DNA of 64,000 nucleotides from Cladocopium goreaui. Its lineage: Eukaryota > Sar > Dinophyceae > Suessiales > Symbiodiniaceae. Numbering within the stretch: the first letter of the stretch is position 1; the number at the start of each line of letters is the position of its first letter. The stretch lies in NCBI GenBank assembly GCA_947184155.2, contig CAMXCT020003668.1:1089001-1153000 (forward strand), given 5' to 3'. This document shows, one piece after another, positions 1 through 64,000 of this stretch. The notes beneath the pieces are model-generated. The model saw only the letters and a list, made by a program, of their open reading frames with translations, had not been told where the DNA came from and made no database searches. The position numbers were made by a program, and so were the translations under genes.

Positions 1-85
1 GGGGCGGTCGGGGCGATCAGGTGCTGTGATGGCCTACCTGAATGCAGGGGATCAAAGCGGTGCTATGGAGATGCTTCGACAGATG
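1..85 (+). CDS. partial exon, PPR-like helical repeat
   Basis: Read in frame 2 (first full codon at base 2), the exon contains AYLNAGDQSGAMEMLRQM. This resembles the helix-turn-helix pattern of pentatricopeptide repeats, which bind organellar RNA. It ends at a GT donor (gtgcct at 86), and an inverted-repeat element begins 15 bases later. Its 5' part lies outside the window. One repeat is too little for a firm family call; another alpha-solenoid protein is possible. Confidence 0.4.
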
Positions 86-100
86 GTGCCTTCGGATGGG

Positions 101-197
101 ACATATGCTCCATGGTGCTGGAATATGCACACCAACATTTACCCCATAAATGACCCAGTCATGTAGGTAAATATACCAGCACCATGGAGCATATGGG
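101..197. mobile_element. introner-like element, family E (copy 1)
   Basis: The arms CATATGCTCCATGGTGCTGG and CCAGCACCATGGAGCATATG are reverse complements about 97 bases apart, with no coding potential between them. The element lies just inside the intron that follows the exon ending at 85. Related copies occur at 1221-1294, 20635-20723 and 22821-22924. Confidence 0.75.
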
Positions 198-552
198 GAT
201 GGGAATCCATGAGCCTCACTTTTTCCTCACTTTTGATGGAGAGGTTTGAAGCGTTTTAAAAGCCTTACCATTGATCAATTCCGTGGTGGTTTTTGGATAT
301 TTGTGGTTTGCAAAATTCATGCAAAGTCACAGCTCCTGCGATAGCGATATCACAATATCGCAGCTGGGGCGGACATTGTTGGAAGGCAATTGGAAAGAGA
401 GACAGAGAGAGAGAGAGAGAGATCACTGCTCTTGCTCTGTAGAATCAGTTTTTCACATTTTTTTCTATGTACGGTGTTTATCTTCAAAGCCTTTTTTTGT
501 GGGGACGAGGCTTATCAGAAACGTGTCATGACCAGCCAGTTGCGGTGGCCAG

Positions 553-612
553 GTGCGTACCAAGCTCTTCAACAAGGTCACAGCATCTTGGCATCAACTT
601 CGTGCGGCTGTG
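553..612 (+). CDS. candidate exon, unknown protein
   Basis: The acceptor ggccag is followed by 20 open codons (VRTKLFNKVTASWHQLRAAV) and a gtacgc donor. The family is not recognised. Support comes only from splice-site quality and the open frame, so a chance ORF in an intron is possible. Confidence 0.35.
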
Positions 613-1009
613 GTACGCTAAATGCTCCAAGGTATAGCACCATTTCTACTACCAAATGGCCACCAAATATTTTTTTAAAGGAATAACCAATAGGAACAAT
701 CAAATCAAGCAGTGGATTGTTGGGGTCCCGATGTTGGCCCGTCCAGTGTGAACGATGATGTTTCGTCAACCCGAATTGATCAAGAAGGATTTTGCAGAGA
801 GATTCAGCAATTCAGGTCAATGATTACTGCGTATGGTTCGGTATCGAGATGGTGATTATGTGGCAACATTTGGCAGTAGAGAAGTGAATGCAAACATCCA
901 GCATACCCAAGAGATCCCAAGAGTAATACATGGACTCTTGACCGTGAGAAATTTGAACATATGGCCGTATGGGGTATATGCACATAGGTGGCAGATATCC
1001 CCAGGTAGA

Positions 1010-1111
1010 ATCAATGGATTGGTTGAAGGGAAAAATTACAGGAAAACTCATATTCAATGGGAAAATGGATGGTTTCCGATGTAGGTTTTCCCTTAAACCA
1101 ATCCATTGATA
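1010..1111. mobile_element. introner-like element, family F
   Basis: The arms TCAATGGATTGGTTGAAGGG and CCCTTAAACCAATCCATTGA are near-perfect inverted repeats about 100 bases apart. A half-similar sequence is seen near 9870 and near 31785. The size matches the other element families in this window. Confidence 0.65.
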
Positions 1112-1155
1112 GAAGTACCAATGCAATCCCATTAAATAAGCTCAGGGCTCTTTAG

Positions 1156-1220
1156 CGGCTCGTTTGGGCATCAAAGACTTAGAGGTGCAGCTTTCGCGGG
1201 AGGGCCATGACTGGGCGTGG
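1156..1220 (+). CDS. exon, unknown protein
   Basis: The acceptor tttag is followed by 2 + 63 nt in frame, reading ARLGIKDLEVQLSREGHDWAW, and then a gtacga donor. The codons are GC-rich at third positions, unlike the flanks. A family E element occupies the intron immediately after the donor. The family is not recognised. Confidence 0.6.
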
Positions 1221-1294
1221 GTACGAATATTTACCAACATTTACCCCATAAATGACCCAAATGTAGTAAATATACCATACATGGAGCATATGGG
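1221..1294. mobile_element. introner-like element, family E (copy 2, 5'-truncated)
   Basis: It shares the middle (TTTACCCCATAAATGACCC) and 3' arm (CATGGAGCATATGGG) with the copy at 101-197 but lacks the 5' arm. Its remaining sequence starts directly at the donor of the preceding exon. Confidence 0.6.
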
Positions 1295-1479
1295 ATTGAT
1301 AAACAATTGGCGAAGCAGTCGATTTACATGATCCAGTTAATTTCATCGAGTTTCTTCATTTTTTCTCTGGGAGTTCCTGCGTTCCTGAAACGCTAGTGTC
1401 AACACACTACAAGTTGGATATAATATAATGGTGTGAAGACAACAACGTCGGCTCAAAAGCTTCAAGCTTGTGACAGTAG

Positions 1480-1531
1480 GTCCGCAGCCCTTGAGAAGAT
1501 TTTCCAAAGCCATGTTTTCCCACAATGTTGG
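1480..1531 (+). CDS. candidate exon, unknown protein
   Basis: The acceptor acagtag and donor gtcagt enclose one leading base and 17 codons (SAALEKIFQSHVFPQCW). The donor is close to consensus. The family is not recognised. The preceding 180 bases contain no other supported exon. Confidence 0.45.
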
Positions 1532-1926
1532 GTCAGTTGCACATGAGCTTCCGGGAAAATGATGATAAGTAGTGATATCGGTATCATGGCCAAAAGCCGG
1601 TCCCTCTGAAGTTGTCCCATTTGAGGACATGGTGGTTCATCCGTTTCATAGCATTTTGATCAATTTATTTTATAAATACAGTAAATATCACGCCAAGACA
1701 ATTGTATACATTTGTATACCATTTCAGTCCAATTCATTCCTTCACATATAAACTTGGACTATCCAGGTATAAAAGGAATTCCATTTCTTTCGGCGTAGCA
1801 TCCACAGTTTACCTGCATTTTTGCAAAAAAAAGCAACCTGGACAATTTCAAGAAAAATAGACAAATATGGAGAAATGGAAAAAAACTACGTGGGACCATG
1901 TGGGACCAATCTATGTATTGTGGGAG

Positions 1927-2030
1927 TACCCTCTGGTTATTTAACATAGCCATGGAAAATCACCATTTTTAATAGGTAAACCTCTATAAATGGTCCATTT
2001 CCCATGGCTATGTTAAATAACCAGAGGGTA
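1927..2030. mobile_element. introner-like element, family A (copy 1)
   Basis: The arms begin TACCCTCTGGTTATTTAACA and end with its reverse complement (AACCAGAGGGTA). The two halves are self-complementary around a short centre (ATAGCCATGGAAAATCACC pairs with its counterpart). Nine further copies are listed below. The family consensus is about 104 bp and has no ORF, so it is non-autonomous. Confidence 0.85.
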
Positions 2031-2127
2031 TTGTGGGTAAAAGCGCCATGGTTTCTGGTTGATTCTCCCTTCACCCCCGAAATTGGCACCATGGACGGCT
2101 GCACTGCTGCGTTGGTTTCATCGGCAG

Positions 2128-2230
2128 AGCTGGCGGACTTTGTGTGCCGCTGCCATGCGGAAGATCTGTTGCGCTGGTCGTTGTACCTGGCCAAGTTATT
2201 GTTTTACGATTACAGGATGGTGCCGTCGAA
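2128..2230 (+). CDS. exon, unknown helical protein
   Basis: The acceptor tcggcag leads into an open, GC3-rich frame (LADFVCRCHAEDLLRWSLY, then LAKLLFYDYRMVPS) and a gtgatg donor. The frame is also open upstream to 2090, so the start could lie there. The family is not recognised. Confidence 0.55.
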
Positions 2231-2942
2231 GTGATGTTTGTTGGTTGATAGACCCCATTAAATATAGGCTATAGTTATATATATATATATCTACCATAAA
2301 CCATAGTTAAGCTACTTATAAGGCATCTTGGGGGCCCCATCCTGTATGTGTAATGGTAAACCCATGTAGTTATTCGCAGTTACGAATGTTTTACATCGTT
2401 TTAGTATATTAGTGATGGTAAGGCCAATATTTTCACATTCATCCCAAATAGGTGTATGCCAACCCTTCCATGGGGGATGGTTTATTTGTTAGTGGGTTTG
2501 CTACATTTTGCCACATTATCCGGTGAATCTTGCAACTTACCATTGACATATTCTGTTGGGGGCATTTCATGATATTCTTAAAAGTCACTTCGTGTGACCA
2601 ATTCAGGTGGTAGAATTGGTTGAGATATGAAATAAGTGTTTTTTTCTCCCTGGGGTTGAGCTTTTGTTACCCTAGGATTGGGAGTGAAATATCTGGGATT
2701 TCGGATGCTGTCTCCAGTGTTTCGTTTTTTTTTTTTTTAAATCTGCCTTTGATTTTGATGTACGGTCGCATTTTGGGAATACAGCAACCCCCAAAAAGAT
2801 ATATATAAAAGTAAAATCCTACTAGACTATAGTGGCACATGACTTTTATTTCTGGACTTTTCGTTATCATTCGGTTGCTTTGCAATGTTTTCGGGAACGG
2901 TCTTAGTTTTTACTTTTAGGGGCCCAGATTCACAACGCCCAG

Positions 2943-3021
2943 GTACTCGGGAGATTATGTGGTGCTTCGAGGCGGCCTGTGATGTCTCACCTGCGAAAGG
3001 AACCTACCGTATCAAGATCCT
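2943..3021 (+). CDS. candidate exon, unknown protein
   Basis: The acceptor cccag leads into TREIMWCFEAACDVSPAKG followed by TYRIKI, ending at a gtagat donor directly before an ATG microsatellite. A second reading frame is also partly open, so the frame choice is tentative. Confidence 0.45.
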
Positions 3022-3024
3022 GTA

Positions 3025-3055
<31 letters not shown>

Positions 3056-3086
3056 GCCAGATGATGATGATGATGATGATGATGAT
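3025..3086. repeat. (GAT)n microsatellite
   Basis: Two blocks of uninterrupted GAT/ATG triplets are separated by TGGCCA. They are probably intronic. Confidence 0.9.
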
Positions 3087-3141
3087 CCTAGTAACTACTG
3101 TATAAATCTGTATAATAATAATAAGCATCGTTTTTCCGTGA

Positions 3142-3290
3142 GTTTGCGCTCGCAAACCCCTCCAACATCAGTGGCAATTTGCTCCAAATCAAGGCTCCGA
3201 CTCCGATTTTTGCTACGCAGCGGTCAATCCTCCGCTGGAGGACGGGGAAAACGACTGCGGTTTGGGCCTTGGACTGTCGCAGAGAGATTT
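3142..3290 (+). CDS. low-confidence exon, unknown protein
   Basis: Two frames are open across this GC-richer stretch. The more protein-like one reads SNISGNLLQIKAPTPIFAT and continues ILRWRTGKTTAVWALD. No convincing donor was fixed, so the ends are approximate. Confidence 0.25.
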
Positions 3291-3445
3291 TCGATGGGGA
3301 TGGGTCAAGACCACGTTTATTTATCAATATTTCTCATAGATGTTAGGATGATTTGACTTGAGTTGAGTCCTTTACTTGGCATGATGATTCAAAGTTGAAC
3401 TTCAAATCAAGTTTCTTTTGGGGATGAAGTACAACCCGCTGGTAG

Positions 3446-3577
3446 GGCTTTAAAATGGACCGGAGAATCAAGATCCGTTTTTGGTGCCCACCAGGAACCA
3501 AGGTTTTGTACAGACATCCGTCAGGGATCACCATGATAGTCAAGCTGGCAGGGGGCATGGCAGAAGAATTTCACAAC
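3446..3577 (+). CDS. exon, unknown protein
   Basis: The acceptor tggtag and donor gtgtca enclose exactly 44 codons, reading GFKMDRRIKIRFWCPPGTK and later SGITMIVKLAGGMAEEFHN. The pattern of short beta-like segments is not one I can assign. The region after it (3590-3700) repeats GAAAAACGATGAAAAACCATG and looks intronic. Confidence 0.55.
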
Positions 3578-3775
3578 GTGTCACTTATATAGAAAAACGA
3601 TGAAAAACCATGGAAAAACGATAGAAAACTGATAGATGTCACAACTGAAACTATGATAGATGTGTATCTAGGAAAAACGATGAAAAACCATGAAAAACCT
3701 TGTAGTCGCGCATGATATCGCATGATATATGTAGGATCCAAGAGAAGTCCTTATAACATGCCTTCCGCGACTCAG

Positions 3776-3834
3776 GCGTCGAGGAAGGCAAAGTGCTGGT
3801 CGCCCCCAAGGTGTTTGATCTCCTCGGAGGCTCG
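3776..3834 (+). CDS. exon, unknown protein
   Basis: The acceptor ctcag and donor gtgaat enclose VEEGKVLVAPKVFDLLGGS, preceded by two split-codon bases. Third positions are GC-rich. The family is not recognised. Confidence 0.6.
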
Positions 3835-3898
3835 GTGAATGGGTGACTTTTGGTGACTTTCGCGTATCCACCAGGAGCAAAATTGATGGCATAACAAT

Positions 3899-4022
3899 CA
3901 CCAAATATCAGCTAATCACCTGGCTGATTATCAATAAATATTAGCCTGGCTGATATTTTTTGCATAATAATATCAGCAAATATCAGCCTGGCTGATCTCA
4001 CCAAATATCAGCCAATTACTGG
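3899..4022. repeat. short ATATCAGCC/GGCTGAT interspersed repeats
   Basis: CAAATATCAGC and CTGGCTGAT recur at least five times in both orientations, giving potential small hairpins. No coding potential was seen. Confidence 0.6.
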
Positions 4023-4868
4023 CTGACTTTCCAAAAAGTGTACCTTTTGTCATCTCATGTGTCAGCATGTGCTGAGAGGTAACCCTGGGTTTCGATTTGG
4101 ACCCTGGCTCCTTTGCTTTCGACTGTGATTTCAGCAGTCTTGTGACAGAATCCGTGTGTTTCCTACTAGCCTTCCACTCCAATTTCAGCAGTTTTATAAG
4201 ACACTCAGTGTGTTTTTCCTTCATCCTCTTGTGCAAGCAATGGCTGAAAGCCAATTTACTTGGCCAAGGGACTTAAGCCTCTGCAAGTCCAAGTGTTTTT
4301 TCATTGAATCAGGCCTTAAAGGGGACTAACAAACTCTAAACCGGAGAGTTTTCCTGGCTTTGTTCTTGACCAAAAGAGCTGAGTGGTTCGAAACAAAGTG
4401 CCCAAAACGTACTTGCGAAGATGGCCGGGGTTGAAGCCACCAGCAGCCAGAAGAGGAACATGTCAAAATCAAAAGACTTTCGTCAACTATTCTGCCGGGT
4501 CTCATGTTGCACATTGCTGTGGGTGTTGCAAGCAGATCCGTAGCATGAAAACACTAGGCTTTGTTTATGCTTGATATGTTAATTTGAGAATATACATTCT
4601 GTAAAAGAATGGACTGTAATTAAGAGAAGTTTATACAGATGTGATGGCATCTTTCCATGATCAAGGCTGTGGGGTGCTTGTGCCCAGGGCTTTTTCCTGG
4701 ATTCCAATGGTAGCTGATCAACCACCCTTCTGGTCCTTCTGCTTCACCCTGACCCTTCAAAGCATCACATCCATTATGAATCAACATATAAATAATTAAA
4801 TTTTTATGTCTATATAAAGGTATATATGCATGCATATATACATATATGTATATAAGACGATACACATA

Positions 4869-5113
4869 GATAGATGCATGGATGGATGGATGGATGGATG
4901 GATGGATAGATGGATAGATGGATAGATGGATAGATGGATAGGTGGATGGATCGATGGATCGATGGATGGATGGATCGATGGATCGATGGATGGATGGATC
5001 GATGGATAGATGGATGGATAGATGGATAGATGGATAGATGGATAGACAGATAGATGGATGGATGGATAGATGGATGAATGGATGGATGGATGGATAGATA
5101 AATAGATAGATAG
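4869..5113. repeat. (GGAT/GATA)n microsatellite, 245 bp
   Basis: This is a tetranucleotide array mixing GATG, GATA and GATC steps. It produces long artefactual Ser/Ile/Pro/His ORFs on the minus strand (4620-5207), which I do not regard as genes. Confidence 0.95.
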
Positions 5114-5225
5114 AGCCATGGGCCCCATCTAGTTTGGAGATTTCCCGGCTAGTTGTGTTTGACGACCGGAGGGTCAAGATCGGTCTTTTAGCACCTAAAA
5201 TCACCAAAAAATGTGCGGTTCCCAG

Positions 5226-5288
5226 TTGAAGGTGGCCTTGTTCACATCGAAATGAAAGAGCTGGAAGAGGCCGGCTCTGTTCGACTCA
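5226..5288 (+). CDS. exon, unknown protein
   Basis: The acceptor cccag and donor gtggct enclose two leading bases and [20 protein letters not shown]. The alternating pattern suggests a beta strand followed by a turn. The family is not recognised. Confidence 0.55.
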
Positions 5289-5561
5289 GTGGCTTGGAGT
5301 AATCGCTTTCGGACAGGAGCTGGGGCCGCTGGGGATTGGTTCATGTCAAGGGACGGTCATCCATTAATAAGGGATTTCGATGCTCATTTTAAGGATACAC
5401 GTTGTAGTACCCACGGCCCATATACCATGTTTTGACCATGACCCATATGGTGATGTTCAACTGAGATGGGGATAGTAAACAATCACGATGCCCATCCTCT
5501 GAAACGAAGGTTAGGTACTAGAATGGCGAACACATGTGGTTCCCTGGGTCTCACCCTGCAG

Positions 5562-5615
5562 TGTGCAAGGAATCCAGGTGCGCCTGACCATTCCAGACGT
5601 CGTGTATGGGGATGG
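5562..5615 (+). CDS. exon, unknown protein
   Basis: The acceptor cctgcag and donor gtcaaa enclose VQGIQVRLTIPDVVYGD in the only open frame. It ends in phase 2. The family is not recognised. It may belong with the exons at 3446, 3776 and 5226, but phases do not prove this. Confidence 0.5.
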
Positions 5616-5909
5616 GTCAAAAGCTGTTGTTGCCATATGATTGGGGGAATAAACATCAATTAACCAGCTATAACTTAGGGTACCTAGGGCCCCAAGGCTT
5701 TGACTCATAGATATGATCCCTTCTCCCTATTACTAAACCTCTCCTAGATTAAAAAAACTATGTATTTTGGGAAATTTCAGATTGGTCAATTTGAGTTGTA
5801 ATTGATCCCCGTTAGACAACAATTTAAAAACCAAGGTCCAATTTGCAGGTTCTACTCGATAATAATAAAAACTAGTTCAAACAGGGGTGTTTTTTATTAT
5901 AGTCCGTCT

Positions 5910-6300
5910 TTTGAAATCGAACATTCTATTTTTTTCATTAAGGTTTTAAACTTTAAATTAAGGGAACACTTCGAAATCCACTTTGGCAATATTTTAATTA
6001 GATTATAAAAAGGATCTTAATCGAAATCGAAGAACATAGTTTTTTTCAATTAAGGTGGATAATCTAATATTAGGGGGAACGCTTCAAAATCCAATTTTTG
6101 GTGATATTCTAATTAATTATATGTTAAAAATGATTTTGATCGATTTTGAAATCGAAAATTGTAGTTTTTTGAATTAAGGCTATACATTTAATATTAGGGG
6201 AAAGCTTTGAAATCCAGTTTTTGGCCATATTTTACCTAGATTTTAAAAAGGATTTTGATCGATTTTGAAATCGACAATTGTAGTTTTTGTAGTTAAGGTT
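5910..6300. repeat. AT-rich degenerate tandem repeat, about 115-bp unit
   Basis: Four diverged copies of a unit are present. Each contains AAATCGA..., a T-run, TTAAGGTTT, then a block like GAAATCCA(C/G)TTTTGG and ATTAGATTATAAAAAGGAT. No coding potential was seen; the array is probably intronic. Confidence 0.7.
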
Positions 6301-6415
6301 TCATATCAGGGTCCAGCTTCTCCCCCAAATATAAAAATACACCCTCATAATAAAAACAAACCCTCGGTCTCGGTGTTTTTATTTGGGGGGGGCGGGGGGG
6401 GAGGTTTAGTATTAG

Positions 6416-9113
6416 GGTGAAGGGATTAATGCCTCAATCTTGACCTTGACCATGCGAGCAATTCAATTGGCTTCAGCTGCGCGGCGGTTGCCCAGGTGGG
6501 ATAAGAGACGAGGTGGGGAAATGCCGGGAATGGGGTAGGCATAGGAAGGCTATGTGGAATTTATGTAGCTTGTATCTTTGCAAGGACCTCATTCTTGCCC
6601 CATTTACTCTATTTATGTTGCAGATTCTTAGATATTTTACAACTATGATAATTAATCCAAGTTATATCAAAGACGATGCCAACGGTCAAAGTGCTCAAGG
6701 CGCTCCTTTGCCCTTGTTTGTCCTGTTTTATCCTCCTGTCCACCTGGAAGATCTGGTTTGCTTTCTCAAATGTTTCCCGTTCTTCATGCCCTTCGACAGT
6801 GCGGAAAAAAGCTGAAGCAAATTTTTGCAAATCAAAAAAAACATAGCAGGGTGATTTGTCATTTGGGTTTCCGTTTGGATCGTGTATCCTTTCCATTTTT
6901 TTTCCAAGTGCCCAGCCATTTGGAACTTCTAACCCTCGAGGAGATGCTACAGCAGCTCCAGAGCTTCTTCGGCACCCTGGCAGGGCAAAGCGATCGCACC
7001 CTGCAAGACGTGGCAGACGAAGAGGACCTCGATGTGGATGAAGAGGTGGCATGGCACGCTGGGTAAAGGGCCTGGGTGTTTTTTTTTAAAGGATGCCATG
7101 TAGCTGTAGCTTAAGTCTCAGCCAAATTTCAGCGTTGCCCAGATTGAGGTATCTGTCCAAGATTTTCCACTTTGAGATCTGGTATGATCTGGTGTTTTTT
7201 TTTGGAGTGCACAGCGAAGGGGTGGCGATTGCAGGCTCAGCAAGCAAACCATCAAACCGTGCCATGTAATTATTGTTGTTTTGGGCCAACGGAGCAGTCC
7301 ATCCAAAAATTAAGATAACTAAGGGCTCGCAACTACTCGACCTGACCATCAAGTGTCATTGTTGTTCATCCCCACTTCTTTTAGTATGCACATGCCCCCA
7401 TGAGCACATGCCCCCAGGCAGCCCAATACACACACTTGCTCAGACTCAGCATTGCTGGAGGTGTTGGAATATTGGCAAGGCTACGTGCAGAAAAGCCGCT
7501 GTGCCATGAAGCTCGGCTTTAGGCTCTGCCGAGAAGGAACTTGGAAGAATAGCCACCTCTTCTGCAGTGATGGTAAGCGCATGTAAGCGCTATGTCTTTT
7601 TTTTCCCCCTAGGCCACGCGGATATGAGGGAAACTGGTGTGACTCTTTGGATGATTTGGTGGTTGGCTTTCATATTTTCACAGGAGTTGGGTCGCCCCTA
7701 TAGCAACTCACCCACCTCAGGACCCCAGTCTGGACCGGATTAAGTTTTGGAATGCCATCTGAGGCCCGAGGGGTAAAAAGATGGCTGGGCTTTTTTGGTA
7801 TGGTCTAGATTCTAGATCCTGATTTTATTAGGATACAATATGCATCCCCAACCCTGGATGGGTATATTTTATATAATCCTTTAGTTTTTGGATGTTTTTG
7901 GTCATAAATGGAAACCAACCATAACCAGCAAAAGATTAATCTCTTTGGAGACACCGAAGATTGACCATGTATCATCATGTCCAGTTAGAAACCAAATTGC
8001 CCAGATTTTATATTCGGTGGTAGGGAGCTTGGCCAGGTGGCGTCTCGAAAGATTTGACACTGAGAAGGGTGTAACTGGATGGTTATCGCAAGCATACTCA
8101 TCATTTGGTTATCAATGCCCTAGCTCCTTTGATTTTGGTTTAAGGATGGTTTGGAGTCGAATCATTGGGCAAAAAATGATCAGCGAAACGCTTTTTCAAC
8201 AGCCCAAATCACCAACTCTGCGGATTGCGCTTGATTTTTGGGCCTGACAGGCGGCCATTTGTCCCATTTTCAAAGCGTCCTCGGACGTGCGTTGCTCGGC
8301 GAAACTTCCAACCCGCTTGGTGAAAGGGTAGCTGACATTGGGTTCTTGCATGTTTTTGCTATTTTGATGGGGGAATGTTGGATAAGTATATAAATCATAT
8401 GGCCATCTATATATATATAATATATGATATGTTTTTTTTTGTGATCTTTTTTGGTGTGCAAGGTTTGGATGATTCTTTCTCAGAGGGCATGGGCACCTTG
8501 ACAGTTGCAATGCAGACTTTCAAGATGTTTGCACCTAGCCTGGCTCCTGTTCAGCCAGATTGAGGAACACATGCATGGGCGGTTTAATTGTGTAATCCAT
8601 TATGCATCCAGGCCCATACATATAGTATACCTTTATGACATACGCAAATGCAATTAAATGCACACACTGCATGATGGTGCATGTGTAATTGCATAAAGAT
8701 GCTGGTGCCGCCCTAGGTCACGTCTCTGTGACTTCCATTTTAGCTTCCGATGGATCCCGCATGGAATCAGCTGTTGTGGGTCCGCAGACCCGTTTGCTGG
8801 CATCCAATGAAGATGCAACGTGTGCAGCGCCAGCGGCTTAAAAGACGGACCGGTCAGTGGGAAGCTTTCTTGAATTTGACTTTAAATTTTAAACACAATT
8901 TTTCTAGCAATTTGGATGGTTTGAATAGAATATCTCACAAGACATTTTGTTTGTCTTATTATGGTGGGGTACCTAAGGTCACTCATGACAGGGGCTGATC
9001 AGAGAGATCGTTGGAGTGTGGAGTTTGGGATGCTATGGGATGCTAGCCATGGGTCATTCAACAATGACCAGCCTGGCCGTGGGCGGCAGTGTTCTGGAAT
9101 GTTTGACACATGG
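6416..9113 (+). CDS. unknown protein, phase-consistent chain of eight exons
   Basis: I can join exons 6416-6495, 6916-7062, 7215-7234, 7450-7572, 8251-8319, 8463-8548, 8744-8852 and 8992-9113 with matching intron phase at every junction. Donors are GT except a GC donor after the 20-nt microexon. Recognisable text includes LELLTLEEMLQQLQSFFGTL and an acidic stretch DVADEEDLDVDEEVA, then LLEVLEYWQGYVQKSRCAMK, HLSHFQSVLGRALLGETSN, LDDSFSEGMGTLTVAMQTF and a basic tract VQRQRLKRRTG. The first exon has no clear start codon and the last listed exon is followed by more intron, so both ends are open. No domain is recognised. In exon 8251-8319 a second frame is open, and the frame was chosen by phase. 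Confidence 0.6.
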
Positions 9114-9356
9114 GTCTGTTCCGGAGCCGGAGATTTTCCAGTACATCTCCGGTGTCCAATAATTATTGTAGAAAAAGTATAGGGCATAGGGAAAAACTAT
9201 GGTCTGACGTAAGGTTTGCATCCCCAAGTCGGCCCATTGAACAATTTTGTTCAGCTTGGAAAGGACAAAGGACCTTGTTTTGTTTGGTACATTTGTAACT
9301 GGCAACAATTTCAAACCGTTTCCATATAATTACCTGCGACCTGCGAGCATTTCAGC

Positions 9357-9450
9357 CATCTGCGAGCCCGACCAGGAGGGTCGCATTGAAATACGACGGT
9401 TGGCTGACAAACTAACATTCAATGCGATCAACTGTCGCTCTTTTCAAAAA
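9357..9450 (+). CDS. candidate exon, unknown protein
   Basis: The acceptor atttcag opens a frame reading ICEPDQEGRIEIRRLADKLT and continuing FNAINCRSFQK to a gtagtg donor. The acidic then basic pattern and the splice sites support it. The phase does not connect directly to the exon ending at 9113, so an intervening exon may be missing. Confidence 0.4.
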
Positions 9451-9579
9451 AGTAGTGAGATCGTTTCGCCAAACCCAAAAATACATGAACACGATATCTG
9501 TAAGATTCTGTAAGTGTAACATCTTCAGAAAAAAACCGCCACTGTTCTTTTTTCACCCGACTTCATGGCTTGTCAGCCG

Positions 9580-9684
9580 CATGCGGCAGGCGGAAGTTCA
9601 GCCTGCTGAGATCTTGGATATCACCATCCGTCGCAGGCCCAACTGTCAAAGTCGCTATGAGGACTTCCACTACAAGGCGCGCTG
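9580..9684 (+). CDS. candidate terminal exon with stop
   Basis: The acceptor cttgtcag is followed by an open frame (AEVQPAEILDITIRRRPNC, then QSRYEDFHYKAR) that ends at TGA around 9684. An internal gtcgct could instead be a donor. If it is terminal, it closes the unknown gene upstream, about 0.7 kb before the first methyltransferase exon seen. Confidence 0.4.
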
Positions 9685-10266
9685 AAACTTGGAAAGAACT
9701 TCAACAGGTCGTTGGATTCGAATAGTAACATTAGTAACTAGGTCGTTGCACCTAGTTGAAGTAATTTATTAAACCTCCCAGCAAAATAGCAAATCTCATG
9801 TGGATATTTGAAGCCATCCCAGCATTTGGATGACCATAGAGGACATACCATTTGGATAGTTACCATAACAGGGTTGGTTGAAGGGAAACTTCGAGGAAAC
9901 ATAGGAAACCCTGGTGTTTACTCCCACATATTATATAGATGTTGGCTTTCTGCAAGACATGTTCCCTTGGACCAATCCTGGCATATCCATGCATATCCTG
10001 GCATATAGACATGTAATGTATATATTATATATCAGTATATAATAGAATATGTATAATTAATTAGTCTAGTTATAGTTCATTGTATACATAAGCCCGACAC
10101 ACGCACACACACACACACATGTATGTAATACAACAATATGTAACATTATGAAACTATATATATACATATATATGCATAATCAAATTTACACACATATATA
10201 TATATATTTATAGATACAAAAAGAATGTACTGTATAATGCACGTATTATATGTACACATACTTAAA

Positions 10267-10335
10267 TAGTATGATATATCAATATAAACATATACACTTA
10301 ATAAGTGTATATGTTTATATTGATATATCGTACTA
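10267..10335. repeat. perfect-size hairpin, 34-bp arms
   Basis: An AT-rich inverted repeat with 34-base arms, one mismatch and essentially no loop (…ATACACTTA|ATAAGTGTAT…). It lies about 30 bases upstream of the methyltransferase exon at 10364. Confidence 0.9.
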
Positions 10336-10363
10336 TACACTGTACTTTTCGAGCTGCTTCCAG

Positions 10364-13300
10364 GAGGCCAGCGTTCTGGAGACGGTGGTACGAGAAGCCA
10401 CCGCCGGTGATGTGAAGAGCGTTTCTGGGCGAAGCACCGTGTTCTTTTTTTTTTTGCGGTGGGCAAACGGTATAGGTAAAACTTAGATGATAAATATGGA
10501 TAACTTGTGATTTTATGAAACTTCAGTGGGATTTAAGAGGTTATCATGGGATTTAATGGAGTTTCACCAACAAAAATGGTGATTTGATGAGATATGATGA
10601 GATATGCTGAGATATTCCATGGGGATATAATGGGATATCCAACGGGATACAATCCATATGTTAGGAAGGAGATAATGAGCTATGGGCACCATTGACCCGG
10701 ACAACCTCCTGGGAAATTAATCCTGAGTTAACATTAGATAGTGCAACCTTCAAACAAATGGGGACACATATTGTTTTAATTGGTTCTAATTTTGGGGGTT
10801 GCCATAGATGAAAATGGGTTTTCCGGGCTTATTGCACTTTCTTGGGGCTTATGATGCTTATAAATATACGCAGCTAAACTAAACCATTTCGGGCATTTCC
10901 ATGTCGTGGGGTCGATGACCTGCGTGAAATCCGGGCACAGCGGCACTGAAGGGTTGGCGCAGGTGGGTTCCGTTTCAGATTTTTCCAGTCATCAAATGCG
11001 TGTAATGCGTGTAATGTGTACTATCTATGTGTCTCCCAAAGTTCAAAGATGATCTCCAACATCTTGCACCGTTGTGCCACTACGAACTTGGGAACTAGTT
11101 GTCATTGCGAGCAGCGATTGGGCCAAAGAAGAGCATGCTGGGACAGTTTTTGCCATCTTAATGTTAACATCCTTACTTGAATGTGTAGTTCCAGGATATA
11201 TGTTTATATATATATAATACACACATATATTTTTTTTAATATATATATATACAACATTATGCAACCATCGTAGAGGTCCCATATCTCAAGTTTGGGGGTT
11301 TTCTCATCCCATGGCTATCTCCGTTCTCAGGTCCATGCCGCCATAGAGAATGTGGGTCTCAAAGAGGTCTGGTTGAAAATCGCTGGTGGTGAGAAGGCCA
11401 TGCGTCCCGGAGATTGGGGGAACCCTAGCCCTTTGGGCTTCGTGGTCTCAAGAAACAGCGTTTTTTCGGGTAGGATTTCATGGTGATTTATGATGATGTA
11501 TTGGGATGTCCTTGGAATGTAATGGGATTTCGATAAGCAAACATGGCGACTACGTGGAAATCATGGAGGTTTAGATGGGAAGAATCGGAACAGTTGGGGA
11601 ATTTTAATGCATTTTGCATTACCATGTTTCATTAGAGGGGGAATAGGAAAATGGAAATTTGATATAGAGGACACCTACATCTTAAGCTGGCATAACCGTG
11701 ATTTTGTTTCCCAAACAACATCGTGGATTTTTCCCTTACAGCACAGCATTGAGAGCAGCTTTGAGCAAAAGGCTTGCGTCATTGACAACGTCATTGCCAA
11801 GCAGAAACCCAAGTTGCTGCTTGCCAGCTTGACATTGTGCTTTAAGTGGACTTGTTTCAAACTTCCAGGCACTGTCCCAACAAAAAGAGTACAATCTGTG
11901 GTGGGGGGGATGCACATCAAGATGGGTGAACCAATCCGTACCGGCCCCCAACAACTTAGTAGCCCATTAGCCTCAGTAGCCCATACCTCCAATCCAAGAA
12001 AAATTGCGAATGAACTATGTAAAAAATGGATAAAAATGGAGCCTTTGATCTGCTTTCTATGCTATGATTTTCCATGAAAGAGACCATACCTGCATATGCT
12101 GCATATGGAAGCTGAATCTGACCTTCTCTGCCTGGTGCGGCCAAGGATTCTGGAGTTCGGCACCTATGTGGGCTACACGCCCCTTGCCAAATGCAGCACG
12201 AGCTTCACCACACGGCTCAGAGGCATTGAATGTGGCCATGCAATGATGGAGTATCTAAATGCCTTATCATCTTGCACCAGAGTGTTTTTTTTTTTGTTAA
12301 ACGCATGTGACAATACTAGAATGATCCCCCGCTAATGTACCTTTATAGAATGAGTTTGTGGTCGTTTATGGAATGCAGTTTTGGGTATCATTCTATAAAC
12401 CCAGATTTGGGGGGAATCGATCGGACCGGTTGGAACAAGCAAGTACATGAACCCTCCCTACTCATTCTATAAAACCAAGGTTTTGCAACCCTTTAACTCA
12501 TTCCATAAAAGCCAAAATGCTCCAAAAAATGGATGTTAAATCGAAGTTAACCATCCTGGTAGATGCATTCCATAAATCCCATGGAGTGTAATGTTCGATT
12601 CGAGTAACAGACTTGTTTCGAAATGTTTGGACCAAACATGCACTTGACATAGCATTCTATAAACCGACATGTCCTGCTGGCTTTCCTCCTGTTTTTTTTA
12701 CATGTAACTAGCCAATTCATTCTATAAAGTTAATTTTTGGGGTTTTTAACCATCGAAATCTGAGATCCTTAAACTTGCCGGACCATTCCATAAATATGCC
12801 TCAGATTCATTATAAAAAAAGAGCACCCTCAGAATCATTTTATAAACCAACATGTTTATAGAATGTAGTCAGCCACAGTCTAGGGCACATTCACGGAGGA
12901 TCTAGAATGAAGGCCATGATACTGTATATTTTGAGGATGTCATGCAAACATATGATAAATATGCAAAGGAGCTTGTCGTTTAGGGGAAATTATGAGCCAA
13001 GCCTTTCAGATGTGATGGTAAATAAAAACCAGAGCGAAAACAATCAATTTGCATATCCTATTCAAAAAGAATAAACCAATAATTTCAGGATGATTGTTCT
13101 TATCAATAATATTTCGTTAATCAACCTTCAATCATGCCAAAATTTGCCAGAATATACCAATTTCCAATCTCAGAGAATGTCCGGATGATTGAAGATCACC
13201 TCAACTCGTTGATACCGTTGATATTTGGTCCCCGGAGGTGCTAGCTTTAGCACTGTACGCAACCGTGAACTCAGGTCCACCCGCATGGCCCTGCAAGTGG

Positions 13301-16300
13301 ATGCATGGAATGGTCGCGTCGTGACCATGGAGATGGATCCTGTGAACGCTACCAGTCGCCTCGGGGATCGGGGAATGTGGAGACACTTTCTCCATGGATA
13401 GTTTTGTGGATTCAAGCACAGAATTAGGGCTTCATGATGGTTCAGGTATAATACTACATGGGGATTTTGGGTGATTTTCAGGGGTTTGCCTCAATTTTAG
13501 GGATCTAGCCATCAAACATAATTAGTCATTTAACACATTTATACTGGATATTGTGCGAAAGAGGTTTCCAGGGATTTAAACTGGATATGATAAGTGCATA
13601 CAATTGCAAGTTTATGGCAACATCAGTGAGCAAATTCTGATATCACCAGGTGAATTTGGGAACGGTGAAGCGGAAAGTGGAGACGTCTGATTTGACCCAG
13701 TAGAAATTGCGGATTGCACGAGCAGAACATGGGGATTTTAGCCAGCAGAACGTGGATCTCACAATGAGATATTGGAACTCTAGTCACAGAAATATACCAT
13801 CTGGTTATTTAACATAGCCATGGAAAATCACCATGTTTAATAGGTAAACCATCTATAAATGGGCCATTTCCCATGGCTATGTTAAATAACCAGAGGGTAG
13901 AAGCTGAAATGAGGATCAATTCACTGAAATGGGGAGTCAATCGGCATAAACAGGAGTTCTTCAACAGCAAATGCATGGATTAGGGAACAGCATGAGATTG
14001 GACCGCGCGACAAGAAATTCGGACTGAGGGCGGAATATATATATATATATGGGAAGTGAACCCAGCCACAATAATGTGGACTTGCCAAAGACGTACTGTA
14101 TACCATACAGATATGGGGATGTATCGGGCTCTCCGGTAGATAATCCAGGAAAGTAAGTTGCCTTAAGGTGGCCTTATTTTCATGTTATTTTTCAATTGTT
14201 CTTGTTACAGGAAGGTATGTCAGCATGCCCTAGATTAGATAATGTTTCCTGATTTTTGGATATTTTTGGGTCCGTGTTCAGTAATACAACAACTATAGCA
14301 ACACTTGATGTAGCATGTTTTCTTGTGGGTGTTGTGACATATTTCTTGCAGGACATTCGGAGACTTTTGGGGCGTTGGGTAAACGGACTTCAGATAACTG
14401 GAGGATCCCAGGATCTCCAGTGTTTCCTGAGGCAACAATCGTCACTCGGACTTGCACTTCTCAGTGACTGCCGTTGATTTCAGTTGTTTACAAGAGATAA
14501 TTCCCCATGTCAGTTTGAAAGAGTTCATGAATCGCCGCTTGTTTACACATCAATTATGACATGAATCTTAGGTTTCATGACTTAGTGAATACTTTTCATT
14601 CAGCCTATAGCCTTCTTCTCAAGATCATGTTGCTAGTTTGGCAAAGTTCCCTGTATTTCCCCCTTTTTGAGACGGAGTGCAAGATCCTGCAAGATCCTCT
14701 TATTGTTGCTCGTAGTTTCACAAATGTTATTTTTTTTAACCATATATTAACCATAGATTAACCATAGATTAACCATAGATTAACCATAGATTAACCATTT
14801 TTTAATATGTCCAATCCCTTTTTCATTGCTTGAAAATGCTTGAATCATGTTGATCCCGCTGAATCCTCTGACTTCGGCCGAATCATGCGGACAAAATCTA
14901 CATCCATAAGATCTCTAGTTTTGTTTAAAGAGAAAAGAAGAAATATTACTTATATTACTTATATAGATGACACATCCATGGATGATAGATGTGTAGCATC
15001 TACCCATATATATATAATCACACATATACATATATATATATTATATATATGTATATTATATATATGTATATTTAGATGACAAGCAGCTTGGACCGAGGCT
15101 CGGAACCATGTGGAGATGGCCGGCTTGTCCCATGCCGTGACCGTCCAACTGGGACATTCGGATGATGCCGTCCAGATGGCGACATGGCGGCCAGAAAATA
15201 TGGAAGATCCACCATGGAGATCTATTACCATATTATTACCATAAATGATATATATATATATAATATAGCCATAGATATGTCAGTACTATAGAGATTATAC
15301 CGAGATATTTTATATATACCCTCTGGTTATTTAACATAGCCATGGAAAATGGTCCATTTATAGATGGTTTACCTGGGTTTACCTATTAAAAATGGTGATT
15401 TTCCATGGCTATGTTAAATAACCAGAGGGTATCTATATCGGTTCCATAGAGATATAATAATATTACAGAAAGCTCAATGGCTAGTTGGGGATTTCCCGGC
15501 CCTGTTGGATTACCAAGGGTACGCGAGGGTTTCTTTTCCGGAATCGTTTCGGGAAGACATGGGAACACACCTTGAGATTTATAGACAAGTGGCAACATGT
15601 GTGGAATTTCGGGAAACGTGGGAAACAACTCATGCAAAAAAGTCATGGAAACTATGTGGATTTTTTTTCAATCAATTGTGTGACTGGCATGTGACTTTCA
15701 ACAAAAGTAGAGCCCACAAGAGCAGAAAGATGGAATGTTGTCAATTAATCTTGAAGTCATAATTCAACGGGTATAGATCCAACCGTCCAAAGTGTTTAAG
15801 CGAATTGTTTTATCCAAAGTGCTGCCTTGTAATGGTGCCGTGTGATCTCCAAACTTATCCCCACATGAATTTCCGACAGGTCTTGGAGAAGTTTGGGCCT
15901 GGCAGTGTGGATATGGCGCCTCAGCTGCAGCTCTAATCATCCCAACTGACGATTCGTCCATCATTTTTCAGAGGGACGATGGGCTCAACCAACCAGAAAA
16001 ACGACCTGTTGGATGATGCAGTTGGATGGGAAGCTACTAACTGTCGCCATGGCATGCCATGGCATGTGCCACGATCCCTCACGCCTCGTTCCAGGTCTTT
16101 ATGGATCAGAGAGGGACGGAGACCTGGCTGAATCTGATCTATGCAATCACTGTGACCTTTTTGGTTGGGAATGATCTTAAAATCAGGTTCTTCAAGTTGA
16201 TGAATAGCACAATTTTGCCATGTTTTCCTAAGTTGATTGTTTCCTTTCAGCCAAACTTCCTTGGCATGGAGTGTGCCTTTGACATCCTTCGAAGACCGGG

Positions 16301-18872
16301 GCCAGGTAGGCATGGATTGAAATTAGGGTACTCCAAATATGGACTTGAGCTTGTCAATACACCAGTAATTCGCCCAAAATAATCAAATACCCCTCTTTGA
16401 AACCCTGGTTTGGTTTAGTATTTTTTAAATGGGTCACATATTAATGAGGATATGATAGGATATGTCATATTGGCCCGATGGGATTCATGACAGATTTCCT
16501 ATGATTTTCTGTTGAAAGCTGGACTTTTGCGGTTTGATCCGCCGGTTTGATCCGCCGGTTTTGGGGGGGGCTGGAAGCCCAAGGCATTCCATGATGACCT
16601 TCGTAACCTTGAGCCTTGGGCTTCGAGGTAATTGGAAGTTGTCCACCCCCCAAGGAGAGATAAGTAGAGAATAACAATATAATATATATATGCTCATTAT
16701 ATCTCATTTATATTATAGACGATTTACCGATTTACTTGTTAAAAATGGTCTGTTAGTTATTTGCTATGTTGAATATGGTCCAGTTATAGATGATTTATCA
16801 TGATTTGCCCATCAAAAATGGTAAAGCTCAATAGCTATGTTAAATGCTTGAACATATAGAATATATAGATGCACTAAGTCACTTGCGACTTTTCTGACTG
16901 TATGGAATGCCCTTCCCATCATACTCAGGGGCCGTTCTCCACCTTGGAGTTTTAGTCGGGGTTTGCCGTCCTTTGATCCTCGTTTAGCTGGGATGACCCG
17001 GGCAAACCCTTATGGCAAACCTGCTGCTTTTCCAAAGATTTGGCAAGTTGGCAAGCCAATGATCACCATTTTTCTGACGACACCAGACAGATCTTTCGCC
17101 ATTCGTAGCCCATGTCGGATCATTTCGCTATTTTTTGCATTTTTTTTAGCCCATGTCATCCAGAGGATTGCGCCTCAGGAACAGCTGAACCTAATGGCAG
17201 AGAATGCTGTGGTGATTGCCGCCGCTTGACAGAGGCGGTGGATCGAATTTCGGGACCCTGATCAGTACGAATCAGGATACCCTCAGGTAAACGTTTACGT
17301 AACTATGGAAAGATCCACCGTGCTATTAATGGGTAAATCCACTATTTTTAATGGGATAATAACTGTTTGTAATGGGTAAATCCACTATTTCGACTGGGCC
17401 ATGGCTTCAATAGCTTTTTGTATGTTTACCAGAGGGTAATTATTGTAGATTATTGCAATGCAGCAAGCTGTTTTATTATGTTTTATGGAGTAAAACATGT
17501 TCATCAACATTGTGAAAAAAAAACATATATACATCTCGGGGAGCCACACTTGACATGTTTTGACCCATGCTTTTCATGTTGTTTTGGCGATGCAGCACGT
17601 GTTTCCCTGGTGTGCTCCAGTCTTTGACACATCAGAAGCTTAGAAACCAGCAGATACAGTATACAGATGTATACAGATGTATACAGTATACAGTAGATAT
17701 CAGTAGATTATGCATGATCTTGCTTGAACCCTTGAATCCCCATTCATTGTGGCCCGCATGTTGTAGCTGATCTATGGTTTCTATCCCGCGTTGCGGGGGT
17801 CGACCACCACAACCGCGGAACCCAGGACAATGTCTTGAAACCTGGAGCGCCGTATCACGTTCCTCGGAGTGAGCGCGATTTTATGGCTAAATTGGCAGCA
17901 TGATAAAGAACATTGATGAACATGGGAATCATGCTTAAGGGGAATCATCCCAACATGGCCCAAAGCGTCAGGTGAGTGAACTATTATAATTATAATTGGT
18001 CCTTAAAATGATGATGAACATTTGTCTGAACCATCAAATGTTGGGACTTTTTTTCTGTCCAGTCCCAGTCGGATCCGAGGAGTTGCTGATTTTCTCTAGC
18101 CATTGATTCAGTTGATATTGAAGGGATCTAGAAAAAAAACCGTTCCGAATGAGTAAGAAATTGAAGGGTCCAAGAAAACCCGCAAAAACCATCGGATTGG
18201 AGATGATGAAAATTCTTCACTGCAGTTTCTACATCAACTCATTGTCACTTAAGCATCTTGCATATCTTAGATCTTGTGTTTTGTTTATGTTCCATTCCAT
18301 ATATTTATTGGGAATGTCATTGGACCCCAACTGACTTTCATATTTTTCAGAGGGGTAGGGCTCAACCACCAACATCCACCAACCAGATCATGTTCCATCA
18401 CTGGGTGAATTTCAATGATCCCAATGATCCCAAGATGATTGGATCAGAATATCCAGGTGTGGCGCATCTCCACGTTGCCGCACTATGCCACGGTGCGATG
18501 GCTCAGATTGACATTGATCAACATTCAACATATTTCCAACCATATATATATATCATTTAATATAATTTGTATATGTATAAATACTGATTAATTATACTGT
18601 ATATATATCAAGAAAGGATTTCGTTTTTGACATCATATGAACATTTCTTGTCAAATATGTAGCATGTTGTTGATTTTATGTATGATTTTAGTACAGTAAC
18701 ATCTTCAAAACAATCCAGGTTGGAAAATCCTCAGAAGTCTCCACTCGGCCATGCCGAGGACATCATCGACCTCCGAGAATTTGGCTCGGCGCCAGTGGAG
18801 GACTTTGAAGTTCAACTGGTCGCGGCAGTCTGGAAACCCTCCCAATATCGTGGCTATTCGTGGCTTATTTAA
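10364..18872 (+). CDS. catechol O-methyltransferase-like SAM-dependent methyltransferase
   Basis: Thirteen exons read as one COMT-type enzyme that transfers a methyl group from S-adenosylmethionine to a hydroxyl, probably of a small phenolic compound in the cytosol. Exons: 10364-10420, 11331-11396, 11772-11812, 12146-12178, 13275-13354, 15087-15169, 15880-15915, 16095-16118, 16251-16305, 16929-16948, 17826-17858, 18457-18492, 18759-18872 (TAA). Motifs in order: WLKIAGGEK, the SAM-binding ILEFGTYVGYT, acidic VVTMEMDP, EARNHVEMAGLSHAV, SVDM|VFMDQRGT with the metal Asp, LRRPGPG, DNVLKPGAP with the metal Asp-Asn pair, VWRIST, and DIIDLREFG. The total of about 225 residues matches the family. Phase is continuous at every junction. 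Donors include GC (after 11396, 12178, 15915) and probably GA (after 16118). The lysine that follows the metal Asp in mammalian COMT is not present (DQRG instead of DHWK). The start codon lies upstream and was not found. Exon 16929-16948 is the least certain. Confidence 0.85.
12340..12865. repeat. dispersed ATTC(T/C)ATAAA motif cluster in a methyltransferase intron
   Basis: ATTCTATAAA, ATTCCATAAA or the reverse complement TTTATAGAAT occurs about a dozen times in about 520 bases at 30-70 base spacing, with unrelated sequence between. It lies inside the 12179-13274 intron. No coding potential was seen. Confidence 0.7.
13795..13899. mobile_element. introner-like element, family A (copy 2)
   Basis: Complete element with both arms (…CCATCTGGTTATTTAACATA… and …TAAATAACCAGAGGGTA). 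It lies in the methyltransferase intron 13355-15086. Confidence 0.85.
14352..14378 (+). CDS. rejected-or-alternative microexon DIRRLLGRW
   Basis: Good splice sites (tcttgcag and gtaaac) enclose nine codons. However, it falls inside an intron of the methyltransferase whose flanking exons already join in phase, so it is either an alternative exon or a chance match. Confidence 0.15.
14738..14802. repeat. short tandem repeat, TTAACCATAGA unit
   Basis: Four to five head-to-tail copies of an 11-base unit within a methyltransferase intron. A related looser array occurs around 22560-22740. Confidence 0.8.
15317..15431. mobile_element. introner-like element, family A (copy 3)
   Basis: Complete element with both arms, slightly expanded in the centre by a duplicated ACCTGGGTTTACC segment. 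It lies in the methyltransferase intron 15170-15879. Confidence 0.85.
15930..15996. mobile_element. introner-like element, family C (5'-truncated copy)
   Basis: It carries the family C 3' half: ATCATCCCAACTGACG…, TTTTTCAGAGGG, and the arm CTCAACCAACCAG. It lies in the methyltransferase intron 15916-16094. Confidence 0.55.
17278..17438. mobile_element. introner-like element, family B (copy 1)
   Basis: The arms TACCCTCAGGTAAACGTTTA… and …TGTTTACCAGAGGGTA flank an interior with duplicated AATGGGTAAATCCACTATTT. It lies in the methyltransferase intron 16949-17825. Confidence 0.8.
18300..18386. mobile_element. introner-like element, family C (diverged copy)
   Basis: It has the family C core CTGACTTTCATATTTTTCAG and the 3' arm CCACCAACCAG. 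The 5' arm is degraded. It lies in the methyltransferase intron 17859-18456. Confidence 0.6.
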
Positions 18873-19880
18873 GTGATTCAGGGGGCGTTCTTATACCAAA
18901 ATCCAAATCCAATAGGTATATATACATATATATACATGGCAATCTGGCAAAAAAAAGTCGCGAGAGAGTCGTTGCTGAGAGATACATTTGACTAGAGGCT
19001 GGGAAAAAAGCATCTTTCCACCTAGCAAGTTAAGGTCTACTATATACTAATATACTAATATACTAATATAATCTAATATATATGTGTGTGTGTGTTTATT
19101 ATATTGTAAGTTTAGTCCATGTTTCGGCCTTGCCTTTGGAGAAGCTTTGATTCTCCCCCAAATTCAGCCAAGGGTTCTCCCGTTCTCCCCACTATTGAAC
19201 CCCTAAAATCCGGGATTTAGGTGCGATGATTTGCCTTAGATTGTCTATGAATCTTTACCCCTAAGGGGCGAACACCCCATCAGTTTTGGTTAATTGTCAG
19301 GTTCCAATGTTTACGTGTATTGGTCAAAGAAATAAAATTAAATCCCATCATATTTGGATAAGAAATGAGTTGCATCCCAATTAATTTGTCCTTCCGTTGG
19401 TCATCCGTTGGTCACAGTTTTTTCTTGGTCGAACCTCCATTTCTAGGGTAGTATCCCAACGGTTATGATGTTACAGTTACGTTTGTTTGCACTTACTTGT
19501 GATCATCTTGCGGTATTTGTCAGATTGTTTGGGCCTCAGTTTCATCCAACAATCGCCCAGCAATTATGCCCCCCAATCATCAGAAAATCATCACGAAAAA
19601 AACATCAGGATATGCCCCAAATCCACCAAAGATCACTACAACTTCATCCAAGATCACATGTTTTTTTTTCCCAACACCCATCCGAAGGTCACTGAAACAT
19701 ACTAAAACCAAAAAAATAAGCATCGTTGTGAATCGTCATGGCGCAAGTCCACACATCAATATGTATCCAACATCAGTTCTTTCCTCCACAAATCCTCGCA
19801 AGATCACTAACTAACTCATATCATATCCATGCGAAAACATGTTTCAAAAAATCATCCAAAGATCAATCTTAACATCACAA
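18873..19880. other. no gene seen; probable intergenic/intronic AT-rich DNA
   Basis: After the methyltransferase stop there are TA-rich stretches (19050-19110 includes a TG run) and several short ORFs with no splice context. No exon is supported. Confidence 0.5.
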
Positions 19881-19883
19881 CTC

Positions 19884-22800
19884 AGCCAGAGTCCTACAAC
19901 GAAATCCTCGAAACTCATGCCCTGGCAGGACTGGATGACGGTCAGTTGGGTTCACAAAGGTCCCAGCTATGGCCAGTTGCCTGCGGAAGTCCGACAACTG
20001 AATGAACTGGCGCGGGAATCGGATCGCTTCAGGTCGGAAATGGGGCGGTTTTTATGGCTGATGGAGGTTGGAGATGGGGATTAGCTGGTGGGATTTGTGG
20101 GTGTATTTCAGCAACAAAAATGGGGTGGGTGATGATGACATGAGGATTTCTAACAGGATACTCATGGGATCCGACTTCATCTAGCCAACCTGGTTATGAG
20201 TAACAGTTTGCCCTGGAACATCACCATTTTTAATAGGTAAACCATCTATAAATGGACCATTTTCCGTGGCTATGTTAAATAACCAGAAGAGGGTAATCTT
20301 TTTACATGGTTTTTGAATCGTAAAGTTTTCTTGGTCACAGCCACGAGCCTCGCCGCAGCTTCCTTGCCAGGTTGAAGGCCATGGCCACATCCATGAAAGA
20401 CTTGGTGGGCGATCCCTTGGATGAGTTTGCCAAGAAGTTCACCGAAGAGTTCATAGAGCTGGGCATCAGGCCGGAGATCTTCAAGAGCGCCAGGTTTTCC
20501 AAAGTCACTGGGGTTGTTGCCAGTAGCTGGTTATGCTGGTTGGTTTATAATGGAAACTCCGAACATGAGATGGATGAGTTAAACAGTTAGGGGTACCGCC
20601 ATTTTAGGAAACAACCATGTGCTGCATATGCTCCATGTATGGTATATCTACCAAGATCTACTGAAAACATGGCCACACTGCCACACTGTTACATACTTCT
20701 ATACCATGCATGGATCATATGGGACAGGATTCAATAGTGATGTGATGATACGAATCATGGGGTACCTCATTGGGTAACACTGAATGAGGCACCTCCCTGC
20801 TGATCACATGCCCCAAAAATTGGGGCAGATCACACGCCAGAATTGCATCAGAAGGGCATGTTCAAATGTATGTTCTGGCAGTCTTCAAAGGCTTCAAAGG
20901 TATGGTAATTATAACTGTAGTTCATGCTCCATGAAAGGTTGATGCTTTGCAGCTCTCGTGTCAGCATTGATGTGGGTTTGTTTGCAGAACTAGGGCACTG
21001 TGGTGCCCAAGGGTTTCCCTTCAGTTTCCCAAGATCTCCCGTTTCTTCAGTCCCCATTTCTTTTAGGAGGCCCTGCAGCCCAGGACTTCCATGTATGTCC
21101 GCACCGACATCATCGATGGCTGCGCTGTGTCGCGTTTGGTGCGCCTGGCACCGGGGGAAAGTCCTCCAGTGTGGGCTGGTGAGGCTTGAGCCGTTGGCGA
21201 GGGTGAAGCATGTGGTATCCAATGGATGTACAATACACAATGGTGTACAATACACCATGGTGTAATCAGTGTAATCTATTGAGGGGATTGTTGTTGCAAG
21301 ATTATATATGGATGTAGCCAAGATGTGTACATCTATTTAGGGGGCTGAACGTGGTCCATAGACAACTAGATCTTGGGCACTTGTTTGCTGTACAAATGGA
21401 CATGTATTCAACTAACCAGCTGGATATTTGATTAATTACAGTGTATACAAGACTGGCTGTGAACCCTCGTGAGCCTGTGAGTGGAACATACGGAACAAGA
21501 AAAATGATGGAACAACGGTTACCGTTTCTATGATGGGAGTTGTGGTCTTGCAAGAAGCATTTTCAGAAGAGTAACCAGCAAAAATGAACCAACATGAGTA
21601 CAATCACAACTGAGAATGCGCACACATTCCGCTCGCATGTGCTGTACACAGGTGACTTTCATCATCCTATTTAAATGGGGGGATATGACAATCCCGAGAA
21701 TTAAAGGCATGTGAATCGAAACAAGTCTTAAATCTATTTAAATCTCACCAAAAGCACTTCTAGAAAGACTCAATATAATATATATATATATATAATATAA
21801 TATATATAGTAGATGATAGACGTACACGCCTGCGTGCCCGTGGATTCATTTTCTGCTCAGAATCACGGTGGGATCGCAGGATCCCCGCGACGAGATCCAG
21901 GGCGGCCAGTGGCGCGGCGTGCTGGGCGGAGTCTTCGCCGGCGAGGCGGCAGGCTATGGGGGAAACGTGGCACGGAGTAGTCGCGGAGTTTCGACCATGG
22001 CAGAGATATTTCTTGGGAACTAAATGAAACATGATTAAAATACATTTTGAGAGGGATCCTGGAAATGGATGGAAATGGCAGAAATATGCACACATATATT
22101 AAAAAAACATTTTAAGAGAGATCCTGGAATATCATGAAATAATGCAAATAGGATAAATAGTTAAGGACTTCTGCATTGATGAATTGTCATTGCAATTTCA
22201 TGGCGTCAAGGTTGACCAGCTTGTGTGACTTGCCATTTTCCTGGAATATCATTATCGTCATCCTCCTCACCATCATCACCAAGGAATAGCTCCCGGCGGT
22301 TGAGACATCCTCGGCAGGAAAAATGCACCTGACGTGTGGGGGCAAGTCCCCTCAAAAAGTGTAATAAGTGTAATATACATCCCTAGTTAGCCCTAGTCAT
22401 TGGTGAATAAGTCTCTTAGTTAAGTGGCCCATTTATGAGAGGTTATCTAGTTGGTGGTTTGGAACAATTGTTATTTTCCATTTCATATATGGGATGTCAT
22501 CCTTCCCATTGACTTTCATATTTTTCAGAGGCGTTGAAACCACCAACCAGCTTATCATCAATAAACATCATTAACCACATATAATAACCATATACTAACC
22601 ATTATGAACAGTACATTAACCACATATTAACCATCATAGAGGTTATAAGGTTGATATACTATTAATAATGCTGTTAATATAACCATATTATTACCATATA
22701 ATCTGAGGTTACCACATATTTACCATATTCCTTATAGAGGTTATAGAGGTTATACCCCAGACAGTCTGCCTGGGGCCCCATCCTTCGGCCCGGAACCCAC

Positions 22801-24554
22801 AATGGAGGCTTGGTCACTGAGCCATAGGATCCATGGTGCTGCTATATTAATGGCAACATGGATCCCATCAATCTACCCCCTTTAAAAGTTAGCATTAATA
22901 TACCAGCACCATGGATCCTATGGGTTATATATATACGTATACATAATGAATGTTTGTTTTAAGACATAAACGGATTTGTCTGAAAATATGGATGCCCCCC
23001 ATTAAAATGGTAGGTTAAAATAGCTACAATATGTTACAATCATGTTTTCTATTGAAATGCTCAGGGGTACACATCATTTTCCGACCAAGCCAGATTATTT
23101 CTCTCAGTGGCATCAGCCATGTAGCTTGACGATGTGTTTCTTTGATTTCTAGGCGCACCAATCAGCCCAGAATCGTGGGACGGGTTAGCCAAACGACCCA
23201 GGGATGATCTCGGCCCCACTTGCAGAGCGATTTTTGGCTCTGCTAACGTGTTCGTGGGAACGTTGGCGATGCAGACAGTCGCTGTGATGCAAGGTGGAAT
23301 GGTGGTCGAAAGTGGGGTCAGATCCATGGTTTTGACTCGTCAAATCCCCGCCTTTCAAACAGGAGCCCCGAGTCCATTACATGAAAATGACTGCCAAGCC
23401 AAATTTCTTGGCCGCAAATTTCGTAGAAGAGCATAGAAAAACCGTTTATAGCCGACAATATCATTAGTTTACTCAAATGTTGCAACAGTCACTCCACAGT
23501 TTGTTGTGGTAAAAATGTCTGCAATTACATTCATAGTATGTTTATACGCTGTATTCCGTTTTCCTGTTGAATAGCCCTTTGAAACCTCCTTGGCTTTGTG
23601 AATTAGTACGTATGTAAAGAGTTACGCATACAAAACTCTAGGATCAAGATGGAGGATGGTATGACTGTATGACCTCTATCTATCTCTATCTTACATCCCG
23701 ATTGAATGTTCAGATCCATCATGATCCATCTATATGTTCATATCTTCATGATTAATGGGTTAGAATGTTTAGATCCATTCATCTTTTTACATCTCCATGC
23801 TGGTTATAAAATGGGTTAAGCCATGTTCCTATTAATATACCACATCGAAGTCTAGGGAGGGGCTTCTGATTACCCTCCGACAATCAAACATGGCTTACAG
23901 GAAGATCCCAGTTGTGATTTTGCTTTTGAACTCTTGTAATTGGTGTTAATCTGTAAATATAGCTGGTGGTACCATGGTAGGTGCACCCTGAGGGTGGCGG
24001 GTACAAACCTCCATGGCTAATTCGGTTATTGCCATCACATCATCCCATGAAGTCCAATGATCATCCCATTCGAATCTTCAAGTCTGACTTGTTTCATCTT
24101 TTTTCCATGAGCTATAGATATATATATAGGTGATGATGACTATTAGATTATTAGATTATATATACTTGACAAACTATAGATTCTATAGATGTTGATGATA
24201 TTTTTGGAGCTTGTAAAGTATATTAATGGCAACTCATATTCTATAGATCATATGTTGCCATCAACATCAGTCCTTCAGTTATATAGATGTTTCCGCAACT
24301 CATATTCTAAAGTATATATAGATGTTGATGATATATATATATATGTGTATTACACCCTGGCTATTTAACATAGCCATGGAAAATAAGCCATTTATAGATG
24401 AATTATGATGATTTACCTATTAAAAATGATGATTTTCCATGGCTACGTCAGTCATAACCAGAGGGTAGTTGCCATTCAGAGTTCCTTACCCTATGATCCG
24501 AGGTCACCCCCCGACGCCTTTCCCCGGTTGCTGGGGATAGCCCTGGAGGCGCCC
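19884..24554 (+). CDS. unknown protein, multi-exon
   Basis: A phased core is 19884-20032 (end reads PAEVRQLNELARESDRF), 20341-20493 (KAMATSMKDLVGDPLDEFAK, then KFTEEFIELGIRPEIFKSA) and 21084-21178 (MYVRTDIIDGCAVSRLVRLA, then PGESPPVWAG). Further exons with good splice sites but an unproven link are 21880-21966 (DEIQGGQWRGVLGGVFAGEA), 22765-22812 (SAWGPILRPGTHNGGL), 23153-23316 (VFVGTLAMQTVAVMQGGMVV) and 24480-24554 (PYDPRSPPDAFPRLLGIALE). A possible start codon is ATG 19917. The helical, charged second exon suggests a cytosolic protein. The end of exon 23153-23316 loosely recalls the region after the H-loop of ABC transporters, but no Walker motif was found. No family is assigned. Confidence 0.5.
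20187..20295. mobile_element. introner-like element, family A (copy 4, diverged 5' arm)
   Basis: The 3' arm is GGCTATGTTAAATAACCAGA with a small insertion before GGGTA; the 5' arm is degraded. It fills most of the intron 20033-20340 and ends 45 bases before the acceptor. Confidence 0.75.
20635..20723. mobile_element. introner-like element, family E (copy 3)
   Basis: The arms CATATGCTCCATGTATGGTA and ATACCATGCATGGATCATATG face each other in the intron 20494-21083. Confidence 0.65.
22447..22550. mobile_element. introner-like element, family C (copy with both arms)
   Basis: The arms CTAGTTGGTGGTTTGGAACA and AACCACCAACCAG flank the internal ATTGACTTTCATATTTTTCAG block, which looks like a ready-made 3' splice site. 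Confidence 0.8.
22821..22924. mobile_element. introner-like element, family E (copy 4)
   Basis: The arms CCATAGGATCCATGGTGCTG and CAGCACCATGGATCCTATGG are exact inverted repeats. It begins nine bases after the exon 22765-22812. Confidence 0.8.
24351..24467. mobile_element. introner-like element, family A (copy 5)
   Basis: Both arms are present with substitutions (TACACCCTGGCTATTTAACA; ATAACCAGAGGGTA). It ends 12 bases before the exon at 24480. Confidence 0.8.
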
Positions 24555-24611
24555 GTGGGAAGTCGACTGGGAATCTGGAGAAATGCCATGTTCTTTTTTT
24601 TCCGGGTGAAC

Positions 24612-24737
24612 TACCCTCTGGTAAACGTTTACATTACTATGGGAAATCACCATGCTATGAAAATGGGGATTCATCAACTAAATTTCGACTGGGCTATGGC
24701 TTCAATAGGGAAATGTATGTTAAATTACCAGAGGGTA
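24612..24737. mobile_element. introner-like element, family B (copy 2)
   Basis: The arms TACCCTCTGGTAAACGTTTA and TAAATTACCAGAGGGTA flank an interior with GACTGGGCTATGGCTTCAAT, shared with the copy at 17278. Confidence 0.8.
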
Positions 24738-24916
24738 TGGCATAACTATGGTTGACTATGCTGAAAATTCATGATTTGTGGTAGATACAGTATATCTATA
24801 ATGGGAATAATGGAATATCAGAGGATCAATGGAAGAGATATCATGATACTATATCTATAGCATTCTATAGCTCATGGGATATCAATGGGATACCAAAAAA
24901 GGATGGATATGGGATA

Positions 24917-24985
24917 TACCCTCCGGTTTCATCAAAGGTGGCTGGTTGGAAAATTATCGAACGAAGGTTTGCTTTCCGGAGGGTA
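24917..24985. mobile_element. short TIR element, family G
   Basis: TACCCTCCGGTTTC… and …CTTTCCGGAGGGTA form 14-base inverted ends around 40 bases of unique sequence. The outer TACCCTC matches families A and B. Confidence 0.6.
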
Positions 24986-25259
24986 TATATATATGATAGG
25001 CACTTAACATGTAAATGAAGACATTAACGAATGCAGGAACATGCAGGAATGAATAAACATGTGTATTTATATATATATACATGTATATATGTGTATATGT
25101 ATGTGTGTGTGTGTGTTGATTCCATATATGTATTTGTATGCTGTCAAGTTGTCGACTGTCCGACTACTTTCAGAATAGAGAGGCTTATTGTTCATCATGT
25201 AGTTACCATTTGGGGGCCAAGGAATCTTGCAATGTTTTCTGTACTCAGCGTTCGGTCAG

Positions 25260-25317
25260 TTTTCATCATAATGAGCCGAGGGTCCTCACGTTCTGTTGAG
25301 CCGCCGCCGTACTTCAA
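25260..25317 (+). CDS. candidate exon, unknown
   Basis: The acceptor cggtcag and donor gtgaac enclose FIIMSRGSSRSVEPPPYFK. It ends in phase 2 and could join 25430-25519, whose frame runs through ATG 25484. Alternatively it belongs to the end of the preceding gene. Confidence 0.35.
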
Positions 25318-25483
25318 GTGAACCCTGAGTTGCAGCTGGACCAGTGTGACACATTTTGATTTGACTTCAAGAGCCACATTTTTGCCATTTGGACTTGGAC
25401 ATTCTTGTCTTTTCGGTTTCTTTCTTTTGGGAAGGGACCTGGTGAACTTCTTCCGCCAGCGTGTCCATCGCCGCGTGAGAGCC

Positions 25484-28400
25484 ATGTTCTGCTGCTGCGC
25501 TGAACCACCAGCAGCTGAGGTGGTTGGGGAAGTGACACCTGGCATGGATGGTTTATGGCTCTGGTTTGAACATGATAACACATACAGGCTCGCACGGGCA
25601 TTTTGAACATACATGTATCATATATTATCATATTGTATAGTAACGTAACGTATAATTATGCATAAATTATGTCTATTTGTATGGCTATATATATATATAT
25701 GTATATCTAGAGTGAAGAGAGGCTTCTCAAGCTTCTAAGAACTATGAACACCAAACATGGTAAGGAGAGCACACTCATGTTGACATCCCTGTCACGTCCT
25801 GGGGTGTGCCGGGGGCAGCGTCGATCGACATAGCTTGATCAGACATAGCTCCAAGAGTTCGGATCACACACAAAAAATACACACATGTCATTTTATGTCT
25901 CATATATGTGCATACACTCGTCTAATCAGTCTAATATTTAAAAGACATCATAAGAATCAAACATCCCCAGATACACATTGTACTTCATTGTACAATATAT
26001 ACTTAGAACATCTTAGAAACAACCACAGCATTGTACATTGCAATACCCTTCCCCCATCCCATCCCAGGGTCGCATCATGCCATCCCCAGGAAGCTGCGTG
26101 ACCCGGGCCACGAGGAAACCTTTCATGAGGGCGGCTTCGTGAAGACGGAGCGAGCCTCGCAGCCCGAGGCCTGGGAACGGGCCAATTCTGTACCAATAGA
26201 AACATGGGTTAACATACATACACAATACATACACAATACATACACAATACATACACATACATATGTGCACATATATGCACATATATGCACATATATACAT
26301 GTACACATACATATACACATACATATACACACACATATATTATATATAGTCATATGTATATATATATATGAACATTTATATATATATATATACAAACATA
26401 TATTATTCACACATATATATATACACTTATAACTAAGCCGAAAAAGAGGACATCAACAGATGTCATGGGATATATGACCAAACTTGATGTAGTTGGGTTG
26501 TGTCTGAAAATAGGGAATCTACCCTGAATTTACGGCAGTTGGAAAAACGTATGATTAAACATTAAATTTTTGAGGAGCCCATTTTTGCAGTCAAACCCCA
26601 GTAGGTGTGTCATGGTGTGCCTTTAAATTGGGGCTCCCCCAAAAACCTAAAAGCGGAAAATTTAATTTTTTCGACTCGAGGACCTAGAGCCGTCGCAAGA
26701 GACATCGACTTTTGCTGCTTGGGCCGATTTGGGCATGGCATTGGAGAATGGGCCGAATATCTCAAGTTTTGAGTAGCAAACCTTGAAGTGAACTATCCAT
26801 TCTGCGGGGTGAATAATGACAATCATCGTGACCCAATTGCCAATACCATCCAATACCCATTCGACAAAACATGTTTTTCCAATAGATTTCTGCTTTGAGA
26901 ACTACTTCTGTGATTAAACTTAAGCTTCTTCGACCAGTTTTCCCAACCCAGTAGTTCCCACGACATCCACCAATGTGTTGTTTTTTTGTCAGCATGAAGC
27001 CAAGAACGGACCCACTAATACAAAAAAACAATTCCTGGGCCCTTTGTGATCACATTCACGGGTCGAAACCCAGAGATGTTGATGCATGTTGTAAGATTTG
27101 GTCTTGGTTTAGAGTTGCAGTTTTTGGGTACTTGAGGATGGTCACCAACTACCTAGCCATTTCACATGCATCGTAGCCCCCAAAGAGATCGAAGAAACAA
27201 ATACCATTAGTTCAACAGTTCAGTGGGGTTCATAGTTTAGTAGGATTCATCATTTACCACTAGGTTAGTAATTGACCATAATTAACCACTACTTTTCATA
27301 TTTTCTGGGGGTGGTCTATATTTGGTCTTGACCAGACTCAGGAAGTGAAAGTAAACGGCGCCCATGGCATTCAGATCGATGGCTCAGACCCTGAGTGCAC
27401 AATAGTCAGGACAGCAAAGGGCCTGTTGGTGCAGGACATATTGAAGGGGCAATGGCGGCAATGGACATTTCAAGAGGGGGGTTTTACCCAACACACACAC
27501 ATACATAGGTATATATATATATTTGTACATAGTTACAGGTAATTATCATATTAAATTAACATAATATATACTTGTATATGTATTTGCAGCGAGCGAGGGA
27601 ACTTGCTTTGATGTAGTAACAACTGTGATTTAAGAAGCGAGTAAACAAACTTACCTAATTTACCTAATATTTTCTAGTTTTTGAGGGTCTCAAGCAGCCC
27701 TTCTTAGTGGTTAAGAGTCGACAAGCCCGCGGATAAGGAACCCCGTCAAAAGAGGGCTGATGTCTTGAGAGAAAATGATTCACGATGTGGGTTGCTTCTA
27801 CCTAATTTCATGTTCATTGCAAGTGATTCGCAGCATGGGGTGATTGTTTTCAGTACTTGCGACTGAAGAGATAGCTGGGCCGCTGGGCCCACCGTGCTGA
27901 CACAATTGCAGAAAAAACTGTGCATGGAAGGCATCCTGAATCCTGCACCGTTGGTAAATGGTTTATCCATGTTTATCCTATTATAATACCATTATTTACC
28001 ATGTTTCATAGTTGCCACTAGTTACTTCCCAACAGGTGCAGGACTTTGTTCATCCACAGTATGTTGGAGAGTCGTGGTTGTCAGTATTTCTCCAAGAACC
28101 TGAAAAAGAGTATGTCTCTCGATGGAGGTTTCCTAAAATGGGGGTAGCCCTAAATCATCAAGAGACATACTCTTCCATCATCCAATTTTTCATGGAATCC
28201 CATCATCAAATCCCATTTGCTGGAAAATCTTGATGGAGGTTTCCCTAAATCATCCATTTTCATTGGATTTTCCAGCAAATAAGCCATCCAGCTATAGGGG
28301 ATCCATCATTTTGCCGGGATCCGGCCAGGAAAGTGAATGAGGATGGCATGGTTGCGAAATGGAACACCTCCGCTCCGGAGAACAAGATCGTGAAGGATCC

Positions 28401-31400
28401 AGTATAAATTAACCATGGAATACCAGGTGATGATTGATGATCTTTTCCTGGAGGATATTGCGTCATTCTCATTCTTGCTTTTGATTGTTAAATTGTACCC
28501 ATGACTCGTTTTGTGGATTAAAACCGAACCTCCCATTTCTTGTATAGGTCCAATCGTATTATTTGGTGCAAATATCCCAGAAGTCCCGATTTTGGGTGAA
28601 TCTGTCAGTTGAGTTGCATCGCACAAAAGCCCAGCGAAAGGGTTGCTTCTGCAGCTTGTCTCTATCATTAGCCATGGCTATCCTTACCAATCTTACATAA
28701 TCTTACCATATCTTGATGAGGGAGTTATATAGATGATCTCATCGTAAAAAAAGGCGGTTTTTCAGTGAACCTATGATGGATCACCGAGTTTTCCAACATC
28801 TCCCAGTTTCCGTTGGTGGATCCGTTGCGGGGGATCCCGTTGGGCCGGTCCCAACCCCAACGGTGCGTCAGGAGGGCGACCGAGTGTTGGAGGTGAATGG
28901 CACCCAGGGCTCGAGCATCGAGATGGCCAAGATCTTACGCCAGGCACCTTTTATCAAAACGCTTCGTGGATCCTTTCTTTGGTGAACAAAGAGCGAAAAT
29001 CTGCCATATTTGATAGATCCACCTTGACTTTTTTGATGCCTATTTTATTTTTAATACCTATGTTAAATTATTGTTAGATTATCAGAGGGTAGAGTTTGGG
29101 CTAACCCACTGATAACATATAATGAACCATCCCAGTATCACCAGAAATGGGTAGCGTAAACCCTTCAAAATTGGAGGTTCAGTATTTATTCGGCCACATT
29201 GGGTTTACCACAAGAATATATAATTAGCCCCATATCAAATATATGAACTAACATATATGAACATTAAGACACATAATCTAAACTCTGACGGATTTTCTAT
29301 TGCTATGCATGTATGAAGTGCCTGCTGGACATTTATGTGCTAATCCCTGGGGCCCAAAGTTCGCAACTTCTGTATCCAAGATAGACTGAAAATTGCAAGA
29401 CAAGTGGAATCTGGGCATGGCCCACATTGGCCCACCATTAATATTTCTTGAAAGATTTGAAAGTTGGCTACTTGGAGTAGGACAGTAAGTCATCAGTAAA
29501 TCATCAGCTGGGGCCACCTTCAACTGCTGAATTCCCAATGCCGCCAGGAGGGGCCTTTCACCCTGCTGCTGCAGAAGCCCCAAGAGAAGGCGACTCAGAG
29601 CAAAGAAATGTGTGTGTATAAACATGTTTGTATATCTATATAATTCTATATATACATATGACATATGGGTATGGGTCAATACCTATTAATACCATTTTTA
29701 GTGGGATGAACATCCATTTACCAGCTATTTTGATGTTCACCAGGGGTACAAGGTTTTGACACACTGCCATATAATAGATTCAGCATTTGGACACACACAC
29801 ACAGATGTATATTTATATGCATATACGTGTATAATACATACATACACACATATATATAATATACACATATACACATATGAATACATATGCGCTTACATAT
29901 GCCTGTTCATGCATTTGTATACATCATATACTACTGGTGCTTGCCCTAAAGATCGGGGCGGAAGCATGGCATAAAGATGCACACGTCCTGCTGAGCAACT
30001 TACCTTCTGGTAATTGAACATAGCTATATGAAAACACCATTTGAAATACTAGTAGGTCAATCATATATAAATTGGCCAGTTCCAATAGCTATGTTAAATT
30101 ACATTAAATTACCTGATTGTACAAAAAGCATAGAATTTTACCTAGGCCCCCAATGGGGCCCATCATTGGGGTTCCTTATAAATGAATATAGATTATAGTC
30201 ATAGCAATATGATTTACCAGCAGTCCAGGGATTGCTTTCAGGCGGACGCTTGGTTGTGGTGGCCGTTGTCGTTGTCGTTGTCGTTGTCGTTGCTGTTGTT
30301 GTTGTTGTTGTGGTTGTGTTTGCTTTTGTTTGACTGAGGTTGTCGCGCTACGTCGTCCGGGTGAGCTTGGTGTGGTGCTGAACTATCAAAAAGCTGGGGC
30401 CAACGTGCCTTGGACATGGATTTTAGGGATGGCAAGCCGCCACAAAATGTTAATGGATGTTAAGCAGTTCTGAGGCCCAGCCATGTAGAAATGTGGGGGA
30501 TGGCAGTACAGCTGCCAATTTACCCCCAAAGGTATACCCAAATCGGCTAATATCATCAATCAAAAAGTCAATTTAATGAACAATTTATATCACCAACTGG
30601 CCAAGCATATACGTTATCTTACTATCTTACTATAAAAAATAGGTGCGAATTGAGCCATGAAGAATATCCACTATCCCCTCTTATTGTACTAGTTGGTTGA
30701 TAGATTTCCCTACTGTGGATTAGTTCATAATCCAAAAGAATCCCAATTAAACCAGGTAGCAGTAGCAGAGCAGTAACAGTAGCAGCAGTAGTAGTAGCAG
30801 TAGCAGTAGCAGCAGTGGTAGTAGCAGTAGCAGTAGCAGTAGCAGCAGCAGCGGCAGTAGGAGTAGTAGTAGTAGCAGCAGCAGTAGCAGTAGCAGTAGC
30901 AGCAGTAGTAGCAGCAGCAGCAGCAGTAGTAGGAGTAGTAGTAGTAGCAGTAGCAGTAGCAGTAGCAGCAGCAGCGGCAGTAGGAGTCGTAGTAGTAGTA
31001 GCAGCAGCAGCAGCAGCAGTAGCAGTAGCAGTAGCAGCAGCAGCGGCAGTAGGAGTAGTAGTAGTAGCAGCAGCAGTAGCAGTAGCAGCAGTAGTAGTAG
31101 CAGCAGCAGCAGTAGTAGTAGTAGCAGTAGCAGTAGCAGCAGCAGCGGCAGTAGGAGTAGTAGTAGTAGCAGCAGCAGCAGTAGCAGTAGCAGCAGTAGT
31201 AGTAGCAGCAGCAGCAGTAGTAGTAGTAGTTGTCGTCGTCGTATTGCTAGTACAAGTACTAGTAGTACTGCGTTAAACCAAGTAGTATAAGTAGAAGTTA
31301 ATAAACTTCAATAAACCCATGAAAAGCCTATATTCCCCATCAGCGAGAGGGTCGTAACTTCATGGCAGGCCCAAGGCTCCATCTCTCCGTGGATCGTCTC

Positions 31401-34400
31401 TTGGAAAATTCAGCGGAAAAAATGGATGTTCAATGGGATTTTCATGGGATTTAACTGAGATTATATATATATATATACACATGACTGATGGTATCTAAGT
31501 GGGCTATCTTAGTGGGATGAGAAAAATGAGCGGGATGAAAAATATAACTGTATGTTGAGGAAAATGTGATTTGGATGGGATTTTTTGTGGCAAAGCGTGA
31601 CAGTGGGCTATGATAAATCATCCTAAATATGGGTAGACCCAATAATAAACCTCTAATTACTTTTTTGTGTTGTTGGGGGGCTTTACCATATTAATGGGAT
31701 GTAAATGGGATCTTAAATGGGGTCGTATATGGGATATGTTGATGATAATGGGGAAACCAACATAAACCAGGCAATATTAAGAACTCAATGGATTGGTGTA
31801 AGGGAAAAATCACCATCTCAAACAATGGTTTCTACCATCAAAAATCAAGCAGATGGGAGTATCAGCTCTCCCTATGGATCCAAACACTGTCTGAGAAAGT
31901 ACTTAACCCATCTTAACCCCCTAAATCATAGCCCAGTCGTACTTCCTGAGAAGGTACGGCTGGATCCATAGGTCTAATTACCATCTGGTTATTTAACATA
32001 GCCATGGAAAATCACCATTTTAATAGGTAAACCATCTATAGATGGGCCATTTTCCATGGCTATGTTAAATAACCAGAGGGTATATCCGCATGAAATGATG
32101 ATATCCCCATGGCCCCATCGGCCGAGGCCAAGATCAATGGTGGACTGCTCGGTAGCTGGAACATCCAGAATCCCGAAGAGGCGAGTGAATTTGCCGACAT
32201 AAAATCATGGATGAATTTGGTGAACAACATGTCAATATGGAAACTGGAAATATGTTATGAAAAAAAAACAGTTATATATCTTGACCAAAATCTTGGACAT
32301 ATCTACCTTGGATGCATTTGGTGAACATATTAACTTCTGATATGGTTCTGATCCTTTAAACATGTTTAAAGTTTAAAGACACATGTTGTTTTTCCGGAAG
32401 AAATTGAAGGTCTCGTGATAAGCATGCAGCTGAGGGTATAGTATAGTGGGCAATTCCACGGACGGCCTTCCTGAAACTGTGCCGTAGTCGTCTTTGAAAA
32501 AGTTTGAAGAAAACAAAAGCCCTTTGCAGATACATAAATGCATTCTTGAGAGCTCAAAAAAGCAGTAATTACACTATAGTACCACTATCAAAACCGTTTT
32601 GTCATTTCAGCAATGACTTTACCATAGTTAAAGATAAACAAGATGATCATGGTCTATGATAGTGCTATTCAATATTGATGCAAACCTGAACTCATTAAAT
32701 CACACCTCAAATACTTCCTAAGAAGGCATGGTTTCAAAGATTTTCAAAGGGTTTATTATCATTACATTACATGTAGCCACCCCCACAAGATGCAGAGAAG
32801 GTTAAATTTACTAGCATCTGACTAGGATTTGACCAACTTATCTGTTGTTAGGTCGCTAAAAGCATTTATAAGATCGACCATTTCTTACTCAATATGGGGA
32901 TCATTCTGAGGATTATATACATGTTATTATTGTCATTATCACTCCATAGGGATTGTAACATTACTATGATTCATAGGGATTTATAAAACGGGATGATACA
33001 TCATTACTATTACATTACTATAAATATTTTAGTTTTATCCATAGGGAATTGCTCTTATTTCATATTAGTGTATATGTTTTTCCCCTATTTAATGTACTGT
33101 AATATGCAATGCTTAAGTATTTCCCCACCTGCCAGGTGAGGGTTGTTAGATTTTATCTAAGTTGCCTGGTCCTCCTCCTCCTCCTCCTGCCGCCTCCTCC
33201 TCCTCTCCTCCTCCTCTCGTTGTCCTCCTCCTCTCGTTGTCCTCCTCGTCCTCCTGCTCAACTGCGACTCGCGATCCACAGTGTTCGCTGTCGGCCCTCA
33301 ACCACGACCATCCACGCCCAGTGTTCCCTGCCGGACCTCAACCACGACCATCCACGCCCAGTGTTCCCTGCCGGACCTCAACCACGACCATCCCCGCCCA
33401 GTGTGTTCCCTGCCGGACGTCAACCGCGAGTATCCCCGCCCAGTGTTCCCTGCCGGACCTCAACCACGACCATCCACGCCCAGTGTTCCCTGCCGGACCT
33501 CAACCGCGAGTATCCACGCCAAAAGATATGCCACATAGAGTGCCAGAAGATGTGCCAGATAGAATGTTAGAAGATATGCCAGATAGAATGCCAGAAGGTA
33601 TGCCAGATAGAATGCCAGATAGAATGTCAGCTAGAATGCAAGAAGATATGCCAGATAAAGTGCCAGAATGTTTGCCAGATAGAATGCCAGCAGATTTGCC
33701 AGATAATATGCCAGAAGATATGCTAGATAGAATGCCAGATGGAATGCCACGAGATTTGCCAGATAATATGCCAGAAGATATGCCAGATAGAATGCCAGAT
33801 GGAATGCCAGAAGATATGCCAGAACATATGCCAGAAGATATGCCAGAAGATATGCCAGAACATCTGCCAGAAGATATGCCAGACCATCTGCCAGAAGATA
33901 TGCCAGGTAGAATGCCAGAAGATATGCCAGATAGAATGCCAGATCGAATGCCAGAAAATATGTCAGATAGAATGCCAGAAGATTTGCCAGTAACAAAATG
34001 TATAAATGTCATGGTGGGGATCACACGAAGTAAAGTAATTTTTTAATACAGGTTTATGCTATTTATTACTATGATCACATTAAGAAATATGATGCTGGTC
34101 AATATCCTATCACTACGTATTTACTCTGTATCCTACTAAATGCATCTATAAAATCTACAAAGTCGCAATTGAATCCATTTTCATCTATGATAGTTATAAT
34201 CTTTTAATCATCCATCTATAGTAGATCATATCGATTCTATAGTATAAAGATTAAGATCATCATCTCTGGATTAAGATCATCATCTCTGGATGATTTTCAT
34301 CAGACATCTGGAAAAAAATCATCCGCCAGGCCGTGTCTGTTCACGATCGCATCCGCGCGGTGAATGGCATCAGCGGAACTCCCGAGGAGATCATGGCAGC

Positions 34401-34422
34401 GATTCGAGACTCCAAGGACCTG
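25484..34422 (+). CDS. PDZ-like scaffold protein with cysteine-rich N-terminus
   Basis: The proposed start MFCCCAEPPAAE (25484-25519) resembles the CCC-type N-termini that I associate with dinoflagellate PDZ-like proteins. The cysteines might be lipidated. Later exons: 25711-25759 (SEERLLKLLRTMNTKH), 26090-26189 (GHEETFHEGGFVKTERASQ), then one PDZ-like domain over 27342-27409, 28329-28395, 28872-28943 and 29548-29609. That domain reads VKVNGAHGIQIDGSDPECT, NEDGMVAKWNTSAPENKIVK, EGDRVLEVNGTQGSSIEMAK and EGPFTLLLQKPQEK. A second, partial domain spans 32127-32180 (INGGLLGSWNIQNPEE) and 34330-34422 (AVSVHDRIRAVNGISGTPEE). The domain-internal junctions are in phase but need GA donors (after 27409 and 28395) and GC donors (after 28943 and 32180). 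The GDR-x-VNG core marks a peptide-binding scaffold role. Whether both domains belong to one gene is inferred from order and strand. Confidence 0.7.
26216..26430. repeat. CA/TA-rich microsatellite
   Basis: ACACAATACAT and ACATATATGC units, then long AT runs, lie in the intron after the exon ending at 26189. Similar tracts occur at 10095-10250, 25070-25130, 27480-27580, 29780-29900 and 49340-49410. Confidence 0.8.
28109..28280. repeat. two adjacent fold-back repeats
   Basis: AAGAGTATGTCTCT pairs with AGAGACATACTCTT (28109-28175), and ATTTGCTGGAAAATC pairs with GATTTTCCAGCAAAT (about 28213-28280). Both contain the phrase GATGGAGGTTTCC, so they may be copies of one element. They lie in the intron before the PDZ exon at 28329. 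Confidence 0.65.
29665..29770. mobile_element. introner-like element, family D (copy 1)
   Basis: ATGGGTATGGGTCAATACCT… and …GGTTTTGAC face each other, with the interior TTTAGTGGGATGAACATCCA shared with 61375-61478. It follows the PDZ exon ending at 29609. Confidence 0.75.
30008..30116. mobile_element. decayed introner-like element (family A/B hybrid)
   Basis: TACCTTCTGGTAATTGAACA begins it, and AATAGCTATGTTAAATTACA lies near the end. The interior is diverged. Confidence 0.45.
30757..31268. repeat. (AGC/AGT)n trinucleotide array, about 510 bp
   Basis: Mixed AGC, AGT, AGG and CGG triplets with an internal higher-order pattern (AGCAGCAGCGGCAGTAGGAG recurs about four times). The Ala/Val ORF at 30815-31276 is a by-product of the repeat. 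Confidence 0.95.
31871..31972. mobile_element. TIR element, family I (single copy seen)
   Basis: CCTATGGATCCAAACACTGT… pairs with …GGCTGGATCCATAGG, and CTGAGAAAGTACTT pairs with GTACTTCCTGAGAAG in part. Length about 100 bp, like the other families. Confidence 0.55.
31979..32082. mobile_element. introner-like element, family A (copy 6)
   Basis: Complete with both arms. It ends 44 bases before the second PDZ-like domain exon (32127). Confidence 0.85.
33162..34046 (+). repeat. long repetitive ORF in a PDZ-gene intron
   Basis: A 294-codon open frame is made of three blocks. The first is a Pro/Leu/Ser-rich CTC tract (to 33260). The second has about five copies of a 42-45-bp unit (CAACCACGACCATCCACGCC…). 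The third is a 15/30-bp array reading MPEDMPDRMPEDMPD. All three frames and the minus strand are largely open, typical of tandem repeats. It lies in the intron between the PDZ exons 32180 and 34330, which join in phase without it. I treat it as repeat; an alternative exon or a low-complexity secreted-type protein cannot be excluded. Confidence 0.6.
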
Positions 34423-34537
34423 GCCCCTCGGAGGGACGCATGGGACGGGGGTGAGGAACGACCCTGCCGTGGGCCATTGATGTTTCCAAGTGTGTTTTAA
34501 TGGGAAAACCATAGGAAAACCATGGGAAAATGGAGGT

Positions 34538-34652
34538 TTGCCCTCTGGTAAACATACAAAAAGCTATTGAAAATGGCCATTGAAATTTCGTTGATTTCCC
34601 CATATGCTAATGGCGATTTTTCCATAGTTATGTCAACGTCTTCCAGAGGGTA
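34538..34652. mobile_element. introner-like element, family B (copy 3)
   Basis: GCCCTCTGGTAAACATAC… and …CTTCCAGAGGGTA are the ends, with the family B interior (AATGGCCATTGAAATTTCG…CCATAGTTATGT). Confidence 0.75.
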
Positions 34653-34959
34653 CCAGTAAATTCACATGACGACCCTGCTATGGAAAGGGGGGTTGGAAAT
34701 TGGTTGGTTTCCACTAAGAAATGGGCTATGTTCAGGGTCGAAGTGTGAATTTATCAGAGGGTGACTATATTGTAACTATAATGAATGGATTCTAAGCCAG
34801 TTACTCACATTTACTGGTTGGCAACTGAATCATGGAAACAAATATCAAATAACCCAGTTACTAACCACTTAACTAATCCTAGAGACCATCTATGTGTTGT
34901 GCTGTGCCCTGTGGTGCTGTATTTCGCCTGTGACATTGGTTAGACATGGTGAGGGCTGA

Positions 34960-35098
34960 TGATGATGATGATGGTGATGATGACGATGACGGTGACGGTG
35001 ACGGTGACGGTGATGGTGATGGTGATGGTGATGTGATGCTGCTGCTGCTGCTGATGCTGCTGCTGATGATGATGACGACGACGACGATGATGATGATT
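34960..35098. repeat. (GAT/GGT/GAC)n trinucleotide array
   Basis: Mixed GATGATGAC, GGTGAC, GGTGAT, GCTGCT and GACGAC triplets. Minus-strand Ser/His/Ile-rich ORFs here are artefacts. Confidence 0.9.
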
Positions 35099-35169
35099 TC
35101 CCAGATCATTTACCCATCGCTTTAACCGTGGGGTTTTCATCTGGACTATGAATGTGCTGTTTTTTTTAG

Positions 35170-35207
35170 CCGCAGAAATGGTGGAAGAAGTGGGGATACA
35201 ATGGGAT
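35170..35207 (+). CDS. candidate exon, unknown
   Basis: The acceptor tttttttag and donor gttgat enclose two bases and AEMVEEVGIQWD. The frame stays open to 35297. The link to the PDZ gene is unproven. Confidence 0.35.
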
Positions 35208-35596
35208 GTTGATAACATATTTGCTTCATGCATGCAGCACAACATGCCAACCACAATGGGGATTAATGGGTCGACCGGTTTGAAAAATAAGCAATAAACA
35301 TATATAAACATCAAATCTTTCCAAACTGCGTTTTTACCAACAATCATGCGGATGTTAAGCATCAAACACAATTATGGGAAGAGATTGATCTTCGGCGTAA
35401 ATCCTGAGGAATCCGACGGGGAATCCTGAGGAATCTCCAAAATGGCGGTGTTTCCAATGCTTTGTGAATTGGAGGAGGCAAACCCAATGGGCTGATAGGA
35501 GTATATGTTGTTATATGTTGCTTGGTGACTTCAATGATTTTCGTTTTCTTCACCTGATTTGGTATGATGATCCAAAAAAAGACTCACGTTGTTCAG

Positions 35597-35675
35597 GGGA
35601 ACGAAAAGACCACGCAGACTAACATGGCAAGGAAAACTAAAGCAGTCATCCATTGCCATGGCTGACATTCGGAAG
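35597..35675 (+). CDS. candidate exon, unknown basic segment
   Basis: The acceptor ttgttcag and donor gtattg enclose GTKRPRRLTWQGKLKQSSI then AMADIRK, strongly basic. The family is not recognised. Confidence 0.4.
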
Positions 35676-35884
35676 GTATTGATTTTCTATAGTAGTCTGA
35701 TCACCACGGTCAGTGAAAAATCCCAACTCAGGTTACCTCATGTTTGGACTATAAGCCAGCTACTGCATTCATCTTAGGAAGTAGTTGGAGCCCGACCCAT
35801 AGACAGCCGTGGTGTTTTAAGCATTTTTTGGCAATTTTTTCGTTTTTTGATGGTCTTGCATGTCAACTAGCACACAGACGTCAT

Positions 35885-36430
35885 GCTACGTTATGGTTAT
35901 CTTGGGGTGGGGTTGGGTGGGGTGGGGTGGGGCAATGACGTTCATGTCAACTTGCCCACACACGTCATGCTACATTATTGTTATGTTCTCTTGCACTTGC
36001 ACACACACACACACACGTCATGCTACGTTATGGTGATCTTCTCTTGCACTTGCTCACACACGTCATTCTACGTTATGGTGATCTTGTCTTGCACTTGCTC
36101 ACACACGTCATGCTACGCTATGGTGGTCTTCTCTTGCACTTGCACACACACGTCATGCCACGTTATGGTTGTCTTGGGGTGGGGTTGGGTAGGGTGGGGT
36201 GGGGCAATGACGTTCATGTCAACTTGCACAAACACACGTCATGCTACGTTATTGTTATGTTCTCCTGCACTTGCACACACACACACGTCATGCTACGTTA
36301 TGGTGATCTTCTCTTGCACTTGCTCACACACGTCATGCTACGTTATGGTGATCTTGTCTTGCACTTGCTCACACACGTCATGCTACGCTATGGTGATCTT
36401 CTCTTGCACTTGCACACACACGTCATGCGC
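35885..36430. repeat. CACACGTCATGCTACGTTATGG minisatellite with higher-order structure
   Basis: The unit is about 51 bp (CACACGTCATGCTACGTTAT + GGTGATCTTCTCTTGCACTT + GCT). Two superunits of about 270-300 bp each start with GGGGTGGGGTTGGGT and ATGACGTTCATGTCAACTTG. Several frames are open throughout because the unit length is a multiple of three. Confidence 0.9.
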
Positions 36431-36440
36431 ACCATTGTTT

Positions 36441-36700
36441 TTGCAGATGGAAACCGTGCTTGGGAGTCACATGCCAAAAGTTTGAAAATCAAACATGCCA
36501 AAGTGTCTCATCAAAACAAAGAATGGACCAAACAAATGCGAAGAACCTCCTTTTTTTTCCTGTCCACTGTGGCAGGGACGCAAATCGCTGACAGATGGTG
36601 GAAAGGCCTTTCCAAGACGGTTGTATGATGGAGTCAACACAAAAGAACACCCTGAATTGGAAAAAGTTTCTGTTGGCGAAAATCTTTGGGACCATTGACA
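36441..36700 (+). pseudogene. transposase-like remnant (IS1595/ISXO2-like, tentative)
   Basis: One frame reads DGNRAWESHAKSLKIKHAKV, SHQNKEWTKQMRRT and AGTQIADRWWKGLSKTV. The order DGNRAW, then VSHQ..E(W/F)T, then AGTQ…D.WW..L resembles, from memory, the C-terminal half of DDE transposases of the IS1595/ISXO2 group, whose eukaryotic relatives are Merlin elements. It is short, lacks the N-terminal half and is shifted out of frame near 36600, so it is not functional. An unrelated protein remains possible. Confidence 0.35.
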
Positions 36701-36859
36701 CCTCACCGGTTTCTCGAAGAACTTTGCAAGGCCGTCAAAGCAATGAAGCGCTTCTGAGAAGAAGGAAAAAAGTGCTGCATCCCAAAAAAACACGAACTTA
36801 TGTCAAAAAACGAAGTAGTTTTGGAGATTTTCAAAACCCTATTTTTCACGTCAACATGA

Positions 36860-36898
36860 GAAAAAATGACGTTTCGCTGTAGCGAAAACGACATTTTT
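36860..36898. repeat. small hairpin near transposon right end
   Basis: AAATGACGTTTCGCT and AGCGAAAACGACATTTT are imperfect inverted repeats with a three-base loop, just inside the right TIR. Confidence 0.6.
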
Positions 36899-37349
36899 GT
36901 TGATGAAAAACTCCTAAAACCATACGGCCGTCTATGGGTCGGGAACCAAGTAGTTAGATAAGTTAGATACTTTAGAGAGATCTGGGCATAGCTATTAGAT
37001 ACAAAAGGAGGCCCGCTTCCAGATACACCCAGGTCAAGATGCGCGTTCATCATTATGGATTTCTGTAGCATCTGGATGTTCTGTGAGCCGTGCCCTGGAG
37101 AACACGGTCTGACTGCCGCACCGCATGTCACGAAGGTGACCGCAAGTGTTGGTTGAACTGATTGGACTTGGCACCAGAAAAAAGGACTCCTTAATGGAAA
37201 CCGGAAGCAGCTGGGTGGTGTCATGTTTGTTGTTTTTGATTTGATCTGGACATTAATAGACTAACTACTATTAAAGTAGCTCTGGATTTGATTGAATCCC
37301 TCCACCACCGGCAAAGGTCAACGGGATATCTTGTTGGTGCTTGTTTCAG

Positions 37350-37424
37350 TTGTTTCACATCCGTCGTATCCCTCGATCATGGCAAGCATTATCCTTTGTC
37401 AGGAACAAGTTCGAAGAATCAGAG
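37350..37424 (+). CDS. exon, unknown protein
   Basis: The acceptor tgtttcag and donor gtttat enclose exactly 25 codons: LFHIRRIPRSWQALSFVRNK then FEESE. The family is not recognised. The 37425-37685 stretch has further open frames (for example around 37500-37605) without decisive splice sites. Confidence 0.5.
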
Positions 37425-37685
37425 GTTTATGATGGATTTCTGATGATTTCTTATGTTCATCATGTTTCCTTGAGATCCCCGTGTCGTATGGTTCAACATC
37501 CCATACTTTTACCGCAGAATCGAACACACCTTACGCCTTACGCCATGGCAGCACAGGCTCCGCCGACTGGACTGAGTCATCGTCCCCGACCGAGGTGCCA
37601 AACATCTGTTCAGATTTCAAGACAGGCCATTATTTGTTGGATGATTTTCCCAATGTGTTTTTCCCATATGATTCCCATCTATATA

Positions 37686-38303
37686 GATGATTTTCCCATG
37701 ATTTTTCCCATTTAAAAAGCTGATTTTCCCATGATTTTTCCCATTTATAGCTGATATTCCCATGATTTTTCCCATTTATAGCTGATTTTCCCATGATTTT
37801 TCCCATTTATAGCTGATATTCCCATGATTTTTCCCATTTATAGCTGATTTTCCCATGATTTTTCCCAATTTATAGCTGATTTTCCCATGATTTTTCCCAT
37901 TTATAGCTGATTTTCCCATGATTTTTCCCATTTATAGCTGATTTTCCCATGATTTTTCCATTTAAAGCTGATTTTCCCATGATTTTTCCCATTTATAGCT
38001 GATTTTCCCATGATTTTTCCCATTTAAAGCTGATTTTCCCATGATTTTTCCCATTTATAGCTGATTTTCCCATGATTTTTCCCATTTATAGCTGATTTTC
38101 CCATGATTTTTCCCATTTATAGCTGATTTTCCCATGATTTTTCCCATTTATAGCTGATTTTCCCATGATTTTTCCCATTTAAAGCTGATTTTTCCCATGA
38201 TTTTTCCCATTTAAAGCTGATTTTCCCATGATTTTTCCCATTTATAGCTGATTTTCCCATGATTTTTCCCATTTATAGCTGATTTTCCCATGATTTTTCC
38301 CAT
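37686..38303. repeat. 31-bp satellite, about 20 copies
   Basis: The unit is CCCATTTATAGCTGATTTTC + CCATGATTTTT, with rare TTTAAAGC variants and one-base indels. It abuts the acceptor of the exon at 38333. The unit resembles the core of family A/B elements (CCATTTATAG…TGATTT…CCATG). Confidence 0.95.
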
Positions 38304-38332
38304 TGAGACCTCTTGGTTCGGTGATTTCCCAG

Positions 38333-38437
38333 CCCTTCGCTCCGCTGATCAGGTCTTTGACATCGGCCACGACTCGGAGGATGATGTGGGACACATCTCC
38401 TCGGCCGTGCGCGCGTTGAATGTGGATTCCGTGGATG
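38333..38437 (+). CDS. exon, unknown acidic protein segment
   Basis: The acceptor atttcccag and donor gtcggt enclose LRSADQVFDIGHDSEDDVGH then ISSAVRALNVDSVDG. Third positions are GC-rich in contrast with the adjacent satellite. An internal acceptor (gatcag) is possible. Confidence 0.6.
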
Positions 38438-38925
38438 GTCGGTGGGCTCAGGGGGTTCCAGTTAGCTATAGTTAGCTGGGCCCCAGCTGGATGGTTTATG
38501 CAAGGGGGTACTCCCATAGGAAACCTCTATATGGATCGATATATGGATTTTATAGTATATATATATGTATATTAATATAAAATTATATAATATGGATTAA
38601 GTATACAGTATATGGTTTATTATTATGTCATTATTTATGTAGATTAACTATGACGAGCTTCGGTAAGTATCAGACTTTTTCTTGGGATTTAGTGGGCGTA
38701 TGGCGTATGTTCCATGTTTTTGATGGGATATAGAACCAACCAGACCATGGTTGGATGGTGGATGTGGGGACAGCGAAAAGCCTTTGATACCTTTTTCTTG
38801 AATTATCGTCACATATCGTCACCTACCAGAAGCTAGATCATAAATATGGCAAATTTTCGATCATTTGCAGATGAATTTGCTAGGAAAAGCGATGATATCT
38901 ATTTGCTAGGAAAAGCTAGGAAAAG

Positions 38926-38978
38926 CGGTTTTGCTCCGTCGCCACGCGGTGAAACCACGGCAGACTTCAAACTGGGAG
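38926..38978 (+). CDS. exon, unknown
   Basis: The acceptor aaaag and donor gtgaaa enclose GFAPSPRGETTADFKLGG with phase 2 in and phase 1 out. Directly upstream GCTAGGAAAAGC is repeated three times, which may provide alternative acceptors. Confidence 0.45.
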
Positions 38979-39111
38979 GTGAAAACAAATGTGCCATAGT
39001 CCGGATGGGCTGAGCTGTACTTCTATAATCTTCTAGGTATATAACTTATATCTACCTCAACTGCAAGGGTGCACTGGTCACTGGTCACTGGAAGCTATTG
39101 AAACATCGTGG

Positions 39112-39223
39112 GTTGGTCAGCGGTTCTTCGTGTCCCAGCCACTCCCGACCAGCACGTCTCAGGTGTCCTTGCACCAACTGAGAAGTTTTGGGCTCAGGGA
39201 CAAACAGGGAGCTGGACATGGGG
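39112..39223 (+). CDS. low-confidence exon, unknown
   Basis: After ttggtcag the frame reads RFFVSQPLPTSTSQVSLHQL then RSFGLRDKQGAGHG. No good GT donor was seen; the end is approximate. Confidence 0.3.
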
Positions 39224-39361
39224 AATCTAGATGAATCTAGTTGGAGTTTGGTGAAGGATAGGTATCAGTGGGATTCACTGGGTTTATTTTTGGCTTCAAA
39301 AAATGTGGAGGATATGGGAGAATTATGCGCAGCTTAAGATGGAAGTTGTTTTCACGGAATC

Positions 39362-41200
39362 ATGCAGGATCACCATGAAACACGCTATGGAAGCGATTTC
39401 AAAGGATTGGCAGATAAGGATGGCAGCAAAGTTTTTTTTGTTTGGTATCGGCCGAGGAGTGAAATCACCTTGAAGGAAGGAAGTTTAGAAGTCAAACTTC
39501 CGACAATATGGACAGATGAAAAGCAGAGATGGGGAGAGTCAGAGAAGAGAAGAGAAGAAGAAAGAAGATCACAAAAGGTGCGCGAAAAGGTAGGAAAGTC
39601 ACATTTCTGGCTCCGCAGGGTCGAAAAGTAGGCTCGCTAAAGCTAAAGCGACGGGTGCGGAGCCATCTGGCCAGATGAGAGATGAAAAATTGCACGCCGT
39701 TGTGGCGCGAAGCAAATTTCGAAGTCAAAATGTACAAAGCACGTCAGCTTCGGAGCACTTTTAGGAATTGAGATGTCGAAAAAGTGCACGCTGTTATGGC
39801 GCGAAGCACATTTCGAAGTCAAAATGTACAAAGCACGTCAGCTTCGGAGCACTTTTACCTAGCGAACCTAGAACCCTGGAATTTGTAGGTCCCAACATGA
39901 AAACCTGGTTTTGGAGGAGATTTACAAAAAAGGCAGGTTAAAAAAAAATAAATGTTTTTTAAAGAACCATCGCTTTTTGTCCAGTTAGATGATGTTTACA
40001 AATATCTTCGCAAGGGAAAACGTCTACAAATTCCCATTGAGTGGCGCCACTTAATTCCGAAACCATGAACTCAATAGGAGTGAGGTTTCTATTTAATTGC
40101 CTGGGATGAGGGACCAGAGCTACACATTCTAACATTTTCTCTTGGTGTTTGAATTTTGGGGAACAACAACATATTTTTTTTTTGGCACTGGCGCACGAAA
40201 AGATAGGTTCCTTATGGTTCTTTTAAAGACCCCGTATTTATATGTATTTATCCTGTAGCGAACCCGTCATTATCCCGTAGCGGACCCGTATTTTGTTCAA
40301 ACTGGGCAGAACCTATGTTTTCAGAACCCATATTTAAACCATACTGAACCCGTCTTTAACCCGTAGGAAGCCGTAGTAAGAATATGGGTTCTGGGCTCTG
40401 GTTCCTGGGTGCCCTGTGACGGGTGTTCAGGCCCGATTTGCAGGACAAGCTTGCCCCAAAAAGTTGGATCCATGACTTGCGGCCTCAAAGCTGACGCCTT
40501 CAGGGTTCTTTTCTCAAATTACAGGGATGTCAGGACTGATAAATGGCTTCTTGTGGATTCCAGTGGATATGATGGGGCAGGTGCAAACGATGATGAAATA
40601 TCAGGTAGATAAAAAAAACAGGTTCTTTTTAAGAACCTTGTTTTTGTTGTAAAACCCCGGCTGTTTTCACTGGCCCGGCAGTTTTTCAGGTCCCCGGCTC
40701 TCTTGGTAGGAATTGAGATGTCGAAAAAGTGCACGTCGTTGTGGCGCGAAGCAGATTTTGAAGTCAAAATGCATACAGCACCTCAGTGTCGGACCGCTTT
40801 TCGAAGTTGACCTGTCAAAAAAGTGCACGCCGTTGTGGCGCAAAGCACATTTCCAAGTCAAATTTTTAAGAACACTAAATGCCCGGACCACTTTTGAAGG
40901 TTCAGATGCGGTTTTGCATGGCAGGCGCAAGGGTTTCTGCACCTTGCCAAAAGTGAGCAAAACGTGAAGGTCTTGTGCATTTCCAAAACCGATGCCAGGC
41001 GTGGGACATTTGAAGAGGATCTGCAAAAATGCAATGCGCGTGGCAGACGCAGTACAAGAGACATGTCCATCAGAGATGTCAGGAGGTCAGGGCGCTGATT
41101 TCCTGAGAAGTCGATACAAGGCCGTCAGCTCTACACTCAACTTTCCATTTTTGAGGGAAATCTTCGCAGAATTGCTGCATTTTTGATGTTGTCAAATTAG
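39362..41200. repeat. decayed interspersed repeat (Symbiodiniaceae-type), with 92-bp subrepeats
   Basis: The stretch contains an Arg/Glu-rich segment (EKRREEERRSQKVREK), then MRDEKLHAVVARSKFRSQ and four copies of a 92-bp unit (39684-39763, 39767-39857, 40708-40803, 40804-40895) holding TGTCGAAAAAGTGCACG. The end has VADAVQETCPSEMSGGQGAD. I recognise these phrases as high-copy sequence in Symbiodiniaceae assemblies. It is broken by stops and frame changes, so it is a relic and not a gene. Between subrepeats (39870-40690) nothing else is supported. Confidence 0.65.
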
Positions 41201-41289
41201 AGCATTCAGGAAATCTCGCAGATTTGCTGCGTTTTCGATGCTGCCAAGTTAAAACATAGAGGAAGTCTCGCAGGATAGCTTCGCTTTCA

Positions 41290-41885
41290 AGCTTGCAGAT
41301 AAACAGATAAATTGATAGACAGCTACAACTACAACTTCAACTATAACTACTGTACATTACACAACACAAGATAACACAACCACAACTACAACTACACCTA
41401 CGCCTACAACTACACTACATTACACTACACTACCCTAGTTACACTCGACTATGCTACACTACAATTACAACTAAAAATTTCACTACAACTACACCTACAA
41501 GTACACTACATTAAGCTACACTACATTTACCTACAGCTACAACTACAAGCACAACCACAACTACAACTACAACTACATTTCATTACAGTACGCTACACTA
41601 ATTACACTACATTACCCTGCAACTAATTGCACCTGCAACTAATTGCACCTGCAGCTAATTGCAACTACAACTACACTACTTGACACTACACTACACTAGA
41701 CTACACTGACACTACGCTATACCACACTACAGCGCACAACACTACAGACACTACACCAATTAAACCACACCAGAACTGCAACTGCACTGCAACTACAACT
41801 ACACTACACTAATTGCACTACACCACAACTACAACTCCACTACAACTACAACTACAACTACAACTACAACTGCGCTACACCACGC
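41290..41885. repeat. degenerate CTACAA/CTACACTA array, about 600 bp
   Basis: ACAACT, ACACTA and TACACT steps in irregular order, C and A rich on this strand with almost no G. No coding potential beyond repeat-driven Thr/Gln/Leu frames. Confidence 0.9.
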
Positions 41886-42815
41886 TACATCCAGCAGTTG
41901 TGGGTGAAATACCATTGCAGCCACTCCAAAAAACACAACTCCGACCTTTCGGTCCATCAATGGGTTCGCTCTGCCATCCATGCATCACAACAACTCAGCC
42001 CTCCTATAGCGTCCTATCTTTGAAACTTCCGCCGCCTCCTTGCGCGGTACTACTGGTAGATTGTGATTACAGTTGACTCAGTAGACGAAGTGGGAAGTAG
42101 TGCCGTAGAAAAAAAACGGTTTCGGCTCAGGGCTGGGTTTGTCCATCTGTTATTGGGATGTCACCTTTTTTGGGCTGGGGGATGTTGGGGTCTTTGGATC
42201 CCCGTGAATGTTACGTTTGATCGGCTGCTTTAAGCATTTCGTTTCCAGCCACTGATCGCTCAGACCATGGGCGCCCTGGGCTGCAGATAGGCGAGAAAAC
42301 CTCCGGCTGCGGGGTATGTGTCCAACGGCTACACCAAGTATTTCATACTATTTCCACGTAATCCATGTGTAGTTCAATGTAATTTTTTTCTTTACCTTTT
42401 AGTTGAATTATGGTTGCTTTCAAGACAGCTTGCACATGCCCACCATGAAACCACAGATGATAAAGATAAAGAGAAACACTGTGGTTGATTTGAATCAAAA
42501 ATTTGGGTTTGTTTCAAAATCGAGGTGCCCCAAATCTCGTACTTGACTCATGGTTATCAGTTTTTCTTGTCAATGGCCATTTCAGGTACCTAGATTGGAG
42601 GTAATGTAGCATAGAAAACCATATTGTGGGGGGATATCTCCTTACATAGCACTTACATAGACCTTATATATCCTTATATATGGTCGGTACCTCCAATAAA
42701 TCGGTTCCTGAAATGCCCGGTGATCTTATTAAAGCAGCCATAAACCCTGCCATAATCAGATCCCGTTGGAAGAAACCTCACCCCCCTGGGCGCCCTGGGC
42801 GTCCGGCAGATCTCC

Positions 42816-42931
42816 TGATTCTGGCGTTGGTGAAGGTTCTACAGTATGGGCCAGAGATCCGCAGGAGGTTTACGTGGGCCACCGGGGCCACCGGGGCCAC
42901 CAAACTGGTTTTGTTGATCCAAGCGATGGAA
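42816..42931 (+). CDS. candidate exon, unknown
   Basis: After tccggcag one frame reads LLILALVKVLQYGPEIRRRF then TWATGATGATKLVLL and stops at TGA; another frame is also open (GHRGHRGHQTGF). A triplicated GGGCCACC makes the second half repeat-like. Confidence 0.35.
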
Positions 42932-43109
42932 TGAGGTTTCAAGGATTCCAAGGATTCCAAGAAGGTCGAATCCATCGTTGAAGTTTGAAGTTTCATATCA
43001 GTTTCATTATATAAGTGTCATTTTTCCCACTTGTGGCTGGCTAGAGTGAGCCAAACGATGCCAAAAGAGGAAGGAATTTGGTGCAAATCCCGTGGATTAA
43101 GGCCCCTTC

Positions 43110-43192
43110 CAGCATTTCCAAAGCCGTCGTCGACGGATCCAAGGACAAGGCTGGGCAGCCGGGCGGAGTTGACCAAATGCAGCAAGATTGTG
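43110..43192 (+). CDS. candidate exon, frame undecided
   Basis: The acceptor ccttccag and donor gtatcg enclose about 83 nt with two open frames: ISKAVVDGSKDKAGQPGG… and FPKPSSTDPRTRLGSRAE…. The second has the higher GC3. The family is not recognised. Confidence 0.4.
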
Positions 43193-43506
43193 GTATCGGA
43201 CCAGCCCAATATTTGGTTGGTTTCAGAATGTTTCAGATGCCCGCGGATGACGCTTGTGGAGTCTCGTTTTTGTGTGTATAAGGCTGTATAAGGGGTACTT
43301 GGACGAATTTGGAGGATCATCCGACTTGAGTGGCTAGAGCCATGAGTTTGCCACCAAAACCTGTGGTACCCTCCTGCAATGCAGTTGCTAGTCACAGATT
43401 CAATGGATTACTTGAGGGATGAGTTGCATTGAGTTTCCATTTTAAATCATTTTACCCCTAAAATTGGAAGGGCAGAGGTGTGTGGGGCAGCTGAAATTTG
43501 AAGCAG

Positions 43507-43625
43507 CAGGAGCGGGCTGATGTGTGGACCGTGGAGGACGGAAAAACTGGTCGCTGCAAACGCTCGCTGCATGGTGGATGTATGTGCTTTCCAGCATCCA
43601 GCATAGACACACGGCGTTCGGCACC
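43507..43625 (+). CDS. candidate exon, unknown
   Basis: After gaagcag the frame reads QERADVWTVEDGKTGRCKRS then LHGGCMCFPASSIDTRRSAP. The 3' end is not fixed by a donor. Confidence 0.35.
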
Positions 43626-43921
43626 CATATGCCATATATTCACATCATTCGCGACGATCTTGCAAGAACGGGATTGGGCCAAACAAATGTTGGGCTTTTG
43701 ATCATCCCAATCCTTGGCGGTGCATCCCAGTTAGCATATAACAGCCCCACACAAATGCACCATATTTGAAAGATTTTAAAGCGTTGGCTTTAACATCGGT
43801 GTATCACCCACCTATAGCAGAAGAATAGTCGTTCATCACTATTTCTAACTTTTTGGGTTGCTACTGGAATGCACATCCAAGTGAGGTATTTGGGATGGAA
43901 AAAAACATCAACCAGCCACAG

Positions 43922-43987
43922 GACTGGGATTCACAGCTGGCGCGTTTGAAAGAGGCCCAAAGGAGTGTTCGCCTAGATCTCCTTTGC
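43922..43987 (+). CDS. exon, unknown helical segment
   Basis: The acceptor agccacag and donor gtgggt enclose 22 codons, DWDSQLARLKEAQRSVRLDL then LC, likely a coiled coil. Confidence 0.6.
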
Positions 43988-44356
43988 GTGGGTCAAAATC
44001 ATTCGAAATCTATGGTTTTCGTTGACTTTCTATATGGTTGTCTCGTAAAAGTGTGGATAATGCTGTGCAGTATACCACCCCCTAACGTGGCTATTGTAAC
44101 ATACAGTACAGTATTTAAACGGGGAAAATAATGATGAACCATGAGTTTATAATCAGTCGTGGGCACGCCCATATGGTTTTCCTTGTCGGTAATCACTGAT
44201 TAATGGCACTGGTACTTTCATGAGAAATCCATTGTATATGGATAAAACTGGCTGGTTTCAGTTTGGCTGGCATTTCATGCGTACTGTTCAAGCACAATTC
44301 TTTGGGGCAATGATCTCGAATCTGACCCTTTTCTTCTGTGGGAGGATGGGTTGCAG

Positions 44357-44486
44357 CAAGGTGCCAACGCCCTGCCGTGTGCCGGATGGAACCGATGCCA
44401 AACAAAAGCAGGCACAGCGCAGGATGGAACAAAGCAAGACCCGAAGTGGAAAACGAATAGTTCGCGAACTGGAAAACGAACACCAT
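44357..44486 (+). CDS. exon, unknown charged helical segment
   Basis: The acceptor gttgcag and donor gtatgg enclose VPTPCRVPDGTDAKQKQAQR then RMEQSKTRSGKRIVRELENE. It is strongly charged and helix-forming. The family is not recognised. Confidence 0.6.
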
Positions 44487-44568
44487 GTATGGTTTACTAA
44501 TGTTTACTAATGTTTACTATCTTACTCGCCTTTAGCTCTGCTCCTTGTGAGGTGATGAAGAGAGAGAT

Positions 44569-44629
44569 GGTTTACTATGGTTTACATGGTGTTGTTCAAT
44601 AGCTATGTTAAACTACTCTAGAGGGTACA
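44569..44629. mobile_element. family B element, 3' fragment
   Basis: GGTTTACATGGTG…, then AATAGCTATGTTAAACTACTCTAGAGGGTA, matching the family B 3' arm only. Confidence 0.5.
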
Positions 44630-44943
44630 CGATGTGATTCACTGGATTAATCATGGGGGAAGATTTTGAGGTGTCGTGGGATCCAAGTTGGAGATGCATA
44701 CGCTTGAGCCAATCCAAGAGTGAGAAGATATCACCAAGCGAAGTAAGCGAAGTCGGGCCCAAAGACACCAACATAACTTCCAATCATAATGTCATGCTCA
44801 GAGCTGCACACGAAGTAATTATATAAATTGTATATAACAATAGTCTTCAATCAAGCTGAGAAGCGAAAATACCCTAACTATAAAGATAATCATATCCATA
44901 CGCTCATTTTTTGCAGGAGATCTGAGACAATGATAGGTGGCAG

Positions 44944-45063
44944 GTATCACAAGCACGGAGGTGTTTCGGCACAGTGGCACAACCTCAGGTGGCTGATGCG
45001 ATCCGGGCTGAACTGCAGGCGAGAGATGGGACATACATGGAAATTCAAATTGCGCCTTCCTGA
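44944..45063 (+). CDS. candidate (terminal?) exon, unknown
   Basis: The acceptor gtggcag is followed by 39 codons (ARRCFGTVAQPQVADAIRAE then LQARDGTYMEIQIAPS) and a TGA stop at 45061. No strong donor occurs before the stop, so it could end a gene. A second acceptor (cctcag) lies inside. Confidence 0.4.
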   Translation, partial: VSQARRCFGTVAQPQVADAIRAELQARDGTYMEIQIAPS

Positions 45064-45116
45064 CCATAGGGGTTCCACCAGAACCTAGGGTGAGATCCAC
45101 ATTTATGATATTGATA

Positions 45117-45208
45117 TACCATCTGGTTATTTAACATAGCCATGGAAAATCACCATTTTTATATATTTTTATTAGGTAAACCATCTATAAATGGGCCATT
45201 TTCCATGG
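45117..45208. mobile_element. introner-like element, family A (copy 7, 3' arm lost)
   Basis: The 5' arm and centre are intact, with an extra TATATATTTTTA insertion, but the last about 20 bases (CTATGTTAAATAACCAGA…) are missing and an open reading frame follows. Confidence 0.75.
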
Positions 45209-45216
45209 ATATATGG

Positions 45217-45313
45217 TGTGCCCTTGGATGATTTGGCAACGCCGTTCCGGTGCCAGAAACGAGGTGGCATTTTCAGCAAAACCATCCCCAAGCTGCGGAT
45301 CCAAACCATCCAA
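45217..45313 (+). CDS. candidate exon abutting a truncated element
   Basis: The frame reads GVPLDDLATPFRCQKRGGIF then SKTIPKLRIQTIQ and ends at a gtcatg donor. No acceptor separates it from the truncated family A element; the same frame is open back into the element, including an ATG at about 45191. Confidence 0.4.
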
Positions 45314-45505
45314 GTCATGGCATGTCATCCCATTGTGCCCACCTTATGGTTGTGATGATTGGCGACAACTGGCATGAATGCTTGATATGACTTGCCATGA
45401 TCTCATGTTTGAAATGCCATTGCTGGACAAATCCCATTAAGCATCATCACTTGGATTTGAAAAGATGGTAGTAATCCCCACTTGGAACTCCACTATATCA
45501 TATCA

Positions 45506-45608
45506 ACCTCGGGTTATTTAAATGGGCCATGGAAAATGGCCCATTTATAGATGGTTTACCTATTAAACATGGTGATTTTCCATGGCCATGTTAAATAACC
45601 AGATGGTA
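45506..45608. mobile_element. introner-like element, family A (copy 8)
   Basis: Diverged 5' arm (ACCTCGGGTTATTTAAATGG) and good 3' arm (GTTAAATAACCAGATGGTA). Confidence 0.75.
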
Positions 45609-45740
45609 TATCCCCTGATCATATCCTCACTGCATCCCCATGACGGATGTTGAATGCCCTTGTGAGTTGTCCACGAATGGGACGATCTTAGATGGTCCCT
45701 GGGATTAGTGGACAGTGGTCAGTAAGTGAGTTGTAAGGTA

Positions 45741-45857
45741 TACCCTCTGGTAAACTATCGTAACTATGGAAAATCACCATTTTTAGTGGCTAAATCCACT
45801 ATTTCTAAGCTATGGCCATGGCTTCAATTGCTTTTTGTATGTTTACCAGGCCGGGTA
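45741..45857. mobile_element. introner-like element, family B (copy 4)
   Basis: TACCCTCTGGTAAACTATCG… and …TGTATGTTTACCAGGCCGGGTA; the interior is shared with 17278 (GGCCATGGCTTCAAT, GCTTTTTGTATG). Confidence 0.8.
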
Positions 45858-45903
45858 ATCCTTCAAAAACACTCCATGATTTGGTCAACTTGCAGCCACT
45901 CAG

Positions 45904-46007
45904 TACCCTCTGGTAATTTAACATAGCTATTGAAAATGGCCATTTATAGTGGATTTACCCATTGAAAATGGTGATTTTCCATAGTTATGTTAGTTTACCA
46001 GAGGGTA
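45904..46007. mobile_element. introner-like element, family B (copy 5)
   Basis: TACCCTCTGGTAATTTAACA… and …TTAGTTTACCAGAGGGTA. It ends 16 bases before the exon at 46024; AGGGTAAGTG at its end also looks like a donor. Confidence 0.8.
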
Positions 46008-46023
46008 AGTGAATGAGTCCCAG

Positions 46024-49000
46024 GGCCCTCCGAGGATCTCCGGAACCGACTCGTTGTTCGGATCTCGGGTCACAGGTGGACCTCGAGGCTTTGGTCAACG
46101 CGGCCATGGACGAAATGAGATCCTGGGTGTCGCAGGTGGCCCCGACGCGACTGTGACGGACGTGGTTGTTGTTGGTCCACGCGGAATGGTTTTCCCCCAG
46201 AATTGTGATACTGTGGATGGTTTCGAAATCCGAAACACCACACCGATTTGGGATGTTTGAAAGCCTATAAATAGTGGGATGTTTACCACCGTTTTCAACT
46301 GGTGCAGGATTTCTCAACCATCCACTGTAATGTGTGTAAAACAATGCCATTTGCACCATCCACCAGTCATCACCATTTTTATAGGTGGTATCTTTACTAT
46401 TCGTGGTTTATGACATTGTTTTACCTACATTATTCATATTAGCGTGAATTAGTAAAGCTGTAATAAACCACCATAAAGCACGCATAGTTTGATGGTTTAG
46501 ATTCGACAGCCCAAAACCCCAAAGGAAAACTAAAAAATGATATAGATTCATGGAAAGCACATCGAACCATGTTTGATTCTTTAGTTAGTTGGGTGTCTTC
46601 TTGAAATCTTTCTGCATTCTCATGGGATAAATAGAGGTATTTTGCTGACCAGCTGCAGAGACAAGACCTTTTGCAGGGCATCTAAGACTGGCCATGATTA
46701 CATACCTCAAGTGGTATAAAACACAATTGCACAAGAATTTGTGGATGATGGCGCAACAGAATAGATGTCCAAATTCATGATGATTCTCTTGTATTTTAGG
46801 GGCTATGGAAAATCACATGTTTGAATAGGTAAATCATGGAACTAATTTGGCCAGGGTTTCCATAGCTATCTTAAATCACCGGATGGCCCTAGAGCTCAAT
46901 GCCAACGTGATGGGCGCAGAGATGAGCGCTGTTGATTGGAACATCATGGAACATCATGGAACATCATGGAACATCATGGAACATCATGTTTTCATGGGGC
47001 CGGTCATTTCCCATGGCTATGATGATTACCGGAGGATATTTGGATTTATGAAATGTGGATTGATGAATTCATGAGTTATAGTATAATGCTTGGATCGATA
47101 CGATTGGTCATTTCAGTCTTTTTCACTAGGTCAATGTCCCCTACCCGCGCCTAACAGTAGCTTCTTAGAGCTTTCAAACGAAAGTGACGAGGGGCTAGTG
47201 GTTTCACCCCTTGATGATTTCATGACCCCTTTGCATACGGGAATGCAAAAAATGCACATCGTCCCCCAACAAAAAAAAAGAAAACAGATAAACATGCAAT
47301 GCGAATCTAAACCAACACAAAGACATGTTTATTTATATATAATATATTATATTTATATTATGATACACGTTTACCATCGTTTACTATCTATTTTTGGATA
47401 TTTTTGGGGTTTACGAAGAAAAAACACATCCGTGAATTCGCCCCGCTTCAGGAGGTGGCCTTCGCCCGAAGCAGCTTCCGGGAGGCGTGGATTGATGTGA
47501 ATTGTTCCCTGAGAAAACCAGACTTCTGAGAGAAATTGAGAGGGTTTTTGGATGTTTTTGCATGTTTTCTTGAATGTTGTTGGATGTTGTTTTATGTTTT
47601 GGATGCTTTTGGATTTGGATGTGTTTGGTATGTTTTTTTGGGTGTTTTTGGGTGTTTTTGGATGTTTTTTTGGGATGTTTTTTGGATGTTTTGGGATGTC
47701 TTGAGTAGGGATGGCAACTGGAACTTTGCCATTTGTGTCCACTTGTATGCTGGTAGACTTCCCTAAGGGTACTGGGGGGGCGTTTCTGGAGGAGGGTTCA
47801 AGAAGCCTGAGACTATCCCAATGGAAAAGGGTGAACTGCAGTCAACAGAGATGCCAGACTGGGGAACCAAATGCTTTCTAGAAATGGGTCAGCTGAATTT
47901 GTCCAAGCCAGGAGGCGAACAAGTTTATCAGCAACCAGGCGGACTTTGGCCGCAGGGCACACCTTATAGACTCATAGTACACATAATTTGATTATAATTG
48001 CAAAAATGGAATCAGCACAAACCTACAGGAAGATGCACTTACCTCTTGTGGTCACATCCCCAGCAGGTTTCGCAAATTTCTGGCAAGATTTGGCCAGGAG
48101 CTAAACAACAACGAGCAGAACAAAGAGCGCTTGGAAGTGATTCCCTCAGAGTTACCCTGAAGAGGTCACATCCCAGGATAAGGTTCCCCAATGGACATTT
48201 TTTTCGGTCGGGGATGGGTTGAAACATGCGGAAACCACCAAGCTGTTGAAGTCAACCCAGCAGTGAGTTTTTTTTTGTTTCCATTGTTTTCCTATCCGGG
48301 GGGGTTAAACCATCAGCCAGACTTCAGTACACCGAGTCCGGCTAGTTCCACCATCTTGTTTTGCTGCTGCCTTCAGATATATTTCATGTGCCTCCTGGCG
48401 TTTAGTGTTTGTTTGGTGGTTCCCAGCGTTGTTGTTTTGACTCATGGTATATGTTTATTTCCACCTGGGATAATGACTTTCATATTCTTAACAGTTGTAG
48501 GTGTCTCACCGACCAGTTTCAGTTTACCAATGTTTGCCATCAGTTTTTTTCATCCGACAGCTAGGGCACCACCAACTCCACCAGACTGAAGGTCTCTGAG
48601 CTCAAGTCCAAAGTCAAGGATCGAAAGTGGCAGGGTGCTTCCAAGTGCCCGATCCAATTGGACCTAATTGGTATCATCACAAACACTGACTGCTTTACAG
48701 GAATTCCCCTAGTGGGCCATGGCAATCCCTACATAAGTAGGAGAACAACTAACCCATGACCTACCAACTGGTACTTCATGTGTGTTCTTCTGAAATCACT
48801 AGAAACAATAGGTATAGAGGAGGTACGGTAGCTGCTAGGTGCCCAGGTGTTTCCATGATAATTCGTGGGGAGCATCCAGTCATCAGGTGTCATCAGTACA
48901 ACATGCAGCATCATGCAGCACCGGGGTTGTGCCGAAGGGGGCAGAGCCAATGCCCTTCCAGATGCCTTCAGGCAGTATTGACAACCCAAACCCATGAAGA

Positions 49001-52000
49001 TAGTGAAAGGCCTCATGACTCATGAGCTGCTACCAGCTCCCACCAAAATGTTTTAAGCCACAAAGCTACACTTATCCACACTTCAAGAATCCTCAGGAGA
49101 TGTCTTCCATTGCTGCAACGCGCATCATAGTGCTTAGCCGGGGGCCCTGCAAGGAGAACGAGCAGCTGCTGGAGAAGTTCATGAAAGATCTACAAGAAGG
49201 GCGGCATCTCAAGAGGCATGAAATGACCCTGGCTCGAAGGTCCTAGATTCCATCATTTAATCTGTAAGTAGCCAAAAATGAACATAATTCTCATATGTGT
49301 GTCTATAAAGTATTTATCTATACTATCTAAATACATGTATGCATATATATATATATATGTGTGTGTGTGTGCGTTATACATTACACACACACACATATAT
49401 ATATCAAGGACATGAACCGTTTGATATCATGCCACATGATGTCATGCATGCAAGGTAAGAACCAGTGACTACTTATCATGAAGTTCCAAGTGGCCATTAA
49501 TGTTGCGCCACTTTAGAGTAGTATGATGGGCCTCCATTTCTGGGTGGATAGATAGATTATATATACACATGATAATAGGTACAACGGTGTTGGGATCTAA
49601 TATGATCTCACCCCAAGAACTTTCTATTAAAGCTGGAACTGCACCCCCCAAGTAGAGACCTACCGTTGTATCTCCACCTTCCCAGCGCTCAAACATTCCG
49701 TGCAACAGAAAACCAATGATCAAATGCTCCTGTGTCAACTCATGGATCCTGAACTGGATCCTCCTGAATATCCTGAAGATGAGAAGCTCCTCCAAAGTCG
49801 AACCAGCTCTGTGGTTTCCAGGCCTTAGCTGGCTTAGATCTCCGCTGACCAGGTCCGAGGAGGAGCCGCGTGCCGCCACCTCCTCTGAACGCGTGGCGGA
49901 GGCGACCGAACAGGGAGTGCCTTTTGGCCAAGGGGCCAAAGCGACCTGGTGGAGAGGTCCTAAAATGGGAGACCCCCAAAAGCATCCAAGTTATCGGTTC
50001 GGTTGGCAATTTTTTGGTTCGGTTGGCGGATTCTCTTAGACAAGATTCTATGTGTTTTTTCGGTATTGTATCACGCTGGCAGCTGAAACGGCCGTGCTCC
50101 TTATTGTAAGCTTCACTAATTGTATTGGGGTCCCAGCAAGAGCTGGACGTCATGACATGAAGAGGTTCAAGCAGCAACAGGCGCAACCAGCTCTGGTTTT
50201 GCTGAGCCGGCCAAGGATGTTTATCATATCCCCCGTGAGGGTTCATGTATCAAACATTTGGGATTCTGCTGGGAAATGCTGGACATACTCATCAGGAGTT
50301 CTAATGTGGGACCTCAGTTGGCAAATCCAAGAAGCGCTTGGACATAGATTGATGACGCAACGCTCGATGGCCACAATCTGCCACTTGGAGCATAGATGGC
50401 ATAGATGTCACTGATTGGTTGCTTCATACAGAGGCAATGCTACCAAACCGGCCTCTCCACTTCTGATTGGTGCTTCAGCATGGTTTTTTTTGATGTTCAA
50501 CCATATTTGGGATCACGATTCCCAATGACGAGCATCCTTTTCAGAGGGGTGACACCACCAACCAGATTTTCTACACACGGACAGTATTCCTTGACATTTT
50601 GTTGACCGTGATTGGACTTTGTGCACAGAAGGATTTTGCAATTTGTGCCGTGCTCAAAGAACTGTGCTTGATGCATGTAGAGTGATGTCCATGACAACTA
50701 TAGCAAGAAATATCAAGTATCTCAATGTATCTCATTCCGCAAGGTATCTAAGATTACGACGTAAGATTAGACAACCCCCTCACCAAGGCCTGTGATGGCT
50801 GGCTCTAATGGCTACGGTGGATGGCTGAAATGGGGCAACATGGGCAACATGGGCCTATCTTCCGAACAGCAAGCGTCACTGCAACAGGCTGGGAGCAAGT
50901 GCCTTGGTGGCATTGTTCATAATATGAAGAATATTGAAGAATATCATGAAACTCCAGGGCGATGGAGAGAAACAGAGAGAGAGAGAGAGAGGGAAAAAAA
51001 ACTACATACACCACCAACATGAACCAACAATTATGACATATTATGACTAGACATTTATTTTTCATAGTGTTTCTTCCCAATGTGTCGGTGAATCAATGTG
51101 AATCATGAATCCCAACTGCCCAACCGCTGCCCTGCGTTATCAGGTTCATGCAGGCCGTCGATGCCGCGCGGACACAAGCAGAACGAAGCTTCACCCAAGG
51201 CTCCGAAAAAGGGCTATTGGAAAAAACTAGGAAGGACTTAAAAACAGCTAGATGGTGTGGAATATCTCGCCAATCATGATGAAGAAATATTTTTGCATGT
51301 TGATGGATTATGGTATATTGACGAACCCCTCATATGTGGCCGACTTCGAACCAAACCGATGTGGCAACATCGATCTACCAGTTGTGCCACAGCCAAAAAG
51401 ATGGGCAGATCGGACATACCAACAAGTGGCCAGATGATCGCCCCCTCTGTGCCTATCTAGTTACCATTTTCAGGGGGAATAGCCAGATGGTAACCCAACT
51501 TGAATGCCGCAAAAGAGGCCTCACTGGCTCCACTTTTTTCATCCAGGCGTTTCGCAAGTTCGAGCTGCTGTCGAGAGTTCTCAAAGGAGCGGTGAGTCAT
51601 CCCCATCATATGCTCATAGACACTGGGGCCGACGTCCATCTGCACGGAATTTGCCCAGCAGAAGCATAAATATCAGAGTTTGCACCTGGGCTTGTGAATC
51701 AACGTCAACCTCCGACTTATTCACCCCCAGTTCACGTTTTCAAGAGCATAATTACCGGCACTTTGTTTGGGGGTAATCACCCCTCCTAAAGTCTAATTGA
51801 TCCGCGGAGCTAGTTTATCAGGTGTTGTAAGGACAACTTTCCCATGGAACGGATGCTGCATTCCTGACAGAGGGTCCTTTGCATCTCTGGAACAGGTGAA
51901 TGGGCGGTCCAACTTTTGGTTCAAGATTTCTGGTCTTGCCTTATTGGAGCAACTGCGATTCTAAATTTGAGAGTTGGTATGGTATTCAGCACCCGAATTC

Positions 52001-53043
52001 ACATATGTATACATATGTCATTATCCAACACTTTTTCTATATGTAGACTGTGGGGATCCCTGGGGTGCCTTAAAATGTCCGTTCTGTGTCTTTGGATTCG
52101 ACTTAAGCATCTGGACAAGCATCTTGACAGCTCGAGGCACCTGGAATTTGCATGGAAGTAAGTTGGCAGAGCAAGATGATCTTGCTGCATGGTTGCTCCC
52201 GTACTTGGACGTGGGGAAAATCGGAAAATCGGCCCTTGGGGGATGATGAAAAGTTCGAAAAACAATGGTTTTTATCCACGGAAAATTGAAGTTGAGGCTT
52301 GTAGATATGAAAAATCATATGATTTGAGATATTTGAGTGGTTAAGGCTTATCCACGTTTTATGTTGTTTTGCTGTCGTACTAACACCATACAATGGAGGA
52401 ATGCAATTTTCTACCTTACGAAAGTCAGTTCAATATATTTCAATGATATATGAATATACTGTATGTCAATGTGACAAGTTAATATGCTTTACTCTTTTAT
52501 ATCCCATTTTGTTCTAAGATCTGATTTCAATAGGTATCATAAGATTAGCCACGCAGAAACAACGCCTTCGGGTCAGAACCTTGATTTCGCAGAGCTGGAC
52601 AGCATTTGCTTGGGATGTTTGGAGGCTTCCTAAGTGGGGGATAGCCATTTAGCATCCAAGTCATGGATGACCATTTTCAGTATTGAAACCTATTATTATG
52701 ACTTGGGATTCCCCCCATCTTACGAAACCACCATATTTGGGCATATGTCCAAAATGGCGGCTGGTCATTTTAAGAGATTTTAAGAGGGACAATGATGATA
52801 TCATTGCTAAAAATAATTGAATTAAAAAGGAATGGTTTTGGAGCACCCTATTTTTCAGACAAATAGACGATCCCAGAATTGCTGTCTTTTTTCGGAAAAC
52901 TTGCAGGACCCCCCACAAAGTGTGGTGAAAACCATATGACAAACTAGGGTTTCCTGTTAATTTTCCCCTCTAACTCTGCTCCCAGGCAAGGCCAGTCTGC
53001 AGATTTATTTGTCATTGGTATCTTGGCACAGCGATTGACCTAG
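46024..53043 (+). CDS. unknown multi-exon protein(s), coiled-coil rich, ending at TAG 53041-53043
   Basis: Exons with good sites: 46024-46135 (VDLEALVNAAMDEMRSWVSQ), 46893-46930 (LNANVMGAEMSA), 47452-47496 (EVAFARSSFREAWID), 48064-48136 (RFRKFLARFGQELNNNEQNK), 48150-48262 (SYPEEVTSQDKVPQWTFF…), 48585-48634 (LKVSELKSKVKDRKWQG), 49138-49239 (ENEQLLEKFMKDLQEGRHLK), 49709-49810 (LMDPELDPPEYPEDEKLLQS), 50137-50234 (MKRFKQQQAQPALVLLSRPR), 50566-50676 (IFYTRTVFLDILLTVIGLCA), 50788-50906 (SNGYGGWLKWGNMGNMGLSS), 51547-51591 (AFRKFELLSRVLKGA). The last four, 51871-51895, 52170-52210 (QDDLAAWLLPYLD), 52557-52633 (TLISQSWTAFAWDVWRLP) and 52986-53043 (QSADLFVIGILAQRLT, stop), join in phase. 48262 to 48585 is also in phase. 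Not every junction is proven, so more than one gene may be included. One segment (50566) is hydrophobic enough for a membrane helix. No family is recognised. Confidence 0.5.
46934..46986. repeat. decamer tandem repeat GGAACATCAT
   Basis: Five near-perfect head-to-tail copies directly after the donor of the small exon 46893-46930. Confidence 0.85.
47530..47702. repeat. degenerate TTTTTGGATG repeat
   Basis: About fifteen imperfect copies of a T/G-rich 10-15-base unit follow the exon ending at 47496. The purine-poor composition gives artefact ORFs on both strands. Confidence 0.8.
48394..48584. mobile_element. introner-like element, family C (diverged, possibly two nested copies)
   Basis: CTGGCGTTTAGTGTTTGTTT…GGTGGTT, then GACTTTCATATTCTTAACAG, then ACCGACCAG at 48516, and a second ending ACCAACTCCACCAG at 48584. 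The latter is exactly the acceptor of the exon at 48585. Confidence 0.6.
50463..50565. mobile_element. introner-like element, family C (ends on splice acceptor)
   Basis: CTGATTGGTGCTTCAGC… to CCTTTTCAGAGGGGTGACAC then CACCAACCAG. The last base of the element is the last base of the intron before the exon at 50566. Confidence 0.75.
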
Positions 53044-53358
53044 GTGTTGGACCGACCATGCGGACATTGGGGCAGAATCCTTTTCGAAAAACTGTAGTAG
53101 AATGTAGCAGACTGCATTCTAAGTGTCCAAATGTACCAGGTCATAGCTGGCTTATGTATTCCTGTTCTTTCATGCTTAGGCTTCCTGGTGAAGCCTTAAG
53201 TACAAGTGATTGTCGGTAGTCTCTTGTCACTAAAGTATACTAGATTTAAGGATGCCCCCAGAAACACTGATTCAGTATGGATCTCATCGAATCAGTCATC
53301 ATTTCCCTTTGTGTTTTATGGGTGTGTCTGAAAGTTCGTACCCCCCAAATAACCATTA

Positions 53359-53464
53359 CTGGTTGGTGGTTTGGAACATTTTTTATTTTTCCATATACTA
53401 ATTGGGAAGAATCATCCCAACTGACTTTCATATTTTTCAGAGGGGTAGGTCAACCACCAACCAG
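53359..53464. mobile_element. introner-like element, family C (best copy)
   Basis: CTGGTTGGTGGTTTGGAACA and AGGTCAACCACCAACCAG are the arms; the interior has CCATATACTAATTGGGAAGA and CTGACTTTCATATTTTTCAG. It ends three bases before ATG 53468. Confidence 0.85.
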
Positions 53465-53530
53465 ATTATGAGCTCGGGAAGTGATGATGAACCGGCGAAG
53501 TTCTCGGCCCCTTTTCGAGACGCGCCCCAG
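53465..53530 (+). CDS. possible first coding exon, unknown or phosphatase gene
   Basis: After the element's terminal CAG, ATT is followed by ATG and MSSGSDDEPAKFSAPFRDAP, ending at CAG|gtattc. A Ser/Asp-rich N-terminus right after a gene end (53043) suggests a start, and the AG three bases upstream could serve as a spliced-leader acceptor. Whether it belongs to the phosphatase gene 5 kb downstream is unknown. Confidence 0.45.
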
Positions 53531-53879
53531 GTATTCAAGAGTTAGTGGAGCTTGGTCCGATGTCGCTGCTGTTGAATGGCGATGGCCATGAGGACGCGCA
53601 AGACCCAATGGCAAGACCGGATGAGTATATACAGTGGAGGACCAGCAGTTAGAATATGGGAAAATCAAACTTCCGTGTTTAACGTGAGTCCAGGATATAT
53701 CTGTTTTCATATGTTGTTGAGTTGCGTTAATTCACACATAGAATTTAAAAAATAACAAGGCCCCACACACTTAGAATATTTTGGATGTTTATGTATAGTT
53801 TGATATTAAGAGAAAACCATAAAAATCGTATGTGTCACAGCCGTTTTCGAGGCGTCTCAAAACCCACAATCGTTTTGGA

Positions 53880-56800
53880 CACAACTGTTGAATTTGTGTC
53901 TAAAACAACCACATTGGGTTCGTACATAATTAGTCACTTTGTACATCAAGCAAGGCAAAGAAAAGAAACATACAGTTGGGTTGGGTTCGTTAATTCCTTC
54001 AAAACAAAGGTAAATTGCAAAGCAAATGCAGCTGTCTCAAAACAATCTCAGTACATCACCACATCGGCTTGCAGTTGTTGCAATTCGTTCTGCAAAACAC
54101 ACTCATGGTACATACCAGCTGGTTGGCAGTTGTTGTTTTTGTTTGTGTAAAATTGTGCATTTATAGGCAGTGAATGCACTTAGAATATGGTCAAGGTCAA
54201 GGAAGGCACATAACCGAACAGTTTGCAGTTGAGTTCCTTACTGCGAAGCAAGCAAGGTACAGTGTCAAACAGTTTGCAGCTGTTGAGTTCATAATTGCAA
54301 CACAATTTCATCCGAGCACCATATGCTTTACAGTTCTTGCACCTGGTACTGCAAAACACGCATGGTACAGTACCAGCTGGTTGGCAGTTGTTGTTTTTGC
54401 TTGTGTAAACCTGTCCATGTATGGGTAGTGAATGCACAAAACAATCAAGGTACAGTGCCAAAAAGTTTGCAACTGCTGAGTTCATGATTGCAAAACAATT
54501 TCAGTACAGTACCACGTAGACTTGCAGTTGCTGCATTTCGTTCTGCAAAACACACTCATGGTACAGTACCAGCTGGTTGGCAGTTGTGTTTTTGCTTGTG
54601 TAAAGCTGTGCATTTATGGGCAGCGAATGCACTTAGAATATTGTCAGAGTTGCCAGAGTCGCTTGGTCCATCAAGGAAGGTGCAGAACCAAACAGTTTAC
54701 AGTTGAATTTGTTACTGCAAAGCAAGCAAGGTCCAGTTCCCAACAAATTGCAACTGCTGAGTTAATAATTGCAAAACTACCTCAGTACAACGCCGCATGG
54801 TTTACATTTTTTGCATCTGGCACTGCAAAACACGTATGGTCGCCGCATGGTACATTCCCAACCCGTTTGCAGTTGTTGCGTCTGCCGTTTGCCTGTATAA
54901 CTGTGCACTTAATTTATGGGCAGCAAATGCACTTAGAATATGATCACAACTAACATAGTCACTTTGAAAATCAATCAAGACAAAGAACAGAAACATACAG
55001 TTGGGTTGGGTTCGTTAATTCCTTCAAAACAAAGGTAAATTGCAAAACAAATGCAGCTGTATCAAAACAATCTCAGTACATCACCACATCGGCTTGCAGT
55101 TGTTGCAATTCGTTCGCAAAACACCTCATGGTACAGTACCAGCTGGTTGGCAGTTGTTGTTTTTGTTTGTGTAAAATTGTGCATTTATAGGCAGTGAATG
55201 CACTTAGAATATGGTCAAGGTCAAGGAAGGCACATAACCGAACAGTTTGCAGTTGAGTTCCTTACTGCGAAGCAAGCAAGGTACAGTGTCAAACAGTTTG
55301 CAGCTGTTGAGTTCCTAATTGCAACACAATGTCATCCGAGCACCGTATGCTTTACAGTTCTTGCACCTGGTACTGCAAAACACGCATGGTACAGTACCAG
55401 CTGGTTGGCAGTTGTTGTTTTTGCTTGTGTAAACCTGTCCATGTATGGGTAGTGAATGCACAAAACAATCAAGGTACAGTGCCAAAAAGTTTGCAACTGC
55501 TGAGTTCATGATTGCAAAACAATTTCAGTACAGTACCACGTAGACTTGCAGTTGCTGCATTTCGTTCTGCAAAACACACTCATGGTACAGTACCAGCTGG
55601 TTGGCAGTTGTGTTTTTGCTTGTGTAAAGCTGTGCATTTATGGGCAGCGAATGCACTTAGAATATTGTCAGAGTTGCCAGAGTCGCTTGGTCCATCAAGG
55701 AAGGTGCAGAACCAAACAGTTTACAGTTGAATTTGTTGCTGCAAAGCAAGCAAGGTCCAGTTCCCAACAAATTGCAACTGCTGAGTTAATAATTGCAAAA
55801 CTACCTCAGTACAACGCCACATGGTTTACATTTTTTGCATCTGGCACTGCAAAACACGTATGGTCGCCGCATGGTACATTCCCAACCCGTTTGCAGTTGT
55901 TGCGTCTGCCGTTTGCCTGTATAACTGTGCACTTAATTTATGGGCAGCAAATGCACTTAAAATATGATCACAACTAACATAGTCACTTTGAAAATCAATC
56001 AAGACAAAGAACAGAAACATACAGTTGGGTTGGGTTCGTTAATTCCTTCAAAACAAAGGTAAATTGCAAAACAAATGCAGCTGTCTCAAAACAATCTCAG
56101 TACATCACCACATCAGCTTGCAGTTGTTGCAATTCGTTCTGCAAAAACCCTCTTGGTACAGTACCAGCTGGTTGGCAGTTGTTGTTTTTGTTTGTGTAAA
56201 ATTGTGCATTTATAGGCAGTGAATGCACTTAGAATATGGTCAAGGTCAAGGAAGGCACATAACCGAACAGTTTGCAGTTGAGTTCCTTACTGCGAAGCAA
56301 GCAAGGTACAGTGTCAAACAGTTTGCAGCTGTTGAGTTCATAATTGCAACACAATTTCATCCGAGCACCATATGCTTTACAGTTCTTGCACCTGATACTG
56401 CAAAACACGCATGGTACAGTACCAGCTGGTTGGCAGTTGTTGTTTTTGCTTGTGTAAACCTGTCCATGTATGGGTAGTGAATGCACAAAACAATCAAGGT
56501 ACAGTGCAAAAAAGTTTGTAACTGCTGAGTTCATGATTGCAAAACAATTTCAGTACAGTACCACGTAGACTTGCAGTTGCTGCATTTCGTTCTGCAAAAC
56601 ACACTCATGGTACAGTACCAGCTGGTTGGCAGTTGTGTTTTTGCTTGTGTAAAGCTGTGCATTTATGGGCAATGAATGCACTTAGAATATTGTCAGAGTT
56701 GCCAGAGTCGCTTGGTCCATCAAGGAAGGTGCATAACCAAGCAGTTTACAGTTGAATTTGTTACTGCAAAGCAAGCAAGGTACAGTTCCCAACAAATTGC

Positions 56801-58190
56801 AACTGCTGAGTTAATAATTGCAAAACTACCTCAGTACAACGCCACATGGTTTACATTTTTTGCATCTGGCACTGCAAAACACGTATGGTCGCCGCATGGT
56901 ACATTCCCAACCCGTTTGCAGTTGTTGCGTCTGCCGTTTGCCTGTATAACTGTGCACTTAATTTATGGGCAGCAAATGCACTTAGAATATGATCACAACT
57001 AACATGGTCACTTTGAAAATCAATCAAGACAAAGAACAGAAACATACAGCTGGGTTCGTTACTTCCTTCATAACAAAGGTAAATTGCAAAACAAATGCAG
57101 CTGTATCAAAACAATCTCAGTACATCACCACATCGGCTTGCAGTTGTTGCAATTCGTTCTGCGAAACACACTCATGGTACAGTAATAGCTGGTTGGCAGT
57201 TGTTGTTTTTGTTGATGTAAAATTGTGCATTTATGGGCAGTGAATGCACTGAGAATACGGTCACAACCACATTGTCACTGATAGTCCATCAAGAAAGGTA
57301 CACAACCGAACAGTTTACAGTTGAATTTGTTACTGCAAAACAAGCAAGATACAGTACTACAAAGTGTACAAATGTTGAGTCATGATCGCAAACAATCTCA
57401 GTACATCACCACATGGTTTACTGTCTGTTGTTGCATTTGGTGCTGCAACACATGCATGGTACAGTACCAACCGGTTGGCATTTGTTATTTTTGCTTGTGT
57501 AAAACTGTGCATTTCTGGACAGTGAATGCAGTTAGAATATGTCCACAACTGCCAGAGTCGCGTATTCCATCAAATAAGATACAGAACCGGACAGTTTATA
57601 GTTGAGTTCTTTGTTGCAAAACAAGCACTGTACAGTACCAAATCATGAAACAGTTGAGTTCATGTTTGCACAACAATTTCAGCAGAGCACCGCATGGCTT
57701 ACAGTTCTTGCATCTGGTAGTGCGAAACACGCACGGTAGAGTACCAACCGTTTGGCAGTTGTTTTCGTGTAAAAGTGTGCGTTTCTGCGCAGTAAATGCA
57801 CTTAGAATATGCACACAACTGCCAGAGTCACTTTGTCCATCAAGCAAGATACAGAACTGAACAGTTTATATATAGTTGAGTTTGTTACTGCAAGACAAGC
57901 CGTGTACAATACCAACAAAACATAAACAAAATGCAACTGTTGAGTTCATGATCGCCGATAAATCTCAGTACGGTACCAGTTGTTTTTGGTACTGCAGCAA
58001 AACACGCATGGTACAGCACCAACCGGTTTTGCACGTGCTGCTTTTGCCTGTATAACTGTGCGCTTATGGGCAGTAAATGCACTTAGAATATGGCCACAAC
58101 TACATAGTCACTGATAGTCCATCAAAGAAGGTACCGAACCAACAAGTTTACTGTTGAGTTTGTTATTGTAAACCATGTTCTTGTTGTGTT
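53880..58190. repeat. higher-order satellite, about 1,025-bp unit, three tight copies plus diverged flanks
   Basis: The marker ACATACAGTTGGG recurs at 53968, 54993, 56017 and (as ACATACAGCTGGG) 57042, giving spacings of 1025, 1024 and 1025. Each unit has four related subunits of about 200-300 bp marked by ACCAGCTGGTTGGCAGTTG (or ACCCGTTTGCAGTTG) and GTGCATTTATGGGCAG…AATGCACTTAGAATAT. Copies differ by only a few bases, while 57240-58190 holds more diverged subunits. The many repeated ORFs here are shadows of the array. Confidence 0.95.
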
Positions 58191-58689
58191 GATGTATTGG
58201 GTTTTGTTCGTTTTCCATTGAGATTTGCGAACCCATACATTGAGGTACTCATGCGGTAGCACGGTAGAGTACCATAGATTGATGGGGAAACCCAAAAAAA
58301 AAAACAGGAACGGGGATAGAGAGAGAGAGAGAGCGAGAGGAGGCTTGGAGGTAATGATTTTTATTGGGAATTACTGGGATATATGGTCGGATGTAGCTAG
58401 TTTTTCCTTAAGACAGCATACTACAAAAATATTCTATGTGTACCCCCTCGATTTGAATATTCTTAGTGCTTTTCACCCCGGGCTCAAGTATGTTAAAAAT
58501 TAACATAAATCCATATTCCAAAACTTTAATCTTTTTTTTAAATTCTAAGTGCCGGTCCGCCACAGTACCCCCGCCAGCGACCTTGCGGTTCACAAGGTTG
58601 TTATTAGTAATGGGGGAGTATGGATTAATCCTGACTTGACCTGAAAACATTGATGGTTATCATTGACTATTTCCCATTAATAGTATGAT

Positions 58690-58794
58690 TACCCTCTGGT
58701 TATTTAACATAGCCATGGGAAATGACCCATTTATAGATGGTTTACCTATTAAAAATGGTGATTTTCCATGGCTATGTTAAATAACCAGATGGTA
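58690..58794. mobile_element. introner-like element, family A (copy 9)
   Basis: Complete with both arms (TACCCTCTGGTTATTTAACA…; …TAAATAACCAGATGGTA). It lies 64 bases upstream of the exon at 58858. Confidence 0.85.
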
Positions 58795-58857
58795 ATATCA
58801 TTGACCATCAATCATTGACTATTTCTAGTTTGATGGTTGTCATTTTTCGTGTGAAAG

Positions 58858-61800
58858 ACATGGAATCTCGACCAGCTCGGCTCTGCCAGGAGAGGCAGTT
58901 GGAACTGGAAGCGAAGATTGAGGCGACACTGGCGGCCAGCGGCCGAGATTTTCTGAAGGTTTGTAGCTTTGGGACACTGAGATTCTGCATTTGGGGGGTG
59001 TGATGCATGGGAAATGGATGCAAAAAATGGGGAATGGTTGAACTGTGGGTTAGACGCCCTCCAAGAGATATGGGGAAAATTGGGGCAGTTGAATTTGATA
59101 GATGAAGGGATGGAGATGGGAGCCCCTGTGTTTTTGTAGCAGTTCACCTGAGTGTGGGGGGAAAGATTTGTAAAAGTACCTAACCTCTGGACTGAGTGCA
59201 CGTACTGTGTTGTCTCCATCCATATTCAACCGTTGAGTAGCAGTTCAATCGGCACACGGCATTCACAAGGTCCCATGGTGATACTGAGAGCCCATGATTT
59301 TCCTTTCACAGTGGTTCAGGAAATCGGAAACAGAAAACCACCAATTGACGCATTTACATGAGCCATCACCAAGATCTCCAGGGATGAGATTCCACTTAGA
59401 TGGTCCCTGGCATGAATTGAGTGGATGCGGCATGTGGTTGGATAGCTGTGTTATAATATGTTGCAATCCATTATTTAGTAATTATTATTTAGTCATTTAT
59501 AAGCCAGTTACAAACCAGTTAATTATAATCACAGGGCACATCCAAGCACCTGATTCCATCATCCTTGGGCTTGTCTGAATGTTCCAGTGGGTCCAGTGAC
59601 TGGCTCCAGGATGGTTGGACTGTCCCTGCTGACCTATGTGTCAGCACATTTGTCGCAAAACATCGGTGAGATCGACTGCGACCGCGTGAAAACGGGCATC
59701 GAGGGTCTGGGGGGCAACAAAGGTGGAGCTGCTTGGTGGCAGGTACTGGGGGCAAATGGGCTGCAGGGTGGTGAGCAGCCGCTGAGCCAAAGAAAAGTTG
59801 CTAAATATGCGAAGATCATCCAAGATCTCGGGGATGCGTTTCTTTTTTGGGTTGGAAGGTACGGTACATCGAGCTCAAAGGCAACCGTAGGTCAAGTGCA
59901 TTCAAAGCTATAGCAGGTTGTATCGTTCCCTCGGGCAGTATGAAACCCTCATCACCCAGTGGATGCTTTGGTTTGCTCAGAACAGGTCGTTCGTTCTGCC
60001 AAGAAAGCTATAGATATGCCACGTTTATCCATGACTGATGTTTGAAAATCTTGGAAATGGCTTGGACGCGCCGAAACCAGCAGGATCTCATCAGGACATC
60101 AGCAGGACCTCAGCAGAACCTGAGGATAGGTAGTCCAACGTCCATAGATACTGCCTTGGTCCCATGTTCCCGCAGCTTCCCCAAGGTTTGTGTGCGATTC
60201 CTCTGCGGCGCTATGTCTATGTGCTTCGTGAACGTCCATTTGCCTTCAGGCACTGGGAAAGAGGAGGACCGCAAGGAACACCTCCACGAGATCTTATCCT
60301 ATGCCTTTCAAGGCATCTCGCGCAACGGCTCCTCACGTCAGCCCAAGACACTCTGATCGATGTAGTGCGGCGGAGCGAAAAGTTCCCGTCGGAATCGTAT
60401 GCTTTGACTTCGGTTTGTTTCTTTTCTGTCACAGGATGACACGGAGTATGTTGGTTCAATCAATTTATAAATCCCTGATCTCGAATGGAAAGTGAAGGTT
60501 CCCCCCAAATCTAATTATGCAAATCTTATCTTATTGTTTGCTTGAGTTGTGCACACGCCGATTCTCAGCTCGCATTTTTTTGGAGATGTTGGTAGAAGTC
60601 TGGAAATCCCATTCCGAGTGCTACAAACTCTTTGATAATATTGAACACATCCGAGACATTGGAAATGCCTGAGCCTGCGACATTGGATTGTTCCCATTTT
60701 GGTCAGAGTATCCCAACCATATCCAACCATCCTCATTATTCAGGATTCCAGGATACCCCATCAAATCCCATCAATATGTTTGGCAAACCATGTGCCTTCT
60801 GAACATCATTGGAGGTTGATATTGCACTCGTACGAGATGTGATATGATTTCTTTGGGATTTGGATGTGTTGGAGGCTTTCATAGCTTGATATGATCATTT
60901 TTCCACATGCAAAGGCTATAGATATCCATCAACCCCCGTCAACCATAACCATCAGAGTTGCTCCAGACCATTTTAGGGAAATGATATAGCCACAAGGTGC
61001 TGGAATTTTGTCATTTCCCCTCTACCCTCTGGTAAACTAATATAACTATTGAAAATTGCCATTTATAGCTGATTTACCCATTAACAATTGTGATTTTCCA
61101 TAGCTATGTTAGTATACCAGAGGGTATCTTTCTCCACTTTGCATCAATTTGACCTCCCAAACCTGGGGAAGCCAACAATCCCATGACCACCTGCTGTGGG
61201 AAGCCTAGGAATGGCTTCCACCGCGCCTCCGTCTACCGTGCCCTGCAACACGACTTGGTGGTCGTGCTGGGCGATACCAACTCGCGGCTGGTGTTGGAAC
61301 TGCCGGAAGGCGAGATGCCCAAGGGACCCCCAGAGGCTTGGCTGCTCTGCGACGAGCTGAGCCTTGGAGAAGATGTGGGTATGGGTCAATACCTATAGAT
61401 ACATTTTTAGTGGGATGAACATCCATTTACCAGCTATTTTGGGGTTCACTAGGTACCAGGGTTTTGACCCATCCCCATGTGTTTTTTTTACATGTTTTTC
61501 CCGGATGAATGGCGCCATAACATGCTATAACCCATGGGAAAATGAGGGGCTTCAAGTACTTCATTAACTCCTTGGACTCGGAGGATCATCCCACAGATCC
61601 TGATGAAGGAGCCTGGTTTTGAACACCCCAGTTGCGAACCACTTACTAAGTGGNNNNNNNNNNNNNNNNNNNNNNNNNNNNNNNNNNNNNNNNNNNNNNN
61701 NNNNNNNNNNNNNNNNNNNNNNNNNNNNNNNNNNNNNNNNNNNNNNNNNNNNNNNNNNNNNNNNNNNNNNNNNNNNNNNNNNNNNNNNNNNNNNNNNNNN

Positions 61801-63990
61801 NNNNNNNNNNNNNNNNNNNNNNNNNNNNNNNNNNNNNNNNNNNNNNNNNNNNNNNNNNNNNNNNNNNNNNNNNNNNNNNNNNNNNNNNNNNNNNNNNNNN
61901 NNNNNNNNNNNNNNNNNNNNNNNNNNNNNNNNNNNNNNNNNNNNNNNNNNNNNNNNNNNNNNNNNNNNNNNNNNNNNNNNNNNNNNNNNNNNNNNNNNNN
62001 NNNNNNNNNNNNNNNNNNNNNNNNNNNNNNNNNNNNNNNNNNNNNNNNNNNNNNNNNNNNNNNNNNNNNNNNNNNTGCGCCCTCCCCCCGCAAAGCGTTC
62101 CATTGCAGCAACAAAAACAGCATCAACGCAACAACCAGAAAACAGGAAGAAGCACACGAAAAAGAAGCAAACGAAGAAGAAGAAGACCCCGCAAAGCGTT
62201 CCATTGCAGCAACAAAAACAGCATCAACGCAACAACCAGAAAACAGGAAGAAGCACACGAAAAAGAAGCAAACGAAGAAGAAGAAGAAGAAGAAGACGAA
62301 GAAGAAGAAAAAGAAGAAGAAGAAGAAGAAGAAGCAGAAGCAGAAGAAGAAGAAGAAGAAGAAAAAAAAGAAGAGGAAGAAGAAGAAGAAAAAGAAGAAG
62401 AAGAAGACAAAGACGTTGGGGGGCGCGGGGGGAGGGCACAGCGCCTCCCCTCTCGTTCTAGCGCGTCGGCTGACCCTCTGCAGGCGCGGCGATGCTTCGT
62501 GCATGTCTGCCGCTCGATCGTCCGTCCCCCCTTCCTAAGAAGACCCCCGCCTTTTTCGGAAGAAGACCCCCCCCCTTCCTAAGAAGACTCCCCCCCCTTC
62601 TACAGAAGACACCCCTCCCCCCTTTAAGAAGATCCCCCCCTCCCCCCTTCTAAAGAAGACCCCCCCCTCCCCCCCCTACAGAAGATCCCCCCTCCCCCCT
62701 TCAAAGAGACCCCCCCTCCCCACCTTAAGAAGATCCCCCTCCCCCAAACTCTGGTTCCACTCCCACCGCCCCTTCTAAAGGAAGATCCCCCCCTCCCCCC
62801 TTCTAAAGAAGATCCCCCCCCCCCTTAAATACTCCCCCCCCCTTCTTCTTTTTGAGCGGGCGGGGGGGCCTGGGCCACAGGGTTCGGCAAAGACCCCCCC
62901 CCACCTTGAAGACCCCCCCCATCCCTACCCTATCGATGCGGTCTGACAATCAAAACGTGATGCTTAACTCGTCCAAGGATGATTGGTCCCTCAAACACAA
63001 GTCCCAAACCAGATATGATATCATGACATAGTCATATATAGTATATCATAATACATCATAGAACAATATAGATAAATTATATATATATATGTATATGGAG
63101 AGAGGTCAGAGGTACATAGTTGAACATCAAAAACACACAGTTAGTATATATATATATATTTATAGGGAGAGATACATCTCTGCGCGTCAGCCTGCGCCAA
63201 CAAACAACACACACACACATAGCCCTACACATGCACAGATTTACATAGATTTATGCATGTAACGTATTTTATAGCATTATATTGAAATTCTATACGCAAA
63301 ATCATATAGAGAGATATAACACTTATATGACCTCACACTTTCAGGTGGTGGTTTGAGCTCCCAACGTACCCCTGCCTGGTGCGACCGCATCCTCTTTCGC
63401 CACGAGCCGGCACAAGCGGTGTTTGAAAACGACGACGAGGACGTGGAGCCAACGGTGGAGGTGGTGGAATACGACTCCTATCCACTGAAGTTCACCAGTA
63501 GCTGGGCATTTTGTCATGAGTTATGAATAAAAACGAGGGTTTGATCTGGTTGAACTATGAAAACTATTGGGTTATAGTGGGTTTTAATATGTGTTTTTGT
63601 GATCTTCTGTGGGTATTTGAGGCAAGAAAGATATGCTGTAATTATTTGTGATTGCTGGCTGAGCCGCAGCTAAGTCAACAAATGGAGAACAAGAATATTG
63701 TAAATTCAGTAACAGTTTCATCCGGACCTAAGATAATCAACAGATATCATCTATCAAAAAAGAAATCTTTATACAAAAAACATTTGTTTGGGCCCCCCAA
63801 AACATCAGATATCATACATAATATATATATATATAATCGATCCTAATATCATCATTCCATTTTGTTGTGCCCCCAAACTTCAAATCATACCCTTGTGGGA
63901 TCCTCTAGGCGGGCCGGCCATTGAGGTGACCACCGCCCGGTGGCAGCCACCATTCGGGTGGCGATGCCGCACCTGTCGGAAGTGGACTAA
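58858..63990 (+). CDS. inositol polyphosphate 5-phosphatase (IPPc domain)
   Basis: The catalytic domain of a phosphoinositide/inositol-phosphate 5-phosphatase, a Mg-dependent enzyme removing the D5 phosphate, usually at membranes. Exons: 58858-58958 (MESRPARLCQERQLELEAKI, possible start), 59312-59349 (VQEIGNRKPPID, tentative), 59610-59730 (MVGLSLLTYVSAHLSQNIGE then GIEGLGGNKGGA), 60186-60319 (VCVRFLCGAMSMCFVNVHLP), 61209-61374 (QHDLVVVLGDTNSRLVLELP), gap, 63345-63497 (RTPAWCDRILFRHEPAQAVF) and 63926-63990 (SDHRPVAATIRVAMPHLSEV, stop TAA). The family signatures GNKGG, FVN.HL, GD.N.R, P.WCDRIL and SDHRPV appear in the correct order. Junctions from 59610 on are in phase; donors after 59730 and 60319 are GC. 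The sequence GDTNSRL replaces the usual GDLN(Y/F)R but keeps Asp, Asn and Arg. The segment encoding the region before PAWCDR is probably in the assembly gap. The upstream exons are the uncertain part. Confidence 0.88.
61023..61126. mobile_element. introner-like element, family B (copy 6)
   Basis: TACCCTCTGGTAAACTAATA… and …GTTAGTATACCAGAGGGTA; the interior GCCATTTATAGCTGATTTAC is almost the unit of the 31-bp satellite. It lies in the phosphatase intron 60320-61208. Confidence 0.85.
61375..61478. mobile_element. introner-like element, family D (copy 2), starting at a splice donor
   Basis: GTGGGTATGGGTCAATACCT… and …GGTTTTGACCCATCCCCA are the arms. The first base of the element is the first base of the intron after the phosphatase exon 61209-61374. 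Confidence 0.8.
61654..62075. other. assembly gap (422 N)
   Basis: A run of N inside the phosphatase gene, with simple repeats on its right side. ORFs that run through it are meaningless. Confidence 1.
62088..62415. repeat. 101-bp direct duplication and (GAA)n array
   Basis: CCCCGCAAAGCGTTCCATTG… to …AAGCAAACGAAGAAGAAGAA occurs twice back to back, followed by about 120 bases of GAA/GCA triplets. It borders the assembly gap, so copy number may be wrong. Confidence 0.9.
62525..62930. repeat. C-rich GAAGACCCCCCC array
   Basis: About fifteen degenerate copies of a 20-30-base unit (CCTTCTAAAGAAGA plus a run of C with CTCCC). Intronic to the phosphatase gene; no coding potential. Confidence 0.9.
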
Positions 63991-64000
63991 CTTGATCTAA

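Follow-up and report, generated by a model that had tools for sequence, protein, structure and literature searches.

Short inverted-repeat transposons of Cladocopium goreaui: probable filling of introns rather than their creation, with two families in a strict orientation

The 64,000-nucleotide stretch of the Cladocopium goreaui genome analyzed here (henceforth the window) carries several unrelated families of short repeats which we regard as likely MITEs: on this reading they have filled introns more often than they have created them, and two of the families, C and F6, share an orientation that seems to follow the coding strand and may have been selected by splicing. MITEs are about 100 bp long, possess terminal inverted repeats (TIRs) and target-site duplications, have no room for a gene, and reach high copy numbers at an even length. 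The Cladocopium goreaui elements resemble them in size, TIRs, target duplications, copy number and evenness of length. They would be non-autonomous DNA transposons of a dinoflagellate nuclear genome, and their exact words match between about one hundred and ten thousand times, depending on the family.

An all-against-all BLAST comparison of the window and 46 fetched loci yielded 14 clusters of at least four copies, the threshold used. Seven of these are short dispersed elements with a copy in the window: F0 (A and B), F1 (C), F4 (D), F5 (E), F6, F7 and F13; the other seven were judged to be tandem or longer repeats. An earlier note on this DNA, made from the letters alone, had distinguished at least seven families; A and B, which it held apart, fall into one cluster. 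Its suggestion that a shared terminal TACCCTC points to common mobilization survives only in the sense that A and B are a single family, as the ends of C, D and F6 differ and so does the length of the F6 duplication. The repeats are present where the note had placed them, and its count of more than 25 copies stands: profiles give 21 non-overlapping matches for A (two of them pieces of one copy), seven for C and three for D in the window (Table 1). The elements lie between predicted exons of plus-strand genes; a PPR assignment for the first exon of the window was dropped, there being no Pfam match.

Table 1. Copies of the short elements in the window (positions counted from its first letter)
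Element	Coordinates	Strand	Remarks
A element, near-perfect palindrome	1927..2030	+	longer direct repeat GTATTGTGGG no more than a few bases from borders
A element	13795..13899	+	between COMT-like exons 13258-13371 and 15095-15181
A element	15317..15431	-	3' of COMT-like exon 15095-15181
B-type member, A cluster	17277..17440	+	two profile pieces
A element, ends diverged	20190..20287	+	
A element	24351..24467	-	
B-type member, A cluster	24612..24737	+	
A element	30001..30102	+	
A element	31979..32082	+	
B-type member, A cluster	34540..34652	-	
A element, diverged 3' end	45117..45214	+	
A element	45507..45608	-	
B-type member, A cluster	45741..45859	+	
A element	45904..46007	-	
A element	58690..58794	-	predicted exon starts 54 bp further on
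A element	61023..61126	-	between exons of Exo_endo_phos2 (IPPc-like) gene
C fragment	15934..15996	+	
C element without 5' part	18296..18373	+	
C element	22447..22550	+	carries TGAC...TTTTTCAG module
C element, decayed	35520..35612	+	weak match, E 0.002
C element, decayed	48433..48516	+	
C element, diverged	50464..50565	+	
C element, full	53359..53464	+	ATTA target duplication
D-like 5' end, degenerate 3' end	3296..3400	+	after predicted exon 3193-3282; missed by D profile
D element, diverged	5608..5707	+	preceding exon by eye only
D element	29667..29763	+	ATAT on both sides, by eye
D element	61377..61471	+	flush with IPPc-like gene exon; ATGT target duplication
E element	102..195	+	GGGA on either side; one frame open across the joined flanks; possible insertion in an exon
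E element without 5' part	1233..1294	+	directly after predicted exon 1140-1217
F6 element without 5' part	17919..17991	+	CAG/GTGAGTGAA module
F13 element	22822..22923	.	ends CCATAGGATCCATGG
F7 element, end approximate	46329..46445	.	

Exact matching of family words across the genome, with the identical words read backwards as the control for chance, gave 10,342 matches against 0 for the A end word (both ends of each copy being counted), 3,924 against 0 for the A core word, 4,712 against 0 for C, 2,066 against 0 for D and 1,713 against 4 for F6; the E core word, at 105 against 0, is rarer than those of the other families. As the reversed words are practically missing, a chance origin of the A, C, D, E and F6 words is excluded. 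The window is a hot spot, with words of A, C and D about 12-19 times as frequent as the genome mean. One contig, C2, was sampled in 20 evenly spaced stretches of 10 kb, five of them containing runs of N: nine have A, nine have C and seven have both. Neither A nor C occurs in the stretch with a VDE gene (L009) or in that with an AMP deaminase gene (L010); the claim that such elements populate the introns of every gene is not borne out.

TIRs are present in C, D and F6. Exact 4-bp duplications flank 13 of 36 C copies, whereas re-paired flanks would give 1.1 and reached 6 at most in 2,000 trials, and two further C copies have repeats of 8 and 12 bp; 4-bp duplications are found in 16 of 19 D copies, and those of F6 are 6-7 bp long (4 of 15 copies). 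The target-site duplications that had been proposed as a check are hence there, and together with the inverted-repeat ends they mark C, D and F6 as transposed MITEs. Most A copies have TA at their ends, only that much being available as a possible target duplication, and the copy at 1927 has a direct repeat of 10 bp near its borders; for E we have the single case of GGGA at 102-195. The long self-complementary design attributed to all families is not uniform: two A copies have folding energies near -60 kcal/mol (z -12.6 and -12.4), one E copy has z -8.0, one C copy z -4.3 with a stem of 13 bp, and one D copy z -1.6, with 12 of 200 shuffles folding equally well.

Such elements invite comparison with introners. 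Gozashti et al. (2022, PMC9860276; cited from excerpts) describe introners of Symbiodinium microadriaticum and other eukaryotes, with TIRs and 4-bp duplications in Symbiodinium microadriaticum, in which the element is the intron. Applied strictly to the present families, this would mean that every element inserted in an exon and was itself turned into an intron, which we consider very improbable. We scored the joined flanks of copies for coding potential with a test that 13 of 14 exon controls and 1.4% of random positions pass: none of 45 A, 36 C or 6 D copies had coding-like joined flanks. The test misses a D insertion in a kinase gene described below, so its sensitivity is incomplete; of 19 further D copies inspected, none was convincingly coding on both sides. 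The A and C flanks are also AT-rich (27-35% GC within 15 bp), and the COMT-like exons around the A copy at 13795 are nearly 2 kb apart. The non-coding joined flanks and the AT-rich surroundings of A and C indicate that most sampled copies are situated outside coding sequence and were not the source of the introns. On the evidence of the flanks we reject the strict introner reading for A and C and for the majority of D copies, which would have filled and lengthened introns more than they created them. The D family has some features on the side of introners: its left flanks are GC-richer (47-56% GC at 15-120 bp, six copies), and predicted exons precede the window copies at 3296 and 61377.

The one copy with coding sequence at both ends is a D element in another locus (L028:9748-9852), which splits a kinase domain in frame, the joined flanks reading ...VLSDWPPKKVD/VQNLQEFIRKMLEKN.... 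The Pkinase profile runs ungapped across this join (residues 16-48 to 225-257; E 0.13 by itself), and the other exons of the gene, with the flanks of the join excluded, match Pkinase at E 1.7e-10. The tetramers beside this copy, ATGT and ATGG, differ by one base, which speaks against the introner reading. D copies appear to land in an exon now and then, and the E copy at 102-195 may split one too, given its GGGA on both sides and open joined frame, which casts doubt here on the statement that supported exons are free of copies. A second D candidate, at L009, is open when joined, but the gene there, VDE, runs on the opposite strand and the case was dropped. The introner-type label given to these repeats is therefore apt in so far as they are mobile, short, bounded by TIRs and placed between predicted exons, and fails for the bulk of the copies, whose joined flanks are not coding.

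The likeness to the Symbiodinium microadriaticum introners extends, as far as the excerpts of that account go, to small size, lack of autonomy, TIRs and 4-bp duplications (C and D), to a 3' splice site borne by an element, which here would be putative, and to occasional exon insertion (the kinase D copy); unlike them, most copies sampled here have no coding exon at both ends (PMC9860276). Introner elements have also been described from Amoebophrya (Farhat et al., 2021, PMC7789003) and from further dinoflagellates (PMC11114475, PMC10666404); in excerpts of these accounts they are intronic inverted repeats with direct repeats of 3-5 nt, and 3-5% of Symbiodiniaceae genes are reported to have them. 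The present elements share with them inverted repeats and short direct repeats in dinoflagellate introns; by the definition used there, the repeats mark the ends of the intron or lie close to them, whereas the Cladocopium goreaui copies are mostly internal. The same excerpts make no mention of a fixed orientation.

Orientation sets two families apart. Counts for adjacent pairs refer to the first 100 listed places of each family: same-strand pairs number 68 of 72 in C and 27 of 31 in F6, and 29 of 63 in A, 24 of 44 in D and 24 of 36 in E. Among the same places, C neighbors less than 50 kb apart agree in strand in 37 of 37 cases and F6 agrees with the nearest C within that distance in 16 of 16, whereas A does so in only 20 of 46. 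C and F6 thus lie in long shared strand blocks, and A is randomly oriented. D leans to the C/F6 strand, with 24 of 34 copies agreeing within 50 kb (p 0.02) and 35 of 46 agreeing within 100 kb (p 0.0005), and E weakly so (17 of 23 under 50 kb, p 0.03), again among the first 100 listed places. The seven C copies of the window, the decayed ones included, are all co-oriented. Strict mutual orientation of this kind is, to our knowledge, unusual for MITEs.

There is support, though less firm, for agreement of these blocks with the coding strand at the loci that allowed a call. Copies found by profile were counted here, so that they were not chosen by a splice word: 23 of 24 C copies lie on the called coding strand, or 20 of 24 if the raw score is kept at L017, where we overrode it as its plus score stems from a repeat; L015 was left out for its retroelement-like coding. 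For F6, 9 of 9 share the strand of nearby C copies or the coding strand. The strand was called by codon score, weakly at L016 and L025, and is fixed by Pfam or PDB matches in the window and L028 only. A USP7-like gene seen by eye at L017 was confirmed by neither Pfam nor PDB. An ankyrin codon pattern was rejected as a strand proxy, with 3 of only five usable pairs of ankyrin-motif exon and nearest F6 agreeing, which lends no support to a coding-strand link. The sign of GC skew fits in the window and in 7 of 8 C2 stretches used (L026 is near zero; L015 was left out); skew too was set aside as a proxy, being non-significant in element sense (C flanks p 0.10, F6 p 0.16).

The genome-wide comparison took in A, C, D, E and F6, and of these five families the strictly oriented ones are C and F6, those with clear splice-like modules. 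The C module joins a branch-point-like TGAC and an acceptor-like part to a donor-like GT a few bases later; TGAC and ATTTTTCA are among the best-kept interior columns in copies not selected by splice word. In F6 an acceptor is joined directly to a donor, CAG/GTTAGT, with AG/GT kept in 7 of 9 profile hits at sites that probably lie within introns. From their sequence, both modules may be read by the spliceosome. C and F6 copies would then persist only where their orientation still permits splicing and, in F6, an acceptor that recreates a donor would keep splicing working. A sense acceptor inside an intron is expected to be harmful by itself, so the selection step is not obvious; and since D and E lean to the same strand without clear modules, the module may account for orientation only in part.

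The same orientation data also fit a somewhat unlikely alternative, in which C and F6 copies are neutral in sense but are lost when antisense, owing to a harmful reverse-strand signal, either a premature end signal or, in antisense F6, a branch-point-like CACTAAC. The antisense strand of C does have an A-rich stretch with AATAAA, and CACTAAC on the reverse strand of F6 is our own reading; these signals are guesses. Rather unlikely is that integration of C and F6 is coupled to the direction of transcription or replication, with the splice-like modules incidental. It would account for two families with unlike bodies and unlike duplication lengths sharing strand blocks, for the co-orientation of even decayed C copies and for the lean of D; however, the module is well kept in C and F6, and in the same blocks A is unoriented and D not strictly oriented, so that such a coupling would have to be family-specific.

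Within the preferred reading, selection by splicing, it is conceivable, if doubtful, that F6 and more loosely C are transposons with a ready-made splice ratchet, an acceptor followed by a donor-like GT. The juxtaposed acceptor and donor of F6 recall the intronic ratchet points of recursive splicing, as excerpted from Joseph et al. (2021, PMC8605326); unlike these, the F6 pair sits inside a repeated TIR element and is putative, being read from sequence. Were this so, sense copies would divide the long introns of dinoflagellates into shorter pieces spliced one after another, and F6 and C would be mobile intron splitters, the inverse of introners. Among literature titles we recognized neither oriented MITEs nor ratchet-point transposons, and make no claim that they are unpublished.

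Dinoflagellate genes have many long introns, the origin of which is debated. In the genome of Cladocopium goreaui, intron creation (the one kinase D copy) can be distinguished from the filling of introns (A, C and most D), and the strict orientation of C and F6 is a sharp, testable signal. If splicing selects it, orientation alone would provide a genome-wide read-out of the mobile elements seen by the spliceosome.

Self-comparison and clustering recovered seven short dispersed families with a copy in the window: A (B included), C, D, E, F6, F7 and F13. Exact family-specific words were counted across the genome (1.166 Gb in 6,202 contigs), with the same words read backwards as the control: the A end word occurs 5,197 (+) and 5,145 (-) times, the A core word 1,945 (+) and 1,979 (-), the C word 2,404 (+) and 2,308 (-), the D word 1,019 (+) and 1,047 (-), and the E word 52 (+) and 53 (-), each against 0 backwards; the F6 word occurs 839 (+) and 874 (-) times against 4. 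The repeats of the earlier note, which had described at least seven families of ~100-bp TIR elements in introns, are real and broad. Word density in the window is about 12-19x the genome mean for A, C and D and 347x for E, and the exact F6 word occurs 0 times there; with densities this far from the mean the window is atypical. Along contig C2, 20 evenly spaced 10-kb stretches contained A in 9, C in 9 and both in 7. Neither A nor C is present in the C2 stretches with the VDE or AMP deaminase genes. Hence, element-poor gene regions occur alongside element-rich ones.

The window, C3668:1089001-1153000, has a GC content of 39-47% and long introns, which together with its exon style fit a dinoflagellate. 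With overlaps resolved, 35 exons are predicted on the + strand and 10 on the - strand. The strand is fixed for parts of the window by three matches: an Exo_endo_phos2 (IPPc-like) gene (E 2.9e-15), a PDZ-like fragment scoring under the gathering threshold, and a COMT-like gene matching 7cvu (E 4.2e-7).

Coordinates of individual elements and of other features seen in the window and in further loci fetched from the genome (L numbers)
Feature	Location	Strand	Observation
E copy	window 102-195		GGGA on both sides; removal leaves an open frame
A copy	window 1927		10-bp direct repeat close to borders
298-codon open frame	window 33150-34046		degenerate MPDRMPED-like repeats; DNA clusters with repeats in L001, L017
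Tandem repeat	window 37656-38304		~62-bp unit by spacing, 90-95% alike
Large tandem array	window 53931-58175		units about 1,025 bp, 81-95% alike among matches listed; shorter internal repeats; more than one open frame inside, each ~106-157 codons long
422-N run	window 61654-62075		3' of D element in IPPc-like gene
Exact E core words	C3668:1079137, 1089135, 1090237		3 of 105 genome-wide inside ~11 kb; two in window
VDE lipocalin and AMP deaminase genes	L009, L010 (C2:50-155 kb)	-	
Long open frames	L015:2625-5181; L019:1736-3583	+	resemble, by eye, retroelement Gag (CCHC-like) and Copia-type polyprotein
D copy	L057 (C14:88256-88806)		right flank SNF2-helicase-exon-like by eye (NRQAEDRAHRLGQ), starting ~11 bp after D

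The C, D and F6 families are transposed elements. C has the termini CTGG...CCAG, and 13 of its 36 full copies are bordered by an exact 4-bp duplication, where re-pairing of flanks predicts 1.1 (maximum 6 in 2,000 trials); two further copies have 8- and 12-bp repeats. D ends in GGGTATGGG...CCCATCCCC or similar: among 20 copies fetched by the 5' word, 19 had both ends and 16 of these a perfect 4-bp duplication. F6, with CTGGGTAAATT...AATTTACCCAG, shows 6-7 bp duplications in 4/15. Most full A copies start and end with TA, which may be the target duplication.

GC beside C is 27-30% within 15 bp, climbing to about 45% at 90-120 bp, and beside A it begins at 33-35%; unlike both, the left flank of D (6 copies) has 47-56% at 15-120 bp. 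When flanks were joined across the element, the coding score found coding-like sequence in 0/45 A, 0/36 C and 0/6 D copies; the pass rate was 1.4% for random positions and 13/14 for exon controls, the latter overlapping the exons that trained the score. A D copy at locus L028, judged truly exonic, scored 3.8, under the cut-off, and the test thus misses some exonic insertions. It interrupts a kinase gene, since the joined flanks align without a gap to the Pkinase profile at the expected place: by themselves they give E 0.13, and other exons of the gene, with these flanks left out, E 1.7e-10. Its flanking tetramers differ by one base, and the likely intron would begin at the GT within the left-hand ATGT and finish with a CAG ending eight bases past D. 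The E copy listed first in the table, without a domain match, is only a candidate exon insertion. The introner label proposed earlier fits at most a small part of the elements; the bulk look like intron-dwelling MITEs.

Two families carry splice-like modules. In C, TGAC is followed after ~10-15 bases by ATTTTTCAG or CAAG, resembling a branch point and acceptor. Among copies not picked by the module word, the best-kept interior columns include TGAC and ATTTTTCA; ten-column means reach 0.84-0.97 at or beside the ends and 0.77-0.89 in the module, with 0.74-0.76 immediately past the module and 0.67-0.81 in the middle. The predicted fold places the module within a loop closed by the end stem, where its CUGA and UCAG can pair as a small hairpin. 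In F6 an acceptor is joined to a donor, TTTCAG/GTTAGTGAA, with AG/GT kept in 7/9 profile matches. The spliceosome may use both modules. No C- or F6-like module was seen in A, which also lacks an orientation bias.

In the first 100 listed places per family, adjacent pairs share a strand in 68/72 cases for C and 27/31 for F6, and in 29/63 for A, 24/44 for D and 24/36 for E. Within 50 kb, in these same places, agreement is 37/37 between C neighbours and 16/16 between F6 and the nearest C (22/24 at any distance), 20/46 between A and the nearest C, 24/34 between D and the nearest C or F6, and 17/23 between E neighbours. Across the window and eight C2 stretches, 23/24 C copies lie on the called coding strand, a count that excludes L015 for its retroelement-like coding signal, sets L017 to minus against a raw score whose plus signal is repeat (raw count 20/24), and includes weak calls at L016 and L025, Pfam or PDB support being confined to the window and L028. 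F6 copies found by profile agree in strand with nearby C copies or with the coding sequence in 9/9; ankyrin exons agree with the nearest F6 in 3/5, which gives no support. One-way gene clusters are known for dinoflagellates at large. They are also reported for Amoebophrya (PMC7789003), and with both in view the natural reading of the strand blocks shared by C and F6 would be that they are blocks of transcription. This co-orientation may be due to selection through splicing, to harm done by the antisense strand, or to directed insertion. A specialist would find it surprising that two unrelated MITE families, both with splice-like modules, are strictly co-oriented.
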